Below, in pieces: positions 1-64,000 of a stretch of DNA of 64,000 bases; within the stretch, counting starts at the first letter, position 1, and every line of letters starts with the position of its first letter. The DNA is taken from assembly GCA_008690995.1 (NCBI GenBank), contig VRMN01000005.1, positions 310,001 through 374,000 on the forward strand. Reading direction: 5' to 3'. The DNA is from Porphyridium purpureum. Lineage: Eukaryota; Rhodophyta; Bangiophyceae; Porphyridiales; Porphyridiaceae. Both the position numbers and the translations under genes were made by a program. The notes beneath the pieces were generated by a model. That model searched no databases. It was given only the letters and a program-made list of their open reading frames with translations, and was not told the origin of the DNA.

Positions 1-768
1 CGCTGTGTGCCTTTGGGTGTGCTCCATATGGCAGGCTTCTTGCTCACAAACATGTCTCTTGGAGCTGTCAGTGTCGCGTTTACGCACACCGTGAAGGCAA
101 CAGAACCATTCTTCTCCGTTGCGCTTTCTCCCAGTATGCTTGGTGAGGTACCCACGTGGGGCATTCTGGGCAGTCTGTTCCCCATCGTCGCCGGTGTGGT
201 GCTGGCGTCCGCGAATGAGGCCAGCTTTACGTGGTTTGGCTTTCTCAGTGCCCTTGGCTCCAATTTGGCACTGCAATCGCGAAATGTGTACTCGAAACGC
301 TTTCTGAAAAAGGGCACGCAGATCGACAACATCAACCTGTTCGCGGTCATCACGATTGTCGCCATGCTCATCATGGCGCCGCTCACGTTGCTCATTGAAG
401 GCTTCAAGCTCGGGCCGCAAACCATGGCGGCGAGCGGTTTTCCAGCTGTGAAATTATGGCGTATGCTCGTTCTTGGTGGCCTGATGCGCTGTGCGGATGT
501 GCTAGCATCATACATGATTTTGAATCGCGTCTCTCCAGTCACGCACTCGGTCGGAAATTGCGTGAAACGTGCCGTCGTGATCGTTATGTCCGTGATTGTT
601 TTTCGCACACCCCTGAACTGGCTCAACATTGTAGGCACCGTGACAGCGCTCTTGGGCGTTCTGGTCTATTCGCTCATGGTCGTGGGGTGCAAGCAAAACT
701 ATTTTGGACCAGACCACCCATTGTGCCAGCCCATCTTTGAGTCCTTTGAAGATGGTGCTGGTATCTAA
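1..768 (+). CDS. Plastid phosphate translocator (TPT/PPT/GPT family), 3' part
   Basis: The frame is already open at base 1, so the 5' end, including any transit peptide, lies outside the window; 255 residues remain. The protein is a chain of hydrophobic helices with the family's best known blocks: a FTHTVKATEPFF segment, a SRNVYSKR segment and a VPTWGILGSLFPIVAGV helix. These match plastid triose-phosphate, PEP and hexose-phosphate/phosphate antiporters of the inner envelope (established knowledge). Substrate class cannot be decided without the N-terminal half. In red algae, where starch is made in the cytosol, such carriers export triose phosphates. It converges on the GLTP-domain gene about 150 bases downstream. 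Confidence 0.88.
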   Translation, partial: RCVPLGVLHMAGFLLTNMSLGAVSVAFTHTVKATEPFFSVALSPSMLGEVPTWGILGSLFPIVAGVVLASANEASFTWFGFLSALGSNLALQSRNVYSKRFLKKGTQIDNINLFAVITIVAMLIMAPLTLLIEGFKLGPQTMAASGFPAVKLWRMLVLGGLMRCADVLASYMILNRVSPVTHSVGNCVKRAVVIVMSVIVFRTPLNWLNIVGTVTALLGVLVYSLMVVGCKQNYFGPDHPLCQPIFESFEDGAGI

Positions 769-920
769 ACTCAAGACTCCGCACGTGGGGGCAAGCCGGT
801 ACGGGCATTGCAAGCATCCAGATCATGCCTCCCAAGCACCTGTCTAGATTGGAGATAATAATGTAAAGCATGTTTCAGTCTCGGGTAATCGATCTCGATC
901 CAATCTATTGTTCGTCTACA

Positions 921-2147
921 CTACGCCTCGACCAATACAGCAGCTGCGCTCATATTCAATGCCTCTGGAAGTGCCTGACAATTCTTCACGCGCTCAATGT
1001 TGTTCACATTAAAAAAGTTAACCAACGCTGCCAGTTTGGGCCGCATGATGCGCAGGAACAAGCTAATTGCCTGCTTGACCAGCGCGTGGTCAGGCTCGTA
1101 CAAGCGATTCAGAAAGACCTCATCGCCAGGAACGGCAAATCTGATCTTTCCGGCTACCAAGCGCACGACCCAAGGATGCGCGTCGTGCAACGTGCGCTTG
1201 TATGCGACCTCCACCGAGTCTGGTAGCGAGGTGTTGTCCAGGAAGCGGGTCATCATGATCTCCACAAACTGAAGGCTGCGCTTCATCCAAATCAAACAAT
1301 CTGTACCTTCTCCCTTGGCATTCTCGCACTCGACCATGCGGTGTAGCGTCACGATGCCGTGTTTCACGCACGAAGCCTTTACCTTTGCCATTTGACTATT
1401 CCAGTCATTCTTGATGACGCTCAGCGCCCCGCCGAGGGCATCCACCACAATCAGGATTGACTGCATAGCTGTAATGAACTGGTCTGCAATCATATCGCCA
1501 GACTCCGTGACCTGCAGATTCCTCCACGCATCGATGATTGAAACAAACTGGTTCCCTTGCTCCTCTTCAAGCGTGCGCAGCCGAGCAATGAGAGCTTCGT
1601 CCGCCATCTCTATGGCTGATGGCAGCACTTTCTGGTCAAATTGCACCGAGAAGCGCACCGAGGGTCGAGATTCAGCGCGCAAGCCGAGTCCTGTGCTCAT
1701 CCGCTCGGGAATGCCCCTCTGCTCGGTGTCAACAAGATACACCAGTGCACTGCGCATGGTGGCCAACTCTGAGAGTTCATCATCGCCATCATCGTCGCCT
1801 TCGTCCAGATCTTGATCCTGGCCCGCCGCCGCCACCTGCTCAGCCAGCGTGCTTTGACGGACCGCATCGTCCGCGGCCGGCTGAAACGTGAGCGCCTCCC
1901 CGCCGAGCGACATGCGTTTGGACATTCCACACTGCCCCAGCGCGTAGTCCTGCGTCTTCGGCTCCAGAAACGCCGCCGCGTCAAACGTCCTTGGCTCATC
2001 GTGCGCATCCAGCCCTTGCGGTGCGGCGGCGTTATCAAACTTGTCGTACGCATCCACCTGCAAGGACAACCCATCAAACGCCTCGAGCTGCCCCACGCCA
2101 GCCGTCTTGGCCCTGCGATGCTTTGGTCGCGCTGCCATCTCACCCAT
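921..2147 (-). CDS. Glycolipid transfer protein (GLTP) domain protein with long acidic N-terminal extension
   Basis: The gene encodes 408 residues from an ATG at 2147; a second ATG lies three codons in. Residues about 190-400 read as a GLTP fold. The sphingolipid head-group site is largely present: Asp248 and Lys255 in KNDWNSQMAKV, Trp287 in LIWMKRSL and His324 in DAHPWVVRL. The position expected to be Asn between Asp and Lys appears to be Gln252. Canonical GLTPs are about 210 residues, so the first 190 residues are an extra region. It begins with a basic patch (RPKHRRAK) and contains an Asp/Glu-rich stretch near residues 115-130. Family role: non-vesicular transfer of glycolipids or ceramide-1-phosphate between membranes. 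It is head to head with the 2832 gene. Confidence 0.8.
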   Translation of the reverse strand: MGEMAARPKHRRAKTAGVGQLEAFDGLSLQVDAYDKFDNAAAPQGLDAHDEPRTFDAAAFLEPKTQDYALGQCGMSKRMSLGGEALTFQPAADDAVRQSTLAEQVAAAGQDQDLDEGDDDGDDELSELATMRSALVYLVDTEQRGIPERMSTGLGLRAESRPSVRFSVQFDQKVLPSAIEMADEALIARLRTLEEEQGNQFVSIIDAWRNLQVTESGDMIADQFITAMQSILIVVDALGGALSVIKNDWNSQMAKVKASCVKHGIVTLHRMVECENAKGEGTDCLIWMKRSLQFVEIMMTRFLDNTSLPDSVEVAYKRTLHDAHPWVVRLVAGKIRFAVPGDEVFLNRLYEPDHALVKQAISLFLRIMRPKLAALVNFFNVNNIERVKNCQALPEALNMSAAAVLVEA

Positions 2148-2831
2148 CCCTTAGTCCCTTCGCCTTCCCCTCCCCCTTTCTGCTCCCCCTTTCTGCTCCC
2201 CCTTTTCACTCCGCACCTAACGCCCTCCGCCCTCACCACTCACCCAGCTCACCCTACCCGACTCCCGCTTTCAGTTCCTCCACTCGCCCCATCCTTCCAA
2301 AATCGACACAACTGTACCTTCCCCCTGCCAAAGTACAGCGACCGCTCAATCACTGTACAGCCGCCGCAAAACCTGTACGTGTCCGCATCTAAAAATAGCG
2401 CGGCTTATTGCATGATGTGGCGTGATTATCGATCATGCGTGAAAACACGCGTGTGCGTGGTGAAAGCGGGGAAATTCAGAGCGCGCATGGAACGGCTTCG
2501 TGGCCGGTGTGTATGTGGATGGAGTGATTTTAGTAGAGGGAGGGCGTTGCTGATGTGCTGCGGAAGGGGGGAGCGAGAAGGCGGCAAAGTGTGTGTGTGT
2601 GTGTGTGTGTGTTGGTCTGTCACGTGGTATATTGGTGGGACAGATGGACTGTGTCGAGCGAGACGGACACGGCGTATAAAAAGGGGCGAGAGGAACCGAG
2701 AAGACTTAATCGCGCTGGGGTCGGGAGAGTAACTGCCGACGAAGGACGTAGAGGAGTTTGGAAAGCGTATCATAGCACGGCAGAGCACGGCACGGAAGAG
2801 CAGGGGAAGAGTTGCAGGGGACTACGGAAGC
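2148..2831. promoter_or_regulatory. Divergent promoter spacer with ACTGTAC motifs, TG repeat and TATA box
   Basis: This spacer separates two head-to-head genes and shows no convincing coding. ACTGTAC lies at 2311-2317 and 2352-2358; weaker CTGTAC/GTACAG cores lie at 2333 and 2373. A (TG)n tract covers about 2589-2612. TATAAAAA at 2675-2682, 157 bases before the ATG at 2832, is a likely TATA box for the rightward gene. The part next to the GLTP gene is C/T-rich on the plus strand. Confidence 0.6.
2589..2612. repeat. (TG)n microsatellite
   Basis: About 12 TG units in the divergent spacer upstream of the 2832 gene, some 65 bases before its TATA-like box. Confidence 0.95.
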
Positions 2832-3614
2832 ATGGGGATGTTTAGTTGTTTGGGCGTCGATGAGGAGGCCGAGCGGCGGGAGCGCGAGGAAATGATTGCC
2901 AAGGCGCGCGCGCAGAGCGTCGTGCTACCGGAGGAAAATGAGGCGCTCAAGGGCGCCGCTGTGGTGGGCGACGCCAAGTTTAATGCGGCGAGTCCGTGGG
3001 AAGAGGCGCGCCGCGAGCAGGCCAGGAGGGAGGCAGAGGAGGCTCGCAAGGCAAGGCAGGCAGAGGAGGCGCTGCAGAAGAGCATGAAGAGGAACGCCTC
3101 ACAAGATGCCGCGGCGGGGCCCAAGGACCGTAAGCGCCCGGCAGGCGCCGCGGGCCCAATGAAAATGCAATCCATCTTCGCCAGCTTCCGCCAGAAGTTC
3201 GAGGACAAGGCGCGCGACCCCAGTGCCGCCACCGCGGGCGAAGGCGATGCAGAGAAGCCCAAGTCTGAGTATCAGCCGCCAAAGACCATCAAGAAGGAAA
3301 ACAGTGTGGCCGCGTGGAGTCAGCGGTTTGAGAAGGGACGCGTACCCACCGCAGCCAAAGAGTACAAGAGCGAGTTTGAAAAGGAAAAGGAAACGCTGCC
3401 GATGCAAACGCTGGAAGAACGCCAGAGAGAAATCGAAAAGCGCGAGGCAGAAAAGCTCATGACAGACGAGTTCAAGGTACAAGTCGGGCTGGGCAAGGCC
3501 AATTACCGTGCGGGCTCGCAGCCCAGGGGCGCTAAGGTTCGCCGCCTGCAGCACGACCTAGCGGGCTCGACATACCACTTTGCTGGTGTTCAAAAGAATG
3601 CAGATTTTGAGTAA
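2832..3614 (+). CDS. Unrecognised charged, probably coiled-coil protein with possible N-terminal acylation site
   Basis: 260 residues from ATG at 2832, with a TATA-like box 157 bases upstream. I do not recognise a family. The start MGMFSCL has Gly2 followed by Cys6, which could support myristoylation plus palmitoylation, although residue 6 is not the preferred Ser. Residues 55-85 are an Arg/Glu/Ala-rich helix (EEARREQARREAEEARKA) typical of coiled coil. Two short modules, SIFASFRQKFEDK and AAWSQRFEKGRV, look like repeats of a Phe-containing helix. The C-terminus has a GLGKANYRAGSQPRG stretch. A peripheral membrane scaffold role is only a guess. It converges on the 3675 gene with a 60-base gap. 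Confidence 0.75.
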   Translation: MGMFSCLGVDEEAERREREEMIAKARAQSVVLPEENEALKGAAVVGDAKFNAASPWEEARREQARREAEEARKARQAEEALQKSMKRNASQDAAAGPKDRKRPAGAAGPMKMQSIFASFRQKFEDKARDPSAATAGEGDAEKPKSEYQPPKTIKKENSVAAWSQRFEKGRVPTAAKEYKSEFEKEKETLPMQTLEERQREIEKREAEKLMTDEFKVQVGLGKANYRAGSQPRGAKVRRLQHDLAGSTYHFAGVQKNADFE

Positions 3615-3674
3615 CAATTAACCATCATTAACAGCTCGGCATCCCATGACCGAATACAATTTATAGTACACACA

Positions 3675-5282
3675 CTATGTCAACACCCTGTCAGATTTAG
3701 TTCTCCGCAGTACAAAGTACGCGGCACCAACCACGGCCCCTAAGGGCAGAATTCGCCAAATCGTGTGGGCCGGGCTCACCAAGTCGTCAGAATAGAGTGG
3801 CCCATGCGATGCATCTAAGCACATCACCGTGAACGAAAACGGAAATTGTCGCGCCTGTGACGGAGCCGTCACACTATGCAGTGTGGGTGTCACCAAAAGC
3901 GAGGCGGCGCCGTTCAAAGTGACGCACTCGTGCGACACTGTAAATGCACGCGCGTCGCTGTGCACCGAAATGTTGCACCGCACACGTGACTCGTCACTGC
4001 TTCGGATAGAAACAGAACCTAGCTGCAGGGTCTTCATGGGAGGTAACCGAAACGACACCATGCCAGTCCCCATGCGAGAAACGGCGCCCACACGATATTT
4101 TGTATCTGCGTACTGTGCGTGCACTTGGCCGCCCAGTATGATTGTCTCCGGATTCAGCCCAGGCGCGGTGATTTTCGCGTTGGCGAATATTCCGAGCCCA
4201 GAGCTTGCGTGCGAAGTGGAAGCGCACTTTTTCTCCCAGGTACCGCTAATCGTGTCGAATGGAGGCACGGGTATGCTGAAATGAATGCGAACTTTTCCGG
4301 GTGCGTGGCATCGGTACAACACGAAGAACGCGTTGGATGGCTGTGTCTGTGTTTGCCGCAGTTGATTTGCACCGCGCGTGCCCCACAGCTGTGATCCGGA
4401 CGCGGCACTGCTAAACACTGCCACGGACGCCACCCGTTCGTCGCTTGAGACTATATTCGGTGGCAAGAACGCTTGCAACACGCCGTTCACTTGGAGCACG
4501 ATGTGGAGCTCCGTCTCTTCCACGTGATCCATTGCAACAGGTGGCACTGGCGAATCCAATGAGACGACCGTGGAACGCTCCGTGAACGAACCCATGTCGT
4601 AGGGGACGATGAGCTGGATTCTGCCATGCGCGCCCGCGCCGCACACTTTGAGCCAGCTGAAAGAGAGGCGCTCGCCGCTGGGCAGCGCCCAGTCAAACCG
4701 TATCACGTCTCCTTTGGAAGTCGTGTGAGCTGCATCTGTGCACAGCAAACGCACAGTGAAGTGGCCCGATGCCGAAGCCGCGTCGGACTCAAAGTCAATC
4801 ACGTGCGAGCGCGGCGCCGCGCCCAACCGAGAATTTCCCGCGTCAAATGAAACGCGCGGCGGCTGGAGCAGAGAAAGGTCTGGCGATGCGCCACTCGAGA
4901 ATGAGTCGCCCTGAGACTGAGCAGCGGCGTTCGGCGGCTGGAAGCGGAAGCGGAATTGGAGGTCTGACGAGAACTTGCCCTGCACAAAGCAGCGCGACTC
5001 TGCGAGCTGGTCGCTCTCCTGCTCGCCTTCCTGCTCGCCTTCGCGCGCTTGCAGCACGCCCGACCAACCGCCGATCCCAAGCGCGCCGGCGCGCACATCG
5101 CACGCGTGCCACACGCCAATGAGCCCTTCGCGCCCGCCTCGATACACGGCGAGCGCGTCATGACTTGTGCCTTCCACACCCAACGCTTCCAGCTCCAGCC
5201 CGCTCAGCAAATCTATCCGCGCGCCTTCCACCAGCACTGCCACCACAACCAATCCCACCCACGCTCTCCATCCGCCAATCAT
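3675..5282 (-). CDS. Unrecognised type I single-pass membrane protein
   Basis: 535 residues from an ATG at 5282. An upstream in-frame ATG at 5339 would add a Ser/Glu/Arg stretch encoded by the CT microsatellite. The internal start instead gives a clean signal peptide (MIGGWRAWVGLVVVAVLVEGA), so I prefer it. The body is beta-rich and Ser/Thr-rich with scattered cysteines, and the protein ends in one transmembrane helix (WRILPLGAVVGAAYFVL) with a short basic tail. The topology suggests ER lumen or cell surface. A segment with APGKVRIHFSIPVP faintly recalls PIG-X/PBN1-like proteins of GPI synthesis, but the diagnostic motifs are missing, so no function is assigned. Confidence 0.75.
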   Translation of the reverse strand: MIGGWRAWVGLVVVAVLVEGARIDLLSGLELEALGVEGTSHDALAVYRGGREGLIGVWHACDVRAGALGIGGWSGVLQAREGEQEGEQESDQLAESRCFVQGKFSSDLQFRFRFQPPNAAAQSQGDSFSSGASPDLSLLQPPRVSFDAGNSRLGAAPRSHVIDFESDAASASGHFTVRLLCTDAAHTTSKGDVIRFDWALPSGERLSFSWLKVCGAGAHGRIQLIVPYDMGSFTERSTVVSLDSPVPPVAMDHVEETELHIVLQVNGVLQAFLPPNIVSSDERVASVAVFSSAASGSQLWGTRGANQLRQTQTQPSNAFFVLYRCHAPGKVRIHFSIPVPPFDTISGTWEKKCASTSHASSGLGIFANAKITAPGLNPETIILGGQVHAQYADTKYRVGAVSRMGTGMVSFRLPPMKTLQLGSVSIRSSDESRVRCNISVHSDARAFTVSHECVTLNGAASLLVTPTLHSVTAPSQARQFPFSFTVMCLDASHGPLYSDDLVSPAHTIWRILPLGAVVGAAYFVLRRTKSDRVLT

Positions 5283-5283
5283 C

Positions 5284-5318
<35 letters not shown>
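5284..5318. repeat. (CT)n microsatellite at gene start
   Basis: About 35 bases of almost pure CT directly upstream of the preferred start at 5282. It lies in the predicted 5' leader of the membrane-protein gene, where on the mRNA it reads as a GA repeat. Confidence 0.95.
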
Positions 5319-5708
5319 GCTCTTACTTACACACCACATTCACCTCCTGCCGTCTGACAGTCCTTGTTCCCCTCTACACGAAAACCAGTTTCGGTCTTCC
5401 GCGCACTTCACAAGCTGCCGGTTCAAAACCAAAAAAAAAAGGTTAACCGTTTCGCCATTGTCGCATTGCAATGCAATCTTGTCAGTGGTGTACACTAGCG
5501 CGTGATGCGGCGTAGAACTGTACAAACCCTAGAGTAACTCGTATCAACCCTAGCCGCAATGCGACCAGCGCGCTCGCGCGCCGCCAATTCAAGTTCCGGA
5601 GCCGCTGCGTTGTTGGCGTGCGCAAAAACAGGGTGCTGATGCGGAAGTGTCCTCCGCGGCAACGTGCTGGCGACGGTTTGAGTGCGCAAGTTGCGCGGCA
5701 TGTGATGG

Positions 5709-5737
5709 TGCTGCTGGTGCTGCTGGTGCTGCTGGTG
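5709..5737. repeat. Short tandem repeat, 9-base unit
   Basis: Three direct copies of TGCTGCTGG followed by a partial copy, in the spacer upstream of the 5875 frame. Confidence 0.9.
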
Positions 5738-5874
5738 GGGATTGGGAATCATGTGGTCGGTTGCTGACGCAGATACACACGATGGCATCCACATATGCGC
5801 AGAATCATTGTGAGCGAGAAGGAAACACATGCTGAGTCAGGAGTTACACCGGACGACGCACACGGCACAGGACC

Positions 5875-7059
5875 ATGTTTGTTGTTGGCGCGTGGACGAG
5901 AAGTGGGATGGACAGGCGTGCAGAGGACGCAAGTTGCTGTAGGCTGGACGCTGATTTACGACATGACATGTGTGTATGGACGGTGATGGTGCTGCGACCA
6001 TGGATTCAGCACGTGGGTGGTGGGGAGGAGCTAGCTTTGCGCGGAAAAGCCAGCATGCTTGTACTCAGTTTTACTAGTGTTGCACATGTCGTCAGTTTGC
6101 TAGTTTCAAGCGACCCGAACGCTTTCAGTTCGGGCGGTGTTAGTGCGGGTTTGCGTATTTACGTGCCAAACACAGGGCGATTGCAAGGACGAGAGAATTC
6201 AAACGGTTTCCTGCGAACGAACGACAGTGGAATCTCCGACGAGAGGCGCGACGTTCGCGGGCACGCGTATATCTGGATATCGTCGTCGCCGCTCTCGCGG
6301 AAAGGCGGCCGTTCAAACAAAAGGATACCCGCGAAGCACCACTTGCGCACGAGGGAGCAAAGCGGAAAGCGCTGTTTTGCTGTCGCGTGCAGCAAAGGAA
6401 TGACCGAAATGCTCCAGAACATGACGGGGCAACCACTGCAGTCGGCTCCGCGCAGCGACGCGCGAAGGGATGCGCTGCGTTTGGTCAAGTCTGATCTCTC
6501 AAACCATCTGCAAGGGCCAGAGTCGCTCTCAGTAACGCAGAGAAAGCCCCCTGGCAGACCGCGGTTGCCTTTCTCTGGCGCGCCCGGTAGCAGCCAGTCG
6601 ATGATGTCAACGTCACACATGGTCAAGCTGATGGAGAAGGTAAAGACCGAACGCGCCGAAATCGCGTTGCCCTTGGGCGAGGGACTTGCTCGTCCGGTGC
6701 AGCGAGTCGCTTCTTCTTCGTCTTCGGCAAGTTTCTCGGGGCTAGGCTCAAAAGACAGTTCAATCTCCTCTGTTTATTCTTCCCGATGCGGATCGCCTCC
6801 TGGGCGGGAAGAGAAGGCCTTGCTGAGTGTGGCCGACACAGGCCTTCGCAAAGTATCCAGTGTTGGAAAGGGTTCATCCGATTCGGCGGCATGTCATTCC
6901 GACGCGCATCGAAACCCAACCATGTCGCTCGTGCAAGCGCTATCGCCAAAGTGCTTGCGAAGTCGAGACTTTCGGCGCTTGCCAACCATCCGTGAAGAAG
7001 ACGAAGAAGGAAGATCGTGGGACGACAGTACGGACTCTGAAGTAAGCGCCCGTGCATGA
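5875..7059 (+). CDS. Hypothetical Ser/Arg-rich protein
   Basis: 394 residues if translation starts at 5875. The part after an internal ATG at 6400 is more convincing, and that could be the true start (219 residues). No family is recognised. The second half is Ser-rich low complexity. It carries a short KPPGRPRLP stretch similar to an AT-hook core and an acidic tail (REEDEEG). An AATAAA polyadenylation-like signal at about 7125-7130 fits a transcript ending there. The 3' end faces the 3' end of Raptor. The frame stays open for 175 codons before 6400, unlikely by chance, which is why the longer version is given. Confidence 0.45.
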   Translation: MFVVGAWTRSGMDRRAEDASCCRLDADLRHDMCVWTVMVLRPWIQHVGGGEELALRGKASMLVLSFTSVAHVVSLLVSSDPNAFSSGGVSAGLRIYVPNTGRLQGRENSNGFLRTNDSGISDERRDVRGHAYIWISSSPLSRKGGRSNKRIPAKHHLRTREQSGKRCFAVACSKGMTEMLQNMTGQPLQSAPRSDARRDALRLVKSDLSNHLQGPESLSVTQRKPPGRPRLPFSGAPGSSQSMMSTSHMVKLMEKVKTERAEIALPLGEGLARPVQRVASSSSSASFSGLGSKDSSISSVYSSRCGSPPGREEKALLSVADTGLRKVSSVGKGSSDSAACHSDAHRNPTMSLVQALSPKCLRSRDFRRLPTIREEDEEGRSWDDSTDSEVSARA

Positions 7060-7283
7060 CCATTTAGCAACTGCAGAAAGTGCGAGAGATCGCAGTTTAT
7101 ATATTTATGCGCGAGAGTAAGCGAGAATAAAACACAGGCGGTGCAGCCGCGGCGGCAGCACTTGGAATCAAAGCTGTGCGAAACTGCTGGACACGCCAAG
7201 AACGCAAATTCGCAAATCGATGGGGGACAAGAAAAGCCGAAACCCCGCCGGATCCGTCATCTGACCTGCCTGTCTCATGTTGC

Positions 7284-10200
7284 TCAAGTCCCTCCGTAAA
7301 AGCTTACAATCGAATCTCCAAACCCGGCCGCAAGCATGCTTTTGCCAGGGTTGTACGCCAGCGAGGTGACAGGCCCAATTCGCGTGCTCAAGAAACCCTC
7401 ATGAAACTTGATCTCTTTACGCACATCGCCAGTGCTCGACAAAAACTTGATGCTGCGATTGGCCGACCCCGTGATGAGTGGCGAATGGTCGACGGGCCGC
7501 ACAACCATAGAGGTCAATTTACCAGGGTGCGCATTGATACTTCGAATCACGCCGCGTCCCATCATGCGGAAATCCCACACGTTCACGAGCCCGCAAAAGT
7601 CGGCCGAGTAGAGAAGCTGGCGTTCGCCAATCCTGCTCGCCCTGCTATCGTCCACACCCAGCGCCACCACCGGCACCTTGTGTGCTCTGGGAGCGACTGT
7701 GACCCTGCCATCGCCGCCCTGCGTGCGGGAGTCAAGTACGACAAGCGAGCCGTCGCTGCCGCCAACCACGTACGCGTCGCGCATATATTCATTGCGCGGA
7801 TCCCCGCCCAATACAGAAGCTACAAACGCATCCTCGGAAAGAACCGCCGACTTCCACGCACAGGTTTCCGTATGCATGTCCCATAAGCGCACTAGACTGC
7901 GTTCGCAACCACCAGTAATCATGTATTCATGCATTCCGCTCCAATGCATCGCGCATCCGTATCCAGTTTCCGTGCCCACGCTTGGCGAGCTGCTCGTAGG
8001 TATGGCAGGATTTTGACTACTACTGGTGCTATTGCTGCGGGCCCATAGTCCCAATCGGCTGGCGCTAGGTCTCAATCGATTATACGACTGCTGCACGTTC
8101 AACAGGTCAAGTTCGGCGGTACGGGACGCTGCATGGAAAGCAGACAGAAAGAACACGCGCTCGCTGACCTGATCTTTACGCCAGAGAGCGACCTGTCCAT
8201 CGGCCGAGCTGCACGCATAGACCGGTTCCTCGCAGGGCGCTCCCGTAACCGATAGGCTCGTCACTCCGTACCGCAGAGAGTCTTTGAGCCGCGGGACACC
8301 AAGAATGTCTTTTTTAGACCACTTTTCAATATCAAAGACCATGACCGTGCCTGTTGATGTTCCCATTGCAAGCAATGGATGGTGCTCAGCAAATGCCATC
8401 GACCAGATTCCGCCTTGCATTGTCTCAAAAGACGCAACTTCGTCCATTTTGGCTATATGATGCTGATGCTCACCACCACCCATCGAACCAACCGCCAATC
8501 CTGCTGCTCCTGAAATGGGCATCATGCCACCAAATGAGCCAGTTGTCGTCGACGACAACACTGCTTCTACGGGCGGGCTCTCAGGGACACTGAGAGTCGT
8601 GCTACTACTCCATACTGGCGATGTCATTGACATGCTGCCATGATTTCCATGAGCGAGGTGGTGCTGGGCAAACACTGAGGCCTCATACATCCCCATGCCT
8701 CCGGTGCTGCTCGATCGATCGTCCATGTCCATCTCGATCGAGAGAATTTCTCGACAGCTCCATTCGTAAAGCGATGGGATCTGTGCAAGGGCGCGTTGCA
8801 ACTCAGCACGCGTAGAAACGTCGAATCCCCACTGGTCTACAAAAGAGCGGGCCCCTGGTCCTTTCACTCCGCCACCCTGCCCGTGCATGTGGCCCGCAGC
8901 ACTGCTTCCGCCCAGATCACCACCTATACCATGAATGCTGTTCTGGGGTCGGTTTGGATTGAACAATCGTTGAAACAGGCTACCAACCGCCTCGAAGGAC
9001 AAAACACGAGGAAGCGAGTCATGGCCATGATGAACTGAATCCTCATCCTTGAGCCGGTCGGCAGCACTCTGTGCACCGATGCGTCCGCCGGTGGCCACTT
9101 TGCCATGTGGCTGTAGTCCGGGTGGCGCATTGCTAGCGTTGTTACAGGATCGAAGGAAGAGCCGGCGCGCGTTAGAGTCCTTGGGGAGCAACGATTCAAC
9201 GAGGGATACGCACTCGTAGCCTACAAAAGCAATCACTGGGTGTGCGTCGCTGCTAACGACATTGATGATTGACCATAGGCGCATCATTATCAGCCGATCG
9301 AGACCTAGGTCTGATGAGGCATTGCCGGACATCATTCCCGTGGATGCCGCGAGGCCGGCTTCACGTGTATCCATGTCGATGCCGTCAGGGTACTGTTCCC
9401 GAACGCCGCGGCTTGCGGTAACTACGCGCGCGTCCAGGAGAGCAGCCATTTCCGCAGCACGAGACTCTATTATCCGGCTCGAAATGAGCGCCACTTCTCT
9501 CCGGCAAAGCGGTGAAGCCTCATCATCGCAAATCGTCGTGGCAAAGTGGTCGAGCATTTGCAAACAGAGGTTTGCAAATTCTTGGATTCGCGGGTCAGGC
9601 AACGCACCCAGCTTTCGCATCAAGTCATCAGCCACTTCATCCCCATCACTGTCAAGCACATTTTGGAGTCCACTGTCATTATCGAAATCCAGCAGCTGCT
9701 GCTGACCATCATGATCCCGCCCAGAATCTTGGATCCCCTTAGATACGCTGTAGCCGCCATCTTCAGGCTGCAGAAACTCGTCGTCCGCGCGTGACTGGGA
9801 AGAAGAAGCGAGAGCGGCAGCAAACTGATGCGCTTGCAAGGACAAATAACGATAAGTTCCAATAAATGCGTTACCCAAGAGTATAGAAGCAGCTGCGCGA
9901 ACCTCCGGGAACGGATCGTTGCGCTGCAAGTCAAAAACGGTCTGCAGTAGCTCTGGGTTACGGTACACGTCGTCAACATACTCGCTTGAATATGCAATAA
10001 ACTGCGATAGGCAGAAGAGGCACCATCTACGCACGAGAGGGTGCGGATCTGACAGGCGCCGTAGACAGCCCGTTACGAATTGTGGGTCCGATGCGCACTT
10101 TTCTGGTGCATCGGAGGCCACAGTTGACAGCACAAATGCCGCCATGGCAACATGCACCGCGGATGAGGACGATGAAGAGTATCCCTTTCCAAGAAACTCA

Positions 10201-12320
10201 ATGAAGTACACGTGACCGTTGTCCTTCACAAGATCTACCTGACATGAGCGATCGAGCGCCAGGATCTTTCCCCAAATAAAGACGAGCTCCTGGCGAAGCT
10301 CCGCGGCGGGTGATTGGAGCAGCTTGAGCACGTATGGAAAAATGCCCACCGACAGAGCGAGGTCAATTGCCCAGGAGCCCATTTGAAGAAACCGTGACAA
10401 TAATCGTAACGCCCGCAGCCGGTGCACCTGTGAGAGTAGGACTTGCAGCACGATAGGAAGCTGCTCCGGCGGGTTGCGCTCTTGGGGACCCATTGACAAC
10501 CATACCTCAAAAGCAGTCATCTGATCCTCGAAGAACGGATTGCTTGTGTACTGGTATTCGAGGCTTTCAGCCATGCTGCCATGAGTCCCAGTACTAACAC
10601 CGCTTCCCGTCGCAAAAGCGTGCGCCATGGGTGCCTGCCATGCGGATGTCAAGGCAGACAGTCGTGGCGCTGCACCATTTGTGGCAACACCCACAGCAGC
10701 GACTCTAACACCAGACCCAGCACCACTACCAACACCTACACCCGCAGGTTGGGGGCCCGGATTGGGGCGCGGCATTCTAGAGATGGCTTGCTCTTCTGCA
10801 GCCAAGAGAGCTGGCAGCTGCGCCAGACATTGTTCGACTGTGTAATCCCAAGCTTGCCAGAGATGATGATTGTGTGTAGGAGGAAGCGCCGGTTCACTGA
10901 TTGGTGTGCAGTTGGCGGACCAAAGAATGCGCTCAGCGAGCAGAAAGTTCCGAAACAGCGACGCCACCAGAAGATCCTGGCGAAACAAGCGCTTGAAAAG
11001 CGGCCTCGGTAGCACATTCCAGGCAATGGTGTCCGTAATTGCGGTGAAGATCCAGTTGAGCTCGCCCAGCGGTGTCTTGCGATCGTTCAAGCGCCCTGGA
11101 ATGCGATCGAGAAGTTCCACGTTCACATTTTGAAGCAAAGAGCGTGGGGCAAACCACCGCACCGCCGTTTTAATAGGCGTGGTCAGGCATGACGTGAACA
11201 GATCGGCCGGCAGATCAGGGTTGGTCGGTAGAACTTCATTTCCTTGGCAAGCTGCCAACAATATACAGTCCCGGAACGACGAGTGCCTCACCGGAGGCGC
11301 TGCTGCACCAGCTGCTGCCGCCGCCGCTGCCGCCGCCGCTCTACTCGACGCCGAATCATTTCGCGCCTGGTCACGCAGCTGCTCGCGATGCTGTCCCGTC
11401 CGAGGTGCCTCCGAAGCACGACCTCGTTGCGAGAGTTGCTGCTGCTGTTCATGAGAGCCGGATTCCGAGCTGCTGTTCTGATGCGCTAAACTCCATGCTT
11501 GCTGCTCGGCTTCTCGCTGGAGCGCAAACTGCTTAAATGCCGACACAATCAGTCCAGCACCCGAGCAGTCAAACACGTAAATGGAGGGTGTGTCCATCCA
11601 AGTCTGAAGATCGTAGACGCTGAGTGGGATGTATTGCGTATAGTTCTTGTTGAATACCCATATTTCGCCGTTTGGGGTGGGTCGTGGGACACCGTGGCCG
11701 TTGTAGTGAAACAGCACGCGCTCCTCCTTGGCAGTCTTGCGCGAAGCCATGCATAATTTTTTGACCTCGTCCACCGTCGGATCTGTGGCGGTCTTGTACC
11801 GTGCGCGAGGTTGCCAACGCTCGTACTGGAGCTGTAGGCTCTTTGCAATGGAGTCTAGCGCCTTTTGTGGTGGTAGCGAGTACGGGTTGATCCAGCACTC
11901 AAGCCGCGCACACGGATCAGGCTTGACAACGTCTGGAGGGTCAACGCCAATGTTGAGGCACAGAAAAAGCGCTACGCTGACTGTTTTCATGCGGTCACGG
12001 ACGCGCCACGGCTGCACCTCGCGTTTCTCGTTGGCAAACGCCGCGCTGCCACCAGAGGACGCCACGAGGCGAAAGTTGGAAGGATCTTGCTTCTGCAGCT
12101 GCATGATCAAGCCGCCGCCGGCGCCAATCACATGCGGTGCTTCGGCGCGTTTCTGTGCGAGTGCCGGCGGCGCGTCGTCGTGCATCGTCGCGTGCACAAA
12201 CAGCGGCTCTTGCTCTTGATACTCTGCTTCATCTCCCCCACCGCCACCCGCTTGCCGCCTCCGCACTTGCTGTTGCTGCTGCTGCTGCAGGTGCTGCTCC
12301 TGCGGCGACAACTCCATCAT
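7284..12320 (-). CDS. RPTOR: Raptor, regulatory-associated protein of TOR
   Basis: 1,678 residues from ATG at 12320, after which comes a Gln-rich start (about residues 8-18). Raptor binds TOR kinase and presents TOR signalling substrates. The N-terminal conserved caspase-like domain follows a disordered leader and includes the highly typical [27 protein letters not shown] and [12 protein letters not shown] blocks. A spacer with an alanine run is followed by helical HEAT-type repeats and C-terminal WD40 repeats (for example [14 protein letters not shown] and [14 protein letters not shown]). Length is close to plant and animal Raptor (about 1,335-1,345) plus inserts rich in Ser, Gln and Gly. 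Its presence implies a rapamycin-sensitive-type TORC1 in this alga. It shares a 317-base head-to-head promoter region with the LYRM1-like gene. Confidence 0.97.
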
Positions 12321-12637
12321 AGCTCCCCCTCGTGCTCCCGAAACAGTTCACACCACCCCTCCTCTCATCTGCTCCTTCCGTTTCCTTCCTGCTTATTCGT
12401 CCTGCTCAATTTTCACTGTACATACTGTACCCTGTCAGCGCCATTTTCCCCCCTGGTTTAGTGTACCTCTTCACTGTACTTATTTCACCTGGTTCAACTG
12501 TACCATGATATGCTTACGGAGTACAGTGAAAGATTCATTTGCTTAATGAGTTGGAAGGGAGGACAGATTAAAGCAGCAGACGGCTGCGGGGGAGAGAATA
12601 GGTCTTGGTGCTTCCGGGTTCAAAGCAGTGTCACAAC
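12321..12637. promoter_or_regulatory. Compact bidirectional promoter with five ACTGTAC elements
   Basis: This 317-base spacer separates the Raptor and LYRM1-like start codons. ACTGTAC occurs at 12415-12421, 12424-12430, 12473-12479 and 12497-12503, and its complement GTACAGT at 12521-12527. That is five copies in 113 bases, centred between the two genes. The Raptor side is C/T-rich on the plus strand. No TATA box is obvious. Confidence 0.65.
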
Positions 12638-13021
12638 ATGGCGTCAGCAGTCGTAGTGAAGGGCTCTGCGCACACGCGCGCCATTTCCTTGTTCAGGAAG
12701 ATCATGCGGGCGGCGCACCGCTGGGAGGCGCCCGACGAGCGTGAGTATATTCGCAAGGAGGCATACACCTTATTCCGCCAGAACAGCGGCCTGACGGACG
12801 CTGAGCAAATCGAGGCAAAGCTGCACGAGGCGACCACGCGCCTGGAACTGGGACTGTACTACGGTATTCCGTATCCGCGCCCGACATACACGTTCCCGGG
12901 CGCCACGGGCCAGGAGACCGAGGGCGTCCAGCCCGACTACATGCATTCAAAGCGCTCAATGCGCGAGCCGCAGGGCGCTTTGCCGTCTCCTCTCAAGCAA
13001 AAGCTTCCCAAGTACGACTAG
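12638..13021 (+). CDS. LYRM1: LYR-motif protein, LYRM1-like
   Basis: 127 residues from ATG at 12638; the frame is open slightly further upstream but only from a TTG. The N-terminal LYR variant ISLFRKIMRAA is followed by EYIRKEAYTLFRQN, an LTDAEQIEAKL helix and the block RLELGLYYGIPYPRP. That block is the hallmark of LYRM1 proteins (animals have IEIGLHYKIPYPRP). LYR proteins are small mitochondrial helical proteins that bind acyl-ACP and act as assembly factors or subunits of respiratory or Fe-S machinery; the role of LYRM1 is not well defined. The C-terminal 35 residues are Lys/Pro-rich. Confidence 0.85.
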   Translation: MASAVVVKGSAHTRAISLFRKIMRAAHRWEAPDEREYIRKEAYTLFRQNSGLTDAEQIEAKLHEATTRLELGLYYGIPYPRPTYTFPGATGQETEGVQPDYMHSKRSMREPQGALPSPLKQKLPKYD

Positions 13022-14134
13022 CCAATGCGCATTGCAAATATTGATATACTTCTGCGAGTTCCCATATCACTTGATGTATAAACCCTCGAGGCGTCAGCAG
13101 CGCAGTCTGTGCGCGCTACGCTGGACCATTGGGTTGATCAAACTTTGGCTGCTAGGATACGGACCATGTCATGTGCTTTGAAGCGGCCACCTTCTATGGA
13201 TTGTACGGGTCAGCGACATTGTGTCCAATCCGTCCTAATTTCGTTCTTGTGACGGGCATCTGTTCAACTTGATGCAACAATTGCTTCTTGGATCTCTGCG
13301 TCTGTGGTTTCATGCTTCTGTGAGTTGACAAAGTACCAGAAGGTCAGGCGCCAATCAGCACCGGCCTCGTTATTCCGGGCTGAAAGGTAAACTGGCTGTT
13401 ATTTAACCAACGACATAATCCACAGACTCCGATTCTACAATGCTTTGCTTCGGACTTGGTCTTTTATTTGTAAAATCATTTCTTGGATGGTATACAAAGA
13501 CAAGAAAGCGCAAACTCTCGAGCGGCATCAAGCCAGCAAGTATCATTGCAGGTGCCTGGGAGCGACAATATGACTTTTCTTGGCGATCAGATGCGCATGC
13601 ACGCAATTATCCTCGTGTCGGACCCGACCCATGGGCGTCGTAGATGTATGAGAACAAGCGTACGAGTATATGGAAAGCAGTGAGCTTCGCCGTTCGCGAC
13701 GCTGCGTCATGGTCAAAAGTATCGACGAAAGCTCGTGCCAGCTTTTCTCTGGAGCCTTTCCACAGCCGCACAGGCATATGACACGCTGTTGGTTGTCCTT
13801 CGATGGTGGTATTATTGCGATCAGAAAGTATACTCACTAGGACGGCATCCCGACGCCGTTGAAGATCAGCAGAGCTATTCGATTCGGAGGGTGGCCGCGA
13901 TCGATGCTTCCCTATGCTTGACTGTTCGACTCGGGGGCCGGCAGGGTGCCGTCTCGAAAATGAGCCAGGTTCGACGGCGAAGCGTGCGCAAAGGTGCTAT
14001 GAAAGTGAGCTCGTCCATATACTGGTCGCGTGATATGCATCAAGACCGACCACCATCATGACTGCTGCCAACAATGAAGAGACTTGGGGGCCCTGGCGCG
14101 AGGCCTCTGCTTCTTCGGACCCACCAGCGCCGTT
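13022..14134. other. Gene-free convergent spacer
   Basis: 1.1 kb between the 3' ends of the LYRM1-like gene and the USP10-like gene. The longest open frame (13735-14061, plus) has no recognisable feature and I do not call it. No RNA gene, repeat or motif cluster was seen. Confidence 0.5.
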
Positions 14135-15721
14135 TTATCCAGAAACTTGCTGATAGAATAACAGGTAGGGTTGCCGCTTGAGCACAGCATCTGATGAAGC
14201 TCGAGAGAGCCGACTATCGTCGCATGCTACCCACTCAGTGCCCTGGAACACATCGCACGTGTAATGCCCTCCAGCAACCTCGACGCCGTGGTGAATCACC
14301 ACGGCAAACAGGCGGTATGAACGATTTTGTCCATGCTGCGCGCTGGTACGTACGGTGCTGAAGAGCGTCGGCGATAGAGTGAGGCGTTCAGGGTACGAAA
14401 TGCGCTTACTCACTTTGGCCGGCTGGAGTGTTTCCGGATTGTACGAGAATCGTTTTAGGTGCACGATGAGCACATGCGGCGACGATTCAATCATGAAGTG
14501 CTTGCGCGCTTCGACGGCCTCCCGGGTTAGCTCTGATCGGTACCCCTCCACCGTCTCCGGCTCAAAGTAAAGCTGGAGAGCGTCCTCTAGTGAGCGGATC
14601 TTGCGGTCTCCAATTTCAAGCTGCAGGCACATGAAAGGCTCGCGAGTCACAGAAGGCTTGGAGTTAGGCCACCGGAGCTCACTGCGCATGACACCGCCAA
14701 AGATTTCAGTCACGGCGCTTTGCTGGAGAACAGCTGTCGAGCGGATATGCACCGCACCCCGTCCTTTTCGGCCAACCTCTTCCCAGCCTTCAACATCTGC
14801 GGCATCAGCCCTGCCATGACCGCCACTGGTTCCCGTTTCCTCCCATTCCTGATTGTCCCCACCATTTGCAAGCGTCGCATCAGCCATCACGACCTTGCCC
14901 AACTTAATGAACTCCTCATGCAGTGCATTCAAAACGTGCGTCAAGAATTCTTGCGCATCTTCTTGACTACCACGATTCATCATCTCTGCAACCACGCTGT
15001 GCTCCACCGCTTCGTACAAGTAATCAGGTCTTAGCGACTCACGATTCAGCCAAGCGCGCTCCCTTTGCTTTGCACTCTCGAGCTTTTCAAGCTCTCCCGG
15101 TCGCGCCACCACTTCCTTCACTAGGCGCGAAAACTTGGCGAGTAAGGGTGCGCGATTCAACGGGTGCTCATGCTCTGGCGACGCGCCAACTTGAAGCATG
15201 AGCTCTCGAAAAGGTACGCACGCAAGTAATACCTGGGCAATCACATTGATGAAACACGTATTGCCAATATTTACAAACCCGCGTGGAAAGTAGGTCCGCA
15301 CATCTGGCGGGAGAGCTGCACCACGTCTCTCGCCATGCTCATCGAAAAGCGGTCTCAACCACGTCGGTCGGTTGTCTTTCCTGATTTCGGCGACGGGATC
15401 TTCATCAAAATCACCACTCTGCCCTGTTTCGTTTCTCGGTAGCACCTGTCCCTCGACGGCATTTCCGTCACCGTGCGAATGCACCATGACATCGGCCATC
15501 ACGTCATGTCTTTCGTTCCCTCTCGCAATGCTCGCCCACGACCGGCACTTGTCGCTCGGCACGTGATCGCTCGCGACATTTTTGCCAACACCCTCATCTC
15601 CTGCATCGACGAAGCTTGCCTCGGGCAGCGCACCTCGCGGCTGCTCTATCGACGGCGACACGTCGCGGTGGTCGAGCAGCAGTGCATTCCACTCCTCAAC
15701 AGTCCGCCGCCCAAAAATCAT
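14135..15721 (-). CDS. Ubiquitin-specific protease, USP10/UBP24-like
   Basis: 528 residues from ATG at 15721; a longer frame reaches 15892 only through a GTG codon. The catalytic domain occupies the last 380 residues. The Cys box is FVNIGNTCFINVIAQ with Cys at about 156. The QEDAQEFLTHVLNALHEE block follows, then a HxLKRF-type IVHLKRFSY, and the His box is VAGGHYTCDVF with His at about 486. The third catalytic residue, Asp, is in CDDSRLS at about 501. The Cys box and the QEDAQEFL block are closest to USP10. The N-terminal 130 residues look disordered. Role: cysteine protease removing ubiquitin from substrates in cytosol or nucleus. Its 5' end faces the 3' end of the 15973 gene. Confidence 0.9.
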   Translation of the reverse strand: MIFGRRTVEEWNALLLDHRDVSPSIEQPRGALPEASFVDAGDEGVGKNVASDHVPSDKCRSWASIARGNERHDVMADVMVHSHGDGNAVEGQVLPRNETGQSGDFDEDPVAEIRKDNRPTWLRPLFDEHGERRGAALPPDVRTYFPRGFVNIGNTCFINVIAQVLLACVPFRELMLQVGASPEHEHPLNRAPLLAKFSRLVKEVVARPGELEKLESAKQRERAWLNRESLRPDYLYEAVEHSVVAEMMNRGSQEDAQEFLTHVLNALHEEFIKLGKVVMADATLANGGDNQEWEETGTSGGHGRADAADVEGWEEVGRKGRGAVHIRSTAVLQQSAVTEIFGGVMRSELRWPNSKPSVTREPFMCLQLEIGDRKIRSLEDALQLYFEPETVEGYRSELTREAVEARKHFMIESSPHVLIVHLKRFSYNPETLQPAKVSKRISYPERLTLSPTLFSTVRTSAQHGQNRSYRLFAVVIHHGVEVAGGHYTCDVFQGTEWVACDDSRLSRASSDAVLKRQPYLLFYQQVSG

Positions 15722-15972
15722 CGCATCTACGCACACCGCGCAGACATCTTTCCGTAGCCAAGCGTGCTGTCGGTCTGTCTGTCGATTGCGCGTCGGCAAC
15801 GCAGACTCCCCTGGCGCACCACGCTTGACCGCCCAACCTCGCCGTCCAGCTCCTTGCTCTTTCGCAACACGAGCGCGAGCCGACGTGCACACGGCACAAA
15901 CGCTTTCTCAAAATTTTAATAGAAAAAAATGAGTTAAATAAGCATAAATAATGTGTTAAATAATGATGAGCA

Positions 15973-18786
15973 TCACCGGGTGTCGCGGTGTGCGCCTGCC
16001 AAGCGCCGAATGACGCTCACCAAGAGTTTGGTGCTCTCTGCGCTCCATTCGGACAGTCGGCCGGACATCCAGTCGATAATGGCATTCTGCACTGGTTCTG
16101 GAAGAGCGTCGCCGCACGTTTGAGCGGCAGCGTGCAGAAGGTCACGATGCGATCGCCGCAGAGACACATGAGGCGTCTCCACAAGCACCCACACACACAG
16201 CGATACAAGCTGCACACGACTCGCTTCAAATTTCTCGTGCATGCTGCGAACTTGATGGTGACGCCCAGCGTCATGAAGCTTCTCCATCGTTGCCCGCCCC
16301 GATATCGTATGCTGCGCAGTGGTGGACTCGAGTCGATTCAGACGCAGAAGCGCGCCGTGCAGAAAGTACGCGTGGTGCTTCCATGTGTTAGGTTTCCATG
16401 CTACCCCGCGTGCACCCGCTTCTTCTGCCGTATGAGGTCCTAGCGCTTCCTTCGGGAAAAAGGCTTTCATGACTACACGGTCTACGTCAGCCTTGAGCTC
16501 AACGCGGCGCGCCATCGGCTCGCTATTGCGCAACACGAAAATGTAGAACATGAAAGCCGGGAGCACTCCAAGATCCCAAAATTCCGAAAGACGATTTAGA
16601 ACTGCCGTTGCCCAGCACACAGCGAGCGGGAAGCGTGGCTGCACACCAAGAAAGTAGTGGGAGCTTGCGACACGCAAGAGCTCGGATGGCGTCCACATCT
16701 CACTCTGTGGAAGGAACACGGTCCCCCACAAATGAGCCACTTGTTTCTTGGGCTGGAAGCGCGTCATGGGCTGCATCGCCCTTGCCATACTCTCCAAAAA
16801 GGCCACGGGATCGCGATTTCCGACAAAGCTGGTGCTCTGTTCTTCCCTCCCCTCCACGGCAAGACACTCCAGCTCAAGTCGCCGGAGAATTGCCCCGGCA
16901 AAATGATCGCCAGGCGTTGCATCCAGTGGAAAACCGCGCTTCGCCCACAATTCGCCCAAATGGATCAATTGCTCCAGAGACACCAATTCAAGGTCTGGAT
17001 GCAGGAGAAGAAGCGCGTCTACCATTTTGATCAGTGATATATGCTCATACTGCGTCGAAAGATCCGGGCGCCTCATCAGCGATGCATGCAAAACTGTTTC
17101 TGCCTGGCATAGTTGCAAAAGGTCCATCCGACCGACAACGCGCTCGAAGACTGCAATCACAGTCTCATAGTATGCTTCAGGTACCATTTGGCCCGAAAGT
17201 CGCTCAAGTGCAGCTGTCACTCCCAACAAATCACAAACAAGGTTTTGTACTCCGAACAGCTTTAAATCCAACCTCGTCAATTCGTTCACAGCGGTATGTC
17301 CGCATGCACTTCCTTGGTTTTGATCCTCTGCGCTGCAAGTCGGCTCCACGTCTGTTCGGTTCGTGCACGCAGTGAGCCACTCCTTCATACTGCGAATTGC
17401 ATATCCTAAGACACGCGCGAACATCATATTATCTCCGGATAGTACATCCTCGCGAAGGAGAAGCAACATGTACAAGCCCGAATGCACGGCTTGCACGGTC
17501 GGCAAATGTACCGTGTGTTCGATTGCGTCTCGCACGCTGAGCAGCTTATACTGCACAAGCTTTTCTGCTGGATCTCTTGCCTTTAGCGACAACCAAAGTA
17601 ACATAAGCCGGTCCATCCCAATGGTTTCCACATTTGTGGAAGCAATCGCGCCAACTTGGCCAGTATTTTCATTCGGCCAAATTTTGAGACGTGCGAGAAA
17701 TTCAGAAAGCTCTGCGAATCGTCTGAGGTAGACATGCGGAATCCGTAACTCGTGTGTATGAATAAAGTGGGCGAGCGCATCGAGCTCGGGACGCGATGCG
17801 CTTGGAAGTTTCTCGCACATTCGCTCAAAGACCCACTCGGACAAGAGACGCGACGAGTCTCGCGCTCCCGGAACAAGCTTCAAAAAGCGCATCATGAAAT
17901 TCAAGTAGAGTGCTAAAGTTTGATGCTCTGCACTGACCCGCTCTATCTTGTTCTGCGCGCCTTGCGGCCACACGTTGTCGAGAAAGCGTGCGGGAAGAAA
18001 CACACTGCAAGCTTGCAAGCGCCGATACGTTTCACAAAGGTATGCAAAATCCTGGGACCAGAGCATGTCGTCGTGCAAAAGTTGATCCAGATACGATACA
18101 ATTCCAGACACCTCGAGACGGCTCTGTACGCGAAGTGTACGAGGTGTGAGGTTCCGCAGGCGGAAAGCGAAAGCGCTCGTAAAGCATTCCAGCTCGTGCA
18201 GCCACGCATTCAAATCGCGTTCCTGAGCGGATAAGGGCCTACTGGCGTTCACAGCAAAGGCCACTCTCGACTCGTACGAGTCCATCCACGCCTCCATTTC
18301 ACCAGGAAGAGCATCGCAGAGATCCTGTTCCTTCACAAACGCGGAATACTTCCGCACAAGCTCAAGATCCAAGGAGTCATCAATGCTCAGCCGCGAGCGC
18401 ATCCATGCGCGCCACAGGGGCGCAATTTTATCCTGCAGCCCTGCCTTCTTGCCTCCGCCGCCAAACACAGTTCGCGAGGCGGCGTCGTGGTCGTCCGAGT
18501 CCGACCCGGACGGGCTTCCTGAAACAAATGCACACGACATCCGCGTTCGAAGATCAAGTATTCCGCTTTCATTCGGAGCGCTTTTGCTTGCCCTCCACTT
18601 GGCGGGCGGCCTTGGGCTCTTTGAGAAAGGCACGCTGAGCCTTCGCTCGCACAAGTCTGCCGTGAACATTACCGAGTCGGTCGCAGGCCAGCATGATCCG
18701 TACACTGACTGCTGGAACGTAAACTTCTCCAGCCACCAACATCGCCGGCGCCGCCATCGCCACCACCGCCAGCGCACAGATCCCAT
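15973..18786 (-). CDS. Unrecognised large alpha-helical protein
   Basis: 937 residues from ATG at 18786. I do not recognise the family. The start is Arg/Trp-rich (WRWWRWRRRR). An internal ATG at 18669 gives a more ordinary Arg/Ser-rich leader that could target an organelle. An acidic Ser/Asp patch (GSDSDDHDAA) lies near residue 95. The remaining 800 residues are continuous leucine-rich helices without transmembrane segments or catalytic motifs. The texture resembles organellar helical-repeat RNA-binding proteins (FASTK/OPR type), but I cannot see a RAP or PPR signature. Its start is head to head with adenylosuccinate lyase across a 279-base spacer. Confidence 0.8.
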   Translation of the reverse strand: MGSVRWRWWRWRRRRCWWLEKFTFQQSVYGSCWPATDSVMFTADLCERRLSVPFSKSPRPPAKWRASKSAPNESGILDLRTRMSCAFVSGSPSGSDSDDHDAASRTVFGGGGKKAGLQDKIAPLWRAWMRSRLSIDDSLDLELVRKYSAFVKEQDLCDALPGEMEAWMDSYESRVAFAVNASRPLSAQERDLNAWLHELECFTSAFAFRLRNLTPRTLRVQSRLEVSGIVSYLDQLLHDDMLWSQDFAYLCETYRRLQACSVFLPARFLDNVWPQGAQNKIERVSAEHQTLALYLNFMMRFLKLVPGARDSSRLLSEWVFERMCEKLPSASRPELDALAHFIHTHELRIPHVYLRRFAELSEFLARLKIWPNENTGQVGAIASTNVETIGMDRLMLLWLSLKARDPAEKLVQYKLLSVRDAIEHTVHLPTVQAVHSGLYMLLLLREDVLSGDNMMFARVLGYAIRSMKEWLTACTNRTDVEPTCSAEDQNQGSACGHTAVNELTRLDLKLFGVQNLVCDLLGVTAALERLSGQMVPEAYYETVIAVFERVVGRMDLLQLCQAETVLHASLMRRPDLSTQYEHISLIKMVDALLLLHPDLELVSLEQLIHLGELWAKRGFPLDATPGDHFAGAILRRLELECLAVEGREEQSTSFVGNRDPVAFLESMARAMQPMTRFQPKKQVAHLWGTVFLPQSEMWTPSELLRVASSHYFLGVQPRFPLAVCWATAVLNRLSEFWDLGVLPAFMFYIFVLRNSEPMARRVELKADVDRVVMKAFFPKEALGPHTAEEAGARGVAWKPNTWKHHAYFLHGALLRLNRLESTTAQHTISGRATMEKLHDAGRHHQVRSMHEKFEASRVQLVSLCVWVLVETPHVSLRRSHRDLLHAAAQTCGDALPEPVQNAIIDWMSGRLSEWSAESTKLLVSVIRRLAGAHRDTR

Positions 18787-19065
18787 CGCGCGTCAATCCT
18801 AAGCCAACAGCTCACGGCTCCCGCACCCATCATCCTCGCCGCGCGTGCCGCTTCTCTTCGCCCAACCCACACAGCTCAAGCTCGCGCTCTTTGAAAACCG
18901 CGCAGCTAGGGTATCTCAACCCTAATTTACCCTAGCAGTTTCTACTGTACCTCCAAAAACGAAACCAACTGAACACCCTCGCGGCGGGCGTCGAACGGCA
19001 GCGAGCAGCCGAGCGGATGAACGGCACAAAGGTGCAAGGACGGAAAAGAGAAAGCTGTGGCAATC
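18787..19065. promoter_or_regulatory. Short bidirectional promoter with ACTGTAC and telo-box-like motifs
   Basis: 279 bases between two head-to-head genes. CTAGGGT at 18906, AACCCTAA at 18918-18925 and ACCCTAG at 18929-18935 form a cluster of telomere-repeat-like (telo-box) sequences. ACTGTAC follows at 18944-18950. No TATA box was seen. Confidence 0.55.
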
Positions 19066-20727
19066 ATGGCGCTGTTGCTGTGGTGCGTCGCTGCGCCACC
19101 GCTGACGGTGCGGGGCGCGCAGCAGGTCGTGTTTTCTTCGACAGAGCGTGCGCAGTGGAACGAGGTTGACTCAGGAGATGTGAAGCGCGCGCGTGCTCGG
19201 TGTAGAACAGGTGTGATAGGGATGACAGTCTCGCCGCGTGAGGAGCATCAAGTGAACACGCAAGGCGATAAGAGTGGGAGCGATGAGGTGAATGACCCCT
19301 TCTCTAATTATGTGAGCCCGCTGTCGACGCGGTACGCGTCTGAGCAGATGCGGCGCGTGTTTTCTGACCGAAACCGTTTCCGGATTTGGCGCAAGCTATG
19401 GATCTGGCTCGCGGAGAGCGAGCTTGAGCTAGAGACACAGGGCGTGACTGCATCACAGGTGCAAGCGCTCAAGGACGCGCCAGACGTGGATATTCATCTG
19501 GCGAACCAGTACGAGCGCAAATTGCGCCACGATGTGATGGCACATGTGCACGCATTCGGTGACCAAGTGCCGGAATCCGCAGGCATCATCCACCTTGGCG
19601 CCACCAGCTGTTTCATTACGGATAATTCGGAGCTCATTCAGTTTCGCGACGCGCTTGATTTGCTGATTCCGATGTTGTGGAGGAGCGTAGCGAATCTGGC
19701 CGTGTTTGCGCAGAGCTACGCCTCCATGCCCACGCTCGCGTACACCCACTTCCAGCCCGCGCAGCCAACGACTGTGGGCAAGCGCGCCACTCTCTGGCTG
19801 CAGGATTTGCTCATGGATGCGTTCGAGTTAGAAGCGCTGCGCGACAAAATTCGCGCGCGCGGCGTCAAAGGCACGACGGGCACGCAGGCCAGCTTTTTGA
19901 GCCTGTTTGACGGCGACCATGACAAGGTAAAACAGCTGGACGACATGGTCACGCGCAAGATGGGGTTTGCCAAAAAGTGGACCGTGACCGGACAGACCTA
20001 CACGCGCAAGCAAGACTTTTGGATTATTTGCGCCCTTGCTGGCGTCGGACAGAGTGCAGCGAAAATGGCAAACGACATTCGACTTTTGCAGCACAAGAAG
20101 GAGATCGAGGAACCCTTTGAGAGCACCCAAATTGGCTCAAGCGCGATGGCCTACAAGCGCAACCCCATGCGTTGCGAGCGCATCAACTCGCTGGCACGCT
20201 TTTTGCAAACGCTCGTGCTCAACCCGGCGGAAACCGCCTCGACGCAGTGGCTTGAGCGCACGCTAGATGACTCGGCCAACCGGCGCCTGGCCATGACCGA
20301 AGCATTCTTGACGACGGATGCGATTCTGCAGCTGGTGTTGAATGTGTCTAGTAATCTTGTGGTGAACGATAAGGTGGTGGCGAAACACCTGCAGGAGGAG
20401 CTACCGTTCATGGCGACGGAAAATATCATGATGGCTGCAACTCGCCGCGGAGGAAACCGGCAGCTCCTGCACGAAGAAATTCGCGTGCACTCCATGACAG
20501 CTGGTGCGCGGGTGAAGCAGGGTCTGGACAACAACTTGCTGCAGCTCATCGAGGAGAACGAGAATTTCAGCAGCGTGCATGCTGACCTCGAGGCACTGTG
20601 TGATCCTCAGCAGTTTGTCGGGCGCGCTCCCGAGCAAGTTGCCGAGTTCCTGGCGAGCGAAGTGATCCCGGAGCTCACGGCACGCGGCTTCTCGGTCGAA
20701 CGCGCGTCGGGAGACGTGCGCATTTAA
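19066..20727 (+). CDS. ADSL: Adenylosuccinate lyase
   Basis: 553 residues from ATG at 19066. An internal ATG at 19222 gives a 501-residue protein closer to the usual 480 residues of cytosolic ADSL. The extra N-terminus (hydrophobic then basic) could be a targeting sequence. The enzyme cleaves SAICAR to AICAR and adenylosuccinate to AMP in purine synthesis, releasing fumarate. The superfamily signature GSSAMAYKRNPMRCE carries the mobile-loop catalytic Ser at about 358. HLGATSCFITDN and YTHFQPAQPTTVGKR are the other conserved blocks. The long C-terminal helical domain with MAATRRGGNRQ marks the eukaryotic type. Confidence 0.96.
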   Translation: MALLLWCVAAPPLTVRGAQQVVFSSTERAQWNEVDSGDVKRARARCRTGVIGMTVSPREEHQVNTQGDKSGSDEVNDPFSNYVSPLSTRYASEQMRRVFSDRNRFRIWRKLWIWLAESELELETQGVTASQVQALKDAPDVDIHLANQYERKLRHDVMAHVHAFGDQVPESAGIIHLGATSCFITDNSELIQFRDALDLLIPMLWRSVANLAVFAQSYASMPTLAYTHFQPAQPTTVGKRATLWLQDLLMDAFELEALRDKIRARGVKGTTGTQASFLSLFDGDHDKVKQLDDMVTRKMGFAKKWTVTGQTYTRKQDFWIICALAGVGQSAAKMANDIRLLQHKKEIEEPFESTQIGSSAMAYKRNPMRCERINSLARFLQTLVLNPAETASTQWLERTLDDSANRRLAMTEAFLTTDAILQLVLNVSSNLVVNDKVVAKHLQEELPFMATENIMMAATRRGGNRQLLHEEIRVHSMTAGARVKQGLDNNLLQLIEENENFSSVHADLEALCDPQQFVGRAPEQVAEFLASEVIPELTARGFSVERASGDVRI

Positions 20728-20918
20728 ACCGCTGGCGGCCAACTCCGTTATTCGTATGTAAGCTCACTAAAGCAGAAGCGTTATTCAAGTGTACCCAAAG
20801 TACAGCCCAGACGTTGTTTGTCGCGTGCGGGCGCACGAGCGCGAACCGCGTTGGCTACGGGCCTTCTGTTTGTGCGCTCGTGGTTCGGGCTCAGTGCGTC
20901 GCAGAAACCGTAGGTGGA

Positions 20919-22502
20919 ATGAGTGGCGGGCCGCCGTCCGGGTATGCTGCCGCCGCGCCAGCGGGCGGCGTGGATGCCGGCGTGATTGTGGTGGACGCCG
21001 GCTCGTACTACACTCGGATCGGGTTGGCCGGCGACGATGTGCCGCGCCTCTTTCCTCGTTCGTGCGTGGGCGAGCGCACTGACCACAGTCGTGCAGCAGC
21101 CAGTCACTCGAATGGCGCTGCGTCCAATGCTGGTGGCGCGGAGTACGTGTACGGAGACGAGATCTGGATGCAGTCGGACGCACTCCATGACATTCGCGCG
21201 CTAGATCCAATGGACAGCGAAGGGCTCTGTGCGCTGCTCGCCGCGCAGTGTGCAGAAAACAAGGTCGACTTTGAACTTGCCAATAAGCCTCTCATTATGG
21301 TCGAACCGAGCGTATATTGGGACCAGGACAGGCGCTACAATCTCGTCGAAATCATGTTCGAGCAGCTGGACCTGCCCGCAACTTTCATTCTACGAGGTGC
21401 TGTGGGCGCGGCATTTTCTGGGGCCCGCGGCACAGCCCTCGTGCTGGACATTGGCCACCAGGCAGCCGTGGCGACCCCCGTGCTCGATGGTTACTCATTG
21501 CTGAAAAATACAATCCAGGCGCCGCATCTTGGTGGTCGCGCGATGTCTGAAGAAATCGCAAACGCCTTGCTGCGAAAACTAGATCCACACAATGCGCAGT
21601 CCGGTGCGCGTATGGACACGACGCCATCTGTGCCATTGCCCAGCTCCTCAGGACCGCAGCACGCGAATGAGGATGACCGCGTGGCCAAGCGTGCAAAAGT
21701 GCACGAGTCTGAGGACACGCAGAGTAAGTTGGAACCCGCACCGCAAGCCATATCATCCACTCTACCTCACGAGTCGAGCAGAGCACATTCTGCCTCCTTG
21801 TTTGGAGGCGCAGCGTTCCATGACCTTGGCAAGGTGATCAGAATGAAAGAGTCTGCCCGGGATATTGGCCGAACAGAAGGCTGGCGGTCGTTCATGCGAC
21901 AGCGAATGGTGGATGACATCAAAATGCACGTGTTGCGTGTGCCGATGGATGTAGTAGCGGCACCTGGAACAGGTGAACCCGGTTTGGGCTCGGAAAGAGA
22001 TGCCGTCGCGGCTCAGGATGCAGCAAACGGCATTCAGTACGAACTGCCGGACGGACAGGTTGTCACCTTTTCGGCGGCAGAGTGTGACATGGCCGGCCAG
22101 CATTTGTTTCAGCGAGCAGGAGACGGCGGTGCATCTACGCCTCTGTCGTCGGCAAATGGCGTGCATGGCATGGGCCTGCACGAAATCTCTCATGTTGCCA
22201 TGCGCGAGTGCGACGTGGATGCGCGCCGAGAGCTCGCCATGGGCGTGATCGTTTGTGGAGGTGGTAGCCAGATCCCGGGTCTGTTCACGCGCCTGCAAAA
22301 GGAGCTCGCCATTCTAACGCCACAGATGTACAAGCTCCGCATGCTGCCGCCAACCATCGGCGTGAGCGGGATTGAGAAGGCGTCCGCTGCGTGGATCGGC
22401 GGTTCCATCCTCGGCTCGCTTGGCACTTTCCAGCAAATGTGGCTTTCTGCGCAGGAGTATGCCGAAATTGGGCACAACGCAGTCGATCGCCGCTTCTCGT
22501 AG
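20919..22502 (+). CDS. ARP4: Nuclear actin-related protein, ARP4 (BAF53/ACTL6-like)
   Basis: 527 residues from ATG at 20919; the frame runs further upstream only from a TTG codon. The actin fold is complete: phosphate loop 1 IVVDAGSYYTRIGLAG, phosphate loop 2 LVLDIGHQAAVATPV, and the C-terminal ASAAWIGGSILGSLGTFQQMW. The DAGSYYTR form, the LPDGQVVTF block and the extended central insert point to ARP4, a subunit of NuA4, SWR1 and INO80 chromatin complexes. The insert (about residues 220-325) is disordered and includes the NLS-like RVAKRAKV. ARP4 binds ATP but is not expected to polymerise. Assignment against other nuclear ARPs rests on motifs only. It follows adenylosuccinate lyase on the same strand after 191 bases. 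Confidence 0.82.
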   Translation: MSGGPPSGYAAAAPAGGVDAGVIVVDAGSYYTRIGLAGDDVPRLFPRSCVGERTDHSRAAASHSNGAASNAGGAEYVYGDEIWMQSDALHDIRALDPMDSEGLCALLAAQCAENKVDFELANKPLIMVEPSVYWDQDRRYNLVEIMFEQLDLPATFILRGAVGAAFSGARGTALVLDIGHQAAVATPVLDGYSLLKNTIQAPHLGGRAMSEEIANALLRKLDPHNAQSGARMDTTPSVPLPSSSGPQHANEDDRVAKRAKVHESEDTQSKLEPAPQAISSTLPHESSRAHSASLFGGAAFHDLGKVIRMKESARDIGRTEGWRSFMRQRMVDDIKMHVLRVPMDVVAAPGTGEPGLGSERDAVAAQDAANGIQYELPDGQVVTFSAAECDMAGQHLFQRAGDGGASTPLSSANGVHGMGLHEISHVAMRECDVDARRELAMGVIVCGGGSQIPGLFTRLQKELAILTPQMYKLRMLPPTIGVSGIEKASAAWIGGSILGSLGTFQQMWLSAQEYAEIGHNAVDRRFS

Positions 22503-22881
22503 CTGGATCAGCTCCAGTCGCGGCGCCACCAACCCAAGCGAAACCCTTTCACTTCTTCTCGCCCGCACCCACTCACAAGTTATATCAAAGGAAGCTTGTT
22601 TATTATAGAGCCTGTCGCGGTTGGTCGCAGACGCACACAGAAGGCGGCTTGTGGCGATCCTGAATAGTCTCATATGGCGATTCGGAGGAGCTGAAGAGAT
22701 CGTGAGGGGGAGTGCAATTGCTGGCGGGTATCAAGGCGGGCGCGCATATTCCGTGCGTCCGGTACGGCGCTCTCCTTTGTTCACTGCTGGCTACTGATTT
22801 ACTTGTTCTAGCTCGAACGCGCCCTGCGTTGGAGAAGCTTGCCGACGTGCGTACAGGGAAGCTTCTCACGCGCGCACATCC
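22503..22881. other. Spacer upstream of the ARF-GEF gene
   Basis: 379 bases between tandem plus-strand genes. A GTACAG core lies at 22851-22856, close to the next start codon. Nothing else stands out. Confidence 0.4.
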
Positions 22882-25800
22882 ATGATGGGCATCGCCATGC
22901 TGCTGTGCGCCACGCGCGGTGAGTCCAACGAGCTCTTGGGCATGCTGCGGCAGAACGCGCGGTTCCGGAAGTGGAACGCCGACGTCGAGGATGAGCACGA
23001 GCTGCTGCGCGGACTGCTAGAGCTGCAGGTCTTTTCTTCTGGCCAATTCAACTCGCGGACACGGAGCGCGAGTGAACTTGACCTGCATAGTTTGGTACGG
23101 CCCTTCTGTAACATCATATCATCACCACTAGTGTCGGGTATCATTACTTCCAAGGCACTCAGCGCGGTGGCAAGGATTCTCCCCCTGGTGGTAGCGAATG
23201 CGCAAACGGCCGCTGCGCGAATTAGCGCGGTCGATGCACTTAATCAGGCGCTTGCGACAATTGCAAATGTGCGGTTTGAAGCGACGGACTCGGTTGGCGA
23301 CCAATCTGTCTTCCTTCACGTGTGCTTTCTTTATACGGTCGTGATCGAGGCGTTTCACACCCTCTCAAGGTTCTCTCCCGCTGGAGCACCCGCAGTGCCG
23401 TGTGAACAGCCTCAGCCAGGATTAGATCAGCGTTCTATTGGCTCGCGCAAAAGAGGCATAATTGACCTGAGATGGGTTTTGCTGTCTGCTCAAGCAGTGC
23501 TGCGCATCTGTGTAGCGAAGAACATGTCTGAGCTGTTGCGAGAGGCAGCACAGGCCGAGTTTGTGCGAGCAACATGTGCCATGGCGTCTATGGTGAAGCG
23601 CGCAGCACGCGAAGGATGTGCATGCGCAAACCGGTCTGCCGCGCCGTGTTTGCGTGGCTACCAATGGGCTTGCGGGTCTACGGAAGTCGGTGCGCACGAC
23701 GAGCTTTATCGAATGCTGCGATCTGTTTCAAAATTGACTTTGCTTGACGTGACGCAAGATGCAAGCATCTCAGAAATTGTTGCCCTGTTTGCTGCTTTGG
23801 ACCTCGAGCGGGGCATGTCTTGGGGTCCTGATATTCGGTATGGCATCGCCAGCGAGGATTTGGCGGCAAGAAGCAGGCACTTAAGTAATTCCTACGGTGA
23901 ATCTGACGACGTCATTCAGACCGCGGGGAACGAAAGCGTCGGTCCGGATGCGAGCGAGTACGAAAGCGATGCTGAAAATGACCATGACGCTTTAAGCCTT
24001 GGAGATCTTTCTGACGAGATTGATGGTGACGAGGAAATCAACGATGTGACGCCAGCCAGTGATGACGGCAGAAGTGCTGGTAGTATGTCGCGAGTTGCAT
24101 CAACCGGTTTGGGACAGAAGGGCGCCATCAGCAGTTCTTCTGCCCTCGCGTCAACATCCTTTCCCTCACGCGAACCAGTAGGACTGCAAGCAATCTGTGA
24201 CAGCTGTATCAACGGGCCACGCGTGTTCGCAGGCGTGCTGAACGTACTTTTGCGCATGTCAGCCGCGATGCTGGACCCTAAGGTCAAATTGGCGCTGCCA
24301 GACCGCGTGTTTGGTGCTGATATTCTGTCGCAGATTCTTGAGTCTCAGGGCAGCTCTTTGGATGCAGAGTTAACAGTAAGGGTCCGGGAAGGATCGCAAG
24401 AACATTTGTCTTTTGCACTAGGTTCGTGCGAGTTGACCCGGCGGGTGCTCCTCAAGCAGGTGAGTCGCAGCCTACTTCGTAGTTTGGGTGCATTTTGTGC
24501 GAATGGCGAGTACGCTTCTCCTTCTTTTTCACAGCGCACGTCTAAGTCTAGCGTGAGCCGCGTGCGAGTGCTGTTGGCTGCTCTTTTCCGTGTGTCACTC
24601 GCGTTGTGTCTCAACTTGGGTCGCTTTTGTGCTCCTTTCCTTCAGCAACTGCTCGGCCAAGTTTTTCCTACATTCTATTCTGCAACGTGCGAACCCATCG
24701 TAGTGGCATTGAAAGGAAGCTTGATCAGTCAAAGCAGTACCATCAACGACAGTGCAAGCACGGTGCGACTCGATCCGGATCTGCGCGAAATCGGGCTAAA
24801 CGGACTTCAAAACATACTGGAACACCCGGCAGACTTGCTTCGGAGTGCATTTTGCACGTTTGATTGCGGTGTAAGTAGCCGATCCCGCCTTATTGAAGAC
24901 GTAGTTCAAGGTCTATCCCGTGCAGCTATGCTAGATAGTGCTCGTCGAATCTCATTACGTCGCTCTCCCCCCAGCATTCCGGGCCTCGAACAGTCCATAA
25001 GCATAGTATGCGAATATGGCGACAATGCTGGTTCGACCGCAGGATCTTCTTCGGCAGTGGGTGTAGGGGGTTCGCACGGCAGCGGCGGCAGTACTCTTGC
25101 AGGCGGAACTAGCGGGGCGGCTAGCTCTCGCGCAGGAACTCAACTAGTCTTGGAAGAGGTGCAACTCGCGTCGGGCTCCAGTCCTGGCACGGGCGCACGG
25201 GTCACCCCGTATGGGCCGTCCGAAGTGGACATCGATGAGACGATGAATAATCAGGAGGAGCGTCTTGCGGGTGCTTTGCGATGCGCCAGTATTGTCATGT
25301 CTATCATGCGGCAGTTGAAAGGCAGTAGCGGTAGCAGCAATACGAGCAGCAGTGGTACGAGTAGCCGGAGCACCGTGGAGCTTGCATCACCATGCGCATG
25401 TCCGACGCTTGGTGATTCAATTTCGACTTGTTCGTGTTTGTGCCCGGAGGGCTTGGCGCCGGATTCGCTCGCGCAGTTTATTTTGAAAAGGAAAAAGATG
25501 GACGCTTTGGTAACCAAATTCAACCTGAGCAGGGCAAAGAAGGCAGCGCGTGGTGTACTAGCGCTGCTGGATGAAATGGATGATAAGAATGTAGTTTCCA
25601 TGGGGAACGCGGGCGAGAACTTTCCCACTTTATCGGAGGAAGTCCGTGCCGGTGACGCTTCCGGACTGAATGGCGAGGCTACATCTGCATACAACGGTGA
25701 CGAAATCAGCCGAGTGGCTGAATTTCTGTTCAGCACGCCTGGTTTGGCGAAAAGCATTATCGGAGAGATCCTGGGCTCAGAGGACGGCTTCTCGGTGAAA

Positions 25801-28800
25801 GTGCTACAATGTTTCACGCAGCAATTTAACTTCGCGAATGTGCCGTACACGTCTGCACTACGCATATTTTTGGAAAGCTTTCGGCTTCCTGGTGAGGCTC
25901 AGAAAATTGATCGCATTATGCACGCCTTCGCGGCACATTTTTACGCTGAGAATCACAAGGATCCGGCAGCAAATGTGTCTTCACCACTTTCGGCGGCTTT
26001 GTCAAGCCCCGATGCAGCGTACGTGCTCGCATTCGCAGTCGTGATGCTTAATACAGATCAGCATAATGAGTCGGTGCGCAAGAAAATGGTGTTCCAGGAC
26101 TTTGTCCGCAATAATCGCGGAATCAACGATGGACAGAATGTACCGGAACCGTTTTTACGTGCAGTTTTTGATTCGATCCGTGAAGAGGAAATTAAGATTG
26201 CGGAGGAATCTGGGATCGGTGATCTGACGGATGCCGGCTGGGACCACATTCTGGCTTGCAGCAGTCGCGGTAGCGGCTCCGTGTTGAGGCTGGCCGAGCC
26301 CTTGCGCGAGGCCGACGCGCTACTATTTGAGCGGGTGTGGGTGGCTGGTGTGAGGTGCGCGCACGTTGCCCTGTACGAAAGCAACCACCCCGCGGCGGCG
26401 AAGCATGCGCTTGGGGCCTTTTTTGACGTGGGAATGTGTGGTGCGCGCTACCGATCGATTCAGGCTTGCGATATGGTCATCGCGACGCTCATTCGCTCCA
26501 CACGCGTGCTGCAGGGGAGCCTGCTGCAGTCGTGCGTGTCTTTTGGGACCTCCATTAAGTCTCAGATGATCACGCGCGCTCTCTTCAGGGTGGTTCGTCG
26601 TTGCTCAGATTGGATGCGCGAATCTGGCTGGTCACACGTTGTTGCTCTCGTGCTCCGCCTTGAGACGCTTGACCTGCTTCCAGACAGTCTCAATCTTAAA
26701 TTTGGCACCGCAGCTGCCGAGTTTCTGACTGTAAATGGCCAGGATGTGCAGGAATTTCTCGCAACATGGCGGAATTCTGAGTACGCGCAACCCGCAGAAC
26801 AGTTGCTCGATTCACCCAACATTCCACCCTGGTGGCCGTTCAAACGCGCCGTGTTTGCAAATGTGGCCTACTTTTCTGGTGAGGCCGCCGAAAAGCGTAC
26901 AAGCGCGAAAGGCGGTGATAGAGAGCCTACAGCGGACTCTGCTATTGTAGCTGGCTCAGCGGTCAATGGGACTAGCGCCGCGCGGAAGTTGCTCGACTTG
27001 TTTCGAGTGGGCACGGGCAGCAGCAGCGCTGCTGGCAGTGGCGCGGATGCTTCCGCGGATGACCCGATGCATGAGCAGCTATCAAGCGCGCCGTCATTTT
27101 TGGCCGATCAACGAGATGCAGTCAAATTTGCGCGCAAGCAGGCGCGCGAATGTGTGCTAAAGTGCATGGTGGAAGAAATTCTCATCTCAGATTCGCGCTT
27201 CATGCGTCCGGAGTCGCTGCAGAGCTTGTCTTCGTCGCTCGCCCATGCTTGCTGGCGTATGCTCGATTTGCTGGTCGCGCGCACGCCCAAGCACCATCAG
27301 CCTATTCCAAGCGCATCCAAACGCGGCAAGCGCTCGTACGCATCTGTCGTGGGTGAGGATAAGCACATGGTCGACTACGAAGCGTTACTGAACTTTAGTA
27401 GTGGCCGAAGCGCGTCGAGCTCGTCATCGTATGCGCCTGCACCGCCCGTCTCATCCACCGGCTCAGGAATTGCAGTCGGGACCGCCACAAGCGATGACGA
27501 TAGTCGTAAAGCGCGTGAGCTGGTGGCGGCGTTCTGTGTAGATGTGATGCTAGAGCTTGCCCTCAAAAATCGTGACCGCCTGCCGCTGGTGTGGCCGCAT
27601 TTGCACGAAACGTTACTGCGCGTGTTTGCCGAGCCGGTGTATGTTGACAGTAGCGAGCGACACTGTTTCGGCTTACTTGAACGTGCTTTAGTGTGTCTTT
27701 TTCGCGTGGGCTCTCGCTTTGCACACCGCAAGGATGTATTGGATGACGTCTTTCATGCCCTCGAAATGCTGCGCAAAATTCGCGCACGTCACCTGTGCCA
27801 CTTCAGCTTGCTTATTGCAACAGGAATTCTCCAACTTGTCTCCTGCAATGCGAGCATTGAAAGCGCTCCGCAATGGAAGACTGTATTACTGCTCCTGCTA
27901 GAAAGCGGCGCCGTGTCCGATGTCGTGGCCGCTGACTTTGCGTGCCAGGTCATCCAGTTTGTGATCTCGAGCAGCGGAAATGAGCTCCATCCAGCAAAAG
28001 TTGTGCTTCGCGATGAAAATTTTGCTGTCGCTGTGAATTGCGTGTACGAGCTCAGCCGCGGCGGCTCTGCCAAGCAGAGTGTTGCGGCTCTCGATATTGT
28101 GCTTTTGCTCTGCAATCGTATTCCCGAGCTAGAGGAGGACTTGCTCGCGCGTGCGACTGCTGGTTCAGCCGGTGCAGCGCGCGGACAATCATCTACAGCG
28201 GCAGAGGACAAGGACGAGCTTGGTCAGACGCGAGATAAGCAGATCTCAAGTTGGGACTTGTACTGGTTTCCACTGCTGAGCTGCTTTCTGAAGCTTGCGA
28301 ACGATAACCGTGGCGGGATTCGCAATTACGCCTTGCTCTTACTCGAACGCATCATGGCCAGTGGGTCAGAGATTGATTTGCTTGGGGCGCCTGAAATCAA
28401 GCATGCGATTGATAATGTGTTGTTGCCGCTTGTGGACACAGTGTTCCCAAAACAGGGCGCTGGTAGTGCACAGACCAATTACTTTCCCGCACGCACGCGA
28501 AGGGACCTGGAGGAAATCGAGAAGAGTATGCTACGCGCTGTGGTGTTGCTGAGCAAGTTCTTTTTGCAGCACCATGCCAAAATGGCAGCGGCATTGGAGC
28601 CAGGAGAATTTGGCGCGACTTGGCGTAAGCTGCTTCAGGCGCTTCGCCGCGCAGTGACGAGCCACGCGCACTGGAGGGACAAGGTTCGCTCCGAGCTGGA
28701 GCGTGAGGATGCAGACACTGTCTTTGGTGACGATTTACTGTCCGAGCACGTGTCCGAAACTGTGACAAACATGGTGCTGGTCATGGCTGCGTCTGGTCTG

Positions 28801-28908
28801 ATGCAGCGCAGCGACGCTGATCCGATGTGGAAGGAGACGCTAGATGTCACGGCCAGTTGGATCCCGGGCTTGTCAGATATGGTCCAGGTCACGCAACGAG
28901 CCTCCTGA
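22882..28908 (+). CDS. Large Sec7-domain ARF guanine-nucleotide exchange factor, GBF1/GNOM type
   Basis: 2,008 residues from ATG at 22882 with no intron. The N-terminal DCB region contains FCNIISSPLVSGIITSKALSAV, where GBF1/GNOM proteins have the equivalent PFLDVI..ITGVAL block. The Sec7 domain lies at about 945-1115. It has the glutamic-finger loop FRLPGEAQKIDRIMHAF with the catalytic Glu at about 1005, and the second conserved helix FAVVMLNTDQHNESV. After it come the HDS helical regions. An acidic linker (about 350-400) and Ser/Gly-rich inserts (about 710-760) are disordered. Role: GDP-GTP exchange on ARF1 at the Golgi to drive COPI budding; the FRLPGE loop is of the brefeldin-sensitive large-GEF type. 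Confidence 0.93.
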   Translation: MMGIAMLLCATRGESNELLGMLRQNARFRKWNADVEDEHELLRGLLELQVFSSGQFNSRTRSASELDLHSLVRPFCNIISSPLVSGIITSKALSAVARILPLVVANAQTAAARISAVDALNQALATIANVRFEATDSVGDQSVFLHVCFLYTVVIEAFHTLSRFSPAGAPAVPCEQPQPGLDQRSIGSRKRGIIDLRWVLLSAQAVLRICVAKNMSELLREAAQAEFVRATCAMASMVKRAAREGCACANRSAAPCLRGYQWACGSTEVGAHDELYRMLRSVSKLTLLDVTQDASISEIVALFAALDLERGMSWGPDIRYGIASEDLAARSRHLSNSYGESDDVIQTAGNESVGPDASEYESDAENDHDALSLGDLSDEIDGDEEINDVTPASDDGRSAGSMSRVASTGLGQKGAISSSSALASTSFPSREPVGLQAICDSCINGPRVFAGVLNVLLRMSAAMLDPKVKLALPDRVFGADILSQILESQGSSLDAELTVRVREGSQEHLSFALGSCELTRRVLLKQVSRSLLRSLGAFCANGEYASPSFSQRTSKSSVSRVRVLLAALFRVSLALCLNLGRFCAPFLQQLLGQVFPTFYSATCEPIVVALKGSLISQSSTINDSASTVRLDPDLREIGLNGLQNILEHPADLLRSAFCTFDCGVSSRSRLIEDVVQGLSRAAMLDSARRISLRRSPPSIPGLEQSISIVCEYGDNAGSTAGSSSAVGVGGSHGSGGSTLAGGTSGAASSRAGTQLVLEEVQLASGSSPGTGARVTPYGPSEVDIDETMNNQEERLAGALRCASIVMSIMRQLKGSSGSSNTSSSGTSSRSTVELASPCACPTLGDSISTCSCLCPEGLAPDSLAQFILKRKKMDALVTKFNLSRAKKAARGVLALLDEMDDKNVVSMGNAGENFPTLSEEVRAGDASGLNGEATSAYNGDEISRVAEFLFSTPGLAKSIIGEILGSEDGFSVKVLQCFTQQFNFANVPYTSALRIFLESFRLPGEAQKIDRIMHAFAAHFYAENHKDPAANVSSPLSAALSSPDAAYVLAFAVVMLNTDQHNESVRKKMVFQDFVRNNRGINDGQNVPEPFLRAVFDSIREEEIKIAEESGIGDLTDAGWDHILACSSRGSGSVLRLAEPLREADALLFERVWVAGVRCAHVALYESNHPAAAKHALGAFFDVGMCGARYRSIQACDMVIATLIRSTRVLQGSLLQSCVSFGTSIKSQMITRALFRVVRRCSDWMRESGWSHVVALVLRLETLDLLPDSLNLKFGTAAAEFLTVNGQDVQEFLATWRNSEYAQPAEQLLDSPNIPPWWPFKRAVFANVAYFSGEAAEKRTSAKGGDREPTADSAIVAGSAVNGTSAARKLLDLFRVGTGSSSAAGSGADASADDPMHEQLSSAPSFLADQRDAVKFARKQARECVLKCMVEEILISDSRFMRPESLQSLSSSLAHACWRMLDLLVARTPKHHQPIPSASKRGKRSYASVVGEDKHMVDYEALLNFSSGRSASSSSSYAPAPPVSSTGSGIAVGTATSDDDSRKARELVAAFCVDVMLELALKNRDRLPLVWPHLHETLLRVFAEPVYVDSSERHCFGLLERALVCLFRVGSRFAHRKDVLDDVFHALEMLRKIRARHLCHFSLLIATGILQLVSCNASIESAPQWKTVLLLLLESGAVSDVVAADFACQVIQFVISSSGNELHPAKVVLRDENFAVAVNCVYELSRGGSAKQSVAALDIVLLLCNRIPELEEDLLARATAGSAGAARGQSSTAAEDKDELGQTRDKQISSWDLYWFPLLSCFLKLANDNRGGIRNYALLLLERIMASGSEIDLLGAPEIKHAIDNVLLPLVDTVFPKQGAGSAQTNYFPARTRRDLEEIEKSMLRAVVLLSKFFLQHHAKMAAALEPGEFGATWRKLLQALRRAVTSHAHWRDKVRSELEREDADTVFGDDLLSEHVSETVTNMVLVMAASGLMQRSDADPMWKETLDVTASWIPGLSDMVQVTQRAS

Positions 28909-29365
28909 GCCTTGGGAACGAGCATTCACGATGCCCGTTTACAGGCTGCAGGAATTTGAATAGTGAGAGTTGGAGAAAGCAAGGATACTTGAACGCATAA
29001 TACGGAGAGAGACGCATAGATCGCTTCGAGTCAGTAGATGTTCATGCCCACCAGTCCAGGTTCGAGAGTCAGCGTGGGCCGTTGACACAATCGTGCATGT
29101 ATGGAGACGACAGCTTCCGTAGGGTGAACAGGGCCGAGAGTGTAGATCAGGTTCAACGAGAAAAAAGTTTCTCAGCATCGCACGCCAAAAAAGACGAGCT
29201 ATGCGATATGCTTGTCATTAATCTTGTTGTTTTCATCCCTTCTTACGGGCCTCTTCGCAACTGATTTCACAGCGGGGCTCCCTGCAAGACCAATTAAACT
29301 TACCATTTTGGATGGTGTCCCAGCAAGGACAATAAAGTGACTGTCTAATTCTTCCTGTCGCTGCC
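28909..29365. other. Convergent spacer without gene
   Basis: 457 bases between the 3' ends of the ARF-GEF and the phosphatase gene. I see no coding signal, RNA gene or repeat. Confidence 0.5.
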
Positions 29366-30217
29366 TCATGAGTGTCCGCCTGTGCCGTAGACGCGATAAA
29401 ATTCCTGGATGACAGGCCTTTCGTGTAACTGGGCGATGACCTGGGGGCGCTTCGACACCAAAAATTCATTTGCCTGTTCGGGTGTCATGTTGGCGTACTT
29501 GATAAGATAGCACATGACGACAGACGCACTCCTCCCTCTCCCAGCTTTGCAATGCACGTACACTGTCTTTTGTTGCTGCACAAACTCGTGCACTTTTTCC
29601 ACGCACGCCTCGAGATCGCTCAAACTCGGCGGCACAAAGTCGACCATGGGGACATACAATTGCTCCAAGCCGTGTTTTGCGTACTCGCGGGGCATTCCCT
29701 TCCATTCACGCACAGTGTTGATCATCAGCGATACGTGTTCGGTCTCAACCAACGCGCTCAAAATTGACCTGAGCGGCAAAGCGCCCAAGATGACGTACGG
29801 CATCACGCGGTCATACCAGCGCCGGCCGGATGCGTCCTTGTTCATGTACAGGTTCCAATACAGTGACGGATAAAACATGATGCTTGCGATAAGCTTCAGA
29901 AGCGGCGTCGGCGCCTTGAGCACAAACTTTTCCATGCCTCGAATCAGCGCTTGTTCAAACGATTTCAGAGACCCGCGCACCACGCCTTGGTCCCGATCCT
30001 GGGCTGCAGACTCGTGCTCGCCATCGTGTTGAGCCGACTGCGGCGACTGCGGCGACTGCGCCCGCATCAGGACACTTTTCCGCACTCTACTCCTCGACCT
30101 TTCTTTAGCGTGAACGACGGCCATGCACGACGCGGCGCCTTTGTTTGAACCACGCGGGACGGAGACGCACACCCCGCCGGCCGAAAAAGCGATCGCACCG
30201 CTCTCTCCAGGCGACAT
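29366..30217 (-). CDS. PTPMT1-like dual-specificity phosphatase (phosphatidylglycerophosphate phosphatase type)
   Basis: 283 residues from ATG at 30217; the upstream extension starts only at GTG. The catalytic P-loop is HCKAGRGRSAS with Cys at about 223 and Arg at about 229. The general acid is probably Asp193 in YVPMVDFVPP. The segment MFYPSLYWNLY before the domain matches the membrane-associating stretch of PTPMT1 (FYPTLLYT). PTPMT1 dephosphorylates phosphatidylglycerophosphate to phosphatidylglycerol, needed for cardiolipin in mitochondria and for plastid PG. The Ser/Arg-rich N-terminal 60 residues could be a targeting peptide to either organelle. Confidence 0.87.
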   Translation of the reverse strand: MSPGESGAIAFSAGGVCVSVPRGSNKGAASCMAVVHAKERSRSRVRKSVLMRAQSPQSPQSAQHDGEHESAAQDRDQGVVRGSLKSFEQALIRGMEKFVLKAPTPLLKLIASIMFYPSLYWNLYMNKDASGRRWYDRVMPYVILGALPLRSILSALVETEHVSLMINTVREWKGMPREYAKHGLEQLYVPMVDFVPPSLSDLEACVEKVHEFVQQQKTVYVHCKAGRGRSASVVMCYLIKYANMTPEQANEFLVSKRPQVIAQLHERPVIQEFYRVYGTGGHS

Positions 30218-30819
30218 GAGCGAACGTGCGCTCAGCCGATCGATACCGCTCACGGGGCGCACGGCGCCAGAACCCGATCGGCCCTGACCGGCGTGTCAAC
30301 CGAGAGGTTTAGATCAGTAGTCGGCGCGTGGAGTGTTAAATTTCAATATGTCGAGCAAGACAAGGATTAGGTAGGACGACGGACTGTACCAATGTGGTAC
30401 CCCGGACGGATTGGCTGTCTTCTCTGGTGCCAGGGTAACCGTTTCCACACTCGCAGAAACTGGGGGTTGCTAGGGAGTGGCCGTGTCGCACATGAATGTC
30501 TTGCTTTATGCGCACGCAGCGAGCGCCACGGAGCGCTCTGTACTAAATAAGACGAGAAAAGTGATTTGCGCCAACCGAGATGTATGAAGGATCGGGTGCG
30601 AGTTCAGCGGCTCCTGTTCGGCGCGTCCGGACAGCCTACAGGCAGAGGCGTTGTGTGGGTTTGCCTCCGCTGCTATTCTTTTCTGTTCAGTGTCTTGCTT
30701 GCTACCAACTGAGTCGATGCTCCGACATCGTGTGATCGAGCTGTACGCCTTTGGTGTCGTGTAATCTGCGTGTTCGCTCTGTTACGCAGCACACATGCTC
30801 ATCTCGGCACCACCCATAC
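30218..30819. promoter_or_regulatory. Spacer upstream of the PTPMT1-like gene with an ACTGTAC motif
   Basis: 602 bases between two minus-strand genes. One ACTGTAC at 30383-30389 lies 166 bases upstream of the phosphatase start. No coding sequence or RNA gene was seen. Confidence 0.45.
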
Positions 30820-31476
30820 TTAGATATTATTCACGGGCTCGTATGCTGTCTCAAAATCAACCTCGGACGAGCCCTTTCGGAGCGCGGCGTGAATGGAGCT
30901 GAGCACGGCCATCGTGAAGAGGAGCCCGGTGAAAGTTGCTCCCGCCCCCGTGATCCACAGAATGATAAGACTGAGCACAATCACCATGACGCCCTTGGCC
31001 TTGTTGTCCAGATGCATGCCGGCCACCTCGATAGGCTCCGGGTTCATGACAAACAAGTAAACGTACGCCACCAGAATGAAGAACCCGCCGAGAATCGAGA
31101 GGGGCGACGTGAGAATGGTGAGAATCGAAAGCACGAGCAGCACCACGAGGTAGTTATAAAAGTAGTAGGTATAATTCTCCATCATGCGGTCCTTGAGCTC
31201 TGCCGGGTTTGTGTTGAGCTTCATCTGCGCCGTGTTCATGAACTCGCCCCACGGCCGCGAGTGGCTCCATATTTCGACCGCGCGCTCCTTCAGCGTATCT
31301 GCCGAAGGCACATACTTCATGAGCGCGCCGACTGCGCCGGCCGCGCCGCCGCCCTCGTTGCCCATCTCGCTGTCGCCCACCACGCTCACGCTCACGCTCA
31401 CTTCACCGACCTCCCCCTTCCCATTCCCTGCTGCCACTCCGTTCCCATACACGCCTTCCTCCACAAACCCAGCCAT
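30820..31476 (-). CDS. PRA1-family (prenylated Rab acceptor) membrane protein
   Basis: 218 residues from ATG at 31476. A hydrophilic, low-complexity N-terminus of about 50 residues precedes the PRA1 core. The core contains RPWGEFMNTAQMKLN, the aromatic block NYTYYFYNYLVV, and two hydrophobic hairpins (about residues 110-150 and 165-205). These are the marks of PRA1/Yip3 proteins of ER, Golgi and endosome membranes, which bind prenylated Rab GTPases and help membrane delivery. The gene is head to head with organellar uS13 over an 817-base spacer. Confidence 0.9.
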   Translation of the reverse strand: MAGFVEEGVYGNGVAAGNGKGEVGEVSVSVSVVGDSEMGNEGGGAAGAVGALMKYVPSADTLKERAVEIWSHSRPWGEFMNTAQMKLNTNPAELKDRMMENYTYYFYNYLVVLLVLSILTILTSPLSILGGFFILVAYVYLFVMNPEPIEVAGMHLDNKAKGVMVIVLSLIILWITGAGATFTGLLFTMAVLSSIHAALRKGSSEVDFETAYEPVNNI

Positions 31477-32293
31477 CCCCCTTCCCACCCCACACCTTTC
31501 ACGACCCGCGCCACGTGCCCCACCCTACCCCACACGACCCAACTCACCACCACAATTACTTTACCTGCCCTCTTCCCTCGACCTTCAACCTTTTCTCTCC
31601 TCTCGCCCCTGACTCTTACTCTCTCTCTCTCTGTCCTTATCCCACTGCCACACACAAAAAACACCCAGTCCCATAATGGATCAATACGCCGCACCGCCTT
31701 CCAAAATACCCTTCCTTCCTTATCACCATAATCATCATCCGTCCATCCATCATTGCACCATTGTATGAATCCATCATATGAAGACGCGCCTTCTCCTCTC
31801 ATGAACGCGCCACACCGCACCGCACACAAAAATAGAACCCATACACACACACACACACACACAGAATCCCATCCACAAAAGCAACGGCGTTCTGATACAT
31901 TCACTTGTTGATGTGGTGTTCACCCGTCTGCACATATGAGTCTGTGATCGGTTCACCCATCATCATCATCATCATCATCTTGGTGGTTGTTATTCATGGT
32001 CGTCGTAAGCAGCAGCAGTGGTGGCAGGAGGAAAGGTTACGCGCGTGGCGATGCGCGGTTCGTGCGGTGGGTGGGAGGCGCGCACCGCACGGTACAGTGC
32101 GGCAGTACGCATGCTCGCTGGGACGACAGATGGATGCACGCACGGACGGACATGAGCAGCAGGCGGTACAGTGAGTCAGTGCGGTACAGTGCTGGTTTGT
32201 GGGTTGAACTGTGGGAGCGAGGAGGGCGTGAGGGGGGTGGAAGAGGCCGGCGCAAGGGACTGAGCGCGGCGGCGGCGAAAGCGCGGGGGAGAG
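31477..32293. promoter_or_regulatory. Divergent spacer with microsatellites and three GTACAGT elements
   Basis: 817 bases between the PRA1 and uS13 genes. It holds a CT tract (31619-31632), a CA tract (31843-31863) and an ATC repeat (about 31958-31979). GTACAGT occurs at 32092-32098, 32166-32172 and 32184-32190, all within 205 bases of the uS13 start. Long open frames here are byproducts of the simple repeats. Confidence 0.55.
31843..31863. repeat. (CA)n microsatellite
   Basis: About ten CA units in the PRA1/uS13 spacer, flanked by a CT tract and an ATC tract. Confidence 0.95.
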
Positions 32294-32650
32294 ATGGTGA
32301 GGATTTTGCAGGTGGATCTGTGGAACCGCCAGCCGGTGTGGATTGCGCTCACGAAGATATACGGCATCGGGCTGACCCGCGGCAAGTACTTGTGCAGCAA
32401 GTTGGGCATCTCGCTCAAGACCAAGGCGGGCGAGTTGCACCAGTATCAGGCCGCCGGGCTCGCGCAGCTGATTGAGGACGAGAGGTGGGTCATCAAGCAG
32501 GCGCTGAAGGAGCAGACAAAGTCAAATATCCGGCGCCTCATCGAGATCAAGTGCCGCCGCGGCGTCATGCACACGCGCCACCTCCCGGTCAACGGCCAGC
32601 GCACAAAGTCGAACGCGCAGACGGCAAAGAAGCGGGTGCCAAAGTTCTAG
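32294..32650 (+). CDS. Organellar ribosomal protein uS13 (S13), probably mitochondrial
   Basis: 118 residues from ATG at 32294. It follows the bacterial-type S13 pattern. The first helix is ALTKIYGIGLTRGKYLCSK, then a middle helix with IRRLIEIKCRRGVMHTRHLPV, and the GQRTKSNAQTAKK tail binds 16S-type rRNA. S13 sits in the small-subunit head and contacts P-site tRNA and the large subunit. No presequence is visible, which is common for mitochondrial S13. Red-algal plastid genomes normally carry their own rps13, so the mitochondrion is the likelier destination (inference). It converges on the CBM48-like gene. Confidence 0.88.
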   Translation: MVRILQVDLWNRQPVWIALTKIYGIGLTRGKYLCSKLGISLKTKAGELHQYQAAGLAQLIEDERWVIKQALKEQTKSNIRRLIEIKCRRGVMHTRHLPVNGQRTKSNAQTAKKRVPKF

Positions 32651-32845
32651 GCGGGGCGCACCCCATCCGTGCGTTGTGCGCCATTCACACAAAGCATGCA
32701 TTTGTAAAGGCTTCTTTAATTAGGCTTGCAGTCTTCCCGGGCACGCGTCGCGGTGCACGAAGCGCTGGATCAAAAAGTTCCCTCTGCGTTCTTGTTTAAG
32801 TGGACGTGATCAGACAAAATGGTACTGAGGCGCAACCAGCCGAAT

Positions 32846-33958
32846 TTAAGTGTGCGCACCTGATTCATACAGCTCCTGCCGCGGCAGCGCTTGATATTCC
32901 GGTCGATATTGCATTTGATCATGAGGCTCCCGTCGCGGCTCCACATAAGGCCTTTCTCCAGCCCCTAGCCGTGCCTGGACTTCATTCTGATACTCCTCTT
33001 GCCCGTGTCGGGCGACTGTTTCTTCCCCGGGATACCTTAGCGGCGGCTGATCATGCGGCGGCGCTTGGTGTTGTGCCTGCTCCACTCCTTCCCCAGGCCG
33101 AGCAACTTCCGGTCGCGACAGGCGAGTATCCCCAAAACCCCCTTCGTCGCGCGCATGGTTCGCTCTTGCCGGCGGAACGGGTCGATACTGAGTTTGATGT
33201 TCAATTTGTGCGCGAGCTTCATCCTGCGGCTCCACAAGCTCTTGCGGAGGCCGCGGTTGCATCTGGTCCTGTGCATACATCTGGTATTGATTATATTGAT
33301 AAGGCAGATGGAACGGTCGTTCTTCTCGAGGCGCAGAAACTTTAAAGCCCAGCGTCATTGGATGTTGTGCCGCGTCGATCAACATGTGTATGACTGCAAT
33401 CAGAAAGACCATGCAGATGAGAAAATGCCACGGGAAGCCGCCTTGCGCGACAAAATATCCTGAAGGCTGCACGTAAGCCTTTTGCGTGGCACACAAGACA
33501 GAATCATGACAAGCGGACACGCCACCGGCGTGCCGCGTCCGTATCGGACATCCGAGCTCCACATCGTACATGTTGTCGTCCGCGATCTCTGCGTAGCCAC
33601 GGTCAGAACCACCCGCACCGAGGAGTTCCTTGAGCGAAAGTTTTGCCTTGTTTTGCAAATTCTTGAATTTGGACGGCGGGCCCACTTTACCCGCGCTTGT
33701 TGACCGGTAGCCATGCTTGCACGAAGCCCTGATCTTGCGCCAGTTACATGTGCCCGATTCTGCGAGGGGATGCGCTGTGCTCACGACGAGTTCATCGTCC
33801 ACCAAGAATGCAAACTCGACATACCCGGGCTCCAGATCCACCACCGTCCTCCATCCGAGTTTGCCGTACTTCATTCGCAGCGGAAACCACTCATTCCACG
33901 AGCCCACGAGAAACACCTCATGGTTCTTGTCCACGCCATCAAACAAAAACTCAGACAT
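32846..33958 (-). CDS. CBM48-like (AMPK-beta-type) domain protein with membrane anchor and Gln/Pro-rich tail
   Basis: 370 residues from ATG at 33958; the longer frame upstream begins at GTG. Residues 1-80 match the AMPK-beta/CBM48 fold: EVFLVGSWNEWFPL, GWRTVVDLEPGYVEFAFLVDDE and a final TCNWRKI. The central Trp of the GSFNNW-type loop (here Trp24) and the terminal Asn remain. The other glycogen-contacting Trp and Lys positions appear replaced. A linker is followed by one hydrophobic helix at about 177-196 (HFLICMVFLIAVIHMLIDAA). The remaining 170 residues are rich in Gln, Pro, Arg and Tyr and look disordered. There is no AMPK-beta C-terminal domain. It may tether something to membranes near floridean starch, but that is speculation. 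Confidence 0.75.
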   Translation of the reverse strand: MSEFLFDGVDKNHEVFLVGSWNEWFPLRMKYGKLGWRTVVDLEPGYVEFAFLVDDELVVSTAHPLAESGTCNWRKIRASCKHGYRSTSAGKVGPPSKFKNLQNKAKLSLKELLGAGGSDRGYAEIADDNMYDVELGCPIRTRHAGGVSACHDSVLCATQKAYVQPSGYFVAQGGFPWHFLICMVFLIAVIHMLIDAAQHPMTLGFKVSAPREERPFHLPYQYNQYQMYAQDQMQPRPPQELVEPQDEARAQIEHQTQYRPVPPARANHARDEGGFGDTRLSRPEVARPGEGVEQAQHQAPPHDQPPLRYPGEETVARHGQEEYQNEVQARLGAGERPYVEPRREPHDQMQYRPEYQALPRQELYESGAHT

Positions 33959-34814
33959 AGCTTTATATTGTACTGCGTGGTCCTGTCTGACGCCGACAGC
34001 GCGGCACGCGCCTCTTCTCCAATCGCAGCAATCTTCAGCGCGTCCTTCGTGCCCTGTCGTATATGCACAGACGCACACTTGTACACATGTATACCGCCCT
34101 CAGGTTGCAGAGTCGACACGGCGGGATACAGAGGGCACGCGAGCGCGAGCGCGAGCGCGTCTACTTATCTGCATGTCTCCAGCGCCACGTTGTATCCCAT
34201 CTGACATGACCATCGCTTCGGTATCTTTGCTCGCGTCGAACCTGAGTCTCCTCCTCGTCCAAGGCCGTCGAGCCAATTTTCATATCAAAATGACGTCAAT
34301 TGCTATGAAAAGTTCTTGTCTCAATGGCAGTTGAGCAGGGTGCGACCACGCAAGGTCTGCGTGTGCTGCCGTGGTTTACCATGCGCTGAACGCTGGCTCG
34401 TAAACTAGCCGGCGACCCACGTAGGCGCCAATACAGTGCCCCGCTGCAGCTATACGCGAATACGCAGTACATCGGCTATGTTGAGTTTATTGTCCGCGCG
34501 CATCGCGCGTGCCTAACTGAAGGAAATCGAGCGAACGTGGCTCAACCTTGGGCCGGCGGTCGGGACAAAGTGCCAGAAATGTCCGCCTGTCCATGGATGT
34601 GACGCGCGTGTGTGCCGGGGAAAGCACGCTCTATCGTGGGGTCGGAATGTGATGTCGCAATGCATGCGCGTCACGAGAGCGAGAGGTCACATGAGAGCTT
34701 TAAATCTGTTTGCACAAGCTCGAACCATTTACGAATCGAACAAGACGTGCCACCAGTATTCCAGTCGACCAACATTCACGGAAAGAAAATAAAATGGCGC
34801 TGCTACGGACGAGG
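33959..34814. other. Spacer upstream of the CBM48-like gene
   Basis: 856 bases between two minus-strand genes. It includes a short GAGCGC repeat near 34140-34160 but no ACTGTAC element and no convincing gene on either strand. Confidence 0.45.
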
Positions 34815-35153
34815 TTAAGCTAGCATGGCGTCTAGTTTGCCGACACTGTCAAGGGCCGAAACCTCCGTGTACCCACCAACGAATTCTTGCTTGACAAATA
34901 TGGCAGGCACTGTGGAATGGCCGTACTTGGTCGCAATAGCCGACTGCATGGCTCGACCCTCTGCGCCCTCAAGATTTACGATGCGGAACTGAACCTTCTT
35001 CTTCGTCAATAACGAGTCGGCAGCCTTGCAGTAGCCGCACGCCGACTTGGAAAACATGAGAACGCTGTCGTTCTGCGCCACAAGGTCATCCACACGTGCT
35101 TCCGCAGCCGCCGACGAGTCGCCCTTGTGCGACAACGACAAAGTGCTTCCCAT
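34815..35153 (-). CDS. Dithiol glutaredoxin with N-myristoylation motif
   Basis: 112 residues from ATG at 35153; the upstream in-frame extension has no good start. The thioredoxin fold carries the dithiol active site CGYC (Cys39, Cys42), the cis-Pro loop STVPAIF and the glutathione-contacting GGYTEV. This is the class I glutaredoxin pattern, a glutathione-dependent thiol reductase. The start MGSTLSLSH fits an N-myristoyltransferase site well (Gly2, Ser6), which would place it on a membrane. Ordinary cytosolic glutaredoxins begin directly at the first helix, so the acidic 20-residue leader is an addition. Confidence 0.93.
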   Translation of the reverse strand: MGSTLSLSHKGDSSAAAEARVDDLVAQNDSVLMFSKSACGYCKAADSLLTKKKVQFRIVNLEGAEGRAMQSAIATKYGHSTVPAIFVKQEFVGGYTEVSALDSVGKLDAMLA

Positions 35154-36356
35154 ACAATATTGCGCCTTTCTCACTCTTCTAGTCTCCCGTCTCTCCTCTC
35201 TCTCAACAGCCACCGCAGCTACAGACCCAAGCTGGACTTGACACTGCAACCGTGCCCCCTGTCCTTAGTAGCTTCCAAACGCTGCGTTGGGCGAGGCACA
35301 CAAACTCCGCTCTCATGCACTCACTTCAGCCTCAACAAGAATACTCCCACCCTATATCAACTTTCCACTGTAGCCTCACCTCCTTCGACTTGCTCCCATT
35401 TCTCCTGGAGAAAGAAAATGAGATCGAATTTTGTTTGTTACGTGGAGGAGGTTTCAGGTGGTGAGTCAACTCATACTCTGCGCAGCGTGCAAGGTGGCGT
35501 AGCATCGGTTCTCCAACGACATCGGCTGCGTTCATTGCCGAATGCGTGAGTGGGAGCATCTCTCGTATTGCAGGATCTAGGGCGAGCGGCTCTCAGAGCA
35601 GAGACCCAGAGCGAGCGGCTCTTACAGCAGAGACCCAGAGCGAGCGGCTCTCAGAGCAGAGACCCAGAGCGAGCGGCTCTTACAGCAGAGACCCCCCGAG
35701 GAGAGATCCACACCAGAGACCCACAGCGCATGCTGTGAGACTTATTTTGCATGTAGAAGTGATGCACCCGGTTGATTGATTTCTTTCTCGGAAAGCCAAG
35801 TCTTTTCTCGAAAGCACATTTCTTTCTCGTGTGCGTTCTCAGCGTAACTCAGCTGGCCGTAGTATTGATATCCGAATCTGTTCTTTCGTCCCGCCGACTG
35901 CTATTCTGTTGAAACATGGCGGCATGCCTTCCGTTGACCGCTGGTCCGGTTTCTGAGAGAGAGAAAAGTCTCTCGTCGTCTGCGCACGCAGCGGACACGG
36001 GTGAAGCATTTGTGTAGCCGCGACAGACTCACGTTGCGTCAACGCGTCTTCCGCGCCGAAGGCTTAGTGGAACACTGGGACAAACTAAAATTCCCTAATT
36101 TTTTCGTTTACAAATTTAGATCACACGAAAAAAAAGACTGTACGGGTCCGCCGAGCGGACGCACCTAGCTCTCTGTGTCCTATGGTTCGCAGCTCGCAAA
36201 ATATGGCGAGTTGCAGCAACGAGGAGATGCGCTCCCTTCACCTAATTCATAAGGGATCACTTGCATCTCTCACTCTCCAGTGAGCGGATCATCAATGGAC
36301 TACTATTCACATTCGGGTCGCACGCAAAGTACTCCCCATTCCTACGCCACAGACAC
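35154..36356. other. Long spacer holding a 29-bp minisatellite
   Basis: 1.2 kb between the glutaredoxin start and the 3' end of the ClpB-like gene, with no credible gene. It contains the tandem repeat at 35584-35697 and one ACTGTAC at 36137-36143. Confidence 0.5.
35584..35697. repeat. Minisatellite: four 29-bp units in alternating two-unit pattern
   Basis: The unit begins GAGCGGCTCT and ends ACCCAGAGC. Copies start at 35584, 35613, 35642 and 35671. Copies 1 and 3 carry CAGAG at unit positions 11-15, while copies 2 and 4 carry TACAG, so the true period is a 58-bp dimer repeated twice. The last copy is slightly shortened. Confidence 0.93.
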
Positions 36357-36980
36357 TCAAATCACGTAAGGCGACAGCCGCCGCGCAATCATGCTTTTCG
36401 AGCCCTTCATTGCGCGCCGCTCTGTCGCGGTGCACACAAGCCGAACGTTCCCAAAGCGCACCAGTGTTTCCAGCAGCTCTACAACCTCATCGAAATTCCA
36501 CGCGTGTTCCCGCGCCGGAAAAAAGGACGACTTGTGCATGAGCAGAACAAACAACAAGTCGACGTGTCTAACAAACAACGTGGCCCGCTCTTCAAGTTCT
36601 TGGGCCTCGTGGATGGCCTCACTGAACGCTCTGGTGAACTCTTCGACGCTCTCGACGTCACTAATTAAGGCCTTCATGTCCAGCGCTCGGTAACGCGCGC
36701 CTCGCGCCTCGAGCCAATCTAACGCGACCTCGCTGGCCTCGTCCTCGTCGTCGTGCAGAAGCAGCGGGCTCCGCCCGCGCTCCACAATCGCGTCCAGCTG
36801 CTGCTTGTGCTGCGCCGGCGTGGTCGAGTCCGACGCCACCACGAGCTTTGGCGACTCGCTCAGCGGACTCGCAATGGGCTCTGCACACGAACCGTCGCCG
36901 CCGACACACAGCGGCGCCGTCATGGTTTCTTGCGGCCCCCACATCGGCTTTACTTGCACTCCCCCGCCGTGCTGCTCCAT
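36357..36980 (-). CDS. Small protein resembling a degenerate ClpB/HSP100 AAA+ fragment without P-loop
   Basis: 207 residues from ATG at 36980. Residues about 98-207 align by eye with the part of ClpB first ATPase domain that follows the P-loop. ALDMKALISDV corresponds to the LDLGALVAG block, EEFTRAFSEAIHEAQ to the FEERLKAVLKE helix, and ATLFVRHVDLLF to the Walker B strand ILFIDEIHLL. VRLVCTATERRAM corresponds to the LRCIGATTLDEYR sensor strand. Walker A is absent and the Walker B acidic pair is replaced by RH, so ATPase activity is unlikely. The N-terminal 95 residues are low complexity. This homology is my inference; otherwise it is an orphan. Confidence 0.6.
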   Translation of the reverse strand: MEQHGGGVQVKPMWGPQETMTAPLCVGGDGSCAEPIASPLSESPKLVVASDSTTPAQHKQQLDAIVERGRSPLLLHDDEDEASEVALDWLEARGARYRALDMKALISDVESVEEFTRAFSEAIHEAQELEERATLFVRHVDLLFVLLMHKSSFFPAREHAWNFDEVVELLETLVRFGNVRLVCTATERRAMKGSKSMIARRLSPYVI

Positions 36981-38588
36981 TCGCTCTTCCCCCTGCTTCC
37001 CCTCACACCCCTTCTCCACACCCTATGCCAACTTCCTGTCACGGCCTACTCCCCGGGTTGTTGTTCAACCTTCACGCTTATGTCCCGCTCAAGCTAGCCT
37101 CGGCCACAAGTTACACCAACACACGACTCCAACCCGGCTCGTATCTTATCCTTGCACCATGTCTTCAACTCAACGGGGACAACTTTTATACCCCACGCTC
37201 CGTCATTTCCCAATCTCACGCGATTATGGATGTTCGTGCTGCGTTGCGTGGGTGGGTGTGTATCAAGGGGAACCACTTCAACGGAGGCTTCCTTGCCTTT
37301 TTTGGCAGGGGTGCTTGGTGTATTTTTCATGATATTTTTCCATCACCGCCGTATTTTCGCCACGTGATCCCCGCAACCCGGCGTGTGTGTGTATGTGAGA
37401 GAGTAAGTGCGGCTTACTGGTGGTGAAACAGCAAGCGGCTTTGGTTGCTTTGCCGATTCTATCATAAAATGGGCGGGTGAAATCATATAAATTCGCACAC
37501 AAAAAAAGGGAGGACCGAGTGTGCTCGGTTAAGGTGTTGTCGCACGCTCTGGAGAATACACCACCACAAGCTCACGGTTTGTGATTCCAAAGCTCCGTTT
37601 TACTAGTATGTGCCGGATAAGCGTGAGCGGAGTAACGCTCATGCATCCCCTGTGCCCCCACCACTTTTCACAGAGCCCCGAGGCGTGTGCAAGTCAGTTG
37701 ACTTCTTTTACTAGGAAACGACGCCCTTCCCGGCCGTTAAAAAGACGTAGGAGGCACTGGAGACTGACCAAAAGCGGGCAGCGAGCCGCCGGTGTTAATC
37801 CCTGCAAGGACTAGTGGAAATGGATTAACGGCTATGGTTGGAGCCGGCGGAGGGTGTTGGGTGGTGGTGGTGGTGGGAGCCAAACGGCAGTGAAACGTAA
37901 GACGTTGTAAGCGCAAAAGGCCCACCCGGCCGGCGTGCAGGAAGCAAACACGGCCCGCCGTCGCTGCCCTGCAATTCAACCCCGCCGCTTGCTACGGCCG
38001 AGCCAGCTGCGAATTGATCAACAGCGTGCTGATCCGAGGCACAAGCAGATACGTAGTAGCGGCTGCTGGCATCTAGCCCTGCCTCCGAAGTGCCCTCCGA
38101 GCGCTAGTAGCATCGTACTTTGCATGCGGCCGTTGCATGGCTATACAACAACATTATCTTCGCGGCCAAATGCGTCCACTTTGCTCAACCATGCTCTGCT
38201 GAGACGCTTGGGCGCGACCTGTTTCCGTGTTTGCTGCTTCGTCACGGTTGTCAACAGCGGGCCACGGACGATCCTTCGAGGAGAAACAAAGAACAATATG
38301 TAATGTCTGGCTGGTTCTAAAGAGAAAGACTATTCTAAGCTCGGCACCTAGCCGCCGGCCGATCAAAGAAAGCAAGTGGGATGCGTCGCGATCTTCCAGC
38401 TCACCCATGATCGAAGAATGGCACCCGCGTGCGTCAACAGCACGTTTGCAGAGTGGGCCGCATAGATCCACAGCCACAACCACGCAGAGCGCCGAAAACC
38501 GAGTCTCAGCGCTTGGTTCCACGGTCGGGGCGGAATCAACACTCGATACCGACTCGAATCCAGACCACAACCCGCACAACTTCCCGAC
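36981..38588. other. Long spacer without recognised gene
   Basis: 1.6 kb between the start of the ClpB-like gene and the 3' end of psb27. Open frames at 37935-38303 (plus) and 38154-38579 (minus) have no protein-like texture and are not called. A TTTTATA at 37186-37192 would read as a TATA box on the minus strand for the ClpB-like gene. No ncRNA family was recognised, but structured RNA cannot be excluded by eye. Confidence 0.45.
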
Positions 38589-39223
38589 TTATCGGCCCTT
38601 GTCCAGTGCCTTCTCAACTTCCTTGTACTGCGCCAAAAGACGCTTTCGGCGCTTTTCCGGGACCGGGTAGCCGTTGCCGTAGCTCTGGTAGTGCCCGCTG
38701 AGCGTGTTGATCGAGGTATACAGCGTGCTGAAGCTGGAGGAGCCGCTCACTTTGCCATTCCTGCGGTACAGGGCCACAAAGTCATTCATCTGCTTTCTGA
38801 CCCCCGTCACGGTATCGGCCATGCCTGGCGTGCCGCGCGCGTACTCGGTGACGGTCTTCATATTGCTGACGAGGCTCTCGGCGTCCGTCTTGTACACTCC
38901 CGACAGACCAAACGACATGTTCGTGTCCGCGACCGGAGCGGGCTTGGGCGCCGGCGCGGCGGCGCGGGTGCGTCCGCCGGGGCGACGGCCTCCTCTGCGC
39001 GCACGAGCGGCATGCCTGTGATCGCGAGCATCGACGCCGCGCCAAGCGCCTGCAGCAGATGCCTGCGCGACATCTCCTCCAACTCGCCATCAAACGCGCC
39101 CATGCGGACCTGCGACGCAGAACGCACGACGCGCGCCGATTCGCGCGCGCACCGCGGCACCACCGCCGGCGCCACGGCGCCCCTCACACCGCCCCCACTC
39201 ACACTGCTCACAAACATGGCCAT
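38589..39223 (-). CDS. psb27: Photosystem II assembly factor Psb27, with apparent frameshift
   Basis: Two overlapping frames make one protein. The upstream frame starts at ATG 39223 with MAMFVSSVSGGG, a red-algal-type plastid transit peptide. A twin-arginine thylakoid signal follows (RRHLLQALGAASMLAITGMP) with an AxA-like RAEE site. The downstream frame (stop at 38589) carries the Psb27 four-helix domain: GLSGVYKTD, FVALYRRNGKVSGSSSFSTL, LSGHYQSYG and VPEKRRKRLLAQYKEVEKAL. The two frames must join in a GC-rich Ala/Pro stretch at about 38925-38970, where a one-base length difference would make it continuous. This is either an assembly or read error or a real lesion. Psb27 binds CP43 in the lumen during PSII assembly and repair. 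Confidence 0.85.
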
Positions 39224-39734
39224 CGCACCGACACCGACACCGCCGCCGCCGTCCTGTTCCGTACCTCAATCTCCCAACCAATCCGGCCTCAACCACGTTC
39301 AGATCCAATTCCCTCTCAATCCCGCACCACCATCTCTGTCCCTCCACATACGCTCAGACCCTCCAGCAAGAAGCGCATCGCAATCTCACACAGATTTCCC
39401 CCCGTTTCGAGTTCAGTCCTGCATCTCCCCCGACTGCCCCTCTTTTCTATAAACCATCCCCAAACCACTAAGGAAAAATGGGCAATAAGTGAAGACAACT
39501 GGATAGATAATTAATTAACTTCCTTTTTAACTCTGAGCCACTACTGAGAACTGTACTTCCGTTGTGCATTTGACTCGAATCATAAAACGGTGTCATTTGA
39601 TCGCACCGCAGGGGGGAGAAGCAGGTACACTAGAAAATGGAGTGTGGGTCCGACGGTGAGTTGACGGAGATGGGGAAACACTAGAGACAATGGGAGAGAG
39701 AGACAAACCGAAGAATACAGTTAGCATTGACGGT
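39224..39734. promoter_or_regulatory. Divergent spacer between two plastid-function genes, with ACTGTAC
   Basis: 511 bases between the psb27 and pheS starts. ACTGTAC lies at 39550-39556. A TTTCTATAAACC stretch at 39448-39459 could serve as a weak TATA-like element. An upstream in-frame ATG for pheS at 39690 lies inside this interval. Confidence 0.5.
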
Positions 39735-41030
39735 ATGGCGATCGTGGCGTTTATGAATGGAGCCGCGTGGTGTGCATCCGGGCGAGGAAGTCCAGCGGTG
39801 CGGCTGGCGTCGTCGCGGCATGAGGCTCGCGCCGGTAAGCTGGCTTCGTGTCGGTGTGTGAAAGGCGATGTGGCGGCGTGGCCGAGACACACACGCGGGC
39901 GCGTCGTCCATTTGAAGATGAATGGAGCGTCGTCATCCTCCTCCTCGTCATCTTCGTCATCGGCGGCGCCGCCAGCATCGGGACAAACGCTGGACGAAAC
40001 GGCCTCTCCGGACGAGCTGCTCACAAAATTGAGTCTCGAGGCGGTCGAGGCAATGAACCAGTGTGATGACCTTCGTGAGTTGCAGAACCTGCGCGCGCAG
40101 TTTTTGGGTAAGAAGGGAAGCGTGTCAGGTTTGTCAAAGCAGCTGGGCAAATTGCCAAAGGAGGCCCGACCGGCATTTGGCGCAGCAGTAAATGCAGCCA
40201 AGAGCGAGCTCGAGCGAAAATTTGACGAACGCAAGGAAGCGCTCGAGGATATCGAGATCAACAAGCAGATTACTGACGATATGATTGACGTAACTCTTCC
40301 CGGTACCAGGCGAAAGGCGGGCTTCCCACACCCTCTTCGCGTCACCATGCAAAAGGCCCTCGATGTTTTCATCGGGCTTGGCTACGAGCTGATCGACAGC
40401 GTGGAGCTGAGCCCCGAGATCGAAACAGACTACTTCTGCTTCGAGGCGCTCAACTGTCCTGAAGACCATCCGGCTCGTGACATGCAAGATACGCTCTACA
40501 TTACAGATGACCAGAAAATGCTTCTGCGTACCCACACCTCGTCCGTGCAGGCGCGATACATGCAGCAGAACTCGCCGCCATTCGCCATTGTGTGCCCCGG
40601 TCGGGTGTACCGGCGTGATGACATTGATGCCACCCACTCGTTTCAGTTCCACCAGATGGAAATTATGTTTGTGAGTAAGGACGTCACGTTGGGACAGCTT
40701 CGCGCGACCGTCATTCACTTTCTCGAACAAATGTTTGGCACGGGTATCGAAACACGCTTCCGCGCGAGCTACTTTCCCTTCACAGAGCCTTCCATGGAAG
40801 TGGACGTTATGTTCAAGGGAAAATGGCTCGAGGTTCTTGGGTGTGGGCTCGTTGATCCGGCCGTACTGGAAAAGGCGGGTTATGACCCAGAAGAGTGGAC
40901 TGGCTTTGCTGCCGGTTTCGGAATTGAGCGCTTTGCGATGGTGATCCATGAGATTAAGGACATCCGCGAATTCACCAACAATAACTTTCAGTTCTTGAAC
41001 CAGTTTTCGTACCCGGAAATGCTCGACTAA
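39735..41030 (+). CDS. pheS: Phenylalanyl-tRNA synthetase alpha subunit, bacterial type, probably plastid-targeted
   Basis: 431 residues from ATG at 39735; an upstream ATG at 39690 is in frame. I prefer 39735 because MAIVAFMNG with early Phe, followed by an Arg/Ala/Ser-rich 60 residues, looks like a plastid transit peptide. The mature part is a full bacterial PheS: the N-terminal coiled coil (LRAQFLGKKGSVSGLSKQLG), class II motif 2 (CPGRVYRRDDIDATHSFQFHQ) and motif 3 (GFAAGFGIERFAMV). PheS works as an alpha2-beta2 enzyme with PheT to charge tRNA-Phe. The monomeric organellar PheRS of plants and animals lacks this architecture, so a PheT partner is required. Red-algal plastid genomes are known to encode pheT. 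Confidence 0.93.
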   Translation: MAIVAFMNGAAWCASGRGSPAVRLASSRHEARAGKLASCRCVKGDVAAWPRHTRGRVVHLKMNGASSSSSSSSSSSAAPPASGQTLDETASPDELLTKLSLEAVEAMNQCDDLRELQNLRAQFLGKKGSVSGLSKQLGKLPKEARPAFGAAVNAAKSELERKFDERKEALEDIEINKQITDDMIDVTLPGTRRKAGFPHPLRVTMQKALDVFIGLGYELIDSVELSPEIETDYFCFEALNCPEDHPARDMQDTLYITDDQKMLLRTHTSSVQARYMQQNSPPFAIVCPGRVYRRDDIDATHSFQFHQMEIMFVSKDVTLGQLRATVIHFLEQMFGTGIETRFRASYFPFTEPSMEVDVMFKGKWLEVLGCGLVDPAVLEKAGYDPEEWTGFAAGFGIERFAMVIHEIKDIREFTNNNFQFLNQFSYPEMLD

Positions 41031-41120
41031 GAAAGTAAACTTCACAGCAAGCGTCCAGGGTTAGCAACCTCAGTCGTGCCCTCAGCAATCATCACTTTTG
41101 CGGCGTACGCTAACATCCCT

Positions 41121-41519
41121 TTACACGTGATGCGAGATGACGGTAGTAACCGTCAATAATACAGCAACAATGATGCTCTCGGTGCCGGACATCGAGCGGG
41201 GAATGTTGCGGTATATTCCCGCAATACAAATGACTGGAAAGATATTCAACGTGGCTGCTGCTGCGGCCCCCCATACGGCGGCTATGACAGGCATCACAAA
41301 CACCATTGCGATGCGGTACTGCGCTCGTCGAATCCAGCTGGTTGGCATTGGCACGTCATTCTGGTCCCGGGCACTGGCCGGCGGCACGCCAAACAGCTGG
41401 ATGATCGCGGCCACGAATCCGTACGCAGCAAACACGCACGTGCCCAGCACAATCACAAGAAGCATCAGCTTCCTTACGATTTCCACGAACGTCGTGCTGG
41501 AGTCCAGATCAAACACCAT
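41121..41519 (-). CDS. Unrecognised small integral membrane protein
   Basis: 132 residues from ATG at 41519. Three hydrophobic helices are visible: about 15-43 (LMLLVIVLGTCVFAAYGFVA), 70-92 (IAMVFVMPVIAAVWGAAAAAT) and 110-130 (ESIIVAVLLTVTTVI). Loops are short and no catalytic motif or known family is evident. The gene converges on pheS with a 90-base gap and is head to head with PGP. Confidence 0.7.
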   Translation of the reverse strand: MVFDLDSSTTFVEIVRKLMLLVIVLGTCVFAAYGFVAAIIQLFGVPPASARDQNDVPMPTSWIRRAQYRIAMVFVMPVIAAVWGAAAAATLNIFPVICIAGIYRNIPRSMSGTESIIVAVLLTVTTVISHHV

Positions 41520-42058
41520 TCTGGAAGTGTCTCATCAGCGTGCGTGCGAGAACCCACCGAACGAGAAACAACGCCGAACAATCGAGCCAAGCTATGAACC
41601 AACAGGGCGCCCGACTGGGGCAGACCAGTGCGTAGACGCGCGGCCAATCTGCGCCATAACATCCAGCACACCGCGCCGCACCGTTCGTTGCTCCCAGGTC
41701 GCGAGCACCGTATCAGCACGCCTCCGCGCTCCTCTTCCAAGCCCTGCGCCAGAAATCCTCACCCGCGCACAAGTGGAGCGCTCCGCACTGTACTTTGATG
41801 TACTCACTGTACTTTCCTTTGCCCTTTTGACGGTGGAGCTTTAAGATATAAGGTACAGTTCTGACTCAGAGCGTGGGAGATTGGGTGTTCTGTTGTGGTG
41901 TTCGCAAGGGGTTGAGTGGCTGGTGGTTTTGGCCGAGTGAGATGAGCTGCGGACATTGTTCATGAGTGGTGGTTGGGGTGAGGAGGGCGGCAAAAGGGAG
42001 GGAGGTTGGTGGGAATCAGTCAACGTCGACTCATATCTTTGGTGTGTGAGAGACGATC
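41520..42058. promoter_or_regulatory. Divergent promoter spacer with three ACTGTAC/GTACAGT elements
   Basis: 539 bases between the small membrane protein and PGP. ACTGTAC lies at 41787-41793 and 41806-41812, and GTACAGT at 41853-41859. The three lie within 73 bases, at roughly the middle of the spacer. A TTAAGATATAAGG stretch at 41841-41853 is TATA-like. Confidence 0.55.
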
Positions 42059-43123
42059 ATGGCCTTTATTGGAGGCGGGGGTGTAAGCGTTCGTGTGGGA
42101 GCCGCGCACGCAGGGAAGACCAAAGTTGTGTGCAGACGTGCGGGCGAGCGTGCGTGCACGGCACAGAAGTCGTTCCGGTCGCGCTCCAACATGACAGGCA
42201 TGACGGCCGCCAACGCAGAGGCCGGCACGGATGCTGCCGCAAAGCGACTCACAAAGCCCGGGCCGCAGCTGCTTGACACCGTCAACACGTTCATCTTTGA
42301 CTGCGACGGCGTGATCTGGCGCGGAGACTCGGTCATTGACGGCGTGCCAGAGACGCTCGACTTCCTGCGTGCGCAGGGCAAGCGGCTCTTCTTCGTGACA
42401 AACAACTCGACCAAGAGCCGAAAGGGCTACTTGGGCAAGTTCACCAAACTGGGCCTGCCCGTGAAGGCCGAGGAAATCTTCTCGTCGTCGTTTGCTGCCG
42501 CGGCATACCTGGAAGAAATTAACTTCAAGGCGACCGGCAAGAAGGTGTACATCATTGGCGAGGTGGGTATCCAGGAAGAGCTTGATTTGATCGGCGTGCC
42601 ATACATTGGCGGCGAGCAGGACAAGGGGAAGCAGCCGGACATGAGCCCTGGTAGCGCGCTTGAACACGACCACGACGTTGGCGCCGTGATTGTGGGCTTT
42701 GACCGGTACGTGAATTATTACAAGATTCAGTACGCGCAGCTGTGCATCAACGAGAATCCGGGCTGCCTTTTCATTGCGACAAACCTGGATGCCGTGACGC
42801 ACCTCACGGACGCGCAGGAGTGGGCCGGCAACGGCTCGATGGTGGGTGCGATCAAGGGCTGCACCGGCCGCGAACCCATTGTGGTCGGCAAACCTGCGCC
42901 GCTGATGATTGACTACCTGGTGAACAAGTACAAGGTGCAGCGCAGCGAGATCTGCATGGTGGGCGACCGCCTCGACACGGACATCCTCTTTGGCAAGAAC
43001 AACGGACTCTCCACCGTTCTCACCCTGTCAGGCGTCACCACGGAGCAGAAGCTCACCAGCCCCGACAACAAAATCCAGCCGCAGTGGGTCGTCGATAGCA
43101 TTGCCGACTTTCGACAGGAATAA
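42059..43123 (+). CDS. PGP: Phosphoglycolate phosphatase, HAD type IIA, plastid-targeted
   Basis: 354 residues from ATG at 42059. The first 65 residues (MAFIGGGGVSVRVG, then Arg/Ala/Ser-rich) read as a plastid transit peptide. The HAD motif 1 is FIFDCDGVIWRG with nucleophile Asp81 and acid/base Asp83. Motif 2 is FFVTNNSTKSR, and motif 4 is MVGDRLDTDILFGKNNG. The type IIA cap lies between. This is the eukaryotic PGP/4-nitrophenylphosphatase family. In algae it removes 2-phosphoglycolate made by Rubisco oxygenation, the first step of photorespiration. Confidence 0.92.
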   Translation: MAFIGGGGVSVRVGAAHAGKTKVVCRRAGERACTAQKSFRSRSNMTGMTAANAEAGTDAAAKRLTKPGPQLLDTVNTFIFDCDGVIWRGDSVIDGVPETLDFLRAQGKRLFFVTNNSTKSRKGYLGKFTKLGLPVKAEEIFSSSFAAAAYLEEINFKATGKKVYIIGEVGIQEELDLIGVPYIGGEQDKGKQPDMSPGSALEHDHDVGAVIVGFDRYVNYYKIQYAQLCINENPGCLFIATNLDAVTHLTDAQEWAGNGSMVGAIKGCTGREPIVVGKPAPLMIDYLVNKYKVQRSEICMVGDRLDTDILFGKNNGLSTVLTLSGVTTEQKLTSPDNKIQPQWVVDSIADFRQE

Positions 43124-43573
43124 ATCATATCGGTTCACTCCGTTCTAAACCGACTGACGCGTAAACCGGTCAACAAACTGCCAAGACGAGCACAAACTGA
43201 CTCGGGTGCCTAGTAGCCGTACTCCGATTCTCGTCGTCAAACACGCTCGTTTTATGATTTTAGTTTGAATTTGGCTATCCGCTGTACGTGGGCACACGTG
43301 CGGCTTCTGACGGGAGGCGGGGGCGCGCGCGTGCGTAGGTCGCGGCAGTTAGATGAATGGGACGATGTCGGATGCTCGCTTGTGACCGGTGTGCACTTGA
43401 CGCCTCTGCCGCTTCGACGCTCTGTCACTAGCGCACCCGCGTGAGGTGTCAGTGAGCGCTCCGGCCGGCCCGACGCATGAAGACAAAAGCAGCGAGGAAG
43501 ACGGCGCGACAGGGGTTGTTGGCACAGTGAGTGGCAACGTGAGAGGATTTGAACGGAACACGCAAGTTGAGGC
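43124..43573. other. Tandem spacer upstream of the 43574 gene
   Basis: 450 bases between two plus-strand genes. Only a CTGTAC core at 43282-43287 was noted. Confidence 0.4.
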
Positions 43574-45955
43574 ATGGAGAAGAGGAGCTCTTCGGGCACG
43601 GATACTGAGCACTTTCCAGAGTTGGAATTGGAGGTGCCGCATGGCGGTCGGTCGAGCTCGGGAGGCGAGAATGGCGGAACGGCCTTCCCGTTTTCTTCCA
43701 ACGAACCTGTCGCCCGCTTCAAGTTGTTCAAGAACAGCTCGATGACTCGAAGTAGTGGCAGCGGTCACGGATACGACGGAGCCGCGGCATTTTCAAAAGG
43801 AGAAAGCCAGAAAGCAGCTGTCGCAGCAGCCAGTAAGCACAACGACAGTGCACCATTTGCCGGCGCGGCGTCTCCTGACCAGCAAGAACCCATTCGATTC
43901 AGCAGCAAAGTCAAGTCCAGATTGATGCTGTATGACGCAACGACCTTGACAGATGAGCAGCAGCTCACAAAGGGATGGCTCATGTTTTTGGTTTCGTTCC
44001 CGCACAACGCAGTCCTGCGGGAACTGGCAGACTTTTACGCCGAGATCGCTCCAGGACTAGAAGCCACGCAACTTGTGCTGAGCCGGTCACAGCTCGTCTA
44101 CCTCGCAAAATGGATGTTTGTTTTGATCAAGTTTGTGGAGAACTTTGTCGCGTATGAGAAGAATATACTTTTTCCGGAGCTTCTTCAACTGCGCGGGATC
44201 TCGCAGGAGCTGCTGGATGCGATGAAGCCTCGAAGGCAGCGCGTCTGCGCAGCTCTATTAGGGCTGACCGGTGCCCTCGAACTCTTCACCATTAATGATA
44301 CATACCAGTACCGTGTGCAGTTGGTGAATAGCATTGATGTTTTCTTCGAGTTGCTCGTCCATTACTTCACAAAGCAGACCGATGCCATCTTTCAAGCGTT
44401 TTGCCCGGCGTCTGCCGAGGAGCATGATATTGTCATGGAAAAGAACATGGAGCGTCGCATGATGAGTGCGTTTGTGCGAATTCCTGATGAGAACAAGAGC
44501 CGGTCGCGCAACAGCTGGCTAGTTCAAAATGTGATGTTTACGAGATGGCTTACAGACGGCAAGACTTTGCTTCGCTGGATCAATGAGCACGTACCAGGCA
44601 AATCGGCCATGTATCTCGAGTGGCAGGCTGTGTACAAAGAATTGCACCACGACTCGGTGCGAGCTTTCTGGGCCATTCGACGCGAGGCGGAGGAGCAAGG
44701 GTCTGAGTTTGTTCATGTTGGACACCGTAGCTGCATGCCATTATTTATGCTCTGCTCATATGGTGAGAGCTGGACGCGCTTGCTCGACGTGATGGTGATC
44801 CCGCACAATGCACTGCGCTTGGAGCTCATGCATTTAGTGTCTATCCTAACCAAACTCGTGTCAATCGTTTCCGTAGCGGGCCGCTGGCCCGGTGTGTTGA
44901 CAGAGATGATTGTATCGTGGTGGCGGGGACTCTATCTCTTTTTCACTGACTATTTGGAGCTCGAAAAGGGCTGGTTTAAGCGGGCGTCCGCCGCGCTCAG
45001 CACAGGTGCGTACGCTTCGAGTTCGGCGAAAGGAAAAAACATGGACCCAGGTCAGAATTTGAAGAAGGCGAAAGAGATGCGCGACACATTTGAAGCGGGG
45101 CTGGCAAGTCGTACCCAGTGGACGAGATCTCTTATGGCGCTCAATCTGAATATGATGGCGCTGCAAGCAGGCGAGACTTCTGGCGAGGAAATGAATCTCC
45201 GTACGCTAGTGAGCGCTTCGGAAATCCTTTGCCAAGACGCAGTGCAACATTTTTGGCTGCTGGAGCAACACGTGATCAAGCTTTGGGAAGGCATGGTGCA
45301 GAGCCACGGCGAGATCACGGCCATGTTTAAGCAGGATGCGGAGTTGCTCTTTAGCGGGGAGCAGCCGAAAGAGTCCATCTGCATGTATGCATGCTGGATG
45401 AGCCAAGATCGGCGTGAGGCCTGGATGGCAGAAACGCTGTCAACGGTCAAGACCTTGCAGTTTGTGACGTACCAGCGGCACTTTCGAGCTGGTCGCGCAA
45501 AGATGCTCAAGACGATTCTAAGCCACAATGTCGGATCCATAACCCGCACGGCTAGCGGAGTGAGCAGCGTTCCTGGCGACGAGCCTGTCGAGTCCTTCAG
45601 CTCGGATATGTTCCTTGGCATCAAACCCGACGCAGTTGACGCGTTGCGCGTATCGCGCGTTCCGTCCGTCGCTCGGCGGCCGGGCAGTCGTGGTGTTTCC
45701 AGGGCCAACAGCGCAGATCAGGGAAACGGTGAAAACGGCGTTAGCGTGCGGACTAGTCTCACAAAAGGAATGTCGGACGTCTTTCGCACGGTCATGCGCA
45801 TGTCCTCGCGAGACGAATCGCAGTCAAACCCGACGTCTTCTAACAGTCTTTTACGAAGGAACTCATCAAAAGATAGAGGGCAAGGCCTGCAGCGGAGATC
45901 GTCGTCGCAAGGGAAAGGTATTGGTCGAATACCGTCAGTGCAGGATGAAGGCTGA
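43574..45955 (+). CDS. Unrecognised helical protein with two hemerythrin-like segments
   Basis: 793 residues from ATG at 43574. The N-terminal 115 residues and the C-terminal 150 residues are Ser/Gly/Arg-rich and disordered. The 500-residue core is helical without membrane segments. Two places share a pattern. FPHNAVLRELADFYAEI with a later YEKNILFPELL, and IPHNALRLELMHLVSIL with a later YLELEKGWF, both recall helix A and B of hemerythrin-like (HHE) domains. Several expected metal-binding His positions appear lost, so metal binding is doubtful. Cellular role unknown. Confidence 0.72.
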   Translation: MEKRSSSGTDTEHFPELELEVPHGGRSSSGGENGGTAFPFSSNEPVARFKLFKNSSMTRSSGSGHGYDGAAAFSKGESQKAAVAAASKHNDSAPFAGAASPDQQEPIRFSSKVKSRLMLYDATTLTDEQQLTKGWLMFLVSFPHNAVLRELADFYAEIAPGLEATQLVLSRSQLVYLAKWMFVLIKFVENFVAYEKNILFPELLQLRGISQELLDAMKPRRQRVCAALLGLTGALELFTINDTYQYRVQLVNSIDVFFELLVHYFTKQTDAIFQAFCPASAEEHDIVMEKNMERRMMSAFVRIPDENKSRSRNSWLVQNVMFTRWLTDGKTLLRWINEHVPGKSAMYLEWQAVYKELHHDSVRAFWAIRREAEEQGSEFVHVGHRSCMPLFMLCSYGESWTRLLDVMVIPHNALRLELMHLVSILTKLVSIVSVAGRWPGVLTEMIVSWWRGLYLFFTDYLELEKGWFKRASAALSTGAYASSSAKGKNMDPGQNLKKAKEMRDTFEAGLASRTQWTRSLMALNLNMMALQAGETSGEEMNLRTLVSASEILCQDAVQHFWLLEQHVIKLWEGMVQSHGEITAMFKQDAELLFSGEQPKESICMYACWMSQDRREAWMAETLSTVKTLQFVTYQRHFRAGRAKMLKTILSHNVGSITRTASGVSSVPGDEPVESFSSDMFLGIKPDAVDALRVSRVPSVARRPGSRGVSRANSADQGNGENGVSVRTSLTKGMSDVFRTVMRMSSRDESQSNPTSSNSLLRRNSSKDRGQGLQRRSSSQGKGIGRIPSVQDEG

Positions 45956-46317
45956 GAACGTACTTCAGCCCACTGGCTCCTTGGAGTTCTGGATTACAAG
46001 GAGCTGGGCCGGTTTCTTTCTCGGAGAAACATTACGTAGCTCCAAACCTCAGCTGGTGGTGTCTTGAGGCAAACGCCGGCGATATGGTCATCAAAATGTA
46101 TTGAAAAAGACCAACGGTCTCCTATGTTTGGGCTACGTCGTCAATCCCCTCGTTTGACAAACGAGGGCGCGGCTGCGCGGGCGCGACTGCCACCTTTAGC
46201 GTCGAGTGTACCTGGAGCTGTGCGTTGCTTCTCTTTTCATGCATAATGAAGCTCGCCTTTGTAATCTTAGAAACAAAACACAACGCTCAACTAATCGTGA
46301 TATCGGATCCCCAGAGT
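45956..46317. other. Convergent spacer without gene
   Basis: 362 bases between the ends of the 43574 and 46318 genes. The segment CCCCTCGTTTGACAAACGAGGG at about 46147-46168 is a near-perfect hairpin. Nothing else was seen. Confidence 0.45.
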
Positions 46318-48351
46318 CTAATGCTCACTTGCCGCGTCGGCATCCTGATCGTCAGACTCCTTTCTTCGGCGCACACGAGCGGCTCTCACTCTGGTTTTCT
46401 TTGAAGCTGCTTTGACAGCGGCGCTCACGGCGGCTTGCACCTCGCTTGGTTCCATGTCTCGCGATGGCGCGGACGCCGCGGTGTCAGTCCGTTTCACACG
46501 CTCGCGCCGCTGAGTTGATTGCCCAAGCCTTGCTGTATGCACCGTCTGTGTATTGTTCTCGCCATCAGAAGAGAACGCAGAGTTTTGGACCTCCACAATG
46601 GTGTCCACTGTGGCGCTCGCGGTCTCATTCGTCGTGCGTGGGCTGATGCTGGTACTGCCGACGTCTCGGATCCTGCCGAAAGTAGTTGTGTCGTGAATGC
46701 TGACGCCGTCGCTATGATTGACAATGTCACTGTTGTCGCTGTGAATGACGTCATCGACAAGTGTCTGAATGGCGGCAGGGGCTCCAGTCGGCGTCGAGCC
46801 AGGCAGTGCACTTCGCGCATCATCTAAAATATCATTCCAGTCCCTCGCTATAATCAAAGGGCGATCGGGGTCCACTTTTTCACGCAAAATCTGGAGCGAG
46901 TACGCCAGAAGTCGCTTTGTCTTGGTCAAATTACCGACGTTCGACGTGAGAATCATGTCGTTATTCGGGCACAGCAGACGCTGCGCCTCGCGCACTGCGT
47001 AAATCGCGTCCTCCAGCACTGCGCAATAGTCTCGCGGATCGCACTGAAAGTGGCCGTCCAAAGGCAATAAAAATTCGCTTCGGATAGGCTGCGCACGCAG
47101 CTTCGAGTTCAGCTCGCCTTGCGCCACGCGATGCATGTCACTAAGCTTGAGCATTACGTGATTGAGACGCGCAAGATTCTCGCGTGCCAAGAAGGAACCG
47201 TCCTCCAGTGCGCCGATGACATCCACTTTGACGATGGATATTTCGTTGAGAAGCACCATGATGCGGCCTCGAAAAGACACGTCTGGTTGGCTAGATACGC
47301 AGAACGGATACAGCGTGAAGATAAAGTTCCACGTCGCACCGTGCTGGTGCAACGCCGAAAGCATACTCTGCCGTGGCGTATGCCGATGTACCTCCTGCAG
47401 ATGGAACAAATGATAATCCGATGAGATCAGCGTGAAATGGCACTTCTCAGCCGAGCGGCGTCCAAACATTTTCTCGACTTGCAGAAAGACTTTGTGCAAG
47501 GGAAGTTTCGACAAGCGCGGGCTCTTCTCTTCTAGCACGAAACTAACGTCACTCAAATCGATGTTCAGCTCCTCGCAAACCTGGCGGAAGAATGTGTATG
47601 CCGCGGAAGCAGGAGAAACGACGGTGCCGTCTGCGCGTGCACCTGTGAAGCAAATCACATCTGGTCGCAGTGCACCTGTGCGGAGCAGGCGTACGAGCGT
47701 GATGACGCGTTTTGACAGCTCCACCGTGAGCTGGTCGCGCATCAGCTCTTTCCCGAAAACAACTGCAATCAACGTGGTGCTTCCGTCCTGTGACCGGTCC
47801 ATGTGGTAACGATCCTCCACTTGTTCACTCTCGCTTGAGCGCCGGATCGACAGCAGCTGCGAAATTTGTTCCGTAAGTTCCGATAAGCTCTTGACCACTG
47901 GCGCATGCAATGGCGGAGGGGAACTTTTCTCCTGGTCTCTTTCCCGTGACTCCGATGCCTTGTTCGTGGTCTTCGCAGCCGACGAAACCGAGGATGTGCC
48001 CACAGACGATGAAGGCTCGTCCTTTTCGCCTGCATGCGCGCTATTCGACCCTCTCTTGCTCTGATTGCATTTGACTTGCTCACTTCGAATGGTCGTAACC
48101 CGTCGTTTCCGACGCGCCGAGGCGGATTGCACTGGTTGTTCGCCACTGCCTGGCGCCGATGACGCGCACAGCTTTCCTCTCCGCTGTGCCACTGAACAGT
48201 TGGCACCACACGTCTGCCATCGCCGCTGGCGCAGCCGCGCTGGAAATCCATCGGCACGAGTCGCGCAAGCTCCGAGCTGCACTCCCACCCATCCCAGCGC
48301 CGCGGGGCACGCGCAGCACCCGCTTCGTGCGCTCGTCTCACCTGCCGTCAT
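46318..48351 (-). CDS. Protein with DUF218/YdcF-like domain, possibly plastid-targeted
   Basis: 677 residues from ATG at 48351. The start (MTAGETSARSGCC and on) is Ala/Arg/Cys/Ser-rich and could be a transit peptide. A Ser/Lys-rich linker follows to about residue 175. Residues about 190-350 follow a DUF218-like order: strand TTLIAVVFGKEL, a helix RVITLVRLLRTGA, strand RPDVICFTGARADG, helix SAAYTFFRQVCEEL, VSFVLEEKSPRLS and strand CHFTLISSDYHLFHL. The DUF218 identification is tentative. DUF218 proteins are Rossmann-like and of poorly known function. The C-terminal 170 residues are disordered and end with basic patches. Confidence 0.72.
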   Translation of the reverse strand: MTAGETSARSGCCACPAALGWVGVQLGACATRADGFPARLRQRRWQTCGANCSVAQRRGKLCASSAPGSGEQPVQSASARRKRRVTTIRSEQVKCNQSKRGSNSAHAGEKDEPSSSVGTSSVSSAAKTTNKASESRERDQEKSSPPPLHAPVVKSLSELTEQISQLLSIRRSSESEQVEDRYHMDRSQDGSTTLIAVVFGKELMRDQLTVELSKRVITLVRLLRTGALRPDVICFTGARADGTVVSPASAAYTFFRQVCEELNIDLSDVSFVLEEKSPRLSKLPLHKVFLQVEKMFGRRSAEKCHFTLISSDYHLFHLQEVHRHTPRQSMLSALHQHGATWNFIFTLYPFCVSSQPDVSFRGRIMVLLNEISIVKVDVIGALEDGSFLARENLARLNHVMLKLSDMHRVAQGELNSKLRAQPIRSEFLLPLDGHFQCDPRDYCAVLEDAIYAVREAQRLLCPNNDMILTSNVGNLTKTKRLLAYSLQILREKVDPDRPLIIARDWNDILDDARSALPGSTPTGAPAAIQTLVDDVIHSDNSDIVNHSDGVSIHDTTTFGRIRDVGSTSISPRTTNETASATVDTIVEVQNSAFSSDGENNTQTVHTARLGQSTQRRERVKRTDTAASAPSRDMEPSEVQAAVSAAVKAASKKTRVRAARVRRRKESDDQDADAASEH

Positions 48352-49069
48352 ATCTAGCTCGCGCGCCTGCGAGCACCTGCCAAACCGCGCACGCGCGCGT
48401 GTGTGTACGCGAATGCGTTTTGCGTGGATGTGTCTGCGTGTCGTGTCGGCGTCTCGACGAGCTCCGTCAACTTGCGGCCAACCCCGCCGCTGCGCGCGGG
48501 AGTACGTCCCGACCGCTTCTCTCAGCGGTGCGACAGCTGTCCTTCCGGGCTGCGTTGCTTGTCACCACCACACTCGATGCCGAGCCACATCCATCCTCCT
48601 ACTCGCGCCTCTCCGTGCGCATCCAAACCTGCCTCAACCCGCATACGCGATTCCCAATCCAGCCATCAAAACAATAAAAAAAGCCCCGTCTTGTAGAAAA
48701 CCAAAACCAAAACCAAAGCCAAAACCAAAACCAAAGCAACAAAAAAATGGAAAACCCTCGCATGTGACGGTTCAGTTTGGGCAGATTCAGGAACGCGCAT
48801 AGTAGGACGGCGCGCTTTTGTGATTTCCGCGACCAGCTCGTTGAGCACACGCCGCAAGCTGTACCCCTGGGGTATGTACAGTGGATGAGGTGGCGGGTGT
48901 ACAGTGCGACTGTGACCCGTGTGTGACAAGAACGCGTGCTGCTCAGAAGCAGGTGGTGGTCGCTTTGGTGTGCGCGGGTTTGGCACAGCAAAGGTATGCT
49001 GGCTTGTGTGTTCGGGGGGTTGGCACGCACGTCTGTGTGTGTCGGTGTGGATGGGCGATACGAAATTTA
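48352..49069. promoter_or_regulatory. Spacer with AAAACC tract and GTACAGT elements
   Basis: 718 bases upstream of the DUF218-like gene and downstream of the cullin gene. An AAAACC-type tandem tract lies at 48697-48737. GTACAGT occurs at 48876-48882 and 48899-48905, with a CTGTAC core at 48859. The interval also contains the 3' UTR of CUL4 at its right end. Confidence 0.5.
48697..48737. repeat. AAAACC tandem tract
   Basis: About seven degenerate AAAACC units (two read AAAGCC or AAAGC). A related AAAAACC tract lies upstream of enolase. Confidence 0.9.
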
Positions 49070-51409
49070 TTAAGCAAGGTACTTGTACATCTGCGGGTTT
49101 GAAGGGTCGCGCTCCAGATACTCACGTTCGATCAGGCTCTCAATGCGTTTCTTCAAGTCTGCGGGCTTGTGCGGGAACTTGAGGATGCTGTACAGCTCCG
49201 TCAGCAGGTTCGTGTGCGTCGCGACTTTGCGGGTCTTCATCACTCGCACAATCGCAGCATCGATCTGGTACTGCCTGTCCTGAAAGACCTTCTCCGTCGT
49301 GTCCTTGTTCTCCTCGGGCGTCTCCTTGAGCTGAATAGAGTTAATCTTAATCTTCATCATTTTGTGCGTAAACTGTTCATTGAATACGAAACGGTCGTTT
49401 TCGCCCAGCTCCGCGCCCTTGGGCTCCTTGAGGATGACGCGCGTCGTCACCTTGCCGCATGCCAGCGACAACAGCACCCTCTTCAATTCCTTTGGATCCA
49501 AACCGGTCGCGTCCAGAATCTCTTGGTAGCTAAGCACCGTAGCCTTGTTGAACAGCATGCACACCACCGCTTGAAAGAGCGACACATCTATCAGCTTGGA
49601 GCCCTTCGCAAAGTGCGCACGCAGCGTACATGAGCCACTGCTGTGTTGCCATGCCAACTGCTTGCCCTGGTGCTTTTCCAAGTAAAATTGCTTGAACTCC
49701 TCGTGCATGTTGGAGATTTCGCGCGGCAGTTTGATTTCCAGCGCCGTGCTCAACTGCGGCCAGTAGCTATTCGTCAGGATGTATACGTTCAGATCGATTT
49801 CACGAGCTGCCGAGCTGCGCGAATTGCGATATGCCTGGAAGGCATTGAGAATATCCGCGGACAGGTCAACATCGCGAAACATGCCTTCAAGCTTGTTCGT
49901 GAACGGCGCTCCGCACTCGGTTTTCATTCGTGAAATCATTTGCTTCTCCAATTCGAGAGACGCGGATTTTTGGAACAACAGCCGTTTAGCCAGATCTTTC
50001 TTAAAGAACGCCTCGAAGATATCCTTGCCCTGGATGTAGCGGAAGAGGATCATGATGCTATCCAGCGTGCTCTCGAGCTCTTCTTCCGTGTACGACTTGT
50101 TGCCCGTCCGAAGAATCTGATCGACAAACTTGGCGATCAGCTCGGCCGGTTTGTTTTGCCGCATGTTCACGCACGCTTCAAATGCTTCCCTGGCTGCAAT
50201 CACAAACCCTTCATTGGACATGAAAGCCTGCGAAAGCATGATATCGACATCGCGCTTGAACTCAAGCAAACGGCTGACCATCTCAGCATCCTTTTGCTCG
50301 TCCATGACAATATCCGTGCCCACGTTCTTCATGTATGCTACGAATGCCCTTCGCAATTTCTCGTGCGCCGTTTGACTGCATGGTTTCCAGCTTGAAGGCA
50401 TGGCGGAACCGTGTATGCCAAGGTATTGGCACGACGACGTTCCCCACGCCGTGTCGAGATCGTTCACGCGGGCAAACAACGAGTACATGCGTCGGAGATC
50501 ATCAAAACGCCGTTGGGCACACAGCTCATTAAATCCTTCTTGCAGCAGTTCATCGATCATCGCGGCGATCATCATCCGTTCTACAGCCTGCAGAAGAGGC
50601 TTTTTCGAGCTCGATTCGAGAAACGCGTCGCAGCGCTCGGCTTCCTCATGGATACGCCGTTCTGTGTGCTCTAGGTACTTGGCAACAGTACATTGTGTGA
50701 ACATGGTGCTGCCTTCCTGTCGATAAAATTCGTATGCTTTGCTCAGATTCAGCGGCTCAAAGTACTCTTCATACATCCCGATCGCACTGAGCATGCGAAC
50801 AATCGACTTGAGCAGCGCGCGGCCGGTGGAAGCCGGCACTGCATTTTGGCGTTCGGCACGAACTAAATCTAGCGCCCCATTCAACGTCTTGCGTACCGCC
50901 GTTGGACACGACTTGAGGTGCGCCCACCACAGACGCAGCCCCATGTCCCACACGCTGAGAGCAGAACTGGCTGAACTCAGCACATATGTCCGATCGAGGT
51001 AAAGGAAAATGGAGCGAATGATAAGCATTTGCGAACAGTGTTCACCCCACACGCGATTCACAAACTCGAGAAACTCAGTACCTTCCAACAGGGACGCACC
51101 GATGCCGTCAAACAACTCGCGCACGTGCGAGTCGCACTGATCGCGCAGGAACTGGTACAAACCGGCGCCCAGTTTATGCGCGCACACATCCTCAACGCGT
51201 GAGTAAAGCCGCTCAAAGCTGATACCGCTAAACCTGGATTGCTGCACTGCCACGACTGCCGGCAAAAACTCTTTTGTCCACACGCTCTGCAGAAAGTCAT
51301 GGCTCAGTGCGGGCTGCTTTTTAAGAGGCTTCATGGTTAGTTTCTTTCCGGTAGCCGGCTTGCCGCCTTGCGGCGGCGCCGGGGCGCGCGACTCGCCTGC
51401 GCGTGTCAT
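49070..51409 (-). CDS. CUL4: Cullin-4
   Basis: 779 residues from ATG at 51409. It follows CUL4 from end to end. The N-terminal repeats contain ERLYSRVEDVCAHKLGAGLYQFLRDQC and IIRSIFLYLDRTYVL, the adaptor (DDB1) binding region. The middle has the family-wide NKPAELIAKFVDQILR, IQGKDIFEAFFKKDLAKRLL and ECGAPFTNKLEGMFRDV. The C-terminal neddylation winged helix has AAIVRVMKTRKVATHTNLL with the likely NEDD8 acceptor Lys at about 725, and ends in YLERDPSNPQMYKYLA. CUL4 is the scaffold of CRL4-DDB1 ubiquitin ligases, acting in DNA repair, replication and light signalling. CUL3 is the main alternative; the N-terminal repeat sequence favours CUL4. Confidence 0.93.
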   Translation of the reverse strand: MTRAGESRAPAPPQGGKPATGKKLTMKPLKKQPALSHDFLQSVWTKEFLPAVVAVQQSRFSGISFERLYSRVEDVCAHKLGAGLYQFLRDQCDSHVRELFDGIGASLLEGTEFLEFVNRVWGEHCSQMLIIRSIFLYLDRTYVLSSASSALSVWDMGLRLWWAHLKSCPTAVRKTLNGALDLVRAERQNAVPASTGRALLKSIVRMLSAIGMYEEYFEPLNLSKAYEFYRQEGSTMFTQCTVAKYLEHTERRIHEEAERCDAFLESSSKKPLLQAVERMMIAAMIDELLQEGFNELCAQRRFDDLRRMYSLFARVNDLDTAWGTSSCQYLGIHGSAMPSSWKPCSQTAHEKLRRAFVAYMKNVGTDIVMDEQKDAEMVSRLLEFKRDVDIMLSQAFMSNEGFVIAAREAFEACVNMRQNKPAELIAKFVDQILRTGNKSYTEEELESTLDSIMILFRYIQGKDIFEAFFKKDLAKRLLFQKSASLELEKQMISRMKTECGAPFTNKLEGMFRDVDLSADILNAFQAYRNSRSSAAREIDLNVYILTNSYWPQLSTALEIKLPREISNMHEEFKQFYLEKHQGKQLAWQHSSGSCTLRAHFAKGSKLIDVSLFQAVVCMLFNKATVLSYQEILDATGLDPKELKRVLLSLACGKVTTRVILKEPKGAELGENDRFVFNEQFTHKMMKIKINSIQLKETPEENKDTTEKVFQDRQYQIDAAIVRVMKTRKVATHTNLLTELYSILKFPHKPADLKKRIESLIEREYLERDPSNPQMYKYLA

Positions 51410-52147
51410 TTCCGCTGTTCCCTTGACCAATAATTTTGGGTGCGCGCGCGTGTTTGTCTGACTTCTTTTCCACTTGAGGCTCCAACCTTTGCGCAGGGAA
51501 ATGTCTTTGCCAGGGCGCAGCGTGCGGCTTCCTATGTCTTTACCACGAGGGAGCGCCCAAGCGGAGATCTAAGCCGCCCGTCGGCGAACAGGATTTGATT
51601 CCGCTCCGGTCTTCCTTGTGTTCCACGAAGCAGGTTGCGAGTCACCCACCCTGCCTTCTACAGGAGAAAGCGTCATGACGGGAGCAGTGTACCCGCACTA
51701 TAAATTTATCAAAGTAACCGTGCGGCAGAAAGCCGAGGGTAGGCTGGTGATCAGAACCGTGACAACGTAGGCCATGAGCAGGATGGTTCACAGATAGGAA
51801 GAAAGCGTGAGGCCCCTGTCGCCCGACGCTTCAACAAGATCACCAGACTTAGCGCCTGCCACTGAACACAATGTATGCCAAACAACGTGACACTTCCTGG
51901 ATCACACACATATGCGTGGTTCTTCACTCCGACTTTTATTCGGCCTTTAATGCAAAGAAATTCAATGGTATCAAAGCTTCTTTAACCTTTGCAATCGCTG
52001 CTTCGATCCATCATTCCGATCGCGACGCGTCGACCACATCAGGAAATGCTAGACACAGTAAGTGGACAACAAACAAGTGCACAAAGAGGAAGAGCGAAAA
52101 GGCTTCGCCCCAGGCACTCTGAAGCCTTGTGAGAGCTAGCGCGACGT
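51410..52147. other. Spacer between CUL4 and actin copy A
   Basis: 738 bases covering the cullin promoter and the actin A 3' flank. A CTATAAATTTAT stretch at 51699-51710 may serve as a TATA element for the cullin gene on either reading. The actin A flank shares nothing obvious with the actin B 3' flank beyond the stop codon. Confidence 0.45.
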
Positions 52148-53269
52148 TTAGAAGCACTTTCGGTGCACGATGGACGGGCCCATTTCGTCGTATTCGTTCT
52201 TCGACACCCACATCTGCTGGAATGTCGACAGCGACGCCAGAATCGATCCACCGATCCACACCGAGAACTGGCGCTCCGGCGGCGCAATCACCTTGATCTT
52301 CATCGCCGGCGGCGCAAGCGACTCCAGCTCCTTCTGCACGCGCGCAGAGATGCCCGCAAACATCGTCGACCCACCGGACATCACGCAGTTGTTGTAAAGG
52401 TCCTTACGGATATCAATGTCGCACTTCATGATCGACCCGAACGCAGTCTCGTGCATGCCCTTGTACTCAAGGCCAAGCATGTCTGGCTTGAACAGCGCCT
52501 CCGGGCACTGGAAGCGCTCCTGCGCCACCGTGATCACCTGCCCGTCGGGCAGTTCGTACTCCTTCTCGAGCGACGAGTTCGCCGCCGCACCGGCAAGCTC
52601 CTTCTCGTAGTCATCAGCGACGTACGACAGCTGCTGCTTGATGTCACGCACAATCTCCAGCTCGGCAGACGTCGTGAACGAGTACCCACGCTGCTGCAGC
52701 AGCTTTGCCATCCACTCCGTCAGGTCGCGCCCGGCCAAGTTGATGCGCAGCACGGCGTGCGGCAGCGAGTACCCTTCGTAGATCGGCACGGTGTGCGTCA
52801 CACCGTCGCCCGAGTCAATCACAATACCGGACGTGCGCCCAGACGCGTACAGCGACAGCACCGCCTGGATCGCCACGTAGAACGCGGGGATGTCAAACGT
52901 CTCGAACAGGATCTGCGTCATGCGCTCGCGGTTCGCCTTGGGGTTCAGCGGCGCCTCGGTCAGCAGGCACGGGTGCTCCACCGGGTCCACGCGCAGCTCC
53001 GAGTAGAACGCGTGGTGCCAGATCTTCTCCATGTCGTCCCAGTTCGTCACGATCCCGTGCTCCAGCGGGTACTTGATGATCAGCACACCGCGGCGCGCCA
53101 TCGCGGCATCGCCTACGTAGTCGTCCTTCTGTCCGGCGCCCACCATGATACCCTTCTGCTTGGGCACGCCGATCACGGCCGGGAACACCGACTTGGGCGA
53201 GTCCTCACCGGCAATGCCGCACTTGCAGCGGCCGGATCCATTATCCAAAACAACGGCTGGCTTCGACAT
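52148..53269 (-). CDS. ACT: Actin, copy A
   Basis: 373 residues from ATG at 53269; the frame continues 15 codons upstream only from a TTG. All actin nucleotide loops are present: [34 protein letters not shown], and the C-terminal [17 protein letters not shown] ending [10 protein letters not shown]. The His of the [10 protein letters not shown] loop, usually methylated, is kept. The start [11 protein letters not shown] lacks the acidic N-terminal cluster of most actins, and RCKCGIAG replaces the usual MCKAGFAG. The predicted protein is identical to copy B, with eight synonymous differences counted by eye. Role: cytoskeletal filament protein. No TATA box is evident upstream. Confidence 0.97.
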
Positions 53270-53366
53270 GTTGCCTACACTCCTCGAGCTGCGATCTGCT
53301 TCCCTCCTTCCCAACTTTCACCCCCACCCCTTCCTTCTTCCCAAGCCTTCCACCTCGTCCTTCTCC
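52148..53366 (-). repeat. Left arm of inverted actin duplication
   Basis: This covers the actin A coding region plus about 97 bases of 5' leader. It matches 57129-58347 in reverse orientation at about 99% identity. Similarity stops at the stop codon on one side and inside the leader on the other. Confidence 0.93.
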
Positions 53367-54816
53367 TTCCCCGCTTGTGTATCTCTACGCACACACCTTT
53401 CACCCAACCGCTACTGGCCCTCTCGCTTTCTATTCAATTCGCGTGCGTTTTGCTAGACAAACGTTGCAAACTCGACGTGTGCTGTGTGCGGCACAAGAAA
53501 CCGCCCCAGAAAAACCAACACCAACACAAAATCAGAAACAGACACGACCGAAAATGAGCAGATCTGTCGATTCTACTAGTATGTGCAGACACTGTCAGCC
53601 AACGCGAGCAGCTCCTATCAAAGGACGCCTGTTTTGCTATAGAACGTGCTAGAAATCATGCCGGACTGTGGAGTCTCTAAAAAAAACACACACACACAGA
53701 ACACAACGACAACAACCAAAAACAGCACAGCAAACCGCCAACATCAGCCCCCTCGCAAGAACGTCCCAACTGACAAACCAGAATAATAGTTGAAATGCCG
53801 CATTGGATAGTTATCTTTCGGGTTTTGCGTTGCTGAAGGTTTTGGGGTTGAGTGGATGTGGGTGGTGGTGGTGGTGGTGGCGATGATTTGACGAAGCGTG
53901 CTCGCCTGCACGCGGGATAGATCGCACGCTGGATCTGACGCTGGAACGATCGTGTGCCGTGCGCGCACGGCGCGCGGCGTTGGCACGTGTGAGTTGAGAG
54001 GCAAGGCTTGCGTGATTACTACTTCCCAGACTCTTTGAACAGCGAACTGTCTTTTCTGCGTCTGTCGCGTTCTACATGGGCGTGCTGGCTCTGTGTCCCG
54101 TTTTGATCTCATGCAGACACGCAGGCGAACAGAAGCTGAATTTGCCGCGAGATTAGGATGCGCAGCTCACGTCTTCTGGTAGATCAAAAGTCAGGCAGGT
54201 TCTAGTTCCGTTTCCTCCCGATACGATCTTGAGCCTGCCACGTGCGGTTTCGACAGCTGCTGGATGGATCTGCCTTGCATCTTTGTCGCGATGAGCAAGA
54301 CAAGCAAGCGAATGCGCTGGCGCACGTGTCAGTGGTGAGCTGAAGATCCCTCGTTCGTTCTGAAAACTCCTCGCGTGGAGAGAAGGAGTCAGACGAAATG
54401 AACAGTGGAGATGGCGCACGAGGCTCGTCGAAGCGTCTGCCAGTGGCCTCCTGCGAAACGTAAATAGATGATGCATGCAGCTGTATACTGTGCCTGCCCT
54501 CGACCCCTTCAGACGCATGCCTTTGCTGAGGCCTTTCGTATCAAAAGCCATACTCCTCATTCATGTGCGCAAATTCCGCAGGTGACCGCAAAATCACAGA
54601 GAACTGGCAAGGTAATGCGGCAAGCGTTTATTCTGTAAAATGTTAACCATCGTTTCCTGATACTCTTTGGGCGCCTTCACACGGTCTCGCAACACGACCA
54701 CGGCGTCATCAAACGGCAAAGTGTCAGACGCGGCTGAGATCAGTCGCGTTCCAGCTCCAGCTCCCGCAGATCACCAGGATCCGATCAGAACACGACCGAA
54801 CCAGCCAGCGACTGGT
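53270..54816. other. Gene-free region between actin A and cofilin
   Basis: 1.55 kb. It begins with the actin A leader and promoter. The plus-strand frame that runs through actin A and out to about 53557 is an antisense byproduct of the codon bias. A minus-strand frame at 54153-54560 has no protein-like feature. A GGTGGTGGT-type tract lies near 53861-53881. Nothing else is recognised. Confidence 0.5.
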
Positions 54817-55263
54817 CTAATATCCGGCTTGGAGCGAAGCAAGAGCCTTCTTGACCGTGTCGTACGCCGATTCGTCCTCGTCGGTTGCCTGCAGCTGGCG
54901 GCCCACACCTTCCATCTGGTTCAGGCAGCCCTCCTGCGAGGAGGCGTAAATCGTCTTGGACTTGATCTTGGCGGTCTCCGGAGCCCATTTCAGGAAGACG
55001 ATCTTGCTCTTGGGGAGTCCCTGGTGCTCGTAGAGGAAATCGTACAGCAAGAAGCGGCAGTCGTTCTCCGGCAGCGAGTCGATGCATTCCTTCCACTCGG
55101 CCTCGGCGGTGCCAACGTCGCCGCTTCCCGTGGGCATCGTCTTCTCGACCTCGATCTTGGTCATCCCGTCGTTGATCTTCATCACGACAGCACGAACATC
55201 GCGCTTCTTGAGGCCGTTGAACGACTCAATGCAGGACGGATCCACGGCAACTCCCGACGACAT
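54817..55263 (-). CDS. ADF/cofilin
   Basis: 148 residues from ATG at 55263. The start MSSGVAVDPSCIESF matches plant and animal ADF, where an early Ser is the inhibitory phosphorylation site. The core has DCRFLLYDFLYE and KIVFLKWAPETAKIKSKTIYASSQEG, the actin-binding long helix, then LNQMEGVGRQLQATDEDE. ADF/cofilin severs and depolymerises ADP-actin filaments. The gene lies between the two actin genes and points away from actin B. TATAAAA on the minus strand (55406-55412) is 149 bases upstream of the start. Confidence 0.95.
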   Translation of the reverse strand: MSSGVAVDPSCIESFNGLKKRDVRAVVMKINDGMTKIEVEKTMPTGSGDVGTAEAEWKECIDSLPENDCRFLLYDFLYEHQGLPKSKIVFLKWAPETAKIKSKTIYASSQEGCLNQMEGVGRQLQATDEDESAYDTVKKALASLQAGY

Positions 55264-55405
55264 CTTGACCAAAGCTTAGGCTTTCACGAACCGCTTCCCT
55301 CTTCCTTTCCCCTCGTCACCTTACCTTCCTCTCACTCTTCTCTCTCCCGACTTCTTCCGCACTCTCCAAACTTGCCCCCTCTCTACAGCGCCCAAACCAC
55401 CTCAG

Positions 55406-55412
55406 TTTTATA
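55406..55412 (-). promoter_or_regulatory. TATA box of the cofilin gene
   Basis: TATAAAA on the minus strand, 149 bases before the cofilin ATG, nearly the same distance as the TATA box of actin B from its ATG (145 bases). Confidence 0.65.
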
Positions 55413-56817
55413 TCATCTAATCGCTTGCTAACGGACTTACAGCCGCGCATTGGTCCTCATGCCTATCAAAACACCCCGCGATTCGCGGTCCCTCTGTGGC
55501 CGCCCTTCTAAATCGTGCCGCTTTGTTAGAAAGCTCCACTTTTTTTTTTTGCAGACAGTCGTGCGCAACAACAGGAACACACGACACAGGCGTGCGGCGC
55601 GTCCCAGCGTGGTGCGTGCCGGTGCTGTTGCGCTGGTGCAGTGTCGGCAAAAATCTGCGCGTGAAACCCTAATTGCCCGTTTGAGTTCGATCGATTCATG
55701 GATTGATGGAGCAAGCGTGGGTGTGGGGGGATGGATAAAGTCATTCGGCATTGAGATGTAGTGCCGCACCGCAACAGATGGCTCTCCATCTCGTGATGTG
55801 CGGCACGGAGTCGGACAATCTCGCACCGCGGCCATCATGCCTCCCGCAATCGTCGCGCATCTCCGTCCGACCATAGACCGTGTTTCATTTCGTGACAGAG
55901 TGGAGATCGTGTGCCCGGTTGTAGATAGATAGCATGCTTGCATGCGACGCCCCACGCCATCCTGATTCGCACGCTCTGCGAGGAGTCTTCTTGCGCTCTG
56001 CAGGTGAAACAGGATGTGACAAGGGACACACGGCGGCGATCTGCAGGCAGTGCATGATACTTGGGGTTTGTGGTGAGGCCGGCGCGTGTTTGGCGTACAT
56101 TGGCCAAAGGAGGGGACTCCCGGACCACATAACTGTCGCACCAGATTGATCGTGAAGCGGGGGCGATCCGATCCTGGGTCAGCGAACGCAGACGTCGCGG
56201 GGGCGCACAAGCCGGTACCTGCGGGATCCAAAGGTGGCACGAGAGGCCTGTGTACTTGTTGCTCGTAGCCAGGGTGGTGGGTGTGAGACAGACTCCATGG
56301 ATGCCGGGTCTGTGCAGGCCGGCAGCGAACCGTCGCGGATCTGCACGACGGTCGACAGTCGACCGTGCGCGCATGCGGACGCAAGGTCAAACCAGTCAGC
56401 GCCACCAGCGCCTTGTGGACAGACAGCTCATGCAGACTTTGTCCAGCACCGGACAAGATCAGAGTGTAGTCGCTGGGAGGAAGGAGCTCGTTGCGCGGCC
56501 GCCGTCCCGCCAACCTGTTGTCCCACGCGGCCAAGCACACGCGCTGAGGCGCCTCGTCACATCACGGCTTGTTGTCAATCATGATGAAGATAGTCCTGCC
56601 ACGAATTCGAGTAACGGCAGTCGCGCAGGACATTTGCCTGCTAAGCGCAGCGCGCCACCCCGCAACCGTCCGCTCTGAGCAGCTCGGCGCGGCATCTTCT
56701 AGTAAAAGCACTGTATTCAATCACTATCTCCGCACACACGTACCGCTCCCAACACTGCGAAATCGGCTGCAACGGAAGTCCTACGCAAACACGCTCGTTT
56801 CAATTACACTTGCACAA

Positions 56818-56843
56818 CACACACACACACACACACACACACA
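56818..56843. repeat. (CA)n microsatellite
   Basis: About 13 CA units in the cofilin/actin B spacer, some 240 bases upstream of the actin B TATA box. Confidence 0.95.
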
Positions 56844-57080
56844 TACCCCGGAGCGCGTGCCTAATTTTGGAGCCGCGAACAAACCGGGGCGAGAATCACA
56901 GTCAGCGCGCGTCGTTGCTTTTCCCTTTTGTTTTATTTTAGGTTTTGGTGGTGGTTGTTGCAGACAGTGCCTCAACCTTTTGCAGACAGCACTGTCTGCA
57001 CCTTTTGTGACTGCGGATATGCATGAGGGTACCGTTTTGCTTGCAAGGTTTGGAACGCGTTGCGTGCGATCGACGTCTGG

Positions 57081-57088
57081 TATATAAA
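57081..57088 (+). promoter_or_regulatory. TATA box of actin B
   Basis: TATATAAA located 145 bases before the actin B ATG and just outside the duplicated tract, so actin A does not share it. Confidence 0.7.
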
Positions 57089-57128
57089 CGTGGGGCGAGC
57101 TGGGCTGAAGGTTGATGCAAGGCGTACC

Positions 57129-58347
57129 GGAGAAGGAAGAGGTGGACGGCTTGGGAAGAAGGAAGGGGTGGGGGTGAAAGTTGGGAAGGAGGGAAGCAGA
57201 TCGCAGCTCGAGGAGTGTAGGCAACATGTCGAAGCCAGCCGTTGTTTTGGATAATGGATCCGGCCGCTGCAAGTGCGGCATTGCCGGCGAGGACTCGCCC
57301 AAGTCGGTGTTCCCGGCCGTGATCGGCGTGCCCAAGCAGAAGGGTATCATGGTGGGCGCCGGGCAGAAGGACGACTACGTAGGCGATGCCGCCATGGCGC
57401 GCCGCGGTGTGCTGATCATCAAGTACCCGCTGGAGCACGGGATCGTGACGAACTGGGACGACATGGAGAAGATCTGGCACCACGCGTTCTACTCGGAGCT
57501 GCGCGTGGACCCGGTGGAGCACCCGTGCCTGCTGACCGAGGCGCCGCTGAACCCCAAGGCGAACCGCGAGCGCATGACGCAGATCCTGTTCGAGACGTTT
57601 GACATCCCCGCGTTCTACGTGGCGATCCAGGCGGTGCTGTCGCTGTACGCGTCTGGGCGCACGTCCGGTATTGTGATTGACTCGGGCGACGGTGTGACGC
57701 ACACCGTGCCGATCTACGAAGGGTACTCGCTGCCGCACGCCGTGCTGCGCATCAACTTGGCCGGGCGCGACCTGACGGAGTGGATGGCGAAGCTGCTGCA
57801 GCAGCGTGGGTACTCGTTCACGACGTCTGCCGAGCTGGAGATTGTGCGTGACATCAAGCAGCAGCTGTCGTACGTTGCTGATGACTACGAGAAGGAGCTT
57901 GCCGGTGCGGCGGCCAACTCGTCGCTCGAGAAGGAGTACGAACTGCCCGACGGGCAGGTGATCACGGTGGCGCAGGAGCGCTTCCAGTGCCCGGAGGCGC
58001 TGTTCAAGCCGGACATGCTTGGCCTTGAGTACAAGGGCATGCACGAGACTGCGTTCGGGTCGATCATGAAGTGCGACATTGATATCCGTAAGGACCTTTA
58101 CAACAACTGCGTGATGTCCGGTGGGTCGACGATGTTTGCGGGCATCTCTGCGCGCGTGCAGAAGGAGCTGGAGTCGCTTGCGCCGCCGGCGATGAAGATC
58201 AAGGTGATTGCGCCGCCGGAGCGCCAGTTCTCGGTGTGGATCGGTGGATCGATTCTCGCGTCGCTGTCGACATTCCAGCAGATGTGGGTGTCGAAGAACG
58301 AATACGACGAAATGGGCCCGTCCATCGTGCACCGAAAGTGCTTCTAA
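57129..58347 (+). repeat. Right arm of inverted actin duplication
   Basis: Leader plus coding region of actin B, matching 52148-53366 inverted across a spacer of about 3.8 kb that holds the cofilin gene. Two differences were seen in the leader and eight in the coding region. Confidence 0.93.
57226..58347 (+). CDS. ACT: Actin, copy B
   Basis: 373 residues from ATG at 57226, protein identical to copy A. The same unusual features are present: no acidic N-terminal cluster, [11 protein letters not shown] in place of the usual GRPRHQGVMVG, and RCKCGIAG. Differences from copy A are synonymous third-position changes only. Upstream, this copy has a clear TATA box that copy A lacks, and downstream the sequences diverge immediately after the stop. 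The two genes therefore give the same protein under different control regions. Its 3' end faces enolase. Confidence 0.97.
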
Positions 58348-58812
58348 GTTCTGACCTGCTTACACTTTTTTTTTTTTTTCGTTGGTGGAAAGTTGAGCGC
58401 TGAAAATGGATGACAAATAAAGCAGCCGTGAAATCAGATTGACGAAATTGGTGAAGCCCTTGACACTGTGAAAACGTGAGAACGTGCACTTCTTGCTCGC
58501 ATAGACTTGCTGATGTGATGTTACGAAGAAGCTGGGGTTTCCGGCATGCCGAAGTATTATCAGATCCATGCCAAGTGTACACTGGGAAGCGTCTCATGCG
58601 TGCTTAGGTTTGTTCATCGAAGGGTACGGCCGCGCATGGAACGGACGGATGGAAAGCGAACGATTTCTTTGACACATTGGGGATCGAAAGGAAGAAGCAG
58701 TCGCTTTGATATTGCAATACGAAAGTGCCTGGTCCGCTGGACCAGATGAGCGGATATGGCGGGTGGGACAGACAAACGCAATGAGGAAAATAATTCCACT
58801 GAACCGGCCACT
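58348..58812. other. Convergent spacer between actin B and enolase
   Basis: 465 bases. A T run at 58367-58379 and AATAAA at 58416-58421 follow the actin B stop and look like its 3' processing region. No gene is seen. Confidence 0.5.
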
Positions 58813-60180
58813 TCAAAGCCCCATCGAGCGGCCGCGCGCAACTGGGGCCATCAGCCACGGATCTCTGAAGTACTCGCCTGCGTACTGCGCACGTTCGGCG
58901 AGGTCTTCTTCGATGCGCAATATTTGGTTGTACTTTGCCACGCGCTCCGAGCGGCACGGCGCACCGGCCTTTATCTGGCCCGCACCAAGTCCAACGGCAA
59001 GATCTGCAATGAATGTGTCCTCCGTCTCTCCAGATCTGTGCGAGACCATGACGCCCCATCCGGCTGAGCGAGCCATACTGAACGCCTTGATCGACTCGGT
59101 GACGCTTCCAATCTGGTTCACCTTGAGCAGCAGCCCATTGCACGCATCCTTTTCCTCAGCCTGCTCGATTCTTTCAGGGTTAGTGACGAGCAGATCGTCT
59201 CCGACGACCTGAAGGACATCGCCTAATTCTTCGGTCATCGCCGACCATGCCTGCCAGTCATCCTGATCAAACGGATCCTCAATGGACACAATTTCGATTT
59301 GCGGCTCATCCCCCTCATCTGGCGCCAGCCACGTTTTGTACAGCTTGAGCAGTTCGGCCGATGTGAGCTTCATGGAGCCGTCGCTCTTGTCGTTCTTGAA
59401 GTCCAAGTCGTACAGACCCGTGGCCTTGTCGTAAAACTCCGAGGCGGCAATATCCATGCCGAGCGAAATCTGTTCTGCATATCCACACTGGCGAATCGCG
59501 GTCTTCAGCAGAGTGAGCGCCTCGTGGTTGTCCTGAATGTTTGGCGCAAATCCACCCTCGTCCCCAACTGACGCCGCGTCCTGTCCGTACTTTTTCTGGA
59601 TGATTTTTTTGAGCGTGTGGTAAACCTCGCTGCACATCATCATGGCTTCCGTAAATGTGGTTGCGCGGGTGGGAATTAGCATAAACTCCTGCATCGCAAG
59701 CTTATTCCCAGCGTGGCTGCCTCCATTCAACACATTCAAGCAGGGCACGGGCAAAATGAGGTTGGGGTTACCTGCGAGGTTGTTGATGTGTTTGTACAGA
59801 GGCAGCCCCTTCTTTGCCGCACCCGCGCGACACACAGCCATGGAGATACCCAAAATGGCATTGGCGCCGTATTTTGACTTGTTGGGAGTCCCGTCCGCGT
59901 CGATCAGCGCCTGATCGACGCCCTCCTGATCTGTGGGATCCATACCGAGGATCTCCTCCTTGAGAAGCTCCACGTTATCGACGGCGCCCTGCACCGCCTT
60001 GCCCATGTACCGATCGCCGCCGTCGCGCAGCTCGTGCGCCTCGTACACGCCTGTGGAAGCGCCGGACGGCACCACCGCGCGAAACACGCCGTCCTCCGTG
60101 ACCACCTCGACCTCCACCGTCGGGTTTCCGCGGCTATCAAACACTTGCCGCGCCTTCACATCGGAGATACGCGATGCCAT
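58813..60180 (-). CDS. ENO: Enolase, cytosolic
   Basis: 455 residues from ATG at 60180. The protein starts directly with [25 protein letters not shown], with no transit peptide, so it is cytosolic. The enzyme converts 2-phosphoglycerate to phosphoenolpyruvate in glycolysis. Conserved blocks: [42 protein letters not shown], metal ligands in [11 protein letters not shown] and GDDLLVTNP, and the signature [13 protein letters not shown] with the catalytic Lys. A small insert ([12 protein letters not shown]) precedes the SIEDP strand, longer than in animals and plants. Confidence 0.98.
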
Positions 60181-61148
60181 TCTCCCCGTTCCCCCCACCA
60201 CCCTTCCACCTCTTGTCTACCGCCCGCGCACGCCACCCCCGCTCTATCCTCTCTTGCCCCCCTCACACACGCCGCTTCTCTCACAGACGCACTAGTCCCT
60301 CTTGCAGCTGCAGAACATCGCAAACACGCGCAACCGAATCTGCTCGCCACTCCATCGTCCTTCGTTTCAGTATGATTCTCCTATCACCCCTTTCGATTTT
60401 GCAACCAACACCAAAAACCGAAAACCAAAAACCAAAAACCAAAAACCAGAAAACACCTATCAAACCGGTCACACTGCCTTCGTTAGTCTTTGAGTACCAA
60501 CTGACACGTATATATTAAAACACCCACATTCCACTATTAAACTCCGCCCCCCAAAACCCAACAACTACGACACAGCTTCTACTCCTACTACAACTACTCC
60601 TCCTAGTAGTCGTAGTACAACTCTCCTCCCCTGTGCAACGCGCGAACTGGAATCGCGTTGAGGTTTCACAGTACCCCCCTTCCCCCAAATCAGTTAAATT
60701 TGTAGGTTCTCTATGAGACTGAACCGCATGCCTGAAGGACAAAACGGAAATCGCGAGGAATGTATATTTTAGAAGGACAATGGAGTACAGTGGACATCAA
60801 CGCACTGTACTGGATGCAATTTTCGGCGATTCGTTTCAAACGTGCGAAAATCTATCAGTTGCAGAGGCGCGGACGGTATTGCGCGGCGTGGCAAGTGAAG
60901 CCGGACTTTCCGCGGGAGGAGGGACGGCTGGATGGACTGTGGGGAGGGGGTTGGACGCGTGAGAATATCGGTCGCTCGGCTGCGTGGCTGGGGTATTCGA
61001 ATCAACACGGCGCGCAGAGCTTGTAACTCGCTCTGACGCCCGCGGGTTTTGGAGGCGGAGCGGTTGGTTTAATGCGGCCGCGGCGTTTACCCGTCACAGG
61101 AAAACGAAGGGCGGGCAGCGGTTGCAAGCTGCGGCGCGCGGTGTCATC
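60181..61148. promoter_or_regulatory. Divergent spacer with AAAAACC tract and ACTGTAC pair
   Basis: 968 bases between enolase and the glycosyltransferase. It has an AAAAACC tandem tract at 60411-60448 on the enolase side, a TATATA element at 60510-60515, GTACAGT at 60785-60791 and ACTGTAC at 60804-60810. The last two form an inverted pair 12 bases apart. Confidence 0.55.
60411..60448. repeat. AAAAACC tandem tract
   Basis: Four to five units of about seven bases, 230 bases upstream of the enolase start. On the enolase sense strand it reads GGTTTTT. Confidence 0.9.
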
Positions 61149-62951
61149 ATGCCGTACGTGAAGGAGGACTTCACATGGCTGTATCCGTTCAAGTGGATTA
61201 TTCCGTCCGCGTGTTGGGCGACAGTGGTTTTGCTGTTCGGTGCGCTGTGGTGGTTCCCGACGTTTTGGCTGTGGTTCGTGTGGGCCTTGGCCATCCTGTA
61301 CGGCGTGATTTCCGCGCGGCAGGTGGTGCGTGCAATTCGCAGTGTGCTAGGTATTAAAGCGGCCCTTTCTCGGAATGATATCACACAGGAAATGCGCGCG
61401 AACGACGGTCCAGAAGTTTTGGAAACGTTTCTTCGCTCCGAGCCGGATTGCTACCATGTCATTTGTGTTGTGAATTACAAGGAGCCTCTCTTGATTCTCC
61501 GCGCCACGCTGGGGAAGCTTGCAGAGCATTACAGCGCCAAACGGGACCATATTATATGCATGGCCATGGAGATGGCAGAGACAGAGGCTGTTGAAAAGGC
61601 TGAGCAGCTCATCGGTGAATTTAAGTTACAGTTTCGCGGAATGTACTTCACACTGCACGAAAAGCAGGAAGGCGAGCTGCGCGGGAAACTGTCCAACGCT
61701 GACTGGGCTTTCGTGCACGCATCAGAGAATCTAGCCGAGATGAACATTCCAGATGCCAAAGTGCTCATGACTGCCATTGACGCCGACGCCGAGGTCCCCG
61801 AGCTCTACTTTGAGGAGATCTCACGCATGTGGAAGGAAATGGGGCAGGATACGAAGCGCAAGGTTCCACGCGAGAATATAGTGTTTGGCGCTCCGGGGCT
61901 TCTGGAGCGTAATTGCATGGAAGTGCCCTTTTTCACGCGCGCAATGGACTCTTGCTGGATGGCTCTGGCGATGCAGCAAATGGGCACGGCAATTGGCTTT
62001 GGTTTTCCAATTTCCAATTTCACGGTGTCTCTTGATCTGCTGCAGCGCATCAATTTTCTGGACACGCATGAAGATGCCATCGCGGATGACAGTCATGTTA
62101 TTTTGAAGGCATTTTTCAAGACCAACGGCATGGCACGCTTCCAGGCAGTGTGGGCGCCCATTAACATGCTCAATTTGAATGAGGGCAATTACTTCAAGAC
62201 ACTGTGGGCCCGTTTTATCCAGGCAAAACGCCACTTTCGGGGCCAGCACGACTTTTCGTATGGCTTGAAGCAAATGCTCACGACCAGGCCGTGTTGGCTG
62301 ACTCCGTTCGTCCTGATCAAACTGCTTGAGACTCATATGATGACAGTGCTGGGCCCGCTGTATATGATGGGAGCAATTCCATTCATCCAGCTCATGTCGT
62401 GGATCAATCTGCCGGTTATGAATTTCAACAGGGCGGTTTTCATGCCGAACCCGGATGTTGTGATCGCGTTTGGTGCCTCCTTATTGGTCGCGTATATCAC
62501 GCTGATTGTTTCGTACGAGCTGGTTCGCCGAGACTGCAACCGCCGCCTCTACCACCAGGAATCGCCTTCCGTCCTGTGGTCGTGGCAATACATTGCGCTG
62601 ATTCCAGACACATTTGCTTACGTTATTATTCCGCACATGTTAACGTCGACGTTCTCGCTCATTCCGTGCATCGACCAGGGTGGCTTCAAAGTCTCAGCCA
62701 AAGTAATTGTCTCGGGCGAGCCAGCATCTGTGCTTCCAGCGCTGCCGCAGGGCAGGAAGGATGCAGATGCGATCTCCGTGGTCACGGTTGAGGACGACAC
62801 CTCCCCTGCGAATTCGTCTGGCGACATCGTGGACCCCAAGCACGAAGCAGCGAGTGTGGCGGCAGATGCGCAAGGAACCTCAGAACCGGTTCACCGGCTG
62901 CCGGAACCCCTCATGATCCCGGAGCCAACGCCAGTCATGGCGGCAGCCTGA
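61149..62951 (+). CDS. Membrane glycosyltransferase, GT2 (cellulose/chitin synthase-like) fold
   Basis: 600 residues from ATG at 61149; the frame runs further upstream only from a GTG. Two transmembrane helices (about 15-56) precede a cytosolic GT-A domain. That domain has the nucleotide-binding DAD at 211-213 (TAIDADAEVP), an acid motif EDAIADDSH at 308-316, and QAKRH at 358-362 in the place of the Q(Q/R)xRW motif of processive enzymes. Three or more C-terminal helices follow (about 390-500), then a disordered tail. These are the marks of an inverting processive-type GT2. The His in place of Trp and the short length differ from true cellulose synthase. The product is unknown; a cell-wall or secreted polysaccharide is a reasonable guess in a red alga. 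Confidence 0.82.
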   Translation: MPYVKEDFTWLYPFKWIIPSACWATVVLLFGALWWFPTFWLWFVWALAILYGVISARQVVRAIRSVLGIKAALSRNDITQEMRANDGPEVLETFLRSEPDCYHVICVVNYKEPLLILRATLGKLAEHYSAKRDHIICMAMEMAETEAVEKAEQLIGEFKLQFRGMYFTLHEKQEGELRGKLSNADWAFVHASENLAEMNIPDAKVLMTAIDADAEVPELYFEEISRMWKEMGQDTKRKVPRENIVFGAPGLLERNCMEVPFFTRAMDSCWMALAMQQMGTAIGFGFPISNFTVSLDLLQRINFLDTHEDAIADDSHVILKAFFKTNGMARFQAVWAPINMLNLNEGNYFKTLWARFIQAKRHFRGQHDFSYGLKQMLTTRPCWLTPFVLIKLLETHMMTVLGPLYMMGAIPFIQLMSWINLPVMNFNRAVFMPNPDVVIAFGASLLVAYITLIVSYELVRRDCNRRLYHQESPSVLWSWQYIALIPDTFAYVIIPHMLTSTFSLIPCIDQGGFKVSAKVIVSGEPASVLPALPQGRKDADAISVVTVEDDTSPANSSGDIVDPKHEAASVAADAQGTSEPVHRLPEPLMIPEPTPVMAAA

Positions 62952-63211
62952 GAGGCCCGTGCCATGCCTGCGTTTCAGCTTGGGAGCGATTTTGAGTGTA
63001 CACTTTTTATTTCTTAACTTTATGATTCACGTTAAAAAGTGGCGATTCTTTAACAATCTCTCGCCCACTTTGGGTGTATGTTTTTTTTCGGTGACATCAA
63101 AACCTCATTCCGCGCTTCTAGCTACGGGAGCTGCTGCTAGTGTGGAGTTCGTGTTTTTGCTGGTGAGGTTTCTTGTTGTCGCGTCGGCCCGGGAGGCGCG
63201 TCGTGCATGCA

Positions 63212-64000
63212 ATGAGGGCGTCAGCCCGGGCGGCGCGAAAATTGGCGCAAGCAGAGCCGCTGGCGGCGCGGCTCCGCACGCATGATCCCATGCCCACAAG
63301 GCACCACGTGCCGCCGCAGTCGGCGCAAAGTAAGCCCAGGCCGCATTTAGGACCGCTGCCGGGCTTTCACGGCGGAATTTCGAGCGACGAGGCCATCAAG
63401 ATGCTGCCAGCGTACGCAAGCGCGCCTCAGACACCCATGAACCTGAAGACGCTGTTTGAGTTTGGCTCAAACCCAACGGCCGCGCGCGTCATGCTGGGCG
63501 CGCAGTTTCTGCACCGCGAGTTGCCCGTGAGACTTGCGCATCGCGTTCATGAACTCGAAACCCTGCCTTACGGACTCAATGACATGCGTTCCTTGCGTAT
63601 TGTGCGACGCATGTACGAAAAATCATTCGCAGACGTGCTGGCGACGCCGCGACCGACCGATGCCGAGCATGAGCAGGCCTTTGCCGATTTGCTCACATCC
63701 ATGTTGCATAAGCACGAGGACGTGGTCAAACTCATTGCACGTGCCGTTCTGGAACTCAAGTTGACCTCCGGCACCAGTTCGGACGACATTCATGTTCAAC
63801 GTTTTCTCGACCGCTTCTACATGTCGCGCATAGGTCTACGGATGCTGATGGCGCAGCAGATCGCCATTCGAGAACCTCGACCAGGTTACGTGGGCATCAT
63901 CAATTCGGCGTGCTCTCCTTCGGAAATCACGCTGGACGCAGCGGAGGCAGTTCGCAGTCTCGCTTATCGCCATTTCGGGGACGCGCCAGACATCGTGCTT
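63212..64000 (+). CDS. Pyruvate/branched-chain dehydrogenase kinase family, 5' part
   Basis: 263 codons from ATG at 63212 to the window edge. The start MRASARAARKLAQAEPLAARLRT is an Arg/Ala amphipathic leader typical of a mitochondrial presequence. The rest is the N-terminal helical domain of mitochondrial alpha-ketoacid dehydrogenase kinases: LFEFGSNPTAARVMLGAQFLHRELPVRLAHR, LPYGLNDM, and RFLDRFYMSRIGLRMLMAQQ, which is PDK-like. The GHKL ATP-binding domain lies beyond the window. Family role: phosphorylates and inactivates the pyruvate (or branched-chain) dehydrogenase E1-alpha. PDK is favoured over BCKDK from the RFYMSRIGLRML block. The gene follows the glycosyltransferase on the same strand. 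Confidence 0.88.
   Translation, partial: MRASARAARKLAQAEPLAARLRTHDPMPTRHHVPPQSAQSKPRPHLGPLPGFHGGISSDEAIKMLPAYASAPQTPMNLKTLFEFGSNPTAARVMLGAQFLHRELPVRLAHRVHELETLPYGLNDMRSLRIVRRMYEKSFADVLATPRPTDAEHEQAFADLLTSMLHKHEDVVKLIARAVLELKLTSGTSSDDIHVQRFLDRFYMSRIGLRMLMAQQIAIREPRPGYVGIINSACSPSEITLDAAEAVRSLAYRHFGDAPDIVL

Follow-up and report, generated by a model that had tools for sequence, protein, structure and literature searches.

ACTG(T/A)AC, a short word strongly concentrated in promoter spacers of the red alga Porphyridium purpureum, as a putative factor-binding site

The word ACTGTAC recurs upstream of many genes in Porphyridium purpureum, and sequence statistics make it likely that ACTG(T>A)AC is recognized by a sequence-specific protein acting upstream of the core promoter. 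The word is short and specific, is concentrated upstream of genes and exceeds all matched controls, as expected of a transcription-factor site, and the predicted factor is probably a general transcription factor. Upstream statistics were drawn from 264 kb of this genome, comprising the window (the whole 64-kb stretch of DNA that was analysed) and 200 kb of contig 1, and were backed by counts of the pattern over the whole genome; 30 further loci from the genome-wide pattern search were left out of the statistics, since they had been chosen by the motif itself. Genes were called using open reading frames and codon score, and hence intron-containing and short genes are missed.

In the window, 23 exact matches are present on both strands, as compared to a mean of 2.93 in 100 dinucleotide shuffles (sd 1.87, largest 8). 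All 23 positions reported in a preliminary description of this DNA were recovered exactly, and its estimate of about eight copies expected by chance turned out to be too high. The held-out sequence C1:200001-400000 (200 kb), on which that description had not drawn, contains 61 non-coding copies with 5.3 expected, and only four words, all of them CA and GA repeats, rank above ACTGTAC in its non-coding part. Upstream of genes, ACTGTAC ranks first among 630 words of the same composition in the window and in the held-out sequence alike, and the earlier suggestion of an upstream element thus survived comparison with the 629 other words in both samples. Genome-wide, 6320 copies were counted as compared to 3088 of the reversed word (about twofold) and to 3340 of the three words ACTHTAC summed. 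A copy lies within 500 bp upstream of 33 of the 99 called genes, with a mean of 2.7 such genes and at most 9 in shuffles, and 16 of these 33 genes carry a single copy in this interval. Genes with no copy within 500 bp upstream include both actins and those for a cofilin, an S10-domain protein, a carbonic anhydrase and a formate/nitrite transporter. As two-thirds of the 99 genes lack it, transcription in general does not depend on the element.

Within the window, copies at 2311..2317 (+) and 2352..2358 (+) occupy the spacer between a minus-strand gene at 921-2147 (GLTP domain), whose start is 163 bp from the first copy, and a plus-strand gene at 2832, and the copy at 5517..5523 (+) lies 177 bp upstream of the start of the minus-strand gene 3675-5339. 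The Raptor gene (7284-12320, minus strand) is preceded by a cluster of five copies at 12415..12421, 12424..12430, 12473..12479 and 12497..12503, all on the plus strand, and at 12521..12527 (-), of which the first two form a direct pair with a gap of 2 and the last two a convergent pair with a gap of 17. The copy at 18944..18950 (+), with an ACTGAAC variant at 18968, falls in the 279-bp head-to-head spacer between 15973-18786 (-) and the adenylosuccinate lyase gene 19066-20727 (+), and that at 30383..30389 (+) is 165 bp before the start of a dual-specificity phosphatase gene (29366-30217, minus strand). Three minus-strand copies at 32092..32098, 32166..32172 and 32184..32190 form a cluster, the first of them 615 bp before the start of a PRA1-family gene (30820-31476, minus strand) and also preceding a weak plus-strand coding segment at 32279. 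The phenylalanyl-tRNA synthetase gene 39690-41030 (+) has a copy 140 bp before it at 39550..39556 (+), and the HAD/phosphoglycolate phosphatase-like gene 42059-43123 (+) is preceded by a cluster at 41787..41793 (+), 272 bp before it, 41806..41812 (+) and 41853..41859 (-). Further minus-strand copies cluster at 48876..48882, 524 bp before the start of the minus-strand gene 46318-48351 and accompanied by an ACTGAAC variant at 48770, and at 48899..48905. Finally, the head-to-head spacer between the enolase gene 58813-60180 (-) and the gene 61149-62951 (+) contains a divergent pair with a gap of 12, at 60785..60791 (-) and 60804..60810 (+), with ACTGAAC at 60718.

Two copies in the window depart from this arrangement. 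The copy at 12853..12859 (+), described earlier as the single coding one, does lie within a plus-strand frame (12602-13018), but this frame scores only weakly as coding and is non-coding to a stricter gene caller; the copy is probably there by chance. The copy at 36137..36143 (+) is not upstream of any called gene within 2 kb and lies about 210 bp past the stop of the minus-strand gene 36357-36980; a weak minus-strand coding segment (34821-35126) is also found in this region. Called coding frames account for 11 of the 72 copies in the held-out 200 kb, and tail-to-tail spacers for 10 of its 61 non-coding ones. Because of the coding-frame copies and of the copy at 36137, the word is strongly concentrated in promoter spacers, rather than confined to them as had been claimed. 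Its reported presence in eight of nine head-to-head spacers was roughly reproduced, with 7 of 8 in our own tally when weak coding segments are added and 8 of 9 when a frame at 5875, devoid of coding signal, is accepted as well, but strict gene calls give 4 of 5 and the held-out sequence only 8 of 20; among its other spacers, a copy is present in 14 of 34 tandem ones and in 5 of 20 that are tail-to-tail. The exception among head-to-head spacers of the window is 55264-57225, which separates the cofilin gene from the actin gene. Measured to predicted ATGs in the 264-kb sample, the density in copies per kb reaches 2.3-2.9 at -300 to -101 and is 0.32 (3 in 9469 bp) at -100 to -1, and the first 600 bp of the 99 coding frames contain two copies.

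Based on sequence comparisons, the site is an asymmetric ACTG(T>A)AC and not a GTAC palindrome. A logo of 84 non-coding sites starts with (C/A)ACT, with little information in the flanks beyond one base on the 5' side and three bases on the 3' side. ACTGAAC is the preferred one-base variant in the vicinity of perfect sites, with 21 occurrences near them (9152 bp) and 15 elsewhere (92282 bp), or 14 and 13, respectively, when one tandem array is removed. Genome-wide, ACTGAAC pairs with ACTGTAC 117 times (control 11), as compared to 46 times (control 14) for the two words ACTGSAC summed. An extended ACTGTACACTACT form, noticed at several loci in the genome-wide pair list, was discarded, as it is locally rare, with ACTAC within 9 bases 3' at 5 of 111 sites.

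Copies are also clustered. Genome-wide, within 30 bp, 890 direct pairs (10 for the reversed pattern, 28 predicted by independence), 303 convergent pairs (1 and 14) and 245 divergent pairs (4 and about 14) were counted, which is about 18-32-fold above independence, although promoter concentration by itself lifts such counts and the pairs are not independent events, since some come from repeated LTR-like elements or from short tandem arrays. Minimum gaps between neighbouring copies are sharp and differ by relative orientation. For 100 listed of the 230 direct pairs with gaps of 0-4, gaps of 0, 1, 2, 3 and 4 occur 1, 1, 46, 23 and 29 times, and the 27 convergent pairs with gaps of 0-5 have a gap of 4 in four cases and of 5 in 23, with none at 0-3, where 44 are predicted from the rate of gaps 6-30; divergent spacing was taken from 50 listed of the 245 pairs. 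The orientation-dependent minimum gaps look as if one protein molecule covers 9-10 bp per site, and the footprint would comprise the 7-bp core, about 2 bp on the 3' side and 0-1 bp on the 5' side, with each copy presumably bound asymmetrically by a single molecule.

The 33 genes with copies are many and unrelated, as expected for targets of a general regulatory factor, with housekeeping genes included and a mixed Pfam content (Raptor, Mre11, RFC, eRF1, chorismate synthase, DapB, YCF48, PheRS and adenylosuccinate lyase among them), and 7 have no Pfam match. Pfam thresholds were E 1e-3 for the 33 genes with copies and for 7 without (40 in all), and E 1e-6 for the other 59 without, and 11 of the 99 genes, crossing a 10-kb boundary, entered only in part. 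Plastid-type families (fibrillin, YCF48, chorismate synthase, DapB and YbeY) occur among genes with the site; no plastid theme is claimed, as bacterial- or plastid-type families are also present among genes without it. A telobox-like word co-occurs weakly with ACTGTAC, at 10 of 33 genes with the site vs 7 of 66 without it (P = 0.022, rising to 0.044 when short spacers are removed).

Several other explanations were weighed. A regulon-specific response element, whose factor would serve a single programme (for stress, light, nutrients or the cell cycle) and not act generally, is considered unlikely, though it shares its binding-site part with the favoured explanation and the odds of the two overlap. 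In its favour, copies occur at Hsp90 and also in a head-to-head DnaJ/BAG spacer, where nine ACTGAAC words at 11-bp steps adjoin a sequence that by eye resembles a heat-shock element, and some genes of strongly expressed kinds have no copy within 500 bp. However, the 33 genes are functionally diverse, no clear shared programme was seen when their Pfam content was compared by eye with that of the 66 genes without copies, and more than 6000 genome-wide copies are many for one regulon. The preliminary description had left the choice between a core-promoter element and a factor-binding site, and only the latter is favoured, because upstream copies take either orientation (45 sense, 50 antisense), their position is broad, they are clustered and no more than about one gene in three has any. 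Recognition by the general transcription machinery would suit the abundance of the word near gene starts, but is very improbable given several copies per promoter spread over several hundred bp with neither fixed distance nor fixed orientation relative to predicted ATGs, and independence from TATA-like words (6 of 33 vs 10 of 66 genes, P = 0.77). The nearly equal numbers of sense and antisense copies, together with the sparse final 100 bp, leave hardly any probability for an RNA-level signal in 5' leaders, despite the proximity to the ATG.

It is highly improbable that ACTGTAC has no regulatory role and only reflects repeats, microsatellites or mobile elements with a preference for spacers. 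Part of the copies do lie within LTR-like repeats and part within short tandem arrays, and two repeat families resembling retrotransposon LTRs carry a convergent pair; in the one copy of each family examined, a TATA-like box recognized by eye follows this pair 57-59 bp downstream. Yet the LTR-like matches, 19 and 25 in number, are few relative to the total number of copies, the flanks of the 84 sites share so little information that the copies do not belong to one repeat family, and debris would not produce the position profile, the minimum gaps and the specific tolerance of T or A. A copper-response or SBP-type (CRR1/SPL) site is still more remote. GTAC, the core bound by SBP domains according to the accessible parts of two reports (PMC3617394, PMC4158090), does occur within ACTGTAC, but the second-best variant ACTGAAC lacks it, so that GTAC is not an invariant core, ACTGTACAGT palindromes occur at only 1 of the 84 sites and a published census credits Chlamydomonas with 23 SBP genes but P. 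purpureum with none (PMC4827209, Table 3), bearing out the doubt already voiced about this family. A PF03110 (Pfam SBP) profile search of the P. purpureum genome gave no match, with control genomes equally silent.

With a factor-binding site as the preferred reading, the bound protein would help to start transcription by chromatin opening or recruitment of co-activators, and clusters may confer higher occupancy, in a mode resembling that of yeast general regulatory factors or of clustered activators. As a guess, the factor could be a C2H2 zinc-finger protein, a set expanded in P. purpureum. More tentatively as a whole, and with considerable doubt, ACTGWAC might be recognized by a red-algal general regulatory factor belonging to this expanded C2H2 set. 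In this mesophilic red alga the site would then define a main class of promoters, at about one gene in three, and would have been taken up by the LTRs of its retrotransposons. Red-algal promoter logic seems hardly described; in line with the earlier description, which named no known red-algal element of this sequence, no account of an ACTGTAC-like one was found among the literature matches listed, subscription papers being mostly outside the scope of the search. A single word marks about one-third of the sampled promoters, its spacing rules point to the size and direction of the predicted protein, and it offers a case of a host promoter site that recurs in retrotransposon-like LTRs. It also gives a direct starting point for identifying the factor and for designing synthetic promoters in P. 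purpureum, which, according to the accessible part of one report, is already transformable (PMC10866757).

Comparison with known systems brings out both likenesses and differences. With SBP/SPL sites (CRR1 copper-response element), of which the accessible part of one source describes an algal relative in Chlamydomonas (PMC3617394), the element shares GTAC within the word and the promoter location, but here GTAC is dispensable, the site is asymmetric and P. purpureum has no listed SBP gene (PMC4827209). Plant EPF/ZPT2 two-finger C2H2 proteins, as far as the accessible part of the source describes them, bind a pair of (C)ACT/AGT(G) cores with a preferred distance of 10 bases, and their sites obey spacing rules (PMC3268024). 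The logo start (C/A)ACT is close to this (C)ACT core as so described and spacing rules exist in both, whereas here the recurring element is one CACT-GTAC unit, spaced broadly but with sharp minimum gaps. A second core is absent from the flanks of the 84-site logo, and 16 of the 33 genes with copies within 500 bp have just one. AACCCTA, which we take to be the plant telobox and which served only as a comparison word, is a different word with a similar profile in this genome, peaking at -300 to -101 in both orientations. Yeast Reb1, Abf1, Rap1 and Tbf1 and animal M1BP/DREF recognize short strict words, free in orientation, near the starts of many unrelated genes. ACTGTAC resembles the sites of these factors in being a short strict word, found near the starts of many unrelated genes in either orientation, with its weak co-occurrence with a telobox-like word as a further likeness, and differs from them in its frequent tight clusters.

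The 23 copies of ACTGTAC (complement GTACAGT) that the preliminary description had counted in the window, and had assigned almost entirely to promoter spacers, were recovered at the positions claimed, as compared to a mean of 2.9 and a maximum of 8 in 100 dinucleotide shuffles. The window corresponds to positions 310001-374000 of contig 13 in a 22.16-Mb assembly of 46 contigs, and genome-wide the word occurs 6320 times (3181 + 3139), as compared to 1548 + 1540 for the reversed word and 1639 + 1701 for the three ACTHTAC words summed. This equals 18 copies per 64 kb and hence the window is typical in density. Since that description was based on the window only, 200 kb of contig 1 was taken as an independent, held-out sample. 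In both, ATG-to-stop frames were accepted as genes by a codon score, for which frames longer than 600 aa served as the training set, yielding 23 genes in the window and 76 in contig 1. In non-coding DNA of contig 1, 61 copies were observed versus 5.3 expected from dinucleotides, with only CA and GA repeat words ranking higher, and its coding frames, 121 kb in all, contained 11 copies. The comparison with shuffled words upstream of genes that the preliminary description had proposed genome-wide was made over the 264 kb of the two samples, and ACTGTAC ranked first in both among all 630 words sharing its composition (reverse complements merged), with 18 copies versus a mean of 0.74 in the window and 43 versus 2.03 in contig 1.

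At least one copy is present within 500 bp upstream of 33 of the 99 called genes (10 of 23 in the window and 23 of 76 in contig 1; shuffles 2.7, largest 9), and 17 genes carry two or more, as compared to 0.08 in shuffles. Between -300 and -201 the rate is 2.28 per kb and between -200 and -101 it is 2.85 per kb, and only 0.32 per kb in the final 100 bp preceding the ATG, where GAGAGA words are abundant instead; the opening 600 bp of called frames hold 2 copies altogether. Upstream copies show no strand preference (45 sense and 50 antisense, a copy in a head-to-head spacer being scored once for each of its two genes), and on contig 1 the word is found between 8 of 20 head-to-head gene pairs, 14 of 34 tandem pairs and 5 of 20 tail-to-tail pairs. 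The final 100 bp preceding the ATGs of the 99 genes contain 126 overlapping GAGAGA/AGAGAG sense-strand hexamers versus 4 of the CT kind, many of which could stem from a few long repeats. The telobox-like AACCCTA likewise peaks at -300 to -101 and shows a weak association with ACTGTAC, being present at 10 of the 33 genes that have a copy versus 7 of the 66 that lack one.

Leader length can be approached at the actin locus, where two actin genes (window positions 52148-53269 and 57226-58347) form a head-to-head pair with about 4 kb between them and encode 373-aa products that look identical. The forward primer given for the actin 5' leader (PMC10866757) matches exactly at 57117, 109 bp upstream of an actin ORF, in good agreement with Porphyridium purpureum as the source of the genome. 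The reverse primer from the same source has no exact counterpart; a 14-base part of this 20-mer is found with a single mismatch at 57209-57222 and 53273-53286, and on visual inspection the complete primer aligns at the former place with that mismatch alone, as expected from another strain or allele. A TATATAAA box, read by eye, lies about 30 bp upstream of the leader primer, which suggests, from this one gene, that leaders may be roughly 100 bp long, which would place most ACTGTAC copies upstream of transcription starts. The actin-cofilin-actin region itself contains no ACTGTAC on exact-match search of the window. The cofilin gene sits between the two actin genes, which share identical 14 bases immediately preceding the ATG.

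A logo built from 84 non-coding copies revealed C or A as the preceding base in 68 and a base other than G following in 83, with little information beyond these immediate neighbours, and thus the copies do not constitute one repeat family. The palindromic ACTGTACAGT accounts for only 1 of the 84, and hence the GTAC palindrome is incidental to the site. ACTGAAC is the most prominent of the 21 one-base variants, with 36 copies in non-coding and 13 in coding DNA, followed by GCTGTAC (32 and 31) and AGTGTAC (22 and 13). Of the non-coding ACTGAAC copies, 21 lie 100 bp or less from a perfect ACTGTAC (9152 bp in total) and 15 elsewhere (92282 bp); one tandem array supplies 9 of the 36, 7 of them near perfect sites, and its removal leaves 14 and 13, respectively. 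Counted by gene, ACTGAAC accompanies 13 of the 33 with ACTGTAC versus 2 of the 66 without (P = 6e-6), 2 of the 13 sharing this tandem array. Genome-wide, ACTGAAC is followed by ACTGTAC within 30 bp 117 times versus 11 for the reversed pattern, as compared to 46 versus 14 for the C- and G-variants at the same place, summed over two words. Thus, the site reads ACTG(T>A)AC. At L038:3977-4071, in a contig 1 spacer between head-to-head DnaJ and BAG-domain genes, ACTGAAC is repeated nine times with an exact 11-bp period, adjoining sequence that by eye resembles heat-shock elements.

Copies are frequently paired. At gaps of 0-30 bp, 442 + 448 direct pairs were found genome-wide versus 4 + 6 for the control, along with 303 convergent versus 1 and 245 divergent versus 4, although not all pairs are independent, because LTR-like repeats and tandem arrays contribute some of them. 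If copies were placed independently across the genome, 28 direct and 14 convergent pairs would be expected, and the same product applies to divergent pairs; the word's concentration in promoters accounts for part of this excess. The lower gap limits are sharp. Of the 230 direct pairs with gaps 0-4, the first 100 have gaps of 0, 1, 2, 3 and 4 in 1, 1, 46, 23 and 29 cases; all 27 convergent pairs with gaps 0-5 have a gap of 4 (n=4) or 5 (n=23), with none at gaps 0-3 versus 44 predicted from the mean rate of gaps 6-30; and 50 of the 245 divergent pairs include none at gap 0, one at gap 1, two at gap 2 and nine at gap 3. A bound protein covering about 2 bp past the 3' end and 0-1 bp past the 5' end of each word would give exactly these minimum gaps. 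The flanking-base preference could forbid convergent gap 0 through G at +7, but explains neither convergent gap 3 nor direct gap 0.

Convergent pairs are also present in two repeat families, represented elsewhere in the genome at L047:4119-4262 (gap 6; 19 matches genome-wide) and L047:6829-6931 (gap 23; 25 matches), and were found in at least 3 of the 19 and at least 5 of the 25 matches. Several matches form same-strand pairs 6.4-8.0 kb apart, a layout that LTRs would have and which suggests that the repeats are LTRs. By eye, in the L047 copy of each repeat a TATA-like box lies downstream of the pair at a distance of 57-59 bp, followed in the first repeat by a GA-rich stretch, as is also the case in host genes.

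The identity of the genes carrying it bears on whether ACTGTAC serves a general upstream factor or, as the main rival reading holds, is an element of a regulon. By Pfam, the 33 include Raptor, Mre11, RFC, eRF1, ELP1, Hsp90, DnaJ, BAG, chorismate synthase, DapB, YCF48, a fibrillin, PheRS and adenylosuccinate lyase, with 7 lacking a Pfam match. The 66 without a copy include both actins, the cofilin gene, an S10-domain gene, enolase (nearest copies 604 and 623 bp away) and five retrotransposon-type frames, one slightly below the Pfam cut-off. Also lacking a copy within 500 bp upstream are the head-to-head carbonic anhydrase and formate/nitrite transporter genes of another stretch of the genome (L035:5308-7215 and L035:8454-9440), whose kinds are reported among the most strongly expressed (PMC10866757), which does not imply the same genes. 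Compared by eye, the two sets reveal no clear functional theme, and a putative general upstream factor fits best.

Of the two papers retrieved with ACTGTAC and the one with GTACAGT as a whole word, none concerns algae as judged by title and abstract, and the Porphyridium and red-algal promoter-motif literature gave no such element among the matches listed, which is weak evidence, since subscription papers were mostly outside the scope of the search. An asymmetric footprint of 9-10 bp suits a three-finger C2H2 protein, and our guess is that the candidate general factor is a C2H2 zinc-finger protein. In the P. purpureum census, 60 of 199 transcription factors are C2H2 (30%, as compared to 2-8% in six other algae), along with 23 two-repeat MYB, 16 MYB-SHAQKYF and 21 bZIP proteins, and SBP, AP2/ERF and WRKY are listed with none (PMC4827209). 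The start of the logo, (C/A)ACT, resembles the core of plant EPF zinc-finger sites, as these are described in PMC3268024.
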